Shown here piece after piece: positions 1 to 64,000 of a DNA stretch of 64,000 nucleotides (positions within the stretch are counted from its first letter, which is position 1; every line of letters begins with the position of its first letter). Source of the DNA: Moringa oleifera. Taxonomy: Eukaryota; Streptophyta; Magnoliopsida; Brassicales; Moringaceae. The notes below the pieces were generated by a model that was not told the DNA's origin, searched no databases, and was given only the letters and a program-made list of their open reading frames with translations. A program made the position numbers and the translations under genes. The stretch spans positions 964,001 through 1,028,000 of the forward strand of contig JAJFZO010000902.1 of assembly GCA_021397835.1 (NCBI GenBank), written 5' to 3'.

Positions 1-2669
1 ACCATTGACCCCTGTCCATGGCCATACCTCTTTTGACTACTAGTCCGCACACCACCTAGGAAATGTCAATGATGGAAAGAGCCTTCTTTTGTAATTGTCT
101 TCTCCATGAACACTAGAAGAGATATCAACAGTCTATTTTTTCTGCCTCTCATAGATAACACCAATTTACTAAAATCATCCTCTTTTTCTATCATTGTTTG
201 CTATAAGAAATCTTTAGAGTGCATTTACATAAGTGCAAAAGTTACTGATATGAGAAAGGAAAGAAAGGGTTGTAGGTTGTGTTGGCATTAATAGTAAGAT
301 TCAGGTTCTTTTTTTGAAAATTGATTTCTGAATAAAGAAAAAGATTCATGTTCCACAAACAATTGTAAAACTAAGCTCTGTGGAAAAATAAGGGAGCATC
401 ACATATCTTAAGTAATGACTGAATTTTGATATGGTTTTATGGTAAATTGATTGCATCTATGGCTTATTTGACAATAAATTTGCCTTCAAACTTGGAATTT
501 CATAGGCTACACGTTCTATTTATACTTGTTGCATCAATAATTATTGATAAAGAAGAGACTTTGTCCTTTTCTTGTCCAGCAAGTCCTAGTGAAATTGGTG
601 AATGACCCAAAGCTTGTGTATCACTGTGGACTAACACCAAGGAAGCTATTGGTATGTGATCTGATAATTATAATGTAACTTTTATTATATAATTTACATA
701 TTGCTGTGATATTCAAAGGTCTTGTATCTTGTTATTAGGAATTGATGAAGAACAGTCCCCTAATTGCAGTTGAAATTCTCACTAAGTTGATAAATCCTAT
801 TGAAATTGCTAAGTATGTTTCTAGTGGATAGTCTTTTTGGTTATTCTAATTAAAGAATACAATTCCATTTCCATTTTAACTTTAGTAGACTTGTATGATG
901 TGGTTATATGATATACATATATTGATGCAGCTATTCTACACTTCTTATTAATATGAAGATGAGCTTACACTCGATGGAAAAGTTGTGAATAGACTTACAA
1001 CAGCAAAACTTCCTGGGGATTTTATACACGTGTGCATGACTAATTGTATATCATCTTGCGAGAACATCAAGGTAATTCTTCTTCTATGCTTTGTGGTGAC
1101 TCTTTCTGCTGGTTTTACTTTTTTAGATATTCTGGGCATAGAAGGTTCAAAAACTTGAGTTAATCTGCTTCATTGTGCTTGGTTGGGTAAGTCTTCATAT
1201 GACATGTCAATAGTTTTTCTGATAAGAAAAAAACTATGTTATCAATTTCAAACGTTCAGGCTAAAGATAAGCAGATTGGAGGATTAACTTTTTAGATGCA
1301 AGAAATGTAAAATTATGATTGAAAGAAAAAAAAATTGAATGAATAAAAAGGATAGATAGAAAAACACTTCGACCTACAAATTGCTCTCTATGAGCTAAAT
1401 TTAGCCATATTAACAAAATTTTTTTATCAGGCCATATTAACAATTGTTTTTAGCTTTTGTACAATTTCACTCTTCTAACAAGGCTTTTCTGTAGCCTTAA
1501 AGATTTTTAGATTATGTTAACTGGAAATAATCTTCTTCTCTTTTAGGATAAGTACATGCAGAACACACTTGTCCGACTTATATGTGTTTTCCTGTAAAGT
1601 CTAATCCGAAATAAAATCATTGATGGCACGTATATTTTTCTATAGGCAAAACTGTTGTAATTGAGTAAGCTGATTGTTGTTTGTGTAGCCTCTTAATATT
1701 ATGGTCTGTGTTGATAACTACGATGTGGGGAATTAAATACATGTAGATTTTAGAGCAACATATTACTTGCAACATAATTATAGTAATAGCAATAAGATAT
1801 GGTAGGCTACTTATTTTAGTGGTGATATCTTAGGAAGAAGACTTAAATTCCTGATGCAATATGAAATCCTGATTCAGTTACAAAGTTAATATTCCAAACT
1901 ACATTTAATAGTGCCTCAGATTGACATACTAGTATTACTCGATATGGGTTTACCCTATGTTTATAAGTCTTATTTTTGGCAGCATTTTTTGCTCATACTA
2001 ATTGATAACAATTTCTGTGCAGTGAACGAACTGTTCATTAAAGTTCAAGCTTTCTGCATTGAATTTTCACGAATTAGGGAAGCAGCTGGGTTTTTAGGCT
2101 TCTAAAAACCTTGGAATAACTGATCTCTGTTGTTGAGTATTCTATGAGTTGAATAGCTACACTTGTGTTGGTTTTTTTGAGTCTGTAGATAATAACATGG
2201 CCACTTCTTTTTTTTTATTGCTCTTCGGTGATATTGTAGGTGCCATATCACACTTTTTCTTGAACAATGAGATTTTTTTTTCCTTCTCATTAGCAAAAAG
2301 GTAACTAGAGAAATTAGTGATGGTAACATGTAAGTGGGTTTACTTGTAGAACCAATATGGAGAGGGCTTTTCTATTGGAAGTAGTCCATGAGAAAGTTTT
2401 GTTGAAGCCGGTGTTTGTGTATATAGAATAGGTGAAGTTACAACCCAATTATTTTTTTAATTGGTTGAACAAGTGAAGGTGAACAGCTTCCATATGCGTG
2501 TTCGCTTTGAAATTAAGTGAACAAAATAAAAAGGGACAACCATTAGCATTAAAAAGAGTACTGTTGGTGCCTCTAAATGCAGAGAGAAGTCTCTCATGTG
2601 AAGTATCAAAATCTTTTGGGGCAGTGCTAATAGAACTTCCCAGTACAAGATATGGTGACATTTATGGCA
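1..2669 (+). repeat. Segmental duplication, copy A (truncated by window start)
   Basis: This block is near-identical, base for base over long runs, to 15,524-18,204, including exons, introns and flanks of a CNOT11-like gene. Similarity begins at base 1, so the true left end lies outside the window. It stops at about 2,669, just after a shared gtgacatttatggca; copy A then continues with unrelated sequence, while copy B runs into the ACC array. The copies differ by many point changes and small indels, so the duplication is not very recent. Confidence 0.93.
580..2117 (+). pseudogene. CNOT11: CNOT11 (CCR4-NOT subunit) 3'-half pseudogene, copy A
   Basis: Five exons of a plant CNOT11 homologue, a non-catalytic subunit of the cytoplasmic CCR4-NOT mRNA deadenylase. 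Exon 1 (580-651) reads NDPKLVYHCGLTPRKLL. Exon 2 (739-812) reads NSPLIAVEILTKLINPIEIA. Exon 3 (931-1,071) carries MSLHSME and [10 protein letters not shown]. Exon 4 (1,547-1,624) reads DKYMQNTLVRLICVFL. Exon 5 (2,023-2,117) reads [20 protein letters not shown] and ends near the family's natural C-terminus. Acceptors and most donors are still visible. Lesions: an extra A in exon 3 shifts the frame after SLHSME, and CAA became the stop TAA in exon 4. The N-terminal half of the protein is absent from the window. Introns are retained, so this is a duplicated, not a retroposed, copy. Family identification is strong; a functional product is excluded. Confidence 0.93.
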
Positions 2670-4495
2670 CATGAAGGTGCTCCCCCCCCTCCTCTCTTCT
2701 AATTCAAGCAATGGGTTTCTTCCAAGCATGGCCGATTGAATAACCTTAAATGCTTATTGTCATATGGTTGTAGACTTGTGAGCCATATGTAATTTGCTCA
2801 TGAACTTGGTTATTATTTTCTTAGGTATTGGAAGTTGCCTCTTCATGTGCACCCAGATATACTCAAATAGCTGGAAAACAACCTAACCCAAATAAAATGG
2901 ACAAAGAGTGGGAAAAAGTAAATGTAGTAGAGGCTGCAAATGGCTTAAAATCAATCTCTAATCATGAAAAAGGAATGAGTGAGATGAACTTGGAAGGACC
3001 CATTTGAAACTTTGGGCAATGAGATATCAAAATAAATAACATGGCAGTCCATAAGAGAAAATATGAGATCCTAGTGGCTTGATCTATGTTCCATGAAGAC
3101 TAGGCCTCGTATTGATGATTAAACCCAATCTCATTAGAAAGCTCTAAGGATCCATAAGAATCTTAATCCTAATTTGATATACTCAAATAACTGAAAAATA
3201 ACTCAACCCAACGACTAACCTTTCAATAGTTGAGAGCCCATAACAAAAGTTAAAATCCCATGAGCTTTGCACATTCTATACTTTCATGTTTCAGTTTTAG
3301 AATTTCCTTCAGCTAGTAAGCTAGCCATGTAAACTTCATAATTACTAGGTTGTTTCCTCAATACAGAGTATAACACAAAGAATATAACACAAAAGCAAGA
3401 ATTTATCCTTAGAGACGTTAGTAGAGCAAAGAAAAGCATTCTTTTCGGCTAATTTTAAAACCCTGAGACTGGATGCTTAGGTAAAAACTACATAAGTATA
3501 AACAAATTAACTTAAATATAATTGAGAGAAAAATCATAAAATCAACCAAGGACTCGTATTAAGCAGCAAAGTAAAGTGCAACAACAGATATTTACCCCAA
3601 TAGCAATACCACAAAGTTGTTTGCTGGATTTATACATGCATCCACAAGTAGATTTGGTTAATTAAATACCATCTTGTGTATCTAAGGAAATGACATCTTA
3701 AGTTTAGTTAAAGGTGAATGTCTAGGTGATGTTAGAATCCTAAGTACAATTCATAAGTCTAAATGAAAGTCAACTCCACATTGAGACATAAAATTCCTAG
3801 TCTGAACTGGTAAAATCTCTAATTCAATCGTTTCTTATTTTTTAACATCAATTAATCAGCCTCCTAGCAGTGCATGTTTATTAAATTATTGAACAGTGAA
3901 ATGACATCTAAAGTCTCGCAATCCTTACTAACGTGATCTGAACACCTTAAGCAAAGGAAGATTTATGCCCTCCATTTTTTAGCCCACAGCACTACTACTG
4001 GGTGCTTGTAGCATCTACCAACAAGGTGGAAATTTCTTGTAACTACTAAAAGTGTAGGGTTAAATAAAAAAACAAAAGAAGAAGAGCGGAAATGAACTCC
4101 TAACCAATAAAACCCTTTGATAGGTGTCAAGACCTTGGAATGGACTTTTATCATGAGACTCACAGTGGCAAAATCATCAATAACAAAAAAACAGACTGGA
4201 AGGAATCCATTATACCATGCGGTTGTGTAGATATGTCAAATATTTTGCACTTGTGCGCATATTAAAAAGTTTTCAATAAACACAAAGACTATACTTTAAT
4301 GCCAAAGAAAAAAAGTGCGTAGACATGTCTTCCCTTTCCAAAGTTTCATAGTTATGTCACTTTAACCTGAACATAGTAGCAAACTAAGTCAAGCCTAATG
4401 CTTATTCGAATGCTTTTTGTCCAGTAAAGCATGTCCACACACTGTGCAAAAAATAAAGGATACAAACTCGAGTATGATATATACCAATAATCACA
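2670..4495. other. Non-coding stretch with a short internal duplication
   Basis: No recognisable coding exon. A motif beginning gatatactcaaatag followed by an aaaacaacctaaccca-like run occurs at 2,855-2,892 and again, diverged, at 3,176-3,210, so part of this stretch is itself duplicated. Open frames here, for example 3,963-4,163 minus, have low-complexity translations without a family signature. Confidence 0.5.
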
Positions 4496-4711
4496 ACTAA
4501 TTTCTAAATCCCATTCCTTGCATTTCATGTCACCATCCTGAAAAACGTACATGCCATAGCTTTGCTGACGGCCTTCATGCCATGACCCATCGTAACAATG
4601 GCCATTGGTGAAGTGATGAACTCTGAATCCATAGATTTCAACTCCAAAATATTCTTCTGCATATTTATCACCATTTTTACGAAAGCAATGAAAACATAAT
4701 CTATAGTCATA
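4496..4711 (-). pseudogene. MORN-repeat protein exon fragment
   Basis: Read on the minus strand, the frame KNGDKYAEEYFG - YGFRVHHFTNGHCYDGSW - HEGRQQSYGMYVFQDGD spans nearly three MORN repeats (pattern Y.G.W/E..G...GYG...F.NG). The closest remembered match is the plant MORN-repeat family of MRF1 type, whose repeats read NGD.YAGEY, HGFGVY.F.NGH.YEG.WHEG and QGLGMYTFRNG. MORN repeats bind membranes and lipids or act as scaffolds. The frame is open throughout, but several repeat glycines are replaced (GEY to EEY, GFG to GFR). I see neither the expected upstream repeats nor the C-terminal alanine-rich segment of the family, so this is an isolated exon. It lies on the same strand as the RPB2 and ACC fragments that follow at higher coordinates. 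Confidence 0.87.
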
Positions 4712-6899
4712 ACATACATAAGACTTCCCGAATTCAGTAAAAAATTATCAAATGCATAAAATGAGGAAGTGATGCGGTAGATATTATGAAAGCAAATGAA
4801 TGTATGGTACCATGGATTCTATAATAATGATGAAATTTTAAATTGAAATAGATGAACTAGAAGAAAAGGAAAGAAAATTGACATACTATCCAAGAAATGA
4901 TTAAGTAACTTCTTAAGAAATCAACATAAAGAATTTGGAAACCTTAACAACCCAAGAGAAAAAATTATCCAAATTGAAAGAAAATTACCTGATATTGACA
5001 AATAAGTAATTCAAAACCTCAACCAGCAGTGAAATAAAAGCTTGTTGATCAAAAGAAAAAAATAGTGAATTAAAAGCACCATAGCACATGCAAAAAAAAA
5101 AAAAAAGAGATTAACAAGCATCATACACAACCGCATCCTATGCAATTGAAGTGTACAAGATAAAACTGTCAGACAAAAAGGTATGCAAGTTTAGGTTAAT
5201 CAAACTTTAGACCAAGCTACATACATAAGCCAAATAAATATTACCATAACTGCTTCAACTCTTGGATAAAGGTTGAGAAAAATTGCGAAATCTTGTTATG
5301 AACAATGGGGTTGGGCATTTTGAGATATTGATAGAGAAAATGAAAACATCCCTGTTTAACTCTAATCAATGAATCACAAATGAGATGATTTGAGTATCCA
5401 TATAGAAAAGATATATCAATAACAAAGAAATAATCAGACATTAAATAATGAAGGACGCTTGTTTCTAAGCAAGTAGTTCACATTATGGAAAAATAATCTA
5501 CCTTAGTCATGTCAGATGAAGGTGCAAAGCACCAAGGTAATGCTTAAAACGATTCTATTTGCATAGTTTTTCACCCACAATTCTAAAGGACATTTTCCTT
5601 GCTCATGAATTGTCCAAGTAAACTATAAACGATTAGGAATGAATAAAATAGCTCAAAACCATATCATGTCAGATAATTATTTGAAAAAAGTTATTGAACA
5701 ACAATTATTTAATGGATGATGACCACAGAATTTCCTCTCACTTTCAATGGCCAACATGGTATCAATGAAAATTGGAAAATATGCTTCCGTTGGATCTAGT
5801 ACATAGCAAAGATAAAAGGATCCGACTGATTCAAGAATCACAGTAACCACATATTAAAAATAACTTTAATAACTCACTGCAGTGGTTGCTTTGCAAGGAG
5901 CAATAGGTGAAGAGTGTTTGTAAAAAGAGGGAGTTTGAATACATATATCTTACTTTTCTTTAAAAATAATAAGCAGAAGCATTGGGAAGAGTAAGATCCT
6001 TACTAAACCAATGGACTAAAATGCATATAAGGTTATAGAATACATATAACAAAAAAACCATACTAACACACCCTATAATGATAAAAGCTTGCACCAAATC
6101 TTGGCTTGCATGCTCACTGATCGATGCCAAATGCAATATTTCTTCTACCATATATATTCAAAACTTGAGATGTTTTGTGTGGCATAGTCAACAATGTATG
6201 GGCAACGATCCTTTGAAACTTTGCAGCTTGCACTTACCTCACATAAAGGATGGGTGCAATATGAGTTCTTGCTGATGCTTGATGACAAAGATGGATGATA
6301 CTGAGATCTTTACCCTGCATAATAGATGTCCCAAACATGAGGGAGTACTTGCCAATCAATTAAAATGGAATCATGATGTAACACCTATTACCACTCTTTG
6401 CTTGAGCCACTCCACCATTTGAGTGAAAATAAAGACATTTTGAATTCCACAAAGTATTTTTGATAAATTAATGAGATGTAAAACAGATGCTAAGGAATCA
6501 AAGAAAGAGGAATACAAGTTGTATGATACCCACATGCATGAAGACCATGATAGTATGTCAACCTGTTTGTAATGCAATGTGCCATGGACAAGCACAATAT
6601 CATGAGGAAGAATATCTTCAATTTAGACGAATTTCAATCAAAAAGCAAAATCAAAAAACCAGATACCTATAATTTTGCTTTACTTTCTTTTCCTTTTATA
6701 TTTCTTGGCAACAAAACAAGACCTGAGTTCACTTGAATTCACTCATCAGGCATAACAATGAGTTTGTAATCTGGTGAACTGCACATTATTAATTTCATTT
6801 TCAGGATGAGAAAGTACATTAGTAATTTGATCCCATCCTTAAAATCATGATTAAACATCAAAAAACTTATGAAGAAAAAACTAAATTCTGAATCTTAGT
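4712..6899. other. AT-rich spacer with exon-like junctions of unknown origin
   Basis: Between the MORN and RPB2 fragments. A segment bounded by an AG acceptor and a GTAAGT donor on the minus strand (about 6,240-6,316) looks exon-like, but none of its frames matched a family I know. The stretch near 6,540-6,640 also gives an unplaced minus-strand frame. The part at 5,109-5,287 recurs at 14,634-14,813. The rest is simple AT-rich sequence. Confidence 0.45.
5109..5287 (+). repeat. Dispersed duplicate, partner of 14,634-14,813
   Basis: Starts gattaacaagcatcatacac and ends with an aaattgc motif. The same order of words (gcatcctatgc, gataaaactgtcagaca, tagaccaagctacata, gccaaataaatatta) is found at 14,634-14,813 in the same orientation. 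It contains no identified exon. Confidence 0.88.
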
Positions 6900-7200
6900 A
6901 GTAAATTTCTCAAAGTCAAATCATTCTAAATAGGCCTCTGAGTAAAGGACCAACAAGGTCCAGCCTCTTGGATCCGTAATGATTCCTATCATCCTTTACC
7001 CTCTGGCCAAATGCACAAAGAAGAAGCTGGTGAATGATATATCTAAAAATAGTAGCATAAGAGACTTAGAAACCATTAGAATTAAACTCAACATTCAAAA
7101 AAGACCCAAGGTACCTAAAATAATAAGCTTTCTTTGTCTCACCAAAATCTCCAATACCAACATGAGGTAGCATTTAATTTTGAAGGATCTTTTGGCATAC
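6900..7200 (-). pseudogene. NRPB2: RNA polymerase II second-largest subunit (RPB2) two-exon fragment
   Basis: The first exon on the minus strand (7,115-7,200) has an intact acceptor (ccag) and donor (gtacct) and reads MLPHVGIGDFGETKKAYYF, preceded by AK.ILQ with an in-frame TAA. The second exon (ending at 7,042 after a tttttag acceptor) reads [14 protein letters not shown] then [16 protein letters not shown]. After a one-base frameshift it continues GLFRM. Plant RPB2 has the same order: EILQKEMLPHVGVGEF, ETKKAYYF, GYIIHRLLLCALGRR, DDRDHYGNKRLDLAGPLL, GLFRMLFRKLTR. The DDRDHYGNKRLDL-type motif identifies the Pol II subunit over its Pol IV/V paralogue. Stops and the frameshift rule out function. 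I found no other RPB2 exons nearby, so only about 75 codons were captured. Confidence 0.93.
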
Positions 7201-7456
7201 CTGGGACAAAGACTCAAAAAGAGCTCTGCATTAACACCTCAACATCGAAAATACCAAATCTTATTAGTCAAACAAGTATCAAAATAGAATGAGCTTAATC
7301 TTATTATTCAATAGTTGCTTGTCACTTTCCAATATAATGAAGTGCAATGTGCAGCAGATAACCATGTCAACAAGGCTACACAAATGAGATTAGTAGCTTA
7401 GACTGAACAAGTGATTCAAATTAACACACTCAAATATATTAATAGCTTATACTTAC
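7201..7456. other. Junction between RPB2 fragment and first ACC unit
   Basis: About 250 bases with no recognisable exon. The boundary between RPB2-derived intron and ACC-derived intron must lie here, but I cannot place it to the base. Confidence 0.5.
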
Positions 7457-8760
7457 CAAATTGAGAATCTGAGAATTCATGAATGCCTCCTTAAGACTGT
7501 AAATAAAAAGTTCAATCATCTAGTTAGAAAATAGAAGGTGCTATTAACACATAGATTTCAAAAGAGAAACAACAACTTAGTTACCTTTATAGAAAAGTAA
7601 ACTCACACATTTGGTTTGCTTTTAAAATTCAACACATGTAAAATTGATATAATTATGCACCTCAACTTAAGTTTATAAAAATGAAGAATAAAATGCTTCA
7701 ACTATTACTGCTCTAGAAATTTGGCAACTTAGCTTGATTTTCTCACTAGTGGGGTTAAAATTGTCATCCAAATCTTCACTTTTCACCTGAATAGCTACAA
7801 AATGAACGTTAAGCCTAGTATTCTCTACCTCATCAAAATTAAAAAGGTAGCAGCGGGATGATTTTCTCCAAGAATGATACGTTCCACTATGTTCCATACC
7901 ACAAAATAACCTTATTTTTACTAAATATGGGCATAGATTATGAAATACTACATTAAATTACTAAGAAAAAAAGTTTAACAAACTAAATTATCATACCAGG
8001 ACTTTGTAAGAGAGGAATACCCATCATGACTACAACTTGAGCAGCTAGAAGAGTTACTTCAGCAATCCATTTAGTAATAGGGTGCTTCACTTGTTTCCAA
8101 TGCTTGCTTATATTCATTGATAGTAAACATCCCAAGTACGTAAAAAGCAGGCCATTTTAGATGTAAAACAACATGTGCAAAGACAAGGACAAAACAAGGG
8201 GCAAATATATCAATGTGATTGTCCATATCCCAATTTAGAAATATCATCTGTTAAGATATCGATGCGAATGAAAATATGAGCACATAAAAATTATAACATA
8301 TACTTGAGGGCATGACCAGTAAAGTATACCTATAATTGAGGATACTTAACAGTAGCTGCTCCAACATAATTAACTATTTAGCCAGCCTTCTGGTTGGTTG
8401 CTTAAGTTTCTTGACAGTTTCTAGATGAGCCAAGTAATTTGACCCTCCTTAACAAATTATACCATGCACATTAAAAGAAAAAATCTCAATAATCTAAAAA
8501 GATAAATGCTATTCTTCTCTTCTTATCGTTGGGAATGTATGATATAACTTAAATTCCATAAAAACAAATAATAATATAAGAAAAACGTTGTATGAAATAA
8601 CCAAATCTAAATTCTATATCGACAAAAAAAAAAAAAACAGCCTTTTGATGCCTCTTTTGAATACTGCAATCACGACTATAAAAAGCTGCAACATTTCCAA
8701 AATGATGACAAAGTAGTTGAACCTTTAGATTCTGACTCTAGTTAGAAAATATGATAAAGA
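7457..8760 (-). pseudogene. ACC1: ACC biotin-carboxylase fragment, unit 0 (left edge, best preserved)
   Basis: Exon 1 at 8,642-8,716 (75 nt) is fully open: LLCHHFGNVAA then FYSRDCSIQKRHQK, the family's LLCDQYGNVAALHSRDCSVQ..HQK segment. Exon 2 at about 8,330-8,455 keeps LETVKKLKQPTRRLAK and NYVGAATV but is short and frameshifted. Exon 3 at 7,997-8,090 reads VKHPITKWIAEVTLLAAQVV. Exon 4 at 7,733-7,920 (188 nt) reads MEHSGTYHSWRKSS then SEDLDDNFNPTSEK. Exon 5 at 7,585-7,634 reads FKSKPNV*VYFSIK. Exon 6 at 7,457-7,496 reads GGIHEFSDSQFG. Together they cover about 200 codons of the ATP/biotin-binding half of biotin carboxylase, the domain that carboxylates biotin for malonyl-CoA synthesis. Lesions: stops, VEHP changed to VKHP, acceptor of exon 3 lost, donors of exons 1 and 4 lost. 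It alone keeps the full-length exon 4 and the GT donor after exon 5, so it resembles the founder of the array. Confidence 0.93.
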
Positions 8761-10258
8761 TCTAAACTGCTACACCATCTACATTGCTACTGCCACTACT
8801 ACTCCATCTACACTACTACTGCCATACTACTAATGCTACTCTATCCAAATTGCTATGGCTATATCACTGCTACTACTCCTTTAAACAACTGCTGCTACTG
8901 CAATACCACTATTGCTACTCCATTAAGCTACGACTGCTACTGTTACTCTATTTAAGCTGCTACAGCTACACTACAACTACTACTCAATCCGAACTACTAC
9001 TACTATACTGCTACAGCTTCTCCATATAAACTCCTGCTGCTACTCATCAAAACTGCTACTGCTTGTGCCTCTCTATTTAAACTACTGCTACTTGTGTTTT
9101 TTTATTTAAATTGCTATTGCTACTGCTAATCCATCTCAACCACTACTGTTGTACTACAATTGCTACTCTATCTAAACTTTTACTATTACTATAACTGCTA
9201 CAATGCTACACTGTTATTGCCACTGTTATATTGCTACTGCTACCTTATCAAAACTACTACAATACTACAACTACTACAATGCTGTACTAATATAATGCTA
9301 TATTACTGTTAGTAGCTTCTACTAACCAAAGTGAAAATCCCAGAATTCATGATTGCCTCCCCTGGATTGCAAGGAAAAAATTCAATCATTTAGTTAGAAA
9401 ATGAACCACGCTATCAAACACATAGTTTTGAAAAAAGAAAAAAATAAAATAACTTATCTTTACACAGAAGTAAGCCCACATATTTGGTTTAGCTCTCTTA
9501 AAAGTTATTAAATTATGCAACTTAACCCTAGTTCATAAAAATGTGCAATAAAATGCATCAACCATGATTGCTCAACAAAGCTAACAATTTACTTGAAGTT
9601 TCTTACCAATGGGTTTCAAACCATCATCCGAGTCTTCTCCTGACTAGTGAATAGCTAAAGAATAATCTTATGACCTTGTACTCTCTGCATTTTAAAATTA
9701 AAAGGGATTAGCAGTAGTCGAGAATTTTTATGCCAGAAAATAGCCTTATTTTTGATTAAATAGAGGCATATATTATGAGATACTGCATTAAATAACTATA
9801 AAGAACAATTTAACGAACTATACCATCGTACCAGTAATTTGCGAGAGAGGAACACCGGCCCCAAATGCAACTTGCATAGCAGAAAGTTTTACATCAACAA
9901 TCCACTCCGTAATTAGGTACTCCACCAATATGCAATACTTGCTGATATTCATTAACACTAAACATCTTAATAAGGTAGCTGGTAAGATATTTCAAATACA
10001 AAACGACTTGTGCTAAAACAACAACAAAACGAGGTCAAAGCATATCAACCAGATTATCTGTATCCTAAGTTAGAAATATCATCTTCAAAGATACCGATAT
10101 GAATAAATACACACAAATAAAAATTATGAAGTACACCTAAAGGAACAACCAGTAAAGTATACCTGCGATCCAAGATTAGGTACAAAACAATAGTATTTGT
10201 TGGGGTCCATGCTTTCAAGATACTCAACAGTTGCTGCTCCAAAATAATTATTTTAAAG
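8761..10258 (-). repeat. ACC array unit 1
   Basis: CTA-rich tract 8,761-9,310, the most regular in the array. Exon 6 is at 9,327-9,366 with its acceptor AG changed to AA. The exon 4 remnant near 9,600-9,760 has the 29-base deletion. Exon 3 at 9,832-9,925 reads VEYLITEWIVDVKLSAMQVA, keeping the Glu of the VEHP motif. Exon 2, about 10,164-10,250, reads NYFGAATVEYLESMD without a frameshift and then breaks off. The rest of exon 2 and exon 1 are missing because the unit is cut short and joined directly to a CTA tract. Confidence 0.9.
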
Positions 10259-11850
10259 GAATTGCTAATCAATTCAAGCTCCTACTGCTCTACTGTAACA
10301 GCTGCTCGATTTAAATTGCTAGTCTTACTGCTACTTATCAAAACTGCTACTCCTACTACTAAAGCATCTAAACTCCTATTGCTATGCTACTACTGCTGCT
10401 CTCTTAATTACTATTGCACTGTAGCTGCTACAATGCTAAACTGCTATTGGTATTGTTATAGTACTACTTTTACTATTATCGTGTTTATTGCTTTTAAATA
10501 AATAGTATGTTATTACCTAAAAAACATTAACGTACTCAAATAAGATTAGTAGCTTCTAGCTACCAAATTGAGAATCCCAGATTTCATGATTGCCTCTCCT
10601 GGACTGCAAGTAAGAAATTCAATCATTTAGTTAGAAAATGAACCATGCCATTAAACACATAGTTTTCAAAAAAGGGAAAAAACAAAATAACTTATCTTTA
10701 CACAAAACTAAGCCCACATATTTGGTTCAGCTCTCCTAAAAGTAAAAGAATTATACAGCTCAACTCCAGTTCATAAAAATGTGTAATAAAATTTGTCAAC
10801 CATGATTGCTCAAGAAAGCTGACAATTTACCTGCAGTTTCCCATCAGTGGGCTTAAACTCATCATCCGAGTCTTCTCTTGTCTAATGAACAGCTAAAGAA
10901 TAACCTTTCGACCTCGTACTCTCTATTTTTTCAAAATAAAAAGATGTTAGCGGTAGCTAAGGATTTTCATGCCAGAAGATAGCCTTATTTCTTATTAATT
11001 ATGAGATATTGCATTAAATAATTACAGAGAACAATTTAACGAGCTATACTATCATACGAGTAATTTACGGAGAGGAACACTGGCCCCGAATGCAACTTGC
11101 GAAGTAGAAAGTTTTTACATCAACAATCCACTCCGTAATTGGGTACTTCACCTGTATGCAATACTTGCTGACATTCATTACCAGAAAACATCTTAATAAG
11201 GTAGCTGGCAAGCCATTTCAAACACAAAATGACTTGTGCTAAAACCACAACAAAAACGAGGTCAAAACTTAAGAACCTGATTGTCTGCATCCCAAGTTAG
11301 AAATATCATCAACGTAGATATCGACATGAATGAATACACCCAAATAAAAATTATGAAGTATACCTGAGGGAACAGCCAGCAAAGTATACCTGCAATACAA
11401 GATTGGGTACTAGAAAATAGTATTTATTGGTGTCCATGCTTTCAAGATACTCAACAGTTGCAGCCCAAAAATAATTAACTATTTAGTGAACCTTTTAGTT
11501 GCTTGCTGAAGTTCATTGATAGTTTTCAAAAGAGCCAATGTAATTTGACCACATACATTAAAAAGTAAAGATCTCATAGAAACATTCTCCAAAAGGATAA
11601 AAGCTATTCTTCCCCTCTTATGATTGGGAAGGTAGGATATAACTTGAATTCAATAAAAAAAATAGCAAAATAAGAAAAACATTATACATAATAACCAAAT
11701 CTAAATTCAGTGGCAACAAACAGAATGACCCTTTTGGTGCCTCCTCTCGATATTACAATTCCTGCAATGGAAAGCTGCAACATTTTCATAATGATCACAA
11801 AGTAGCTGAACCACTACATTTCAACTCTAGTTAGAAAATACGATACATAT
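10259..11850 (-). repeat. ACC array unit 2 (shortened)
   Basis: Begins within a shortened CTA tract (10,259-10,490). Exon 6 is at 10,564-10,603, exon 4 near 10,850-10,990, exon 3 near 11,058-11,151 with a one-base insertion in a T run, exon 2 near 11,390-11,560 lacking its first codons, and exon 1 near 11,731-11,805. It ends at the tctaaacttttcctcc landmark. Confidence 0.9.
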
Positions 11851-12960
11851 CTAAACTTTTCCTCCGTCAAAACCTCTGCTGCTAGTCCTACTCCAACCAA
11901 ACTTCTATCGATATACTACTGCATTGCTATTACTACTCTATCCAGGCTACCACCACTATATGCCAGTGCTACTCCTCTAAACTGCTGCTACTAGTGCCAC
12001 TCTGTTTAAGCTACTATAGCTATACTACAATTACTTCTTAATCTGAACAGCTATTGTTATATAACTACAGCTACCCATTTAAACTGCTTCGATTACTCAT
12101 CAAAACTGCTACTACCTGTTCTTTTCTATCTAAATTGGAATTGCTACTCATGAAAGCTGGTATGACTACTGCTACTCATCAAAACTACTACTACCACTGC
12201 TAATCAAGCTAAATTGCTACTTCCTCCAAACTGCTATTGCTATACTCTTACTACTTTTGTTTTAAACTGTTGGCATTATAACTACTCCATTTAAGCTGCT
12301 ACACCTATACCGAAATTGTTAAGCAATTCGAGCTCCTACTACTCAATTGCAATAGCTACTCGATTTAAATTGCCAGTCTTATTGTTACTCATCAAAACTG
12401 TTGCTCCCACTACTAATGCATCTAAACTATTACTGCTATACTACTACTGCTCTCTCTGAATTGCTATTGCACTGCAATTACTACTATGCTATATTGCTAT
12501 TGTTGTTGTTATAGTGTTACTTTTACTATTATCGTGTTCACTATTCCTTTTAAATAAATAGTATGTTATTACTTAAAAAATACTAACGTACTCAAATGAG
12601 ATTAGTAGCTTCTACTTACCAAATTGAGAATCCCAGATTTTATGATTGCCTCCCTTGGACTGCAAGTAAGAAATTCAATCATTTAGTTAAAAAAATGAAC
12701 CAAGCTATGAAACACATAGTTTTGAAAAAAAAGGAAAAAACAAAATAACTTATTTTTAGACAGAAGTAAGCCTACGTATTTCGTTCAGCTCTCCTAAAAG
12801 TCAAAGAATTATGCAGCTCAACTCTAGTTCAAAATAACGTGCAATAAAATGCATCAACCATGATTGCTCAAGAAAGCGAACAATTTACCTGTAGTTTCCC
12901 ATTAATGGGTTCAAAATCATCTTCCGAGTATTCTTCTGTCTAGTAAACAGCTAAAGAATA
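11851..12960 (-). repeat. ACC array unit 3 (interrupted inside exon 4)
   Basis: Full CTA tract 11,851-12,560, exon 6 near 12,625, exon 5 near 12,760, then exon 4 from about 12,890. Array sequence stops at 12,960 right after ctaaagaata. In every other unit this is followed by acctttt-like sequence; here AT-rich non-array DNA follows. The rest of the unit is absent on both sides of the interruption. Confidence 0.9.
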
Positions 12961-14540
12961 TGAAAGAAATAAATAAATCAGGTTTTAGAATAAATATAAA
13001 AAAACTTTAAATTAAATTTATTTTTTAAAACTTTGGTATATTGATTGAATCAATTGTATGTTAGTTTTTCAATTTGGTTAGATTAGATATTAAGTCCAAA
13101 AGCTATAAATTAGACCTTAACTCTAATTATTGTAAAAGATTAAAGTAGTTTCATTGTTAAAACGTTCCAATAATAATTTAAATAAATTCTACGTATTTTT
13201 TGAGTTAATATTTTAATTTTGAACAATTTTGACTACAAATCATTTTTGTACAAATTTTTAAAATTAAAAAAATTTATTTTTTAATATTACAATTTAAACC
13301 ATTTTTTATATTTATAAAAATTTTAAAATTAAAATTTATTGTAAAATATTTTCAATTTGAATAGCCATTTTTAAAAAATTCACAACACAAACTAAATTGA
13401 AGTAAATTGAAAATTTTCAAGAAAACATTTATTGTACAAGATCTTAATTTTAATAATTTTTTAAAATTTTAAATTAATAACAACATTTAAATTGAACTCA
13501 ATTAAAATATAATACATACAATAAATTCAACAAGGGCAACTACAATTTAAAATTTATTATATTTATTTTAATTTTATTATGTATTTTATTAAATTTATCA
13601 TGTATAAATATCTTTTTCTATAATTAAATAAAGTAAAACATTAAAAGATTCTAAATCCTATCAAAACCTGAAGAATCAATTACATAAGAAACATACGGAG
13701 ATCAAGATGCCACATGAGATATCAATTTCTTGTGTTAATGTTATAAGTGAAAAAAGAAAGTGTCACGGATTATTAAACTAGGTACTATAGTCCTATAACA
13801 AGTTTATTTTTGTCACTTATTTGAGCCTTACCATGTTCTTTCCTTTATTATATAATGAATTATGAGTTTGAAAGAAGAATAGCCAAGATGTTTTCATTAG
13901 CATTAAAAGATGACAAAACCTTATGGCCTTTTATGTAAGACAAAATAGTGAGTCTGTGTCACAACTTGTCTTAGAGACTTTTTCAACTTAGACATCTTGA
14001 ATTGTTTCTACATTTACAGATGCTAAGAAGTCACTCGAAAGGCAAGTCCATAGGCGTGGATCTCTCTTTATTAAGGTTTAAGATCAAGAAAGTAGAGGGA
14101 AAGAAAAAAGAAAAAGGGTTCTCACATTTATTAAGGTCTAAGACCAAAGTAGAGGGGAGCTAAAAAGGTCTTTATAGTTTAATTATGGGATAAGGATTTT
14201 ATATTCATTTTAAATATTCTTTGGTCCCATGCCATTTTATTAGATTTTTTGCTTTTTGATTTTCAAGCAGATGGGTAAGACGAGATTTTTGGTTGATTTA
14301 TTATGTTGATATAAGAAATAAAAAATAAATTTTAATCAATAATTTTATTAAATTATTATATGTTATTATTTTATAAAAAAATTAACACAACTCAAAGTTA
14401 GTCGAAGATCTGAATCTTTTCTCATAACATGAGTACCAAAAGTTATACTATAATATCATCCTTGGTGCGTAGCGCTAAATGTATTTTTTTAGTGCTAAAT
14501 GTATATTTTAAACAAATAAATTTAGCCCTAAATAGATTAA
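12961..14540. other. AT-rich insert inside the array
   Basis: No exon recognised. 13,000-13,640 is extremely AT-rich. A run around 13,160-13,270 (taatttaaataaattcta, then tgaacaatttt) resembles 56,510-56,600, suggesting a dispersed AT-rich repeat. 13,690-14,180 is more complex sequence with two near-copies of a ctcacattta/tctttattaaggt..aagatca phrase (14,060-14,150). I could not assign it to a known element. Confidence 0.45.
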
Positions 14541-14640
14541 GTAGAAGGGAAAGTAGCAGTTTGAATAGAGTTGCAGTAGCTGTGTAGCAATATAAGAGCA
14601 TAACTGAGTAATGTTGTCGTAGGAGTATAGCAGGATTAGC
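14541..14640 (-). repeat. Inverted fragment of the CTA-rich minisatellite
   Basis: Reads gtagcag, gttgcagtagctg and gtagcaatat on the plus strand, the reverse complement of the CTA/CTG-rich tract that lies between ACC units in the opposite orientation. It ends at gattagc, directly at the start of the 5.1-kb duplicate, so an inversion or inverted insertion joint lies here. Confidence 0.8.
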
Positions 14641-14813
14641 AAGCATCATACACCACCGCATCCTATGCGATTGGAGTGTATAAGATAAAACTGTCAGACA
14701 AAAAGTGATATGCAAGCTCAAGTCCATCAACTTTAGACCAAGCTACATAGACAAGCCAAATAAATATTACTATAACGACTTCAGCTCTTGTATAAAGGTT
14801 GAAAAAAATTGCA
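14634..14813 (+). repeat. Dispersed duplicate, partner of 5,109-5,287
   Basis: Same orientation and word order as 5,109-5,287, with scattered substitutions and small indels. Similarity ends at aaaattgc; the sequence then continues with an A-run and unrelated DNA. Confidence 0.88.
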
Positions 14814-15523
14814 ACTTGACCCTTCAAAAAAAAAAAAACTTAATCCAGCTTCCACATGTAGGGTCAAACTATGAGACTTGCTATAAAATTAAGCGGCTGG
14901 TTCTAGCATTACTTTTGATGCATAGGAATTTCATGGATGAACCATTGAGTATGTATTCTTCATTATGTTACTAGTATGTCTTCTTTGTTGGTGCTATGGC
15001 TATATCTTTAAGCTGAGTTCTTGAAGCTGATTAGTCTTTAATAGCCATGCAATGGATGAACCACCATGTTTTCCTACAAAAGAAATTAAAATATTTATTT
15101 TTGTTTTAGGTATTGGAAAATCATATTGAAATATTTAAGCTTGTGTTAAGGCCCTAATCTAGGAGATATTCCTTTTCATGATAATTATCAATGACTAGTA
15201 GATAATATTTAGTGCATATGTTTTTTACCGCCTTTTTAAAGTTTTTTTTTCTTAATGGAAACAATTGTTTTATCTACAAAGAGCACCAAGGAGGTGTTAC
15301 CCATGTACAAGTATATCTAATTACATGTCAGAACAATGACGCCAATATGTTCCTGTTCATTTGTAGAAGAATGTCCCCTACACCATAAATGCAGTGTATG
15401 CTGCCATCTATTTTTCAGTGCCAAAATAGAGTTTTCTGTCTCTTCAAAAGACCTCTAATTTGTTTTATTCCATCCAAAGATGACCATGGAGAATAAGGAC
15501 ACTACTTTCTTAGTCTCATTTGG
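14814..15523. other. Spacer upstream of CNOT11 duplicate B
   Basis: No recognised gene. It runs from an A-rich patch at 14,827 to the left end of the duplicated block. Its minus-strand translation near 15,300-15,520 hints at a long degraded frame, but I could not match it to a transposon family. Confidence 0.4.
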
Positions 15524-18204
15524 ACCATTGACCCCTGTCCAAGGCCATACCTCTCTTGACTACTAGTCCGCACACCACCTAAGAAATGTCAATGTTGGAA
15601 AGGGCCTTCTTTTGTAATTGTCTTTTCCATGAACACCATAAGAGATATCAATGGTCTGTTTTTCCACCTCTCATAAATAACACCAATTTACTAAAATCAT
15701 CCACTTTTTCTATGGTTGTTTGTTATGAGAAATCTTCAGAATGCATCTATATAAGTGCAAAAGTTACTGATATGAGAAAGGAAGGAAAGGGTTGTAGGTT
15801 GTGTTAGCATTAATAGTAAGATTTAGGTTCTGTTTTTGAAAATTGATTTCTGAATAAAGAAAAAGATTCATGTTCCATGTACAAAGTGTAAAACTATGCT
15901 CTGTAGAAAAATAAGAGAGCATCACATATCTTAAGTAATGACTGAATTCTGATCTGGTTCTAGGGTAAATTGATTGCATCTATGGCTTATTTGACAATAA
16001 ATTTGCCTTTAAACTTGGAATTTCACAGACTACACATTCTATTTATACTTGTTGCATCAATAATTATTGATTAAGAAGAGACTTTTTCCTTTTCTTGTCT
16101 AGCAAGTCCTGGTGAAGTTGGTGAACGAACCAAAGCTTGTGTGTCACTGTGGGCTGACACCAAGGAAGCTATTGGTATGTGATCTGATAACTATAATGTA
16201 ACTTTTATTATATAATTTACATATTGCTGTGATATTCAAAGGTCTTGTATCTTGTTATCAGGAATTGGTGGAGAATAGTCCCCTAATTGCAGTTGAAGTT
16301 ATCACTAAGTTTATAAATTCTCTTGAAATTGCTAAGTGTGTTTCTAGTGGATAGTCTTTTTGGTTACTCTAATTAAAGAATACAATTCCATTGCCATTTT
16401 AACTTTAGTAAACTTGTATGATGTGGATGTCTGATATACGTATATTAATGCAGCTATTTTACACTTCTTATCAATAGAGAGATGAGCCTACATTCGATGG
16501 AAGTTGTGAATAGACTTACAACAACAGAACTTCCTAGAGATTTTAAACACCTGTACATGACTAATTGTATATCATCTTGCGAGAACATCAAGGTACATTC
16601 TTCTCCTATGCTTTGTGGTGATTCTTTTTGCTGGTTTTACTTCATTAGACATTCTAGGCATAAAAGGTTTGAAAACTTGAGTTGATCTGCTTCATTGTGC
16701 TTGGTTGGGTAAGTCTTCTTATGATGTGTCAATAGTTTTTCTGATAAGAAAAAAATGATGTCATCAATTTGAAACATTCAAGCTAAAGACAAGCATATTG
16801 GAGGATTAACTTTTTATACGTAAGAAAAGTAAAATTGTAACCAAAAGAAAAAAATTGAATGAATAAAAAAAGATAGAGAAAAAAACACTTAGACCTACAA
16901 ATTGCTCTCTATGAGCTAAATTTAGCCATATTAACAATTTTTTTTTATCAGGCCACACTAATAATTATTTTTAGCTTCTGTACAATTTCACTCTTCTAAC
17001 AAGGCTTTTCTGTAGCCTTAAAGATTTTTAGATTATGTTAACTGGAAATAACCTTCTTTTTTTTTTTTGGATAAATACATGCTAAACACGCTTGCCTGAC
17101 TTGTATGTGTTTTCCTGCAAAGTCTAATTCGAAATAAAATCATCGACAGTGCGTGTATTTTTCTACATCTAGGACTATTGTAATTGAGTAAGCTGGTTGT
17201 TGTTTGTGTAGCCTCTTAATATTATAGTCTGCGTTAATATTGTTGTTTGTGATGTGCAGAATTAAATATATGTAGATTTTAAAGCAACATATAGCTTGCA
17301 ACATAATTGTAGTAATAGCAATAAGCAATGTTAGGCTACTTATTTCAGTGGTGATATCTTAGGAAAAAGACTTAAATTCCTGATGCAATATGAAATCCTG
17401 ATTCAGTTGCAAAGTTGGTATTCCAAACTACATTTAATGGTGCCTCAAACTGACGTACTAGTATTGCTTGATATGGGTTTACCCTGTGTTCATAAGTCTT
17501 ATTTTTGGCAGCATTTTTTGTTGATACTAATTGATAACAATTTTTATGTAATGAATGAACTATTCATTGAAGTTCAATCTTTCTGCATTGAATTTTCATG
17601 AACTAGGGAAGCAGCTGGGTTGTTTAGGCTTCTAAAACCTTGGAATAACTGATCTTTATTGTTGAGTAATCTATGAGTTGAGCAGATACACTTGTGTTGG
17701 TTTTTTTTTTGAGTTTATAGATAATAACATGGCCACTTGGTTTTTTTAGTGCTCTTGGTGATATTGTAAGTGCCATATCACACTTTTTCTTGAACAATGA
17801 GAATTTTATTTTTCCTTCTCATTAGCAAAAAGGTAACTATAAGAAATTAGTGATGGTAACATGTAAGTGGGTTTACTTGTAGAACCAATATGGAGAGGGC
17901 TTCTTTATTGGAAGTTGTCTATGAGACAGTTGTACTAAAGCCGATTTTTGTGTATAGAGAACCGGTGAAGTTATGACCCAAATGTTTGATCTAATTGGCT
18001 GAACAAGTGAAGGTAAACAGCTTCCATATGCGTGTTCGCTTTGAAATTAGGTGAACAAAATTGAAAGGGGACGACCATTAGCATTAAAAAGAGTACTGTT
18101 GGTGCCTTCAAATGCAGAGAGAAGTTTCTCATGTGGAGTAACAAAATCTTCTAGGGTAGTGCTAATAGAACTTCTTAGTACAAGATGTGGTGACATTTAT
18201 GGCA
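15524..18204 (+). repeat. Segmental duplication, copy B
   Basis: Second copy of the block at 1-2,669, at least 2,681 bases long. It starts at accattgacccctgtcc and ends at gacatttatggca, 18,204. The next bases, tttctactgctactcatcc, belong to the CTA-rich tract of the ACC array, so this copy has been joined to, or inserted in, the array. Confidence 0.93.
16103..17651 (+). pseudogene. CNOT11: CNOT11 3'-half pseudogene, copy B
   Basis: The same five exons as copy A. Exons 1 (16,103-16,174), 2 (16,262-16,335) and 3 (16,454-16,592) are open and in phase across the junctions: [61 protein letters not shown]. Exon 4 (17,070-17,148) has lost its acceptor (tttttttttgg in place of ttttag) and has a TGA inside DKYMLNTLA*LVCVFLQSLI. 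Exon 5 (about 17,553-17,651) has lost its acceptor (atgtaa in place of tgtgcag) and carries a TGA in FCIEFS*TREAAGLFRLLK. The lesions differ from those of copy A, so each copy decayed on its own after the duplication. Exons upstream of the KLVNEPKLV segment are missing here too. Confidence 0.93.
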
Positions 18205-19859
18205 TTTCTACTGCTACTCATCCAAACTTCTATTACTGTTGCTAATCAAGTTAAACTACTACTGCTAATCCATCATAGCTACTACTCTCAGCGAATTGCT
18301 ACTATTATACTTTTATTACTTTTCTTTTAAACTTCTGGTGTTACAACTACTCCATTTAACCTTTTACACCTACACCGAAATTGCTAATCAATTCGAGCTC
18401 CTACTGCTCTATTACAACGGCTGCTCGATTTAAATTGCCAATCTTACTACTACTCATCAAAACTGCTACTCCCACTACTAATGCATCTAAACTGCTACTG
18501 CTATACTACTACTGCTCCTCTCTCTAAATTACTATTACACTGCAACTGCTACGATGCTATACTGCTATTGGTATTGTTATAGTGCTACTTTTACTATTAT
18601 CGTGTTTACTATTCCTTTTAAATAAACAGTATGTTATTGCCTAAAAAATATTAATGTATTCAAATAAGATTAGTAGCTTCTACTTACCAAATTGAGAATC
18701 CCAGATTTCATGATTGTCTCCCCTGGACTGCAAATAAGAAATTCAATCATTTAGTTAGAAAATGAACCATGCTATCAAACATATAGTTTTGAAAAAAAAA
18801 CAAAAAAACAAAATAACTTATCTTTACACAAAAGTAAGCCCACATATTTGGTTCAGCTTTCCTGAAAGTCAAACAATTATGTAGCCCAACTCTAGTTCAT
18901 AAAAGTGGGCAATAAAATACATCAACTATGATTGCTCAAGAAAGGTGACAATTTACCTATAATTTCCCATCAGTGGGTTTCAAATCATCACCCGGTCTGC
19001 TCCTGTCTAGTGAATAGCTAAAGAATAACTTTTTGGCCTCGTACTCTCTGCTTCTTTCAAATTAAAAGGGGTTAGCGGCAGCTGAGGATTTTAATGCCAG
19101 AAAATAGCCTTATTTCTTATTAAATATCGGCATAGATTTGACATACTGTGTTAAATAACTACGAAAAATAATTTAATGAAATATACTATCGTACCAGTAA
19201 TTTGTGAGAGAGGAACATGGGCTCCGAATGCAACATGTGCAGTATAAAGTTTTACATCAACAATCCACTCCGTAATTGGGTGCTTCACCTGTTCATTAAC
19301 ACTAAACATCTTAATAAGGTAGCTGACAAGCCATTTTAAATACAAAACACCTTATGTCAAAACCACAATAAAAACATGGTCAAAACTTATCAACCTGATT
19401 TTTTGTATCCCAAGTCAGAAATATTATCTATAAAGATATTGACATGAATGAATACATGCAAATAAAAATTATGAAGTATACTTGAGGGAACAGCAAGCAA
19501 AGATCCTTGATAGTTTTGAAAGTGGCCAATGTAATTTGACCCTCCTTAATAATCTGTACGACACACATTAAAAAGTAAAGATCTAATAAAAACATTCTCT
19601 GAAAGGATAAATGCTATTCTTCCCCGCTTATGGTTGGGAAGGTAGGATATAACTTGAATTCAATAAAAAAAATAGCAAAACAAGAAAAATATTATACGTA
19701 ATAACCAAATCAAAATTCAGTGACAACGAAAAGAATGAACCTTCTGGTGCCTCCTCTCAATATTACAATCCCTGCAATGAAAAGCTGCAACATTTTCATA
19801 ATGACCACAAAGTAGCTGAATCACTATATTTCAACTCTAGTCAGAAAATACGATACATA
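18205..19859 (-). repeat. ACC array unit 4 (shortened at both ends)
   Basis: Begins inside the CTA tract at the duplication joint. Exon 6 near 18,690, exon 4 near 18,960-19,110, exon 3 near 19,195-19,288 (VKHPITEWIVDVKLYTAHVA). Exon 2 is largely deleted: caaag at 19,500 joins directly to atccttgatagttttg, removing about 130 bases. Exon 1 lies near 19,745-19,820. It shares a 20-base deletion upstream of exon 3 (cacctgttcattaac) with units 7 and 8. Confidence 0.91.
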
Positions 19860-21966
19860 TCTAAACTTCTCCTCCGTCAAAACCTCTGCTGCTAGTCTTA
19901 CTCCAACAAAACTTCTACCGCTATACTACTGCACTTCCATTGCTACTCTATCCAAGCTACCACTGCTATATGCTAGCGTTACTCCTCTAAACTGCTGCTG
20001 CTAGTGCCACTTCGTTTAAGCTACTACAGCTATACTGCAATTACTTCTCAATCCGAACTACTATTGTTATATAGCTACAGCTACCCGTTTAAACTTCTTT
20101 TATTACTCATTAAAACTGCTACTGCTTGTGCTTTTCTATTTAAACTTGAATTGCTACTCATAATGCTTCTACTACTACTCATCCAAACTTCTATTACCGT
20201 TCCTAATCAAGTTAAACTGCTACTACTAATCCATCATAGCTACTAGTCTCTCCGAATTGCTACTATTATACTTTTATTACTTTTATTTCAAACTTCTGGT
20301 GTTACAACTACTCCATTTAACCTTTTACACCTACACCGGAATTGCTAATCAATTCGAGCTCCCACTGCTCTATTGCAACGGCTGCTCGATTTAAATTGCC
20401 AATCTTACTACTACTCATCAAAACTGCTACTCCCACTACTAATGCATCTAAACTGCTACTGCTATACTACTACTGCTCCTCTCTTTGAATTACTATTACA
20501 CTGTAACTGCTACGATGCTATACTGCTATTGGTATTGTTATAGTGCTACTTTTACTATTATCGTGTTCACTATTCCTTTTAAATAAACAGTATGTTATTA
20601 CCTAAAAAATATTAATGTACTCAAATAAGATTAGTAGCTTATACTTACCAAATTGAGAATCCCAGATTTCATGATTGCCTCCCCTGGATTGCAAGTAAGA
20701 AATTCAATCATTTAGTTAGAAAATGAACCATGCTATCAAACATATAGTTTTGAAAAAAAACAAAATAACAAAATAACTTATCTTTACACAGAAGTAAGCC
20801 CACATATTTGGTTCAGCTCTCCTGAAAGTCAAAGAATTATGCAGCCCAACTCTAGTTCATAAAAATGGGCAATAAAACACATCAACTATGATTGCTCAAG
20901 AAAGGTGACAATTTACCTGTAGTTTCCCAACAGTGGGTTTCAAATCATCATCCGGTCTTCTCTTGTCTAGTGAAAAGCTAAAGAATCACCTTTGGGCCTC
21001 GTACTCTCTTCTTTTTCCAAATTAAAAGGGGTTAGCGGTAGCTGAGGATTTTTATGCCAGAATATAGCCTTATTTCTTATTAAATATTGGCATAAATTTG
21101 ACATACTGCGTTAAATAACTACGGAGAACAATTTAATGAAATATACTATAGTACCAATAATTTGCGATTGAAGAACATCGGCTCCGAATGCAACATGTGC
21201 AGCATAAAGTTTTACATCAACAATCCACTCCATAATTGGGTGCTTCACCTGTATGCAATACTTGCTGACATTCATTAACATTAAACATCTTAATAAGGTA
21301 GCTGGCAAGCCATTTCAAATACAAAACACCTTATGCCAAAACGATTGTAAAAAAAAGGTCAAAATTTATCAACCTGATTTTTCGCATCTCAAGTCAAAAA
21401 TATTATCTATAAAGATATTAACATGAATGAATACATGCAAATAAAAATTATGAAGTATACCTGAGGGAACAACCAGCAAAGTATACCTGCGATACAAGCT
21501 TAGATATTTAAAAATGGCATTTATTAGTGTCCATGCTTTCAAGATACTCAACAGTTGCAGTTCAAAAGTAATTAACCATTTAGCGAACCTTTTAGTTGCT
21601 TGATGAAGTTCCTTGATAGTTTTTAAAGTGGCAAATGTAATTTGACCATCCTTAATAATCTGTACCACACATATTAAAAAGTAAAGATCTAATAAAAACA
21701 TTCTCGGAAATGATAAATGCTATTCTTCCCCGCTTATGGTTGGGAAGGTAGGATATAACTTGAATTCAATAAAAAAAAATAGCAAACCAAGAAAAATATT
21801 ATACGTAATAACCAAATCACAATTCAGTGATAACAAAAAGAATGAACCTTCTGGTGCCTCCTCTCAATATTACAATCCCTGCAATGAAAAGCTGCAACAT
21901 TTTCATAATGACCACAAAGTAGCTGAATCACTATATTTAAACACTACTTAGAAAATATGTTATATA
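19860..21966 (-). repeat. ACC array unit 5 (complete)
   Basis: 2,107 bases. CTA tract 19,860-20,590; exon 6 near 20,653-20,692; exon 4 near 20,920-21,080; exon 3 near 21,150-21,250 (VKHPIMEWIVDVKLYAAHVA); exon 2 near 21,488-21,660; exon 1 near 21,848-21,922. One of the most typical members. Confidence 0.92.
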
Positions 21967-24065
21967 TCTAAACTTCTCCTCCGTCAAAACCTCTGCTGCT
22001 AGTCCTACTCCAACCAAACTTCTAATGTTATACTACTGCACTGCCATTGCTCCTCTATCCAAGCTACCACTGCTATATGCGAGTGCTACTCCTCTAAACT
22101 GCTGCTGCTAGTGCCACTTCGTTTAAGCTGCTACAACTATACTGCAATTACTTCTCAATCCGATCTGCTATTGTTATACAGCTACAGCTACCCGTTTAAA
22201 CTCCTTTTATTACTCATCAAAAAAGCTACTACTTGTGCTTTTCTATCTAAACTTGAATTGCTACTCATGAAAGCTTCTATTACTACTGCTACTCATCCAA
22301 ACTTCTATTACCGTTGCTAATCAAGTTAAACTGCTACTACTAATCCATCATAGCTACTACTCTCTCCGAATTGCTACTATTATACTTTTATTACTTTTAT
22401 TTTAAACTTTTGGTGTTACAACTACTCCATTTAACCTTTTACACCTACACCGAAATTACTAATCAATTCGAGCTCCTACTGCTCTACTGCAACGGCTGCT
22501 CGATTTAAATTGCCAATCTTACTACTACTCATCAAAACTGCTACTCCCACTTCTAATGCATCTAAACTGATAGTTCCATATGACTACTGCTCCTCTCTTT
22601 GAATTACTATTACATTGCAATTGCTACCATGCTATACTAGTATTTGTATTGTTATAGTGCTACTTTTACTATTATCGTGTTCACTATTCCTTTTAAATAA
22701 ACAGTATTTTATTACCTAAAAAATATTAATGTACTCAAATGAGATTAGTAGCTTCTACTTACCAAATTGAGAATCCCAGATTTCATGATGGCCTCCCCTA
22801 GACTGCAAGTAAGAAATTCAATAATTTAGTTAGAAAATGAACCATGCTATCAAACATATAGCTTAGAAAAAAAGCAAAAAAACAAAATAACTTATCTTTA
22901 CACAGAAGTAAGCCCACATATTTTGTTCAGCTCTCCTGAAAGTCAAAGAATTATGCAGCCCAACTCTAGTTCATAAAAATGGGCAATAAAATACATCAAC
23001 TATGATTGCTCAAGAAAGGTGACAATTTAGCTGTAGTTTCCCAACAGTGGGTTTCAAATCATCATTCGGTCTTCTCCTGTCTAGTGAATAGCTAAAGAAT
23101 AACTTTTTGGCCTCGTACTCTCTGCTTTTTTCAAATTAAAAGGGGTTAGCGGTAGCTGAGGATTTTCATGCCAGAAAATAGCCTGATTTCTTATTAAATA
23201 TAGGCATAAATTTGACATACTGCATTAAATAACTACGGAGAACAATTTAATGAAATATACTATCGTACCAGTAATTTGCGAGTGAGGAACATCGGCTCCG
23301 ATTGTAACATGTGCAGCATAAAGTTTTACATCAACAATCCACTCCGTAATTGGGTGCTTCACCTGTAGCAATACTTGCTGACATTCATTAACACAAAACA
23401 TCTTAATAAGGTAGCTGGCAAGCCATTTCAAATAAAAAATGCGTTATGCCAAAACCATAGTAAAAACAAGGTCAAAACTTATCAACCTGAATTTTCGCAT
23501 CCCAAGTCAAAAATATTATCTATAAAGATATTGACATGAATGAATACATGCAAATAAAAATTATGAAGTATACCTGATGCAACAGCCAACAAAGTATACC
23601 TGCGATACAAGATTGGATATTAAAAAATGGCATTTATTAGTGTCCATGCTTTCAAGATACACAACAGTTGCAGCTCAAAAGTAATTAACCGTTTAGCGAA
23701 CCTTTTAGTTTCTTGCTGAAGTTCCATGATAGTTTTCAAAGTGGCCAACGTAATTTGACCATCCTTAATAATCTGTACCACACACATTAAAAAGTAAAGA
23801 TCTAATTGATAAATGCTATTCTTCCCCGCTTATGGTTGGGAAGGTAAGATATAACTTGAATTCAAAAAAAAAAAAAAAAAGCAAAACAAGAGAAATATTA
23901 TACGTAATAACCAAATCAAAATTCAGTGACAACAAAAAGAATGAACCTTTTGGTGCCTCCTCCCAATATTACAATCCCTGCAATGAAAAGCTGCAACATT
24001 TTCATAATGACCACAAAGTAGTTGAATCACTATATTTCAACTCTAGTTAGAAAATACGATACATA
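21967..24065 (-). repeat. ACC array unit 6 (complete)
   Basis: 2,099 bases. Exon 6 near 22,765; exon 4 near 23,040; exon 3 near 23,270-23,365 (VKHPITEWIVDVKLYAAHVT); exon 2 near 23,598-23,770; exon 1 near 23,948-24,022. A short deletion at 23,805 (gatctaattgataaatg; neighbours have about 20 more bases) is shared with unit 7. An A17 run lies at 23,864-23,880. Confidence 0.92.
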
Positions 24066-26143
24066 CCTAAACTTCTCCTCCGATAAAACCTCTGCTGCTA
24101 GTCCTACTCCAACGAAACTTCTACCGCTATACTACTGCACTGCCATTGCTACTCTATCCAAGCTACCACTACTATATGCTAATGCTACTCCTCTAAACTG
24201 CTACTACTAGTGCCACTTCGTTTAAGCTACTAAAGCTATACTGCTATTACTTCTCAATTCGAACTGCTATTGTTATACAGCTACAGCTACCAGTTTAAAC
24301 TTTTTTTATTACTCATCAAAACTGCTACTGCTTGTGCTTCTCTATCTAAACTTGAATTGCTACTCATGAAAGCTTCTACTACTACTGCTACTCATCCAAA
24401 CTTCTATTACTGTTGCTAATCAAGTTAAACTGCTACTACTAATCCATCATAGCTACTACTCTTTCTGAATTGCTACTATTATACTTTTATTACTTTTCTT
24501 TTAAACTTCTAGTGTTACAACTACTCCATTTAACCTTTTACACCTACACCGAAATTGCTAATCAATTCGAGCTCTCACTGCTCTATTGCAATGGCTGCTC
24601 GATTTAAATTGCCAGTCTTACTGCTACTCATCAAAACCGCTACTCCCACTACTAATGCATCTAAATTGCTACTGCTATACTACTACTGCTCCTCTCTCTG
24701 AACTACTATTACACTACAACTGCTACGATGCTATACTGCTATTGGTATTGTTATAGTGCTACTTTTACTATTATCGTGTTCACTATTCCTTTTAAATAAA
24801 CAGTATGATATTGCCTAAAAAATATTAATGTACTCAAATGAGATTAGTAGCTTCTACTTATCAAATCGAGAATCCCAGATATCATGATTGCCTCCCCTAG
24901 ACAGCAAGTAAGAAATTCAATCATTTAGTTACAAAGTGAACTATGTTATCAAACATATAGTTTTGAAAAAAAACAAAATAACAAAATTACTTATCTTTAT
25001 ACAGAAGTAAGCCCACATATTTGGTTCAGCTCTCTTGAAAGTCAAAGAATTATGCAGCCCAACTCTAGTTCATAAAAATGGGCAACAAAATACATCAACT
25101 ATGATTGCTCAAGAAAGCTGACAATTTACTTGTAGTTTCCCATCAGTGGGTTTCAAATCATCATCCGGTCTGCTCCTGTCTAGTGAATAGCCAAAGAATA
25201 ACCTTTTGGCCTCGTACTCTCTGCTTTTTCAAAATTAAAAGGGGTTAGCGGCAGCTGAGGATTTTAATGCAAGAAAATAGACTTATTTCTTATTAAATAT
25301 AGGCATAAATTTGACATACTGCGTTAAATAACTACGGAGAACAATTTAATGAAATATACTATCGTACCAGTAATTTGCGAGAAAGGAAAATAAGCCCCGA
25401 ATGCGACATGTGCAGCATAAAGTTTTACATCAACAATCCACTCCGTAATTGGGTGCTTTACTTGTTCATTAACACTAAACATCTTAATAAGGTAGCTGGC
25501 AAGCCATTTCAAATACAAAACCCCTTATGCCAAAACCACAATAAAAACATGGTCAAAACTTATAGACCTGATTTTTTGCATCCCAAGTCAGAAATATTAT
25601 CTATAAAGATATTGACATGAATGAATACATGCAAATAAAAATTATGAAGTACACCTGAAGGAACAGCCAGTAAAGTATACCAGCGATAAAAGCTTGGATA
25701 TTAAAAATGGCATTGATTAGTGTCCATGCTTTCAAGATACTCAACAGTTGTAGCTCAAAAGTAATTAACCATTTAGCGAACCTTTTAGTTGCTTGCTGAA
25801 GTTCCTTGATAGTTTTCAAAGTGGCTAATGTAATTTGACCCTCCTTAATAATCTGTCCCACACACATTAAAAAGTAAAGATCTAATTGACAAAATGCTAT
25901 TCTTCCTCGCTTATGGTTGGGAAGGTAGGATATAACTTGAATTTAATAAAAAAAAATAGCAAAACAAGAAAAATATTATACGTAATAACAAAATCAAAAT
26001 TCATTGACAACAAAAAGAATGAACCTTCTGGTGCCTCCTCTCAATATTACAATCCCTGCAATGAAAAGCTGCAACATTCTCATAATGACCACAAAGTAGC
26101 TGAATCACTATATTTCAACTCTAGTTAGAAAATATGATACATA
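24066..26143 (-). repeat. ACC array unit 7 (complete)
   Basis: 2,078 bases. Exon 6 near 24,865; exon 4 near 25,135; exon 3 near 25,370-25,462; exon 2 near 25,682-25,855; exon 1 near 26,028-26,102. Shares the short deletion near 25,882 with unit 6, and the 20-base deletion before exon 3 with units 4 and 8. Confidence 0.92.
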
Positions 26144-27740
26144 TCTAAACTTCTCCTCCGTTAAAACCTCTGCTGCTAGTCCTATTCCAACCAAACTTCT
26201 ACTGCTATACTACTGCACTGCCATTGCTGCTCTATCCAAGCTACCACTACTACATTCTAGTGCTACTCCTCTACACTGCTGCTGCTAGTGCCACTTCGTT
26301 TAAGCTACTACAACTATACAGCAATTACTTCTCAATTCGAACTGCTATTGTTATATAACTACAGCTACCTGTTTAAACTCCTTTTATTACTCATCAAAAC
26401 AGCTACTGCTTGTGCTTTTCTATCTAAACTTGAATTGTTATTCATGAAAGCTTCTAATACTACTGCTACTCATTCAAACTTCTATTACCGTTACTAATCA
26501 AGTTAAACTGCTACTGCTAATCCATCATAGGTACTACTCTCTCCAAATTGCTACTGTTATACTTTTATTACTTTTCTTTTAAACTTCTGGTGTTACAACT
26601 ACTCCATTTAAGCTTTTACACCTACACCAAAATTGCTAATCAATTCGAGCTCCTACTACTCTACTGCAACGGCTGCTCGATTTAAATTGCCAGTCTTACT
26701 GCTACTCATCAAAACTGCTACTCCTACTACTCATCAAATCATCATCCGGTCTTCTCTTGTCTAGTGAAACTCTAAAGAATCACCTTTTGGCCTCGTACTC
26801 TCTGTTTTTTCCAAATTAAAAGGGGTTAGCGGTAGTTGAGGATTTTCATGCCAGGAAATAGCCTTATTTCTTATTAAATATAGGCATAGATTTGACATAC
26901 TGTGTTAAATAACTACAGAGAACAATTTAATAAAATATACTATCGTACCAGTAATTTATGAGAGAGGAACATGGGCCCCGAATGCAACATGTGCAGCATA
27001 AAGTTTTACATTAACAATCCACTCCATAATTGGGTGCTTCACCTGTTCATTAACACTAAACATCTTAATAAGGTAGCTGGCAAGCCATTTCAAATACAAA
27101 ACGCCTTATGCCAAAACCACAATAAAAACATGGTCAAAAGTTATCAACCTGATTTTTCGCATCCCAAGTCCGAAATATTATCTATAAAGATATTGACATG
27201 AATGAATATATACAAATAAAAATTATGAAGTATACCTGAGGGATTAGCCAGTAAAATATACCTGGGATACAAGCTTGGATATTAAAAAATGGCATTTATT
27301 AGTGTCCATGCTTTCAAGATACTCAACAGTTGCAGCTCAAAAGTAATTAACCATTTAGCAAACCTTTTAGTTGCTTGCTGAAGTTCCTTGATAGTTTTCA
27401 AAGTGGCCAACGTAATTTGACCCTCCTTAATAATCTGTACCACACATATTCAAAAGTAAAGATCTAATAAAAACATTCTCTGAAAGGATAAATGATATTC
27501 TTCCCCACTTATGGTTGGGAAGGTAGGATATAACTTTAATTCAATAAAAAAAATAACAAAACAAGAAAAATATTATACGTAACTACCAAATCAAAAGTCA
27601 GTGACAACAAGAAGAATGAACCTTCTAGTGCCTCCTCTCAATGTTACAATCCCTGCAATGAAAAGCTGCAACATTTTCATAATGACCACAAAGTAGCTGA
27701 ATCACAATATTTAAACTCTAGTTAGAAAGTACGGTACATA
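26144..27740 (-). repeat. ACC array unit 8 (internal deletion of exons 5-6)
   Basis: 1,597 bases, about 500 shorter than its neighbours. At about 26,730 the CTA tract (ctactactcatcaaa) passes directly into exon 4 sequence (tcatcatccggtc), removing the end of the tract, exon 6 and exon 5. The joint lies in a short run, atcaaa/ttcaaa, present in both parents. Exon 3 near 26,950-27,045, exon 2 near 27,260-27,430, exon 1 near 27,623-27,697. Confidence 0.92.
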
Positions 27741-29831
27741 TCTAAACTTCTCCTCCGTCAAAACCTCTGCTGCTAGTCCTACTCAAACCAAACTTCTAAC
27801 GTTATACTACTGCACTGCCATTGCTACTCCATCTAAGTTACCACTGCTATATGCTAGTGCTACTCCTCTAAACTGCTGCTGCTAGTGCCACTTCGTTTAA
27901 GCTACTACAGCTATACTGCAATTACTTCTCAATTCGAACTGCTATTGTTATACAGCTACAGCTACCCGTTTAAACTCCTTTTATTACTCATCAAAATTGC
28001 TATTGCCTGTGCTTTTCTATCTAAACTTGAGTTGCTACTCATGAATGCTTCTACTACTACTCATCCAAGCTTCTATTACCGTTGCTAATCAAGTTAAACA
28101 GCTACTACTGATCCATCATAGCTACTACTCTCTCCGAATTACTACTGTTGTACTTTTATTACTTTTCTTTTAAACTTCTGGAGTTACAACTACTCCATTT
28201 AACCTTTTATACGTACACCGACATTGCTAATCATTTCGAGCTCCTACTGCTCAACTACAACGGCTGCTCGATTTAAATTGCCAATCTTACTGCTACTCAT
28301 CAAAACTACTAATCCCGCTACTAATGCATCTAAACTGCTACTGCTATACTACTACTGCTCCTCTCTCTGAATTACTATTACACTGCAACTGCTACGATGC
28401 TATACTGCTATTGGTATTGTTATAGTGCTACTTTTACTATTATCGTGCTCATTATTCCTTTTAAATAAACAATATGTTATTCCCTAAAAAATATTAATGT
28501 ACTCAAATGAGATTAGTAGCTTCTACTTACCAAATTGAGAATCTCAGATTTCATGATTGCCTCCCCTAGACTGCAAGTAAGAAATTCAATCATTTAGTTA
28601 GAAAATCAACCATGCTATTAAACATATAGTTAAAAAAAAAACAAAATAACTTATCTTTACACAGAAGTAAGCCTACATATTTGGTTCAGCTCTCCTGAAA
28701 GTCAAAGAATTATTCAGCCTAACTTTAGTTCATAAAAATGGGCAATAAAATACATCAACTATGATTGCTCAAGAAAGCTGACAATTTACTTGTAGTTTCC
28801 CATCAATGGGTTGCAAATCATTATCCGGTCTTCTCCTGTTTAGTGAATAGCTAAAGAATAACCTGTTGGCCTCGTACTCTCTGCTTTTTCCAAATTAAAA
28901 GGGGTTAGCGGTAGCTGAGGATTTTCATGCCAGAAAATAGCCTTCTTTCTTATTAAATATAGGCATAGATTTGACACACTGCATTAAATAACTACGGAGA
29001 ATAATTTAATGAAAAATAGTATCGTACCAGTTATTTGTGAACATCGGCCCCGAATGCAACAAGTGCAACATAAAGTTTTTCATCAACAATCCACTCCGTA
29101 ATTGGGTGCTTCACCTGTATGCAATACTTGCTGACATTCATTAACACTAAGCATCTTAATAAGGTAGCTAGCAAGCCATTTCAAATACAAAACACCTTAT
29201 GCCAAAACCACAACAAAAACGAGGTCAAAACTTATCAACCTGATTTTTTGCATCCCAGGTCAGAAATATCATCTACAAAGATATTGACATGAATGAATAG
29301 ATGCAAATAAAAATTATGAAGTACACCTGAGGGAACAACCAGCCATGTATACCTGCGATACAAGATTGGGTATTAAAAAATGGCATTTATTAGTGTCATG
29401 CTTTCAAGATACTCAACAATTGCAACTCAAAAGTAATTAACCATTTAGCAAACCTTTTAGGTGCTTGCTGAAGTTCCTTGATAGTTTTCAAAGTGGCCAA
29501 TGTAATTTGACTCTCCTTAATAATCTGTACCACACATATTCAAAAGTAAAGATCTAATAAAAACATTCTCTAAAAGGATAAATGCTATTTTTCCTCGCTT
29601 ATGGTTGGGCAACTAGGATATAACTTGAATTCAATAAAAAAAAATAGCAAAACAAGAAAAATATTATACGTAATAACCAAATCAAAATTCAGTGACAACA
29701 AAAAGAATGAACCTTCTTGTGCCTCCTCTCAATATTACAATCCCTGCAATGAAAAGCTACAACATTGTCATAATGATCACAAAGTAGCTGAATCACTATA
29801 TTTTAACTCTAGTTAGAAAATACGATACATA
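27741..29831 (-). repeat. ACC array unit 9 (complete)
   Basis: 2,091 bases. Exon 6 near 28,540; exon 4 near 28,795; exon 3 near 29,025-29,115, where about 10 bases coding LSQ are lost (ttatttgtgaacatcgg); exon 2 near 29,352-29,520; exon 1 near 29,712-29,786. Confidence 0.92.
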
Positions 29832-31941
29832 TCTAAACTTCTCCTCCGTCAAAACCTCTGCTGCTAGTCCTACTCCAACCAAACTTCTACCGCTATACAA
29901 TTGCACTGCCATTGCAACTCTATCAAAGCTACCACTGCTATATGCTAGTGCTACTCCTCTAAACTGCTGCTACTAGTGCCACTTCGTTTAAGCTACTACA
30001 GCTATACTGATATTACTTCTAAATTCGAACTGTTATTGTTATACAGCTACAGCTACCCGTTTAAACTACTTTTATTACTCATCAAAACTGCTACTGCTTA
30101 TACTTTTCTATCTGAACTTGAATTGCTACTCATGAAAGCTTCTACTACTACTGCTACACTTCCAAACTGCTATTATCGTTGCTAATCAAGTTAAACTGCT
30201 ATAGCTAATCCATAACAGCTACTGCTCTCTTCGAATTGCTACTGTTATACTTTTATTGTTATTCTTTTAAACATCTGGTGTTACAACTACTCCGTTTAAG
30301 CTTTTACACCTACACCGAAATTGCTAATCAATTCAAGCTCCTACTGCTTTACTGCAACGACTGCTCGATTTAAATTGCCAGTCTTACTCCTACTCATCAA
30401 AACAGTTACTCCCACTACTAATGCATCTAAACTGCTACTGCTATACTACTACTGCTCCTTTCTCTGAATTACTATTACACTGCAACTGCTATAATGCTAT
30501 ACTGCTACTGGTATTGTTATAGTGCTACTTCTACTATTATCGTGTTCACTATTCCTTTTAAATATACAGTATGTTATTACCTAAAAAATATTAATGTACT
30601 CAAATTAGATTAGTACCTTCTACTTACCAAATTGAGAATCCCAGATTTCATGATTGCCTTCCCTGGACTGCAAGTAAGAAATTCAATCATTTAGTTAGAA
30701 AATGAACCTTGCTATCAAACGTATAGTTTTGAAAAAAAAAATAACAAAATAACTTATCTTTACACAGAAGTAGGCCCACATATTTGGTTCAGCTCTCCTG
30801 AAAGTCCAAGAATTATGCAACCCAACTCTAGTTCATAAAAATGGGTAATAAAATACATCAACTATGATTGCTCAAGAAAGGTGACAATTTACCTGTAGTT
30901 TCTCATCAGTGGGTTTCAAGTCATTATCCGGTCTTCTCTTGTCTAGTGAATAGCTAAAGAATAACCTTTTGGCCTCATACTCTCTGCTTCTTCCAAATTA
31001 AAAAGGGTTAGCGATAGCTAAAGATTTTTATGCCAGAAAATAGCCTTATTTCTTATTAAATATAGGCATAGATTTGACATACTGCATTAAATAACTACGA
31101 GAACAATTTAATAAAATATACTATTGTACCAGCAATTTGTGAGAGAGGAACATCGGCCCTGAATGCAACATGTGCAGCATAAAGTTTTACATCAATAATC
31201 CACTCCGTAATTGGGTGCTTTACCTGCATGCTATACTTGCTGACATTCATTAACACTAAACATCTTAATAAGGTAGCTGGCAAGCCATTTCAAATACAAA
31301 ACACCTTATCCCAAAACCACAACAACAACGAGGTCAAAACTTATCAACCTGATTTTTCGCATCCCAAGTCAGAAATATCATCTATAAAGATATTGACATG
31401 AATGAATACTTGCAAATAAAAGTTATGAAATATACCTGAGGGAACAGCCAGCAAAGTGTACCTGCGATACAAGATTGGGTATTAAAAAATGGCATTTATT
31501 AGTGTCCATGTTTTCAAGATACTTAACAGTTGCAGCTCAAAAGTAATTAACCATTTAACGAACCTTTTAGTTGCTTGCTGAAGTTCCTTGATAGTTTTCA
31601 AAGGGGCCAATGTAATTTGACCCTCCTTAATAATCTGTACCACACATTAAAAAGTAAAGATCTAATAAAAACATTCTCTGAAAGGATAAATGCTATTCTT
31701 CCTCTCTTATGGTTGGGTAGATAGGATATAACTTGAATTCAACAAAAAAAAAAATAGCAAAACAAGAAAAATATTATACGTAATAACCAAATCAAAATTC
31801 AGTAACAATAAAAAAAATGAACCTATTGGTGCCTCCTCTCAATATTACAATCCATGCAATGAAAAGCTATAACATTTTCATAATGATCACAAAGTAGCTG
31901 AATCACTATATTTCAACTGTAGTTAGAAAATACGATACATA
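29832..31941 (-). pseudogene. ACC array unit 10, reference unit with exon map
   Basis: 2,110 bases; exon limits read from flanking AG and GT. Exon 1 is 31,823-31,897 (75 nt), exon 2 31,462-31,634 (173 nt, one base short of the 174 expected), exon 3 31,130-31,223 (94 nt), exon 4 30,893-31,051 (159 nt), exon 5 30,758 to about 30,808, and exon 6 30,628-30,667 (40 nt). Exon 2 reads IIKEGQITLAPLKTIKELQQ, then breaks frame before AATVEYLE. Exon 3 reads VKHPITEWIIDVKLYAAHVA; the family's VEHPVTEW Glu, part of the conserved ATP-grasp site, is Lys. Exon 4 has lost 29 bases covering the EHGGGYDAW segment seen in unit 0. Exon 5 keeps PNMWAYFCVK but its donor GT is AT. The CTA tract is 29,832-30,560. Confidence 0.92.
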
Positions 31942-34050
31942 TATAAACTTCTCCTCCGTCAAAACCCCTGCTGCTAGTCCTACTCCAACCAAACTTCTAC
32001 CCCATACTACTGCACTGCCATTGCTACTCTATCCAAGCTACCACTGCAATATGCTAGTGCTACTCCTCTAAACTACTGCTGCTAGTGCCACTTCGTTTAA
32101 GCTACTACAGCTATATTGCAATTACTTCTCAATTCGAACTGCTATTGTTATACAGCTACCCGTTTAAACTCCTTTTATTACATATCAAAACTGTTACTAC
32201 TTGTGCTTTTCTATCTAAACTTGAATTGCTACTCATGAAAGCTTCTACTGCTACTACTACTCATCCAAACTGCTTTTACTGCTGCTAATCAAGTTCAACT
32301 GCTACTACTAATCCATCACAGCTACTACTCTCTGCGAATTGCTGCTGTTATACTTTTATTACTTTCTTTTAAATTTTTGGTGTTACAACTACTCCAATTA
32401 AGTTTTTACACCTACAACGAAATTGCTAATCAATTCGAGCTCCTACTGCTCTACTGCAACGACTGCTCGATTTCAATTGCTAGTCTTACTGCTACTCATC
32501 AAAACTGCTACTCTCACTACTAATGCATCTAAACTGCTACTGCTATACTATTACTGCTCCTCACTCTGAATTACTATTACACTGCAACTGCTACAATGCT
32601 ATACTGCTATTGGTATTGTTATAGTGCTACTTTTACTATTATCGTGTTCACTATTCCTTTTAAATAAACAGTATGTTATTACCTAAAAAATATTAATGTA
32701 CTCACATGAGATTAGTAGCTTCTACTTACCAAACTGACAATCCCAGATTTCATGATTGCCTGCCCTAGATTGCAAGTAAGAAATTCAATCATTTAGATAG
32801 AAAATGAACCATGCTATCAAACGTATAGTTTTGAAAAAAAAAACAAAAAAACAAAATAACTTATTTTCACCCATAAGTAAGCCCACATATTTGGTTTAGC
32901 TCTCCTAAAAGTCAAAGAATTATGCAGCCCAACTCTAGTTCATAAAAATGGACAATAAAATACATCAACTATGATTGCTCAAGAAAGGTGACAATTTAGC
33001 TGTAGTTTCCCATCAGTGGGTTTTAAATCATCATTTGGTCTTCTCCTGTCTAGTGAATAGCTAAAGAATAACTTTATGGCCTCGTACTCTCTGCTTTTTC
33101 CAAATTAAAAGGGGTTAGCAGTAGCTGAGGATTTTCATGCTAGAAAATAGCCTTATTTCTTATTAAATATAGGCATAGATTTGACATACCGCGTTAAATA
33201 ACTACGGAGAACAATTTAATGAAATATATTATCATACCAGTAATTTGTGAGAGAGGAACATCGGCCCTGAATGCAACATGTGCAGCATAAAGTTTTACAT
33301 CAAAAATCTACCCCGTAATTGGGTGCTTCACCTGTATGCAATACTTGCTGACATTCATTAACGCTAAACATCTTAATAAGGTAACTGGCAAGCCATTTCA
33401 AATGCAAATCATCTTATGCCAAAACCACAACAAAAACGAGGTCAAAACTTATCAACCTGATTTTTCGCATCCCAAGTCAGAAATATCATCTATAAAGATA
33501 TTGACATGAATGAATACTTGCAAATAAAAATTATGAAATATACCTGAGGGAACAGCCAGCAAAGTATACCTGCGATACAAGATTGGGTAGTAAAAAATGG
33601 CATTTATTAGTGTCCATGCTTTCAAGATACTCAACAGTTGCAGCTCAAAAGTAATTAACCATTTAGCGAATCTTTTAGTTGCTTGCTGAAGTTCCTTGAT
33701 AGTTTTCAAAGGGGCCAATGTAATTTAACCCTCCTTAATAATCTGTACCGTACACATTAAAAAGTAAACATTTAACAAAAATATTCTCTGAAAGGATAAA
33801 TGTTATTCTTCCCTTTTCATGGTTGGGCAGGTAGGATATAACTTGAATTCAATAAAAAAAAAAAAACAAAACAAGAAAAATATTATACGTAATAACCAAA
33901 TCAAAATTCAGTGACAACAAAAAGAATGAACCTTCTGATGCCTCATCTCAATATTACAATCCCTGCAATGAAAAGCTGCAACATTTTCATAATGATCACA
34001 AAGTAGGTAAATCACTATATTTCAACTCTAGTTAGAAAATACGATACATA
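31942..34050 (-). repeat. ACC array unit 11 (complete)
   Basis: 2,109 bases. Exon 6 near 32,735; exon 4 near 33,005; exon 3 near 33,240-33,332 with a TGA (gggtagatttttgatg); exon 2 near 33,568-33,740; exon 1 near 33,930-34,005. Carries the aaggggcc variant of exon 2 also seen in units 10 and 12. Confidence 0.92.
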
Positions 34051-36462
34051 TCTAAACTTCCCCTCCGTCAAAACCTCTGCAGTTAGTCCTACTCCAACCA
34101 AACTTCTACCCTATACTACTGCACTGCCATTGCTACCCTATCCAAGCTACCACTGCTATATGCTAGTGCTACTCCTCTAAACTACTGCTGCTAGTGCCAC
34201 TTCGTTTAAGCTACTACAGCTATATTGCAAATACTTCTCAATCCGAACTGCTATTGTTATACAGCTACAGCTACCCGTTTAAACTCCTTTTATTACTCAT
34301 CAAAACTGCTACTGCTTGTGCTTTTCTATCTAAACTTGAATTTTTACTCATGAAAGCTTTTACTACTACTGCTACTCATCCAAACTGCTATTACCGTTGC
34401 TAAGCAAGTTACACTGCTACTGCTAATCCATCACAGCTACTACTCTCTGCGAATTGTTACTGTTATACTTTTATTACTTTTCTTTTAAACTTCTGGTGTT
34501 ACAACTACTCCATTTAAGCTTTTACACCTACATCAAAATTACTAATCAATTTGAGCTCCTGCTGCCTTACTGCAACTGCTTGATTTAAATTGCCAATCTT
34601 ATTGCTACTCATCAAAATTGCTACTCCCACTACTAATGTATCTAAACTGCTACTGCTATACTACTACTGCACCTCTCTCTAAATTACTATTACATTGCAA
34701 CTGCTACAATGCTATGCTGCTATTGGTATTGTTATAGTACTACTTTTACTATTATCGTCTTCACTATTCCTTTTAAATAAACAGTATGTTATTACCTAAT
34801 AAATATTAATGTACTCAAATGAGATTAGTAGCTTCTACTTACCAAATTGAGAATCCCAGATTTCATAATTGCCTATCTTAGACTGCAAGTAAGAAATTCA
34901 ATCATTTAGTTAGAAAATGAACCTTGCTATCAAACGTATAGTTTTGAAAAAAAAAAACAAAAAAACAAAATAACTTATCTTTACACAGAAGTAAGCCCAC
35001 ATATTTGGTTCAGCTCTCCTGAAAGTCAAAGAATTATGCAGCCCAACTCTAGTTCATAAAAATAGGCAATAAAATATATCAACTATGATTGCTCAAGAAA
35101 GGTGACAATTTACCTGTAGTTTCCCATCAGTGGGTTTCAAATCATCATCCGATCTTCTCCTGTCTAGTGAATAGCTAAAGAATCACCTTTTGGCCTCGTA
35201 CTCTCTGCTTTTTCAAATTAAAAGGGGTTAGTTGTAGCTAAGGATTTTCATACCAGAATATAGCCTTATTTCTTATTAAATATAGGCATAGATTTGACAT
35301 ACTGCGTTAAATAACTACGGAGAACAATTTAATGAAATATACTATCGTACCAGTAATTTGCGAGGGAGGAACATCGGCCCCGAATGCAACATGTGCAGCA
35401 TAAAGTTTAACATCAACAATCCACTCTGTAATTAGGTGCTTCACCTGTATGCTATACTTGCTGACATTCATTAACACTAAACATCTTAATAAGGTAATTG
35501 GCAAGCCATTTCAAATACAAAACGCCTTATGCCAAAACCACAACAAAAACGAGGTCAAAACTTATCAACATGATTTTTCGCATCCTAAGTCCGAAATATC
35601 ATCTATAAAGATATTGACATGAATGAATACATGCAAATAAAAATTATGAAGTATACTGAGGGAACAGCCAGCAAAGTATACTTGCGACACAAGATTGGGT
35701 ATTAAAAAATGGCATTTATCAGTGTCCACGCTTTCAAGATACTCAACAGTTAGAGCTCAAAAGTAATTAACCATTTAGCAAACCTTTTAGTTGCTTGCTG
35801 AAGTTCCTTGATAGTTTTCAAAGGGGCCAATGTAATTTGACCCTCCTTAGTGATCGGTACCACACACTTTAAAATGTAAAGATCTAATAAAAACATTCTC
35901 TAAAAGGATAAATGCTATTCTTCCCCTCTTATGGTTGGAAAGATAAGATATAATTTGAATTCAATAAAAAAAAAGCAAAATAAGAAAAACATCATACATA
36001 ATAACCAAATCTAAATGTAATGACAATAAAAAGAATGAACCTTACGGTATCTCCTCTGAATATTACAATCCCTACAACGAAAAGCTACAACATATTTATG
36101 ATGATCACAAAGTAACTGAACCACTAAATTTTAATTTCAATTAGAAAATATGATACAAATTGCAAAACAAGAAAAATATTATACGTAATAACAAAATTTT
36201 AATAAAAATTTTAATAAAAAAACATACTCTTTTATGGTTGGGCAGGTAGGATATAACTGGAATTTAATAAAAAAATTGCAAAACAAGAAAAATATTATAC
36301 GTAATAACAAAATCAAAATTTAGTGACAACAAAAAAAATGAACCTTCTGGTGCCTCATCTCAATATTACAATCCCTGCAATGAAAAGCTGCAACATTTTC
36401 ATAATGATCACAAAGTAGCTGAATCACTATATTTCAACTGTAGTTAGAAAATACGATACATA
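34051..36462 (-). repeat. ACC array unit 12 (recombinant, two copies of exon 1)
   Basis: 2,412 bases, about 300 longer than its neighbours. The stretch 35,900-36,158 is nearly the same as the end of unit 13 (about 38,290-38,557), including the diagnostic ccttacggtatctcctctg exon 1 variant. It is followed, at tgcaaaac near 36,159, by a second exon 1 region of the unit 11 type (about 36,335-36,410). The unit is therefore a chimera of two array subtypes. Other exons: 6 near 34,850, 4 near 35,115, 3 near 35,350-35,445, 2 near 35,680-35,850. Confidence 0.91.
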
Positions 36463-38558
36463 TCTAAACTTCTCCTCTGTCAAAACCTCTGCTGCGAGTC
36501 CTACTCCAACGAAACTTCTACCGCTATACTACTGCACTGCCATTGCTACTCTATCCAAGCTACCACTGGTATATGCTAGTGCTACTACTCTAAACTGCTA
36601 CTGCCACTTCGTTTAAGCTACTACAGCTATACTGCAATTACATCTCAATTCGAACTACTATTGTTATGCAGCTACAGCTACCCGTTTAAACTCCTTTTAT
36701 TACTCATCAGAACAGCTACTACCTGTGCTTTTCTATCTAAACTTGAATTGCTACTCATGAAAGCTTTTACTATTACTGCTACTCATCTAAACTGCTATTA
36801 CCGTTGCTAATCAAGTTAAACTGCTACTGCTAATCCATCATAGCTACTGCTCTCAGCGAATTGCTACTGTTATACTTTTACTACTTTTCTTTTAAACTTT
36901 TGGTGTTACAACTACTCCATTTAAGCTTTTACACCTACATCAAAATTGCTAATCAATTCGAGCTCCTACTGCTCTACTGCAACGGCTGCTCGATTTAAAT
37001 TGCCAGTCTTACTGCTACTCATCAAAACTGCTACTCTGACTACTAATGCATCTAAACTACTACTGCTATACTACTACTGCTCCTCTCTCTGAATTACTAT
37101 TACACTGCAACTACTACAATGCTATACTGCTACTGGTATTGTTATAGTGCTACTTTTACTATTATCATGTTCATTATTCCTTTTAAATAAACAGTATGTT
37201 ATTACCTAAAATATATTAACGTACTCAAATAAGATTAGTAGCTTCTACTTACCAAATTGAGAATCCTAGATTTCATGATTGCCTCCCTTGGACTGCAAGT
37301 ATGAAATTCAATCATTTAGTTAGAAAATGAACCATGCTATCAAACACTTAGTTTTGAAAAAAAAAATAAAATAACAAAATAACTTATCTTTACACAGAAG
37401 TAAGCCCACGTATTTGGTTCAGCTTTCCTAAAAGTCAAAGAATTGTGCTGCTCAACTCTAATTCATAAAAATGGGCAATAAAATGCATCAACTATGATTG
37501 CTCAAGAAAGATGACAATTTACCCGTAGCTTCCCATCAGTGGGTTTTAAATCATCATTCGAGTCTTCTCCTGTCTATTGAACAGCTAAAGATTAACCTTT
37601 TGGCTTCATACTCTCTGCTTTTCCAAAATTAAAAAAGGTTAGCGGTAGCTAAGGATTTTCATGCCAAAAAATTGCCTTATTTCTTATTAAATATAGGCAT
37701 GGATATACTGCATTAAATAACTACGGAGAGCAATTTAACAAACTATACTGTCATACCAGGAATTTGCAAGAGAGGAACACCGACCGCGGATGCAACTTAC
37801 GCAGCAGAACATTTTACATCAACAATCCATTCTGTAATTGAGTGCTCCACCTGTATACAATACTTGCTGACATTCATTAACACTAAACATCTTCATAAGG
37901 TAGTTGGCAAGCCATTTCAAATACAAAACGACTTGTGCCAAAACCACAACAAAACAAGGTCAAGACTTATCAACCTGATTGTCCGTATCCTAAGTTAGAA
38001 ATATCATCTACAAAGATATCGACATGAATGAATACACTCAAATAAAAATTATGAAGTATACTTGAGAGAATAACCAGTAAAGTATACCTGCGATACAAGA
38101 TTGGATACTGAAAAATAGTATTTATTGGTATCCATGCTTTTAAGATACTCAACAGTTGCATCTTAACCATTTAGCGAACCTTTCAGTTGCTTGTTGAAGT
38201 TCCTTGATAGTTTTCAAAGGAGCCAATGTGATTTGACCCTCTTTAATAATCTGTACCATACACATTAAAAAGTAAAGATCTCATAAAAATATTCTCAAAA
38301 AGGATAAATGCTATTCTTCCCCTCTTATGGTTGGAAAGATAAGATATAATTTGAATTCAATAAAAAAAAAAAAGCAAAATAAGAAAAACATCATATATAA
38401 TAACCAAATCTAAATGTAATGAGAATAAAAAGAATGAACCTTACGGTATCTCCTCTGAATATTACAATCCCTACAACGAAAAGCTATAACATATTTATGA
38501 TGATCACAAAGTAACTGAACCACTAAATTTTAATTTCAATTAGAAAATATGATACAAA
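36463..38558 (-). repeat. ACC array unit 13 (divergent subtype)
   Basis: 2,096 bases. Exon 3 (about 37,758-37,850) reads VEHSITEWIVDVK with a later TAA, keeping the Glu that units 4-12 have lost. Exon 1 near 38,430-38,505 carries ccttacggtatctcc. Exon 2 near 38,090-38,250 has a further deletion that fuses tgcatc to ttaaccattt. Sequence divergence from units 4-11 is higher than among those units. Confidence 0.91.
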
Positions 38559-39720
38559 TCTAAACTTCTCCTCCATCAAAATGTCTACTTCTAGTGCCAC
38601 ACCAACCAAACTTCTACTGCTACATTACTGTACTAGTATTGTTACTTTATCCAGACTACCACTACTATATGCCAGTGCTACTTTTCTAAACTGTTGCTGC
38701 TAGTGCCACTTCGTTTAAGTTACTACAGCTATACTGTAACTAGTTGTCAATTCGAACTACTATTGTTATACTACTACAGCTACCCGTTTAAACTCCTACT
38801 ACTACTCATCAAAACTGCTACTGCTTGTACTTTTCTATCTAAATTGCAATTACTACTCATGAAAGCTGCTACTACTACTGCTACTCATCAAAACTGCTAC
38901 TACCACTACTAATCAAGCTAAAGTGCTACTGGTAATCCATCTTAACTGTTCTTTTATCCAAACTGTTAGTGTTATATTACTACTGCTTCTCCTTTAAACT
39001 GTTACTGTTACAACTACTTCATTTAAGCTGCTATAATTATACCAAAATTGATACTCAAAATATTAACATACTCAAATGAGATTAGTAACTTCTACTTACC
39101 AAATTAAGAATCTCAGAATTCATGAATGCCTCCTCTAGACTGCAAGTAAGAAATTTAATCACTTAAGTAGAAAATGGACCATGCTATCAATATATAGTTT
39201 TGAAAAAAAAATAAAATAAATTATCTTTACAAAAAGGCAAGCCCACACATTTGGATTGCTTTCGAAATTCAACTCTTTTAAAAGTCATAGAATTATGCAG
39301 CTCAACTCTAGTTCGTAAAAATGAGGAATAAAATGCGTCAACTGTGACTGCTCAAGAAACCTAACAATTTACCTGTACTTTCCCACTGGTAGGTTTAAAA
39401 CCATCATGTGGATCTTCATTTATCACATGAACAACTACACAATGACCTTTCGACCTAGAGCTATTTCTCTTGTCAAAATCAAAAGGGGTTAGTAGCAATT
39501 AATGTTATTTCTGATTAAATATAAGCATACACTACATTAAATGACTAAGGAAAAATGTTTAATGAACTTCACTATCGTACCCAAAATTTGCCAAAGAGGA
39601 ACACCCATCCTGATTGCAACTTGAGCAGCTGAAAGGTTTACTTCGGCAATCCACTCCGTAACTAGGTGCTCCATCTATATCTAGTACATACTGATATTCA
39701 TTAACATTAAACGTCTCAAT
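38559..39720 (-). pseudogene. ACC fragment, unit 14 (right edge of array)
   Basis: CTA tract 38,559-39,050. Exon 6 near 39,102-39,141 reads GGIHEF*DS*FG. Exon 5 near 39,230-39,285 reads ELNFESNPNVWACLFVK, the closest match to the family's ELSFKSKPNVWAYFSVK. Exon 4 from 39,373 reads NPFDFDKRNSSRSKGHC then INEDPHDGFKPTSGKVQ. Exon 3 at 39,581-39,674 reads MEHLVTEWIAEVNLSAAQVA then PLWQIL, closer to plant ACC than any internal unit. The catalytic-site Arg of the VRVTSEDP segment is His here. The array ends near 39,720, upstream of exon 2. Confidence 0.92.
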
Positions 39721-39933
39721 AAGGTAACAAGCGTACAGTACCTTATATAGCTCATCTAAGTGGTCCTACAGAAAGCATAGCACATATACATCACACCTGA
39801 CCTAAGTCATTGGATTACCATAAAAAACTAAAATGAAGTTCAGTATAGCCTTCTTTCACAAGTTCAGCTCTATGTGTGTGAAAGAGAGTGAGGGTGAAAG
39901 AGACAGAGAGACAAAGAGAGATTCTGCACTGAC

Positions 39934-40048
39934 TTGTGCATCTGAAGTCCCGAGAGTGAGGTTATCCCTTAAGAGTTGCATGATAAGAGAGCTATCCTTT
40001 TTATTCTTCTCCAAAGCATCAAGCTCAGCAATGGCTTCATTAAAATGC
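39934..40048 (-). pseudogene. 14-3-3 protein C-terminal exon fragment
   Basis: On the minus strand, after a ttatttaag acceptor, the exon reads [19 protein letters not shown] then [17 protein letters not shown] and ends at a gtcagt donor. This is the penultimate exon of plant 14-3-3 phosphopeptide-binding proteins ([34 protein letters not shown]), whose helix I lines the ligand groove. Both splice sites fit the family's known boundary after TSD.Q. One extra T in gcattttaatg shifts the frame at the exon start, and the invariant Trp of LTLWTSD is Gly. No other 14-3-3 exon was found nearby, so this is a single captured exon. Confidence 0.9.
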
Positions 40049-41315
40049 CTTAAATAAAAGTACAATAAGGGTAATTTGGGCCATTTTAATAGTTAGCAAA
40101 AAAACAATCTTCAATTTTTGATTTGACATCAGTAAACAATAAGAGATTAAAAATAAGATGATTTACATGGCTGAATCAATATTGTAAAAAATGGAACGAC
40201 AACATTCAACATGACATAGTTTCTACGGAGCATATGAACATCCTGGCAAGTAAACAAGCTTGATAAGATTAGATAAGCATAAACTGTAGTGCTTGCAGTT
40301 CCACTACCGTGCTTGAAAGGCTTTGCTCTCTCAAAAGGCTATCTTTTAATATGCATTTAAATATTTCAAAGACTTCAACTAAAATACGTTGTGGATATGT
40401 TCCCTCACATGAGTATTCCTCAATGCAAATTCTATTAATGAATCTACATTCATGTTTCTCTAGTCTCCACTATTGTTTTGTGACTTAAGTACACGTGCAT
40501 GCACATGGAGAACCAGCTAAATGGGCTACATGACACTTTGATAAAATTTTTGATTGTTATAACCTCCAAATGGATATGATATTTAGTACTAGCACTAATG
40601 CTGTAAAATCCATTACAATACTTAATCATAAAAAGCAAAAAGTAACAAGTAAAAAAGCATAAAAAGGTCACATGAAAACTAAATTGACCAGAACAAAAAA
40701 AAAATCCAACAAAATCAAGAAAACACATGCTAGAAAAAAACAATAGGCAAGAAACTTAAAGAAAATCTAAGACAATCCTATCATCGTACATATGACTTTT
40801 TTCTCCAACCATCCAAGTTTTCAAATGATTTATTGCCTGGTAAAGATATTATCTTTATTCTTGTACAATCTCTTTCTCAACAAGGAACTTGGTGCAAGAG
40901 ATATAATTAACAGTGAGATTCTAAGCAAAGAGGTGACAACCACATAAAAGGATTCATAACTAGTTAGTCAGTCAAGAAAAATTATTGCACAATTAAGTTT
41001 TAGTGCCATAGTTACTAATTCTTTCTTGAAGACACTGGACGCAAGAGTAACTCTGGCCATATGACTTGGGATCCATGATATGAACATAAAATGCCATGGA
41101 AGAAAACAAGAAACACCATTTTAGAAGTTAAAGAGACTATAGGGACTCCACATACCACAGGTGATGATATTGTAAACTACATGGTTGATGAGTGGAAATC
41201 ATAATTTGGTCTAGGTGAAATTTTGAGAAACATAATTCGGAAGAGGAAGAAATGAGGGTGAAACTCTCTCGAAAAAGCAAGTCACTGCTAGATGTAGAAC
41301 GATAAATATTAAAAT
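40049..41315. other. Non-coding stretch
   Basis: I recognise no exon here. The sequence is of ordinary AT-rich intergenic or intronic type. Confidence 0.5.
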
Positions 41316-41508
41316 TCAAAGTCTGGCTAAATAATTGAAACCAACACCTCCAACTATGAATAACATTCCGATGATCCAAAGGTTAGTCGAATATCCATAA
41401 AATCAAAATAGTAAAGAGTCTTACAATAAAAAGCACAAGTGTGTAACCCAAGTACTGGAAAGCAGCACCACCAGCACCCTGCAAAATTGAACCTAGTGTT
41501 GGCAACAT
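41316..41508 (-). other. Exon-like hydrophobic pair, family unknown
   Basis: A minus-strand frame at 41,383-41,508 begins MLPTLGSILQ, then GAGGAAFQYLGYTLVLFIV, with an acceptor-like ttttgcag just before GAGG and a gtaag donor-like site after LFI. Next to it, 41,316-41,381 reads LWIIGMLFIVGGVGFNYLA before a TGA. Both are strongly hydrophobic and look like transmembrane segments of one multi-pass membrane protein, split by an intron remnant or a frameshift. I could not name the family with confidence. Confidence 0.4.
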
Positions 41509-41651
41509 TTCAAATATGCCATGCGATTAACATAACAAAAAACCCAAAATTTACTGCACATTGAGCCTTACGAAGCAGAAAAGAAAAGAAAAAAAAAAGA
41601 ATTCTCACTTACTGCAGTGTGACAATGATATGGATTTTTTTTCCCTCTAAG

Positions 41652-42390
41652 TCATTAAATTTTGTATGTTGGCTCTTCCAATTTGAATGAAGATCTGATT
41701 AGAGAAAGTTTTAGTAGCTAAGAAACCCTCATTTAGGCTTGTTTGACACCAGGAGTTAAAGCTGCTGGACTCCATGGTTGGCTATGATGCCCACTCAGAG
41801 CAAAGGGAAAAAACGACAAGCTCCCATCATAGTTACTTATGGCAAATTATGTCTTGTTCATCATCTCCCTTGTACATTTCCTATGACTCCCTCTAGCTAA
41901 ACTGTTAAAATCTATTGATAATCAGCAAGAGTTGCTGGAAACAGCACTACCACATAACAATGGTAGGCCAAAATATCATCATCAACATAACTTCTTTGCA
42001 GAGCAACTAAGGAATCATAAACAAGTAGCAACATTTAACTAAAGCATTAAACACAAGATTTTAGAAGAGCTTAAACAAGAAGCTGTACCATACTGAGGTT
42101 AATGTGGATCGCACATGTGGTATGGATAAAAGCACTGCCCTTCATTGTGCTGCTTCCAGTGGATCTGTTAATGCAGCAGATGTAATTAAACTGCTTTTAT
42201 CTACAGGCACTGATACAAACTGCATGGACACCGATGGTTATCATCCTGTTGATGTTATCTTTGATCATCCAAGGCTCCAAAGCATGAGAATTTCTCTTGA
42301 AGTGCTTTTGCTTGCTCTTTAAGTAGGAGGAAACTAGGGTGTGCATCAATAGCTCAAATTCTGGCTCACCTATTCTTTCTTGCACACCAG
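41652..42390 (+). repeat. Duplicated block carrying CCCH fragment, copy A
   Basis: The same order of words (gaatgaagatctgattagagaaag, aaaccctcatttag, caaagggaaaaaac, gcaacat, catgagaatttctcttgaag) is found at 49,950-50,691 in the same orientation, with roughly one difference every ten or so bases. The left boundary is near cattaaattttgtatgtt. Confidence 0.9.
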
Positions 42391-42540
42391 AGAATGGGCT
42401 CTCACATTCTCCTTCTGAATTGGTATCTTCTCCCGTGGTTTTAAAATCTAATGATGTTCCTGCTGGCAGTAGAGAAGAAAGAGTATCCAACTGATCCATC
42501 CCTACCTGAAATAAAGAATAGCATTTATGCCAAAGCTTGA
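42095..42540 (+). pseudogene. CCCH tandem zinc-finger protein fragment (ankyrin part)
   Basis: Opens EVNVDRTCGMDKSTALHCAA, then SGSVNAADVIKLLLSTGTD and DGYHPVDVI: two ankyrin repeats of the plant CCCH zinc-finger family that has ankyrin repeats ahead of its zinc fingers. After a stop and frame change it continues in another frame with SGSPILSCTPENG and SPSELVSSPVVLKSNDVP, the Ser/Pro-rich linker. After a further shift it ends KKEYPTDPSLPEIKNSIYA, the conserved motif just before TDEFRMF and the zinc fingers. At that point (about 42,531) CCCH sequence stops and repeat-derived sequence begins with gcttgagatcttccc. The RNA-binding fingers are absent. Members of this family are stress- and hormone-related RNA-binding regulators; this copy cannot be functional. 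Confidence 0.93.
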
Positions 42541-42730
42541 GATCTTCCCTTGTTTCCTTGTTTCTTCTTGAAACGTGAATGTTTTCTATCGATCTGCTTT
42601 CTCAAGGAATAGGAGGGGATTTTGAGAGAGAGAGAGAGGAGGGAGAGAGAGCAGTAGAGGAGGAAGAAGGTGCCAAAGGCCTGAGCATTTAAATAGCTGC
42701 CCAATCTTATTTTGAAAACGTGCATGTATG
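42541..42730 (-). promoter_or_regulatory. Promoter-like module, single copy (160-bp family)
   Basis: Read on the minus strand: ATTGG, then the TATA-like TATTTAAAT (42,687-42,695), then a pyrimidine-rich leader (CTTCTTCCTCC and a (CT)n run, 42,600-42,668), then ctttctcaagg and gtttcaagaag. The order TATA-like box, CT-rich patch, leader is that of many plant core promoters. The same sequence occurs at 44,735-44,930 and about 14 times in 50,700-53,050. Promoter activity is inference. Confidence 0.5.
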
Positions 42731-43210
42731 GTTTTTTTCTTGGTTATTCACCTTATCAGAACTTCCAATGGTGTGATTGTTTCCCCACCTATGATCTAAT
42801 GTTATGTAGTTCAATTTGATGCATAATCCAAAATATATCATTCACGGGCTTCTCTGGTTTCTTTCTTTCCTCGGGCCTGCTAAGTTCCATCTCTGATGTA
42901 GTATCTAACAAACATATTATAAGGTTGCTCCAAAGTTACTTCTTTCTCAAGCTACAACATCTCCTAAGCCTAAAACTCAGCAGACATATGACAAGAAATG
43001 CAATGCCTTCAGTAGCAAAATGACAGACAATGAAGAGTAAATCTATGCCATAATATGACAAAGTCAAGCAAGTTTCCAGTGAACCAAGAGCTTCATCAAT
43101 TCAATTATTTCAATCCATCATGTTTTCGTTTTCTAGCTAAGATAACATATTTTCAACTTGGTAACTAATTATTACTAATGTTTATAACATTCAGAAACAT
43201 TTATCTTGCC
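42731..43210. other. Spacer without recognised features
   Basis: About 480 bases between the promoter-like module and the first 508-bp repeat. No exon, no clear repeat. Confidence 0.5.
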
Positions 43211-44735
43211 TTGATTTCAAGGGAAGCTCAATAGAGAAAATCAAAAGTAATATCTCTCCAGACTACTAACACCATAAAACACATACCCGAAGAATGCCTC
43301 AAGATTCACAGCAAGTATTTTGCCATGATTCCAAATAAAGCTAGGTAAAGAAATAAAAACAATTCAACTTTTATTAACTGCAAATATTATTAAAAAGAAG
43401 TGAGCAAGAGAATTTACCTAAGCCACTCATCTGCCATAGTAAACAAGATTGGGCTGCAAGGGAAAGAGGAATCCCAATTCATCTGGTGCCTATTTGAAAA
43501 GTGCTGTAAACGTCTGGAGATTTTGGAGGAGAAATAACAAGAGGGCGATCAAGAGAAGCCAAAGCCATAAAAGTGCAGCATGAAGGAGGCTTGCTAATCT
43601 GAAGTTGCTGAAGTCAGAACTGAAGCTGCTGCCCTATTCTCGATTTGAGGGAAGTACAACACAGGGCACAACATCGAACCAGTGGCTTGAGATCTTCCCC
43701 TGTTTTCGTGTTTCTTTCTTGATTTCAAGGGAAGCTCAATAAAGAAAATCAAAAGTAATATCTCTCCAGACTGCTAACACCATAAAACACATACCCGAAG
43801 AATGCCTTAAGATATACAACAAGTATTTTGCCATGATTCCAAATAAAGCTCGGTAAAGAAATAAAAACAATTCAACTTTTATATACTACAAACGTTATTA
43901 AAAAGAAGTAAGCAAGAGAATTTACCTGAGCCACTCATTTGCCATAGTAAACAAGATTTGGCTGCAAGGGAAATAGGAATCCCAATTCATCCAGTGCTTA
44001 TTTGAAAAGTGCTGTAAATGTCTGGAGATTTTGGAAGAGAAATAAAAAGAGGGCGATCAAGAGAAGCCAAAGCCATGAAAGGGCAGCATGAAGGAGGCTT
44101 GCTAATCTGAAGTTGCTGAAGTCGGAACTGAAGCTGCTGCCCTATTCTTGATTTTGAGGGAAGTACAACACAGGGCACAACATCGAACCAGTGGCTTGAG
44201 ATCTTCCCCTGTTTTCGTGTTTCTTTCTTGATTTCAAGGGAAGCTCAACAAAGAAAATCAAAAGTAATATCTCTCCAGACTACTAACACCATAAAATACA
44301 TACCCGAAGAATGCCTCAAGATTCACAGCAAGTATTTTGCCATGATTCCAAATAAAGCTCGGTAAAGAAATAAAAATAATTCAACTTTTATTAACTGCAA
44401 ACGTTATTAAAAAGAAGTGAGCAAGAGAATTTACCTGAGCCACTCATCTGCCATAGTAAACAAGATTGGGCTGCAAGGGAAAGAGGAATCCCAATTCATC
44501 CGGTGCCTATTTGGAAAGTGCTGTAAATGTCTGGAGATTTTGGAAGAGAAATAACAGGGGGGCGATCAAGAGAAGCCAAAGCCATGAAAGTGCAACATGA
44601 AGGAGGCTTGCTAATCGAACGTTGCTGAAGCCGGAACTGAAACTGCCTATTCTCGATTTTGAGGGAAGTACAACACAGAGCACAGTATCGAACCGGTGGT
44701 TTGAGACCTTCCCCTGTTTTCGTGTTTCTTTCTTG
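43211..44735 (-). repeat. Three tandem copies of a 508-bp unit
   Basis: Copies start at 43,211, 43,719 and 44,228, each with ttgatttcaagggaagctca, and differ by only a few percent. On the minus strand each contains a 65-nt open stretch beginning ATGAATTGGGATTCC, coding MNWDSSFPCSPILFT then MADEWL, and ending at a gtaaatt donor: 43,418-43,482, 43,926-43,990 and 44,435-44,499. Spacing and frame are the same in all three. Upstream of it another minus frame (SKPPSCCPFMALASLDRPLF) is open over about 60 codons in copy 2. I do not recognise a family. It could be a 5' exon with its leader, tandemly repeated together with the adjoining promoter-like sequence. Confidence 0.85.
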
Positions 44736-44934
44736 ATGTGAAAGTTTTCATTCAACCTAGTTTCTCAAGGAATAAGAGAAGATTTTGAGAGAGAGAGGGA
44801 AAAAGAGAAGCTGAGGAAGAAGGTGCACAATGATCTAATTTTAAAAACATGCAAAAGGCATGTTGAGAAGCAAGAGAGGAAGAAACTGCACAACGGTCTC
44901 ATTTTAAAAACATGCAGAAGGCGTGTTTTGAGAT
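44736..44934 (-). repeat. Promoter-like module remnants (160-bp family)
   Basis: Contains tttctcaaggaat, a GA run and gaagaaggtgcacaa, as in the 160-bp family. These are followed by two short near-repeats of ttttaaaaacatgca(a/g)aaggc(a/g)tg. The TATA-like box is not preserved here. Confidence 0.7.
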
Positions 44935-47626
44935 AAATTAATATTATTATTTATTTATTTATTTAATTTTAAAAAACATGCAAAAGGATGTTTTGAGAAC
45001 ATGCACTTGGCATGCTTTGAGATAAATTAATAATAATATTATTTATTTACTTTATTATTATTTTTTAAAAGTATGATAAATTTTGACTTTAAAATATTTA
45101 ATTTAATTGAAAATATTTAAAATTTAAAACTTTAAAATTATTTAAAAATAAAAATTCAATAATTAATAGCATAAGTGAAAATTAAAAGCTATAAACATAT
45201 TTAAAAATTTTTGATTTATATTGATGTTTTTCAAAAAAACCATAAAAATATAATAACTCAAAAATATAAATAAAAAATTCAAAATACCTAATACAATGGA
45301 TAAATTTCAAAGAAAAATATTAAAACACAATAAAAAATTAAATAACAATATAAAAATAAATAAAAATTCAAAACTATCTGATCAACAAAAAAAAAAGCTA
45401 AAAATGTTAAAAAGCTGAAAAACCAAAAAAAATTAAAATAAAAAATTCATCAAATTAAAAAAATCAATGTTAGATTTTATAAAATCTAAAAAATAAAAAA
45501 ATAGTAAGTCATATACTTAGGTAGTACGAATTTTGCTTTGATGATTTAAGTAAATGCTTAAATGATTTTAGACCTATTAAGTAATAAACACTCCTCCAAG
45601 AATCTCTTAAAAAAGAGAAAGTTACAAATGTATCTTTAAAAAAAAAAAATTAACCATTATAATTTCATGATTAATGCATGTTAAATAATTCTCTACAAAA
45701 TTATTTATAAAATTTTTTTTATTACATAACAAAATATTCAAAAAAAAATAAAGTTACTAAAAATACATATAGTAAAAAAAAGTGACAGAAACTAAAAATA
45801 CTTAAAAAATTAAAATAAATTAAAAAATTCAAAATAACTAAAAGAAAATAATAATAAAAGGCAATAGTAAAGCAAAAACATAAATTTTATTTAAAACAAA
45901 ATTTATCCAAGAAAATCAAGAAAATACATATAATAAAAGGCAATAGTAAAGTAAAACATAAATTTTGTTGAAAACAAGAAGAAAAAAATATAATATAATA
46001 TAAAAATAAACAACCATATATCAAATAAAATCATGAAAAAGGAAATTTTCAAATAAAATAAAAAATTAAAATTGAAAGGTAATAAAATCAAAAAAATTCA
46101 TAGAAACTAAAACATAAATGAAAAAGAAACAAAAAGATTAGAAAATTTAAAAAATAAAAAATGAGGAAAACTATTGTAAAATAATTTAAAACAATTCAAG
46201 AATAATAAAATATTCTAAAAAAATTTTGATTTGGATTTGTCTTTTAAAGAAATATGTAATAAAATATGATAAATCAAACCATTAAAAAATAAAAATACAA
46301 CAAAACATAGAAGTATCTAAAATAAGTGAATAAAATTCAAAAATCCAACAAAAAATTAGTAAAAATTTAAAAATCAAAGAAATTAACAAAATTGCAATTA
46401 CTCAGTAAGGTCTAGAATTTGTAATTTTGCTAAATTAAAATAAAAATATATCAAAAAATTAAATAAAATAAAAAATAAAATGTAATAAAACAAAAAAATC
46501 ATAAAAATAAAAAATTATAAAAATTTTGAAAAATTAAAATTTATAAAAATTTTGAAAAATACAAGAAATAAAATAAAAACAAATAAAAGAACTGAAAAAC
46601 CAAATGAACTATAAAAAAAACCAAGAAAAATAAAGTAACTAAAAAAAATAAGTGAATAAAACTAAAAACATGCAATAAAATAAAAAATAAATGTAAAAAA
46701 ATTATTAAGAAATCAAAGTAACTAAAATAAAATACAAAAAGAAAATGAAAGAAATCCAAAAAAAACAAGAGAATACGTATATATTATCAAAAAAAGATAA
46801 TAGCAAAGAAACAAACTCTTTGCGAAGCAACAAAGCAGATTTTGGTGAAAAAAATATTTAAAAATTAATAAAATATTAAATTTTTTAAAAAATATGTATC
46901 AAGCAAAATCATTAGAAATAAAAAACTAATTAAAATAAAAAAATGCAATAAAATCAAAAAAATTCAAAGAAAGTAGAAAAAACTAATAAAAGAAAAAACA
47001 CAAAAGATTAGAAAACTTAAAAAATAAAAATATTGAATAATATAAAATATTTATTAATATTTAAATAATTCAAGAATAATAAAATATTCTATAAAAAATA
47101 GAAGTAATTTTAATTCACATTGATCTTTTAAAAAATATAATAAAAATACAACAAATCAAACCATAAAAAATATAAATACAGCAAAAATATAAAACTTATT
47201 TAAAATAATAAATAAAAGTACATAAAAAATAAAATAAAATAAAATTCAAAATTAGATAAATAAAAAATAAAAATAACAAAAAAATAAACTAATAAAATTA
47301 GGACCACTTAGAGAGATCTAATATTTGTCATTATATTGTATTAAAATAGTTAAAGATGACAAAAATTCATAAACAAATTTAAATATGAAAAAATCATAAA
47401 ACAGGTAAAAAATAAAAGCAAATAAGAAATTAAAAATCAAATAAAATAAAAAATCTAAGAAAATAAAGTTATTGAAAAAATAAGTGCTAGAAAATAAAAA
47501 TACTCAATAAAATAAAAAATAATTATGAGAACTTTTTCTTAAAAAACCAAAAGTAACTAAAAGAAAATAGAAAAAATAGAGTAAATGAAAATTAAACAAA
47601 GTCAAGACAATACATACATACATACA

Positions 47627-47675
<49 letters not shown>

Positions 47676-48790
47676 GTATATGTATGTGTATATACATAAA
47701 GAGGCAATTGTAAAGAAACTAAACTCTTTGCAAAGTAAGAAAATAATTTTTTATTAAAAATAAAATAGTAAAAATAAAATAAAACAAATATAAAAATATT
47801 TCAAAAAATTATTAATAAATCAAATAAAATAAAAATATAAAAAATATTATAAAATCCAAAAAAATCAAAGAAAACAGTTAAAAATACAAAATATTAACAA
47901 ACTAAAAAAAGAGAATAAAATAATATAAAACAATTTAAAACAATTAAAGAATCATAAAATATTCTATAAAAGAATTTAAAAAAATTGATTTGTATTGATC
48001 TTTTAAAGAAAATTATAATAAAAACAAAATAAGTCAACCAGTAAAAAAAATAAAAATACAACAAAAAGTGAAAAAATATATAAAATATAAAATATAAAAT
48101 TTTTAATAAAATTTAAAAAACTAAAAAAAGTAAAAAGTCAACAAAAGTTAAACCAAATAAGCTAACAAAATTGTAACAACTTGATGAGGTTAAATATTTA
48201 TTATTTTATTGAATTAAAATAAATAAAAATAAAAAGAATAAAAATACAAAAAATTATAAAAAATTTAAAAATAAAATGAAAGTAAACAAAAAATATTGAA
48301 AAACCAAATAAACCAAAAAATCACTAAATAAAATTAATAAGCTAAAATAAAATATCAAAAACATTAAAAATATCAAAAAATTAAAATATAATAAAATTAA
48401 AAAAATAAAAAATAATTGAAAAACACGAAAGATTTAAAAACTTAAACAATAAGAAATGAGAAAAAACTAATTAAAATAATTTAAAATAATTCAAAAATCA
48501 TAAAATATTCTATAAAAATAATTTAAAATTACATTTGCATTGGCCTTTTAATGAAAAATGTAATAAAAATACAATAAATCAAATAGTAAAAAAGGTTCAA
48601 CAAAAACATAAAAGTATCTAAAATAAATAAATAAATAATATATAAAAATAAAATAAAATTTATAATTGAATAAATAAAATATAAATAGTAACAAAAGTTA
48701 AAACTCAAATAAATTAACAAAATAGCAACCACATGGTGAAGTATCATATCTGTAATTTTATTAAATTAAAATATAAAAAAATAAAAGTTA
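44935..48790. repeat. A-rich block 1 with degenerate internal repeats
   Basis: The plus strand is overwhelmingly A, then T, with little G or C, and A clearly exceeds T. Landmarks recur in a fixed order: (i) ctctttgcaaag (46,816; 47,726), (ii) aa.aataaaatattctataaaa (46,199; 47,073; 47,946; 48,492), (iii) ttgatttncattgatcttttaaag (46,229; 47,108; 47,985; 48,531), (iv) acaaaattgcaaccacttngtgagg..taatatttgt (46,391; 47,292; 48,170; 48,718). The period ranges from about 0.55 to 0.9 kb. Open frames in it are low-complexity and not credible as genes. Confidence 0.8.
47611..47698. repeat. (CATA)n / (TA)n microsatellite
   Basis: About eleven tacata units followed by (TA)n and a tgtatatgtatgtg tail. 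The Met-Tyr-Val-Cys type frame it creates on the minus strand is an artefact of the repeat. Confidence 0.97.
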
Positions 48791-49429
48791 TCGATAACTC
48801 CATCATGGAACTGAATTTTGTAGTTTCTTGAAAAAAAAAACTTTCTTGAAGTCTTGATAGATCTTTAATAGGTTATAATACTAGTTGTTTAATATAACTT
48901 CTATTGTAATATTCTGTAAACTCAATCCTTGACTTTTTTTGATTCTTGTAAAGCAAACAGTAAGTAATTTTCAGGGGAAAAAAAAACTCAAATCAATCAC
49001 TATCTTGAATCCAACTTCACATATGCATCAAGAATAAATCCAACACAAGACATTAGTAGCTAAAGATACTTAATCTTCCTATACAAGTGATGGAACTCTC
49101 TCATAAAGACCTAAAGAATTTCATCAATTATAGGCCTATAATTCTTTAGTTGCAATCAAAGGTTAATACTTCCTAAAAGACTCAATCAATGAGGGTACAA
49201 AACTTTCAGTAGCAACGAAAAGGTTGGAAAATGCAGGAGCTTTATATGCTGCCTCTTATATTAATAAGCTAATAAATTTTGCCACCTGTGCAGTAAGCTT
49301 ATGACTTGGATGATACTCATTCGTTCAAGTCACCTTCCATGTTTTTAATGACTAAGCTATTAGATCCAGAGGCGACACCATGAGAAGTCTTTACTGTCAT
49401 TTTTCGCTGGATCATCTTCTTTTTTAACA
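48791..49429 (-). mobile_element. Probable 3' LTR of a Ty1/copia element
   Basis: On the minus strand, a purine tract aagagggag (49,432-49,440) is followed by TGTTAAAAAAG at 49,429, the expected position and start of a 3' LTR. Inside is a TATA-like catataaagctcc motif. The sequence changes to the A-rich block near 48,790, probably the LTR end or its truncation. No second LTR is in the window, so the LTR call rests on position and the purine tract. Confidence 0.6.
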
Positions 49430-49945
49430 GACTCCCTCTTAATCTAGAGTGCATGTTCAACCTTTGATTCATTCTGCATTATCCAATACCAATCCCAATA
49501 ATCTTTTAATACTTTATATAGTTTTTTAGAAGAAACAGGTTTTATGGCCATATCAGAGGGGTTATTGTCAGTGGCAACCTTTTCTAGTATGACTCCTTGT
49601 TCTACTTTCTCTCTTTTAACATGATACTTCACATTAAAGTGTTTCGTGCGTTCGTAATAGGTTGGATTCTAGCAGAGATGGATTGCAGATAGGTTATCTG
49701 AAAACATAGTAACGAGACCTCTATAGAACTACAATTCCTTAAGTAGCCCCAGCAACTAGGTAGCTTCCTTGAAACCTTCTATAATTGCTATGTACTCTGC
49801 CTCAATGTTGGATAAAGCAATAATAGCTTGAAATTAAGCTTTCTAGCTCACACAACATCCTTTAAACATTAAAATATAAGCATAAAGAGATCTTCTTTGC
49901 CTTCATCTATTGTAAAATCAGAGTCTACATAACCCTCCCATCCTT
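49430..49945 (-). mobile_element. Ty1/copia polyprotein fragment: RNase H domain
   Basis: Minus strand, from 49,945 downward: GWEGYVDSDF, then (after frame breaks) ALSNIEAEYIAI, EGFKEATWLLGLLKELQFY, SDNLSAIHL, NPTYYERTKHFNVKYHVKRE and ATDNNPSDMAIKPV. These are the copia RNase H landmarks GYVDSDFAGD, ALSTTEAEYMA, EA.WL.GLL.ELG, DNQSAIHLAKNPVFHERTKHI and NPADMLTKPL in order. There are in-frame stops and small indels. The reverse transcriptase, integrase and gag are absent: the element ends abruptly at about 49,945, where the CCCH-bearing duplicated block starts. Confidence 0.9.
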
Positions 49946-49949
49946 TAAT

Positions 49950-50691
49950 GAATTAAATTTTTTATGTTAGCTTTTTAAATTTGAATGAAGATTTAATTAG
50001 AGAAAGTTTTAGTAGCTAAAAAACCCTCATTTAGCCTTGTTTGACACTAGGACTTAAAGCTACTAGATTCCATGGTTAACTACAATGCCCACTCATATCA
50101 AAGGGAAAAAACAACAAGTTTCCATGATAGTCACTTATGGCAAATCATATCTTGTTCATCATCTCCCTGGTACATTTTCTATGACTCCATTTAGCTAAAC
50201 TGTTAGAATCTATTACTAATCAGCAAGAGTTGTAAGAACAGAACTACTGCATAAAAATGGTAGGCCAAAATATCATTATGAACATAACTTTTTCACAGAG
50301 CAACTAAGGAATCATACATAAGTAGCAACATCTTATACAATGGTTTAACTAAAGCATTAAACATAAGAACTTAGAAAAGCTTAAACAAGAAGGTGTACCA
50401 CACTGAAGTTGATGTGAATTGCACACATGGTATGGATAAAAGCACTACCCTTCATTGTACTACTTATGATGGATTTATTAATGTAGCAAATGTTGTTAAG
50501 CTGCTTTTATCTACAGGCACTAATCTAAATTGCATTAATGCCAATGGTATCATCCTTTGATGCTATTTTTGATCATCCAAAGCCCTAAAGCATGAGAATT
50601 TCTCTTGAAGTGCTTATGCTTGGTTTATAAGCGACAGGAAACTAAGGGCGTGCATTAATAGCTAAAATTCTGGCTTAATTATTCTTTCTTC
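49950..50691 (+). pseudogene. Duplicated block with CCCH ankyrin fragment, copy B (more decayed)
   Basis: Second copy of 41,652-42,390. The ankyrin part (about 50,404-50,600) still reads EVDVNCTHGMDKSTTLHC and NVANVVKLLLSTGTNLN, but a deletion in caatggtatcatcc shifts the frame before PVDVI. Other changes convert conserved residues (HCAAS to HCTTY). The downstream linker and the KEYP.DPSLP motif present in copy A are absent. The block ends near attctttcttcctc and passes into the 160-bp array. Confidence 0.88.
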
Positions 50692-50699
50692 CTCATCAA

Positions 50700-53053
50700 A
50701 GCAAGGGATGTGAGAAAGAGTAGGAGGCAAGGAAAAATGAGCTAAATACATGAGTGTGATTCTTTAAATAGTTACCTCCCGATTTAATTTTGGAAGCACG
50801 CAAAAGGTGTGTTTCTATTTACCTATTTTTTCTTGAATTCTCATAAAATTGAAAATGATTTTAAGAGAGAGAGGGAGAAGAAGAGCAGCAAAAAAGGGAG
50901 AAAGTGCAAAATACGTGAGTGTTATTCTTTAAATAGCTGCTTACTGGTTTAATTTTGAAAGCATGTAGGAGACATATTTCTATTTCCTTGTTTCTTCTTG
51001 AATTATCAAGGAATCAAAGAGGATTTTGAGAGAGAGGAGTTGAGGAGAAAAATAGACCAGAATTCATGAATGTTGTTCTTTAAATAGCTGCCCGATGGTC
51101 TAATTTTGAAAGCATGCAAGAGGTATATTTTTGTTTCTTTGTTTCTTTTTGAATTCTCCAAGAACCAAAGAGGATTTCAACAGAGAGATGGGTGGAGAGA
51201 GCAACAGAAGAGGAAGAAGGTGCAACATACCTAAGTGCTATTCTTTGAATAGCTACCTAATGATTTAATTTTGAAAGCATGCAAAAGGCATATTATTGTC
51301 TCCCTATGTCTTCTAGAATTTTTCAAGAATTAAAGGTGATTTTTGAGAGAGAAATGGGGGGAGAGAGCAGTAAGGAAAAAAGGTGCAGAATACGTAAAAG
51401 TTACTTTTTAAAAGCACACAAGAGACATGTTTCTTTTCCCCTCCTTCTTCTTGAATTCTCAAAGAATTGACAAGGATTTTGAGAGAGAGAAAGGAGAAGA
51501 GAGAGAGCAGCAAAGGAGGAAGAAGGTGAAAAATCCGTGAGTGCTATTATTTAAATAGCGGCTTGATGGTTTAATTTTGAAGTATGCAAGAGGTAAGTTT
51601 TTATTTTCCTATTTCTTGTTGAATTTCTAAGAAATCAAAAAGGATTTTGAGAGAAAGAGTTGGGAGAGAGAGAGTCACAGATGAGGAAAAAGATATAGAA
51701 TATGTAAGTGTTATTCTTTAAATAGCTACCCAATGGTTTTATTTCAAAAGCATACAAGAGGCATGTTTTTGTTTCCTTATTTCTTCTTAAATTGAGAAAG
51801 GGGGCAGAAAGTAGTAAAGGAAGAAGGTGTAGAATATATGAGTGCTATTCTTCAAATAGCTACTAAATGATTTAATGTTGAAAGCATACAAGAGACATGT
51901 TTTTGATTTCTTATTTCTTTTTGAATTCTCAAGGAATTGACATGGATTTTGAGAGAAACATACAGGAAGAGAGAGAGCAATAAAAGAGGAAAAAAGGGCA
52001 AAATACGTGAGTGCTATTCTTTAAATAGCTACCCAACGGTTTAATTTTGAAAGCATGCAAGAGGTAAGTTTTTGTTTCACTATTTCTTCTTGAATTCTCC
52101 AGGTATCAAAGAGGATTTCGTGAGAGATGAGGCGTGAGAAAGCATTAGAGGAGGAAGAAGGCGAAGTATACATGAGTGCTATTCTTCAAATAGCTGCACA
52201 ATGGATTAATTTTAAAGGCATGCAAGAGAGATCTTTTTGTTTCCCTATTTCTTTTTGAAATTTGAAGGAATAAAACATGATTTTAAGAGAAAGAGAGGGA
52301 AAGAGAGAGCCGCAATGGAAGAAGGTGCAAATAAGTGAGTGTTATTCTTTACATTACTGCTGAATGGTTTAATTTTGAAAGCACACAAGAGGCATGTTTT
52401 TGTTTACCTATTTCTTCTTGAATTCTCATGGAATCAAAGATGATTTTGAGAGAGAGAGGGAGAGAGGGAGAGCAGTAAAAGAGGAAGAAGGTGTAGAATA
52501 CGTAAGTGTTATTCTTTAAATAACTGTTTGATGGTTTAATTTTGAAAGTATGCAAGAAATTTATTTCTGTTTTTCTATTTCTTCTTGAATTCTCAAGGAA
52601 CTATAAAGGACTTTTGTGTGGGGGGGGGGGGAGAAAGAGTAGTAAAGGAGGAAGAAGGTACAGAATATATGAGTTCTATTCTTTAAATCACTGCCCAATG
52701 ATTTACTTTTGAAAGCACGCAAGAGGTATGTTTCCGTTTTTCCATTTCTTCTTCAATTTTCAAAGAATTAAATAGGATTTTGAAAAGAAAGAGAGTTATA
52801 GAGAGAGCAGTAGCAGATAAGGAAGAAGGAGCAGAATACATGAGTGCTATTCTTTAAATAATTGCACAATGATTTTATTTTGAAGGCACGCAAGAAGTGT
52901 GTTTCTATTTTCTTATTTTTTTTTCTTGAATTCTCAAGTAATCAATGAGGATCTTCAGAGAGAGAGAAAGGGGAGAGAGAGGGAGAGCAATAGAGGACGA
53001 AGAAGGTACTGAACACGTGAGTGCTATACTTTAAGTAACTGCTCAACGATTTA
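50700..53053 (-). repeat. Tandem array, about 14 copies of a 160-bp promoter-like unit
   Basis: Unit landmarks on the plus strand: tcttgaattctcaaggaatc, aaagaggattttgagagagag, gcagnaaaggaggaagaaggtgcagaa, tacgtgagtgctattctttaaatagctgccc, aatggtttaattttgaaagcatgcaagaggcatg. Copies begin near 50,830, 50,996, 51,148, 51,310, 51,449, 51,619, 51,785, 51,930, 52,089, 52,252, 52,419, 52,585, 52,752 and 52,925. Read on the minus strand each is CTATTTAAAG (TATA-like), then cgtattctgcacc, a CTTCTTCCTCC patch and (CT)n. They diverge from each other by perhaps 10-25%. A G11 run lies at 52,620-52,630. Single copies occur at 42,541 and 44,736. Confidence 0.9.
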
Positions 53054-53150
53054 ATTTTCAAGTAATTTGATAATCATTCTCATTTGATATCATTATTGTT
53101 CATTTCCTTTCATGCGTACTCTTTTAACTTGAATGAAATGTGATTTTGTT
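53054..53150 (+). repeat. Direct repeat, left partner of 55,815-55,910
   Basis: tttcaagtaatttgataatc, attctcatttgatatcatta, ttcatttcctttcatgc, gtactcttttaa and gaatgaaatgt recur with few changes at 55,815-55,910, same orientation. The two copies flank A-rich block 2. Confidence 0.9.
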
Positions 53151-55140
53151 CGAAAAATATTTAAAAAAAATATTAAATTTAAAAAATATATATTAAGTAA
53201 AATCATTAAAAAATCAATAAAAATAAAAAATAAAATGTAATAAAATCTAAAAAATTCAAAAAACTAAAAAAAGAAAAAGAGAAAACAAAAAAGATTAGAA
53301 ACTTAAAAAATGAAAAATTAGAAAAAATATTGTAAAATAATTTATAATTTAAAATAATTCAAGAATCATAAAATATTTTTAAAAAATCAAAATAATTTTG
53401 ATTTACATTGATTTTTTTTTTAAAATGTAATAAAAATACAACAAGTAAAATAATAAAAAATATAAACATAAATAAAAAATATAATAAAAAATGAAATTTA
53501 TCTAAAGTAATAAATGAAAGTGCGTAAAAAAATAAATTAAAAATTAAATAAATAAAAAATAATAAAATTATCACCACTTAGTATTAAAGTAGTGAAAGAT
53601 GACAAAAATTCAAAAATAAAAATAAAAATACAAAAAATATAAACAAAGTGAGAAATAAAATTAAATAAAAAAATAAATAAAATTAAAAATTTAAGAAAGA
53701 TAAAGTTACTAAAAAATAAATACTAGAAAATAAAAATACTTAATAAAATAAAAATAATTATGAAAAAAATTTAAAAACCAAAGTAACTAAAATAAAATTT
53801 AAAAATAATAAAAGAAAATCAAACGAAGCCAAATAAATAGTAAAAATAAAAAGAAACTAACCTCTTTTGTTTGATTAAAAGTTAATACGTATAAAATTAA
53901 ATTTTGTTTGATTAAAAGAAACTAAACTCTTTGCAAAGTAAGAAAAAAAAATTTGTTGGAAAACAAAATAATAGAAATAAAGTAAAATATAAAAATATAT
54001 CAAAAAATTATTAAAAATAAACAAAATAAAAATAGAAAAAAATTAAAAAATCAAAAAAATTCAAAGAAAAAGTGAATTATTAAAAAATGTAAACTTAAAA
54101 ACTTAAAAAATATAAAATTAAAATAATTAAAATAATTAAAGAATCATAAAATATTATATAAAAAATTAAAAAATTGATTTATATTGATCTATTAAAGAAA
54201 AATATAATATAAATAATATAAATCAAATATTAAAAAATAAAAATACAAAAAAAATCAAAAGAATATCCAAATAAATAAAAATATAAATTCTTTAATAAAA
54301 TTTAAAAATAAAAAAATAAAAAGTAAAAAGTAAACAAAAGCGGAACCATATAAGTTAACGAAATTGTAACCACTTGGTGAAGTTTAATATTTTTTATTTT
54401 GTTAAATTAAAATAGGCAAAAATAAAAAATATAAATTTTTTTAAAAATAAAAAAAAAGTAAATAAAAAATTTTAAAAATAAAAAACATAAAAAAACAAAG
54501 TTACTAAAAGAAAATAATGAAAGAAAGTAAAAAATAAAACTCAACGTAACTTAAAGAAAATAGAAAAAAGTAAAAAAATCCAACAAAATTAAGAAAATAC
54601 ATATAGAAAAAGATATTAGTAAAAGACAAAACTCTTTGCAAAGTCAAAAAAAAAAAAAGATTTTGTTGAAAAAATAATAAAAGATAAAATAAAATAAATA
54701 TTAAATATATCCAAAAAAATCATAAAATAAAATAAAAAATTAAAATATAATAAAATCTTAAAAATCAAAGAAAATAAAAAATAATTGGAAAACACAAAAG
54801 ATTAAAAAACTTAAAATGAGAAATGATAAAAAATTAACTTAAAACAATTTAAGAATCATAAAATATTCTATAGAAACAATTTAAAATTAGATTTCCATTG
54901 ATCTTTTAAGAAAAAAGTGTGATAAAAATACAATAAATCAAATAATAAAGAAATCAATAAAAATATAAAATTATCTAAAATAAATAAATAAAAGAATGTA
55001 AAAATAAAATTTAAAATTAATTAAAAAATATAAATAGTAACAAAAGCTAAAATCCAAATAAATTAACAAAACCACAACTACATAGTGAGGTTTAATATTT
55101 GTAATTTTGTTAAATTAAAGTATAATAATATAAAAAAGTT
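53151..55140. repeat. A-rich block 2 (same family as block 1)
   Basis: The same four landmarks as block 1: ctctttgcaaag (53,929; 54,629), aagaatcataaaatatt (53,360; 54,140; 54,850), ttgatttacattgatnttt (53,399; 54,174; 54,888), and the ttgtaaccacttggtgaagtttaat motif (54,363; 55,070). The period is about 0.7 kb. No credible gene. Confidence 0.8.
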
Positions 55141-57060
55141 ATAAAAAATCAAATTTGAATCGCTTTTTTTATGCAACGATCGGAGATGAAAAAAAATTGA
55201 TTTTGAAATATTCTGAAATAATTCTCTTTTAGCACTAAAATGGTGTTAAATTTGGTGTATAGAGTTGAGATGGCCTAATTGGACTCCACGGGACAACCAT
55301 CATGATATGCATGGCCAATCAAATAATTGGACTATGATATGTATTGCTTTTGTAGCATATGACTCACCCATGGGTCCTTTCTTAAGGTATTAATAAAATT
55401 TACATTATAATCTTTTGCATTGTAGTCAACACTTTCTTTTTTTAAACGATATATCAACATATTTTGTTGAATTAATAAAGAAATAGTAATTTAAAATAAT
55501 TTAATAAAATTACTTAATTATTTTTATATTAATATAATAAATTATAAATAGTAATTTTATATTTTTATCTTAAAACTTAACATTAATTTTAAATTAGTAA
55601 AAAAATCTTTACCTGTTTTTATGGTTTATTGTGCAAGTTTAAATAGGTGAGAATAGTTATGAATCGAGATGTTTATGATATTGTAATGATAGTTGAAATA
55701 GAGCCCATGGGCCAGCATGCTTAGCGATCCAAACTTAAAGCTCAAACTCTTTACTATTATTAAATTCCTGATCATGCTCTTCTTGAAAAGATTTAGCTCT
55801 TCAATCAATCTAGATCCTTCAAGTAATCAGATAATCATTCTCGTTTGATGTCATCATTATTCATTTTCTTTCATGCTTACTCTTTTAATATGAACGAAAT
55901 GTAATTTAACAAATCATCCACAACGAGAAGTTCCATTGTACACCCATGTATACCTATTTTAGTGGTGATCGAGAATATAAAGCTTTCCTTTGGATCCACA
56001 GGTACCCATTCTATATAATTAATGCTGATTTAATAAGCTAATTCAAATGAGAAGTTTACCTCTGCTTACAATTACTCATTCTCAACATAATGATTTAACA
56101 AATATTATTGTCAAAGTATTTCAAAAAACTCTTTTAAATGAAATATATTAATTAATGGTAATTTTATTGTTTTAGTTTATTTAATATTGCATATATTATT
56201 TATTTTGAGAATATTTCTTATAATCTTAGAACAATCAAAAATCAAAAATCTAAGTAATGCAATAATTTTTTAAAAATATGATATGTTAAGATTAAATTGT
56301 GTTCAACCGCTTCAAGTAAAAACTTAAAGGTACATATAAAAAAATGCACTTTAAATTGTAAAGGCTTATTAATTTAAATTTTGATATATCAATAGAATTA
56401 ATTGTATATCTCTATTGATATATCTAATCTTTTTATTTAATTTAAATTAAATTTTAACTCAAATGATTATGAAAAACTAACAATAATTTTTTCTTGAATT
56501 ATCTTAAATAATTTAAATAAATTCTATACTCCTTTTCAAATTCATTCCTTTAAATTTGAACAATTTCTCTTTTACGAAATATTTTTTTGAATGTTTTAAA
56601 TTTTTTAATTGTGCAAATTTTTAAAATAAAATTTTGATTCTTATAAAACTAAATTTTTATTATAATTGCTGTTTGAATAGTTTGTTAAATATGTAAAAAA
56701 TTTCAAGCCAATAATCTTCAAATTTAATATTTATAATATTTATATTTTTTGATATAATCTAATTTAAATGAAATTAAAATAATTAATTTATAATTAATTT
56801 AATCAATATTAAAAAATAAAAAAATAAAAAAATACATATAAAGTGAGAAGTAATGGACAAAATCACATGTTCTAAGAACAATTCTAGAAAACATATAATA
56901 AATCATCAAGATTTTAAAATATGTAGTAGCTATAACATTATGTTAGTAAAAATTAAAAGGATTTTCTTTGGAAAGATTTGATATCATTAATTCATAAAAA
57001 TAAAATAATAAAAATATAACAAAAAAATTGTTGAAATGTTTTGAAGTTCCTAAACCAGTA
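55141..57060. other. AT-rich intergenic stretch
   Basis: Contains moderately complex sequence at 55,160-55,420 and the second copy of the direct repeat at 55,815-55,910. The rest is AT-rich. No exon recognised. Confidence 0.5.
55815..55910 (+). repeat. Direct repeat, right partner of 53,054-53,150
   Basis: Reads ttcaagtaatcagataatca and ttctcgtttgatgtcatca, as in the left partner, with changes at about one base in ten. Confidence 0.9.
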
Positions 57061-57420
57061 CTCTTATTTGACAGAAGAAAACAAACATGAAACTCAAACC
57101 GTATGATACACTAGCATGGGACACACGTGTAAACCATTTAGGAGGGCATGTACCGGCCTTGGGAGAGTGTGGGCCAAACAGGTGAGGACTGAGGAATATT
57201 GAAGTGGTACAGACGGCAAGTCTGTCTGATTCATGACCAATTGAGGCAAGTTGCGATACATAGTGGCAAAAGATTTTATTATTTTATTTGCTTTTATATT
57301 AGTTAATAATATTAGGAAGGAAAGAGTAGCATTACAAAAACAGCTGCCGCAAATTATTTGTCCCAACTTAGAAGGCCAAAACAAGGACCACGTTGATTAA
57401 AATATTAGTACAATTTTGTT
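57061..57420. other. GC-richer island with ACGT-core motifs
   Basis: Its base composition is visibly less AT-rich than its surroundings. It holds acacgtgt (57,121-57,129; a G-box-like CACGTG core) and ccacgttg near 57,388. An open minus-strand frame of 96 codons (57,094-57,384) shows no family signature. It may be part of a promoter or a degraded element; not resolved. Confidence 0.35.
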
Positions 57421-58119
57421 GAATTAATCGACAATAATAATTTTAAAATATGGGAATATGAATCCATTATTTGATCCAATTGAATTTCTACGTTCTTCTA
57501 GAACTTACCAGAATTTACTTGAGATAAAATTGGAATATTCTAGTTGCATTATTCTAACTTACCAGAAACTTCTTGTTTTTTTAATAAAAAAATTTATTGA
57601 TGGTTAATAAAAGTTATGTCTAGTAAAGAACAACATTTTACAAAATAATTCATAAATATTAGAGCATTTGTTAAATCATTGCTAAAATTTTTTTGTGTTT
57701 CTTAATGAATTAAGTATTTATTTTTTTGATAATTTAAGAATTAAAATTGTTGTCCGCTTATAATAGTAATTTTGTTTAAAAAAATATTTAGAGAATTTAT
57801 TTGAATAAAAATTAAATTAATTTGATTATTGATGATCCACGTTACATACTGATCAATTTCCAAAACCTTTTTACTAGTTTATCATGCAAATTAATATATG
57901 TTTTTAAACTTAATTTGAATTTGTTTAAATATTACATTAAAATTTTATTTATAATTTATAAATATACAATATGCTGCATAGCTCTTTTGTTCCAGAATTT
58001 TAAAGGTCATGTACCATGACCATGTCATACAATACAAGGGTTTGACTTATTTTCTAAGATCAATGTCTCAATAGTCACAACAAGATAACATAAAAAATGA
58101 ATAAATAGTTTCGTACTTA
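57421..58119. other. AT-rich stretch, nothing recognised
   Basis: Simple AT-rich sequence between the two GC-richer islands. The short plus-strand frame at 57,822-58,019 has no recognisable motif. Confidence 0.5.
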
Positions 58120-58390
58120 CTAAGTTTAGTTGATCTCGTATAATGTAATTATGAGTCCTAAGTTTGCTCTCGTGGCTTCATGGGAAGGGAAAGAGCCACA
58201 TCATAACTATGTGTCATGTTCTAGCCAAGCTACGGAGTGTGCGGGTGCAGATAGGCCATCCCTGCTGACGGCTTCGACTTGTGTGTTGGTTTGATGGTTC
58301 TAGGAGGCAAAGTTTGGGAAGAAACCCCTTGCCATTAGTGATCCTTAATGGCATGCATGTCTTTATGTAGTTGAGGAATTATAGTGATGG
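58120..58390. other. GC-richer island of unknown origin
   Basis: Sharp rise in G and C (gctacggagtgtgcgggtgc, ccctgctgacggcttcgact) within very AT-rich DNA. No frame gave a recognisable protein. A retrotransposon or organelle-derived insert are possible sources; I cannot choose between them. Confidence 0.35.
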
Positions 58391-59876
58391 AATGAGAAAT
58401 TGATCATCAGATAAGATACTTGTAAACTTATAAAAATAATTAATAAATTAATTATAGTATTACAAAAAGGAGGTGATTGAATAATTTTTAATGTATAAGT
58501 TACGTTCTTAAAATATGTATGCTTAAAAATTAAGTAATAAATGTTTTTGAAGCACGCTTATTTAATTTGTTACCAATTTATAGATATAAAAATATTAATA
58601 TATTCTAAATTTTATTTTAACCAATTGAGTTTATTATAATTTAATTAAAAATAATTAAGTCTATTAGAATTTGTATTAACTAAAAAGTCTGATTACGAAT
58701 AAATTTTTCAGTGAAAAAATAAAATTTATATGGTGAAAAAAAACATTGAACTGAAAAACATCATTGATTTATACTTACTCTTGCGTTTGTTTTTCTTTTT
58801 TCAAAAAAGAATTTTCTTCTCTCAATGCTTTAAATTCATAAAGCAAATCACCTCAATCGAAATTACATAGTTTTTTAAATTAAAATTTGTTGTTAATTCA
58901 ATTACAACTTTTTTATAGATTTGATTAATGTTATGTATTTGGTCCTTGGTAACATGTGCCCTTTTAATTGGTTGGGGTTATCTTGGTTGGGGTCAGCTTA
59001 CTCGCTTTCTATTTACTTACATTTGAAAATATTTAAACTTTTTTATTTTGAAAACATGTAGTGATAAATAATTTTGAATTATTGAATTTTTTAAATTATA
59101 TATTATTTACAATTAAATAAAATTTTAAAAGTTAACTATATTAAAAGTACATGCATTTTATTAATAATTTTGAATTAAAACTTAAAAAAATATATCTATT
59201 TAAATTTATGTTTTTATTTAATTTTAATTTGAAATTTTTATTTTTTATTATTAATAGTTTTGTGCACATGAATCGCGTGCATGTGAATTTGTTTGCTTTT
59301 AAAATTAACCCAACATTGTATTATACACTATCAAAATGAATAAAATATTATTTTTATTTTAATATTTTATTACTAAGTTTAATGTTAAAAAATATTTTAT
59401 TTTTTTATAATGTTTAAAAAGATAATTAAAGTAATTACATAAGTAAAAGTTATATAAATATCATATATGTGTGCTAAATTATTAATATTAACAAAAAATT
59501 CAAATTAAAAATTTAACAAAAACTGTAAATTTTAAATAGAGGTAAATTTTTTTCATAAATTTTAATTCGAGATCGTTAGTAAAATATAAATCTTTTCAAT
59601 GTAATTAACTTAAAATTTAATTAATTTTTTAAAATTTTTATATTTTTAAAACATTTAAGTTAGAAAACCATTAATTTTTTGTTTGATGAAGATATAATTC
59701 CCTTATATTATGTTTTATAATTTATGTATTTTTATTAAGAAATTAAGTGATAGAGTGACCAATGATACTGCTGTTTTTAATTTTTTTTTTTGTTTTTATG
59801 ATGAATTAGAGGTTAAACTTTATATTTTAAATAAGTGGAGTTTTGTCTTTGAGCTAATATGTGTATTGTTTAAAAA
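58391..59876. other. AT-rich stretch, nothing recognised
   Basis: Very AT-rich. The short frames at 59,151-59,339 and 59,710-59,943 have low-complexity translations and no motif. Confidence 0.5.
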
Positions 59877-60361
59877 GCAATGTAGTTTGTATAGTCTATG
59901 TGTGGGCTTTAATAAGTTTGTTTGGTCGGGCTTGGCTTGCTAAATGAAGACTTGTTATTATCACTTTGGGTTTGAATTTGCATGACTTTCTTTAAAAAAT
60001 TTAATTTTGAAATTTTTTTTAATTTTTTTATAAATATAAACTTAAATTGCAACAAAATTTTTTGTTAAATTTTTTAGATGAAATTCAACAATAATTTCTA
60101 TTAGAATTTCATGCAAAAAGTATTAGTTGAACTTGATTTATTTTTTATTATAATTTTAGCAAAAATTCCAAAAAAATTATTATTAAAATTTCTTTTTATG
60201 TTGAAATTTCCAATAAAAATTTCTTAAAATTTTAGGTTTTTATAAATGAAATCGAATATTTTATTTCTTTACAATAATTTCAATAAAATCGAGATACATA
60301 TGTATATTCACAATTTCTATATACATTATATATTCGATTATAAGAGTATATAAGTTATAAG

Positions 60362-60395
<34 letters not shown>

Positions 60396-60623
60396 ATTAC
60401 TTGTTTGCTTGATTAATTTTAATACTTAATTAATATTTATATATTGTAATATGTATTAATTTTATGATGATTATAACATATAGTTGTGATTCATATACAT
60501 TTATAACTTGCATGTATATATATTTAATTATAAGATTATACATATACGCCTAATTCTATGTTATAGATAAAATTGATCAAGTACAACTACAAGTTGTATA
60601 TATGCATACATATACACAAGTAT
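59877..60623 (+). repeat. 0.74-kb direct duplication, copy 1
   Basis: Starts agcaatgtagtttgtatagt and ends at tatacacaagtat; 748 bases. Matches 61,802-62,541 along its whole length, including gggctttaataagtttgttt, tttgcatgactttctttaaa and gatgattataacatatagtt. Contains a (TA)n run at 60,364-60,392. Confidence 0.93.
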
Positions 60624-61801
60624 GCTTGTAACTTGTGTGTATGTATATATATATATATTTATATATTCAATTTTAAAAATATGCTTTATATATAATTCAT
60701 TTATATAGATTATATATATGTATGCTTTATATATAACAATGATAATTTGAAATTATTTTCCAGCGCTTCTCAATTATTTACGAAGCATATAATTAGGTCA
60801 GGCTTCAAGTAAGATATACCATTTTAAGTACTCAAATTGGCTAACAAAATCTTCTTTGCAATAGCTAATATAAAACGAGGCATTTTTTGAAAGAACAACT
60901 AATAAATAAACTTTCAAAGGGCATAAAGCCTGTACTTGTTTCCCCTAACAGAATTTACGTTAAGCTTGTGCATGTCTCTTTTTAACAAGTGAATGCATAT
61001 AAAGTCACCAATTGTAGATAGACGTTATAATTGTGGAGGTTGTTGATAAGTTTATTCTACCACATAGTTTCAAGAAAGATATCATATTGATTACATGCCG
61101 TTTTTGTGTCAACTTTAATAAGCGTTCTTCAATCAAAAGCCTAATTTTCATTTATAAACACACAAAAGTTATGAGATAATTTCTTTAATTAATGATTATA
61201 ATCTTAATTATTAATAACTTCATAAGTTAAACTCACGAGAGAGAACCTATAGGAAAAAAAAAGAAGGAAAATCAATGTGCCTTGAGTAAGACATTGCACA
61301 CTTATCTAACCCTACACCAAATTAATTATTAAGAAACAAAGATCTAAATGAAAAAAAAATGCAAAATCTTGAGAATTCATGCACTGATTGTTGGTCTTAT
61401 AAAAACATCTAAAAGTGAGTACTTTAATTTTTATCATTTAAAGGTTCATTAACTTTAAAATGGATCATAAAAAAATTAAAATGAGATCAATGTAAAAAAA
61501 TAGTTGCATCCACTACTATAGGTTCTGTAAACGAAGATTGATGAAGGTTTGTTTAAATGCTAATAATCGACTACAATTAATTAAAAGAGTAACAAGCTCA
61601 AAGTTTTGTCTTACCATGAAGACAGGGTTTGGCATTTGTTACTCTTGATGATTTTTTGGCAATAATAGACTAAGTGTCTAGGAATTTAATTTTTCTCACC
61701 TTAGTGCATTTAATTTCCTCCCAAATCAAATATTAGTATGAAAGATACTTGATGGTTCTTTTGTTTTGTATTTTTTGGTCAGATTGACTGATGTAATGCT
61801 T
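60624..61801. other. Spacer between the two 0.74-kb copies
   Basis: About 1.2 kb. 60,624-60,760 repeats tatgcttatatataa-like words. The rest is ordinary AT-rich sequence without an exon that I recognise. No priming site or gag-like frame was seen that would make the flanking repeats a pair of LTRs. Confidence 0.5.
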
Positions 61802-62221
61802 AGCAATGTAATTTGTGTAGTCTACCTGTGGGCTTTAATAAGTTTGTTTGGTCGGGATTTGGCTTGCTTAATGCAAACTTGGTATTATCACTTTGGGTTT
61901 GGATTTGCATGACTTTCTTTAAAAAATTTAATTTTGAAAATAATATTTTAATTTTTTATAAATATAAACTTAAATTGTAACAAAATTTTTTGTTACAATT
62001 TTTAGATTAAATTCAACAGTAATTTCTATTAGAATTTCATACAAAAAGTGTTAGTTAAGCTTGATTTATTTTTATTACAATTGTAGGAAAAATTCCAAAA
62101 AAATTGTTATTGAAATTTCCAATAAAAATTTCTTAAAATTTTAGGTTTTCATAAATGAAATTGAATGTTTTATTTCTTTATATTAATTTCAATAAAATTG
62201 AGATACATGTGTATATTCACA

Positions 62222-62257
<36 letters not shown>

Positions 62258-62541
62258 GATTATAAGAATATATAAGTTATAAGCATATATATATATGTGT
62301 ATATATATGATATTACTTGTTTCTTGATTAATTTTAGTACTTAATAATTAATATTTATATATTGTAATATGTATTAATTTTATGATGATTATAACATATA
62401 GTTGTGATTCATATACATTTATAACTTGCATGTATATATATTCAATTATAAGATTATATATATATGCCTAATTCTAAGTTATAGATGAAATTGATCAAGT
62501 ACAACAAGAAGTTATATATATGCATACATATACACAAGTAT
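61802..62541 (+). repeat. 0.74-kb direct duplication, copy 2
   Basis: 740 bases, same orientation as copy 1, with scattered substitutions and indels. Its (TA)n run lies at 62,227-62,255. Neither copy has clear TG..CA ends. Confidence 0.93.
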
Positions 62542-64000
62542 AGTTAGCATTGATCACCTTCGTTCTGTTAAAATTACTAGGTGCTATTGCTAGTATATAA
62601 GATAAGTGCATGACATGAGAACTGCATTATAAGCATTGCAAAATGTAGCTTTCAAAATGTCATTTATGCTCTTATAAGCACTAATTTCAATTGTGAATTT
62701 TGAGGGGAAAGGAAATTGCTATTAATGATAGCTCCTCTTTCTCCCTCTTATTTCATTTATAAATGGAATACTTGGCAAACTAAATAGATTCGACTTGAGT
62801 GAAGTTTACATCTAGTTAGTGATAGGTATATTGCATATTCATAAGATTGATTCTTCATATTAAGGCTTTGAAGAAGTGTGTGACAATTTAATAAAATAAA
62901 TAATTATAATTTTTATTATATAATAAATTATAAAAATACTTTTAAGTCTTACAATAAAAGGTTCATGATAGTTTAAATTTTCAAAATTTTAGGTAAATAA
63001 TCTTATCCTTAAGGTAACAATGTTAGATTTAGGTCTCTTAGGCATGATCTTAAAGATTCAATTCAAACTCAACTCATTAACCCATTAAGTCTCTAGTTAA
63101 TGGATAACTATAACTTTGAGTCCCAATAGGAATTGGCCTTCTTTTTTTTTTTTTTTTTTTGAGTCCACTAATTAATTCAAGTAATAAGAAGTTTTTCAAC
63201 TTCTTCTCGATACCTTAGAAGAATAGAATGAGATTTTTGTGGAAACTAGTATTTTTAAATTATTTAATTTTTTATTAATTTTTTAAAAAATGTCGACACA
63301 ATAAAATATTAAAGATGATTTGTTTAATCAAAGTAGGGACATTAATCTCGTTGATCGCCAGCCTTTAAACTTTCTCTTAGACTTAAAAGTATTAAAATCT
63401 TTCGTTTGAGAAAACCTAGTGTCCTATTGCTTTCCTGCCTTGGTAACCACATCATCATTTTTTATTTGATCAAAATAAGAGATTTTGTTCTTTTGAACAA
63501 GTTCTTAACTTTTCATTTAAAAATGCAACGCTTGTACAAAAAGACCTCCTTTTATATAAAAATGGTTAGTATTGATGAAAGAATCTTTTCTAATAAACAG
63601 AAAACAGTACCAAAATTGAAAAGGACAATTATTAGATTATTAAGTAAAGTCAAAAGTTAACAACTCTGCACAAAAACTCTAACTATAACTCATTTTTCTT
63701 TTCTTCATGCAGTACCCATCTTTAAGCCTTTTCAATGTTTTCAAATGAATCTCATAAAGTGAAACATAAAAGGAAAGGTTGATTTTGAATTTGGTAAAGG
63801 GAATTTTAGTATTTATCTTTGGCTTCCACAAGTACATAACAAAATAGAGACAGAGAGAAGTCACCCACCAAGATTCTTCTTACACACTTCCAACTCATTT
63901 TGATTTCATAATAAATTCAGTATGTTATTAGAAATCCTACCACATGCAATGCAGTGGCTTCCAAATCATTTGGATAATAACATTGTCATAGGACATCAGT
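62542..64000. other. AT-rich tail of the window, no gene identified
   Basis: Holds a T19 run at 63,142-63,160 and an 84-codon open frame at 63,406-63,660 (plus) with no recognisable domain, signal peptide or homologue. Its composition matches the surrounding non-coding DNA, so I do not call it a gene. Confidence 0.5.

Follow-up and report, generated by a model that had tools for sequence, protein, structure and literature searches.

A tandem array in Moringa oleifera as a probable neutral satellite derived from a captured acetyl-CoA carboxylase gene fragment

We found that a 64,000-nucleotide stretch of Moringa oleifera DNA (the window) carried 15 whole or partial units of an acetyl-CoA carboxylase (ACC) gene fragment, arranged head to tail between 7420 and 39726. 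Taken as a whole, this array is probably best explained as a neutral satellite that arose from a captured ACC fragment and grew by unequal recombination. The units, placed by blastn with unit 22279-24384 as the query, formed two minus-strand blocks, 7420-12960 and 18204-39726, with about 27.06 kb of array DNA in sum and a whole unit of about 2.1 kb, in agreement with the roughly 15 units over roughly 27 kb of a preliminary description. That description had also presented 7457-39720 as one array; the units indeed spanned 7420-39726, but the array was not continuous, being interrupted at 12961-18203.

The left block (blastn with the same unit, with ACC exons by tblastn) consisted of u1 (7420-9083), u2 (partial, 9056-10250), u3 (10260-12168) and u4 (partial, 12142-12960). 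The right block, supported by self-comparison, blastn, unit identities and tblastn, consisted of u5 (18204-20177, with an internal deletion), u6 (20169-22285), u7 (22279-24384, the representative full unit of 2106 bp, supported by tblastn placements and an alignment of unit and parent), u8 (24380-26462), u9 (26458-28059, with about 0.5 kb deleted), u10 (28051-30150), u11 (30146-32253), u12 (32251-34368), u13 (34364-36775, partly duplicated), u14 (36771-38877) and u15 (partial, 38845-39726). The nine core units u5-u13 showed 91.3-93.8% identity among themselves, and u3 and u14 showed 86.0-88.2% identity to the remaining units; relative to u7, blastn identity was approximately 69-71% for the edge units u1 and u15 and 79% for u2. 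As is characteristic of a satellite, one monomer was repeated head to tail and homogenised, at 91-94% in the core and about 70% at the edges.

Self-comparison of the window revealed the long parallel lines anticipated for a dot plot, spaced by 2079 and 2106 bp and by distances close to multiples of these, and no inverted matches at E 1e-10. The ungapped autocorrelation of 18204-38877 peaked at 0.340 at lag 2099, compared with a maximum of 0.290 in 20 block-shuffles in which each fifth lag was sampled. The region is hard to assemble because many contigs hold pieces of the same arrays, and an assembler might have multiplied one or a few units; we consider such an artefact highly improbable, as the 11 compared units differed by 6-14% and every array edge had its own flank. 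The longest exact repeat anywhere in the window was 109 bp, a length that speaks against read duplication or a false join.

A full unit contained exons A-F of the ACC biotin-carboxylase domain, their introns and a TAG-rich minisatellite. In tblastn with Arabidopsis ACC1 (identical to database protein P0001; matches above 24 bits), only residues 257-483 were matched, exon by exon and always on the minus strand, with exon A proper beginning near residue 269. A dead whole ACC gene was therefore ruled out. This search placed the exons in ACC, as the preliminary description had proposed; a correction to that description is that they run on the minus strand. In u7, gapped tblastn matches on the minus strand located exon A at about 23944-24036, exon B at about 23597-23775, exon C at about 23272-23368, exon D at about 23069-23183 and exons E-F approximately between 22761 and about 22960; the sequence outside the exons was intron and TAG-rich minisatellite. 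The ACC gene of the same genome also showed six exons A-F with AG/GT borders. One example of the minisatellite, with a period of about 29 bp, was found at 18445-18515 by Tandem Repeats Finder and junction alignment, and comparable rows with periods of 20-29 bp recurred in other units. The six intron-containing biotin carboxylase exons per 2.1-kb unit and their fusion to a minisatellite were thus as first described. Of the motifs quoted earlier as marks of the units, several were intact only in u1, u15 or the parent gene. Pfam searches of single reading frames of the array gave no ACC domain, a solved-structure search with one exon returned just a chance match (E 0.37), and the window gave no hits in scans for tRNAs and RNA families.

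An apparently intact parent ACC gene was found at C3:6.654-6.667 Mb. Its exon pieces covered 2248 of 2270 guide positions, with stops confined to introns or overlapping piece ends. The nearest full-length ACC proteins, from Diplodiscus, Pterospermum and Reevesia, were 88% identical, and Theobroma isoforms showed 89% identity over 62%. Matches to the ACC central domain were present on C3 only (7 matches; all 8 candidates scored), and a single parent on that contig is supported for the ACC fragments. Alignment to this gene, which had been suggested for defining the amplified interval, placed it from C3:6665639 to about 6664037, with introns kept and some copies extending to about 6663657. The spans of u1 and of the array consensus equalled this interval, and u15 fell inside it. 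Apart from a single weak, dispersed repeat at C3:6672.7 kb, the remainder of the 30-kb parent locus was absent from the window and from nine further loci used for comparison.

The 5' breakpoint was shared widely. In 15 of the 18 dispersed loci fetched (among which L017 overlaps L020 and L018 overlaps L022, and L015 and L016 both lie on C555), a piece began at parent base 6665639/40, and therefore one capture probably seeded the whole family. The other three began at 6665482 (L023), 6665625 (L026) and 6665626 (L028). Upstream of the breakpoint, 17 copies from 8 contigs, picked for reaching that parent base, contained 0.30-0.57 TAG-type 3-mers in 80 bases, compared with 0.12 in the parent. The 3' ends of the ACC pieces differed between copies, which indicates that more was originally captured than the unit in the window retains.

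The divergence of the units revealed no difference between coding and non-coding parts. Among the 11 of 15 units compared (u1, u2, u4 and u15 were excluded as partial or diverged), divergence between units was 0.098 in exons and 0.092 in introns, and divergence from the parent was 0.249 and 0.248, respectively. Codon positions 1, 2 and 3 had changed near-equally between units (0.104, 0.092 and 0.097). Relative to the parent, the second position differed less (0.191) than the first (0.274) and the third (0.282), which we read as constraint on the parent, although early constraint on the copies may also be involved. Exon E was 7 bases short in 10 of the 11 units and missing in the eleventh. This parity of exons and introns and these frame-breaking changes in the 11 units are those of a non-coding satellite free of selection, and they ruled out a coding role for the array; the units look dead, pseudogenic and non-coding. 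That they are working exons of a repeated-domain protein, as the several still recognisable exons and some preserved splice sites might suggest, has next to no likelihood given the equal exon and intron divergence, the near-equal codon positions, the altered lengths of exons D and E, which shift the frame, and the in-frame stops seen by tblastn.

We also considered a regulatory locus, in which array transcripts would give rise to small RNAs that silence ACC. Partial gene repeats with such a role are known from the ARR17 repeats of poplar, according to the available text of PMC8455832, and u1 and u15 contained exact matches to spliced parent exons of 35 and 21 bases, respectively. In both systems, a single gene is represented by several partial copies at a separate locus. 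As described in that text, however, the poplar repeats, in sex-determining regions, number five in one species, are more than 90% alike and have inverted arms and a regulatory role, whereas the ACC copies number in the hundreds and are old; those in the window stand in direct orientation, and most copies have diverged too far for a match to the parent messenger. The inverted arrangement for double-stranded RNA was not found in the window, although C205 has both orientations, and the identity needed to target the parent messenger was not present, as the other 13 of the 15 units matched spliced exons exactly over at most 17 bases. These short matches weigh against the array core silencing the parent, and a regulatory locus of this kind appears very unlikely.

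Amplification was not confined to the window. The preliminary description of a satellite-like amplification of a fixed internal gene piece stood, but it was too local, as the family is genome-wide. A diagnostic 28-mer had 443 matches in the genome (up to 3 mismatches, parent counted) and an array-class 41-mer had 224, with none in either control; exon-level matches numbered at least 166 genome-wide (E up to 10, the parent's included, 150 of 1452 candidates scored). The fragment was scattered over many contigs as single copies and dimers, and on C205 copies occurred in both orientations. There were at least two array classes with different monomers, one of about 2.1 kb (exons A-F; the window and many other contigs) and one of about 0.88 kb (exons A-B), the latter a shorter satellite from the same seed on C523 with 10 units in 9 kb. 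A 2.12-kb array on C249 showed long self-matches that were 93-95% alike. In a tree of 35 copy rows and the parent, the array class formed a clade (support 0.98), with u1 and its macro-copy outermost. This tree omitted matches below 350 query bases and the overlapping loci L020, L022, L023, L026 and L032; two places appeared twice as tips (L025/L034 and L030/L037), and L015 and L016 were near-identical. Each of the two ACC copies of L018 grouped with C25 copies distinct from those of the other, at support 1.00 in both cases, and the tandem ACC pair is therefore older than the spread.

The window array was located inside larger macro-repeats. Their units measured about 22 kb and about 51 kb (73 kb jointly), and stretches of 9-10 kb displaced by 72.92-72.97 kb were 93.5-93.8% identical. 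The interruption at 12961-18203 is a 5.2-kb copy of the macro-repeat start and not array DNA; it was 93.9% identical to C125:955111-960354 and 95.9% identical to C125:1028081-1033316, and its part 15524-18204 was about 90% like window positions 1-2669.

The ACC family was accompanied by pieces of unrelated genes, namely Tic110, AAA, RNA polymerase and 14-3-3. Adjoining u1 on the minus strand, the fragment at 6872-7362 contained a remnant of RNA polymerase Rpb2 domain 2 (6958-7044; PF04561, E 6.6e-5). It also followed ACC on C12 and C51, was common to L033 and L036 and had at least 45 genome matches (40 of 51 candidates scored). The fragment adjoining u15 (39728-40907, minus strand) carried the last exon of a 14-3-3 gene, located by eye at about 39859-40092. 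A matching block in L035 gave PF00244 at E 4e-7, slightly below the curated cut-off, and a parent-like 14-3-3 copy lay at C3:7383356-7383935 (83%). This right-edge junction of ACC and 14-3-3 was found at full length in at least 24 places, the window included (40 of 232 candidates scored). In the array flank, CCR4-NOT subunit 11 (CNOT11) remnants were present on the plus strand in two frames (PF10155) at 1544-1639 (E 1.8e-4, below the cut-off) and 1986-2087 (E 2e-6, above it), and a MORN-repeat gene remnant on the minus strand at 4352-4744 (motif 4526-4594; PF02493, E 5e-4, below the curated cut-off). Orientation bias is a trait of gene-capturing elements; the CNOT11 and ankyrin remnants in the window lay on the strand opposite to ACC, so a single orientation of the fragments is not a rule.

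Helitrons begin with 5' TC, end with 3' CTRR and a hairpin and insert between A and T, whereas Pack-MULEs have terminal inverted repeats and a 9-bp target duplication. Several host-gene fragments were carried together on C12 and C563, as in gene-capturing Helitrons: Tic110, AAA, ACC and the Rpb2-bearing block all lay on one strand on C12, and 14-3-3 occurred together with ACC on C563. The copies on C12 at 8.26-8.27 Mb and on C51 at 0.378-0.389 Mb shared a 10.2-kb block, at the edges of which neither a terminal inverted repeat or hairpin, nor the Helitron 5' TC and 3' CTRR with hairpin, nor Pack-MULE-type inverted termini were seen; these edges may not be true ends, and the comparison concerns that block only. 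PF14214 (Helitron_like_N) had no match in the genome, with one candidate scored and the controls also without a match. Tic110 exons (within profile 50-217) occurred in many places in the genome, and Tic110 is thereby another gene of which a fixed internal fragment exists in more than ten copies. One shredded chromosome block was ruled out as the source, because the Tic110 gene is on C518 and the ACC gene on C3; the Rpb2-bearing block had a lone match on C533, a candidate source. A serious possibility, if somewhat short of an even chance, is that repair-type copying (template switching and patch insertion) together with segmental duplication spread the mosaics with no transposon, tandem growth proceeding as in the satellite reading. 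The large common blocks without recognisable ends, the clustering of matches in limited stretches of C563, C25 and C12, the several sizes of macro-repeats and the L018 pair that predates the spread are in its favour. However, the Tic110-ACC order recurred on the same strand at five places on three contigs, and pieces from two or more parental contigs (C3, C518 and possibly C533) lay side by side; this resembles gene-capturing elements.

One contiguous ACC piece with its introns stands joined to a TAG-rich minisatellite, and under the preferred reading of a neutral satellite it would have been captured once. This first capture and the dispersal may, with some uncertainty, have been the work of a DNA transposon that captures genes and lacks inverted ends, for instance a Helitron. 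The minisatellite flanking the ACC piece on both sides would supply the sequence match for unequal exchange and would therefore make the chimera prone to tandem growth; we infer unequal exchange as the growth route from the pattern of the units. Edge units would rarely have been exchanged and would thus have retained their divergence. The 2.1-kb arrays themselves were copied as parts of macro-repeats. This explanation assigns the array neither a protein function nor a cellular role. It is possible, though unlikely, that the minisatellite-ACC chimera was itself a self-spreading satellite seed, looping out as circles and re-inserting or growing by recombination with no classical transposon; if so, dimers would have formed before dispersal, satellites of differing monomer length would arise at separate loci, and other gene fragments such as the Tic110 exons would have taken the same route.

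Drosophila Stellate and Sdic are tandem arrays whose monomers come from coding-gene pieces and are transcribed genes; the ACC monomer likewise comes from a coding-gene piece but is a broken fragment. Satellites seeded by transposons or rDNA spacer are described in the available text of PMC5615363 and PMC9659126, where, as here, a non-satellite sequence turned into a monomer and can form higher-order units. Unlike those, the ACC seed is a protein-coding gene piece with introns kept and a minisatellite fused, and it survives also as dispersed single copies and dimers. In maize, the available text of PMC2773423 reports 187 Helitrons with captured fragments in a 22-Mb region. The ACC family resembles such gene-fragment Helitrons and Pack-type elements in forming many-copy mosaics of several genes' fragments, but no ends, target site or Rep match were found for it (the Rep search had no positive control), and its captured fragment went on to form satellite arrays. 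Mobile elements also carry dispersed short tandem arrays in the Pacific oyster Helentrons; the available text of PMC7492417 does not mention a host-gene exon origin of the kind seen in the ACC array. Among the matches listed in a search of titles and abstract openings in the open-licence literature, a satellite made from ACC was not found.

The origins of satellites are usually hard to trace because the source sequence is lost or unknown. In this case, the source gene survives alongside its derivatives, and the breakpoint is known to the single base. The stages also coexist in one genome: dispersed copies that stand alone, dimers, an array with a 0.88-kb monomer, arrays with a 2.1-kb monomer, and macro-repeats that contain arrays. 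The birth of a satellite can therefore be tested step by step. Annotators of such a genome should not take its hundreds of ACC-like exons for genes. An ordinary gene can be the starting point of satellite DNA.

Self-comparison of the window (C125:964001-1028000) and a blastn search with one unit revealed 15 head-to-tail units on the minus strand, each of ~2.1 kb if whole and falling into two blocks, at 7420-12960 and at 18204-39726, in agreement with the preliminary description of about 15 tandem units of partial acetyl-CoA carboxylase (ACC) sequence. A tblastn search of the window with Arabidopsis ACC1 matched residues 257-483 only (matches >24 bits), with the exons appearing successively in gene order, as had been proposed. 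The core units showed mutual identities of 91-94%, u3 and u14 of about 87%, and the left and right edge units, u1 and u15, were about 70% identical to the representative full unit u7. The longest exact matches to the parent ACC gene were found in u1 and u15, and these edge units were the most ACC-like. Misassembly of identical reads is disfavoured because exact repeats in the window were at most 109 bp long.

The Pfam ACC central domain had a sole genome location, on contig C3 (7 matches; 8 of 8 candidates scored). Exon pieces there (C3:6653857-6667264, minus strand) covered 2248 of the 2270 guide-protein positions, and this parent gene looks intact because its stops were confined to introns or the overlapping ends of exon pieces. 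Its nearest full-length relatives in a set of 5.8 billion proteins were 88% identical. Alignment to the parent placed the amplified interval at C3:6665639 to about 6664037, starting 25 bases before exon A and ending about 60 bases past exon F of the biotin carboxylase domain. Both the introns and the joined minisatellite of the preliminary description were recovered: a TAG-rich minisatellite with a period of about 29 bp lay within the units, and the array consensus retained the introns except for a gap between about 6665122 and 6664920. Since introns were retained, the copy was derived from DNA and not from messenger.

The window array is one member of a large dispersed family. A protein search of the same genome revealed 166 exon-level matches with E up to 10, the parent's included (150 of 1452 first-look candidates scored). 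A 28-mer taken from the exon A end occurred 443 times with up to 3 mismatches, parent included (reversed control, 0), and a 41-mer characteristic of the 2.1-kb class occurred 224 times (control, 0), with a 2.1-kb spacing on C107, C221, C249 and other contigs. The breakpoint recurred: an ACC piece started at parent base 6665639 or 6665640 in 15 of the 18 dispersed loci fetched (L015-L032, in which L017 overlaps L020 and L018 overlaps L022), and at 6665482, 6665625 and 6665626 in the other three. Upstream of 6665639/40, TAG-type sequence was present in 17 copies on 8 contigs, selected because they reach the breakpoint base, and the parent has ordinary intron there. That this junction is so widely shared points to capture of the ACC fragment in a single event. 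A frame resembling a LINE reverse transcriptase was seen by eye beside one dispersed copy (L036:6239-6460).

Dispersed pieces outside C555 were 77-86% identical to the parent, and the array consensus and C249 units 70-77%. In a tree built from the parent and 35 copy rows, the array class of C125 (the window's contig) and C555 formed a single clade (support 0.98), in which u1 and its macro-copy were outermost, and the dispersed copies fell into several separate groups. The path to the parent was longer for the array class (0.31-0.46) than for the dispersed copies (0.22-0.33). The tandem ACC dimer predates its spread, because its two copies on C563 (L018) each grouped with a different C25 copy (1.00 each).

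The family includes at least two classes of array that differ in monomer. The C523 array, a second satellite grown from the same seed of ACC fragment and minisatellite, had a ~0.88-kb monomer composed of ACC piece 6665638-6665022 (exons A-B only) and roughly 270 bp of minisatellite; ten units lay within the 9 kb read, with 79-86% identity in the 15 self-matches listed. The C249 array, read over 9 kb of its 33.7-kb contig, had a 2.12-kb period and long self-matches of 93-95%. Array-class copies occurred in both orientations on one contig at C205:12025 and 17345-19489, unlike in the window.

The array was also amplified on a larger scale. C125:1040501-1049500 was colinear with window 3577-12524 (93.8%, shift 72,924 bp), as was C125:1028001-1038000 with C125:955031-965072 (93.5%, shift 72,970 bp), and from the matching starts at C125:955111, 976960 and 1028081 the macro-units measure about 22 and 51 kb. 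The second macro-unit (C125:976960) begins with the stretch that interrupts the array (window 12961-18203). The junction of u15 with 14-3-3 sequence was found at full length and 91-100% identity in 24 places on 14 contigs, window included (40 of 232 candidates scored); the four on C125 were spaced by 68.7, 72.1 and 50.7 kb. A 6.3-kb tandem duplication (C125:956816-963148 and 963141-969472, 90%) flanked the array. The window further contained a separate tandem array at 50712-53062 (period 165-168 bp, about 72-73% matches), a ~508-bp unit present three times at 43210-44737 (about 93.5% identity), very AT-rich A/T-run DNA at 45726-48392 and 53153-55160 (blocks about 66-70% alike), and a direct duplicate at 59876-60623 and 61802-62541 (88%).

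No sign of coding constraint was found among 11 of the 15 units. Exons, introns and minisatellite showed mean divergences of 0.098, 0.092 and 0.093, respectively, among these units, and differences between units at codon positions 1, 2 and 3 (0.104, 0.092, 0.097) showed little contrast. From the parent, the units diverged by 0.249 in exons and 0.248 in introns; the lower second-position value in this comparison (0.274, 0.191, 0.282) is attributed to the parent being constrained. In 10 of these 11 units exon E lacked 7 bases, and in the eleventh it was wholly absent; exon D lacked 28-30 bases in 10 units and 53 in u9. Judged by its sequence, the array is dead.

The array flanks carried Rpb2-type, MORN, CNOT11 and ankyrin-repeat remnants and a 14-3-3 piece recognised via locus L035; the MORN match, the 14-3-3 match and one of two CNOT11 matches fell below the Pfam cut-off, and CNOT11 and the ankyrin piece lay on the strand opposite ACC. 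The ankyrin-repeat remnant (42065-42322), attributed by eye to a CCCH zinc-finger gene, lay in the first copy of a duplicate (41654-42398 and 49952-50707, 83.5%). A prolyl oligopeptidase (S9) remnant just under the Pfam cut-off was located near 14-3-3 and ACC fragments at L035:about 1951-2097. On C12, a single strand carried Tic110, AAA, ACC and then the window's Rpb2-bearing block. A Tic110 gene spanning most of the profile was found on C518, and all other listed matches fell within profile positions 50-217, on C572, C75, C51, C12, C522 and C53 (64 in total; 72 of 72 candidates scored). Judged by coordinates, fragments of Tic110 and ACC were adjacent on the same strand at five places: one on C12 (8.27 Mb), two on C51 (0.384 and 0.352 Mb) and two on C572 (0.53 and 1.29 Mb). 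The fixed internal Tic110 fragment had many dispersed copies, including L033:481-1339, and these were spaced 38-39 kb apart along part of C572. The Rpb2-bearing block had 45 matches (40 of 51 candidates scored), of which a lone match on C533 may be the source. Because the Tic110 fragment and this block were likewise multiplied, the spread of fixed gene fragments in this genome extends beyond ACC.

The repeats that flank the ACC piece on either side would permit unequal exchange, which may have homogenised the central units and not the edge units. Unequal crossing-over models predict a homogenised centre and edges that are not. As the vehicle that captured and dispersed the fragment, a Helitron would fit the multi-gene, intron-retaining mosaics. 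Helitron ends were looked for at the edges of the 10.2-kb block shared by C12 and C51 and not found there, and the replication protein was not detected in a genome profile search run without a positive control. Repair-type copying with segmental duplication, which would have made and spread the mosaics instead of a Helitron, is about equally probable. Comparable multi-gene mosaics are described for gene-fragment Helitrons of maize (PMC2773423). Partial repeats of poplar ARR17 are a regulatory case (PMC8455832) from which this array differs: the window had no inverted units and 13 of 15 units had no exact match >17 bases to the spliced exons. Satellite seeds named in reviews are transposons and rDNA spacers (PMC5615363; PMC9659126), and among the matches listed from the open-licence literature, we found no report of an ACC-derived satellite. 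For the satellite described here, the seed, the source and the intermediate stages are all still present in the genome.
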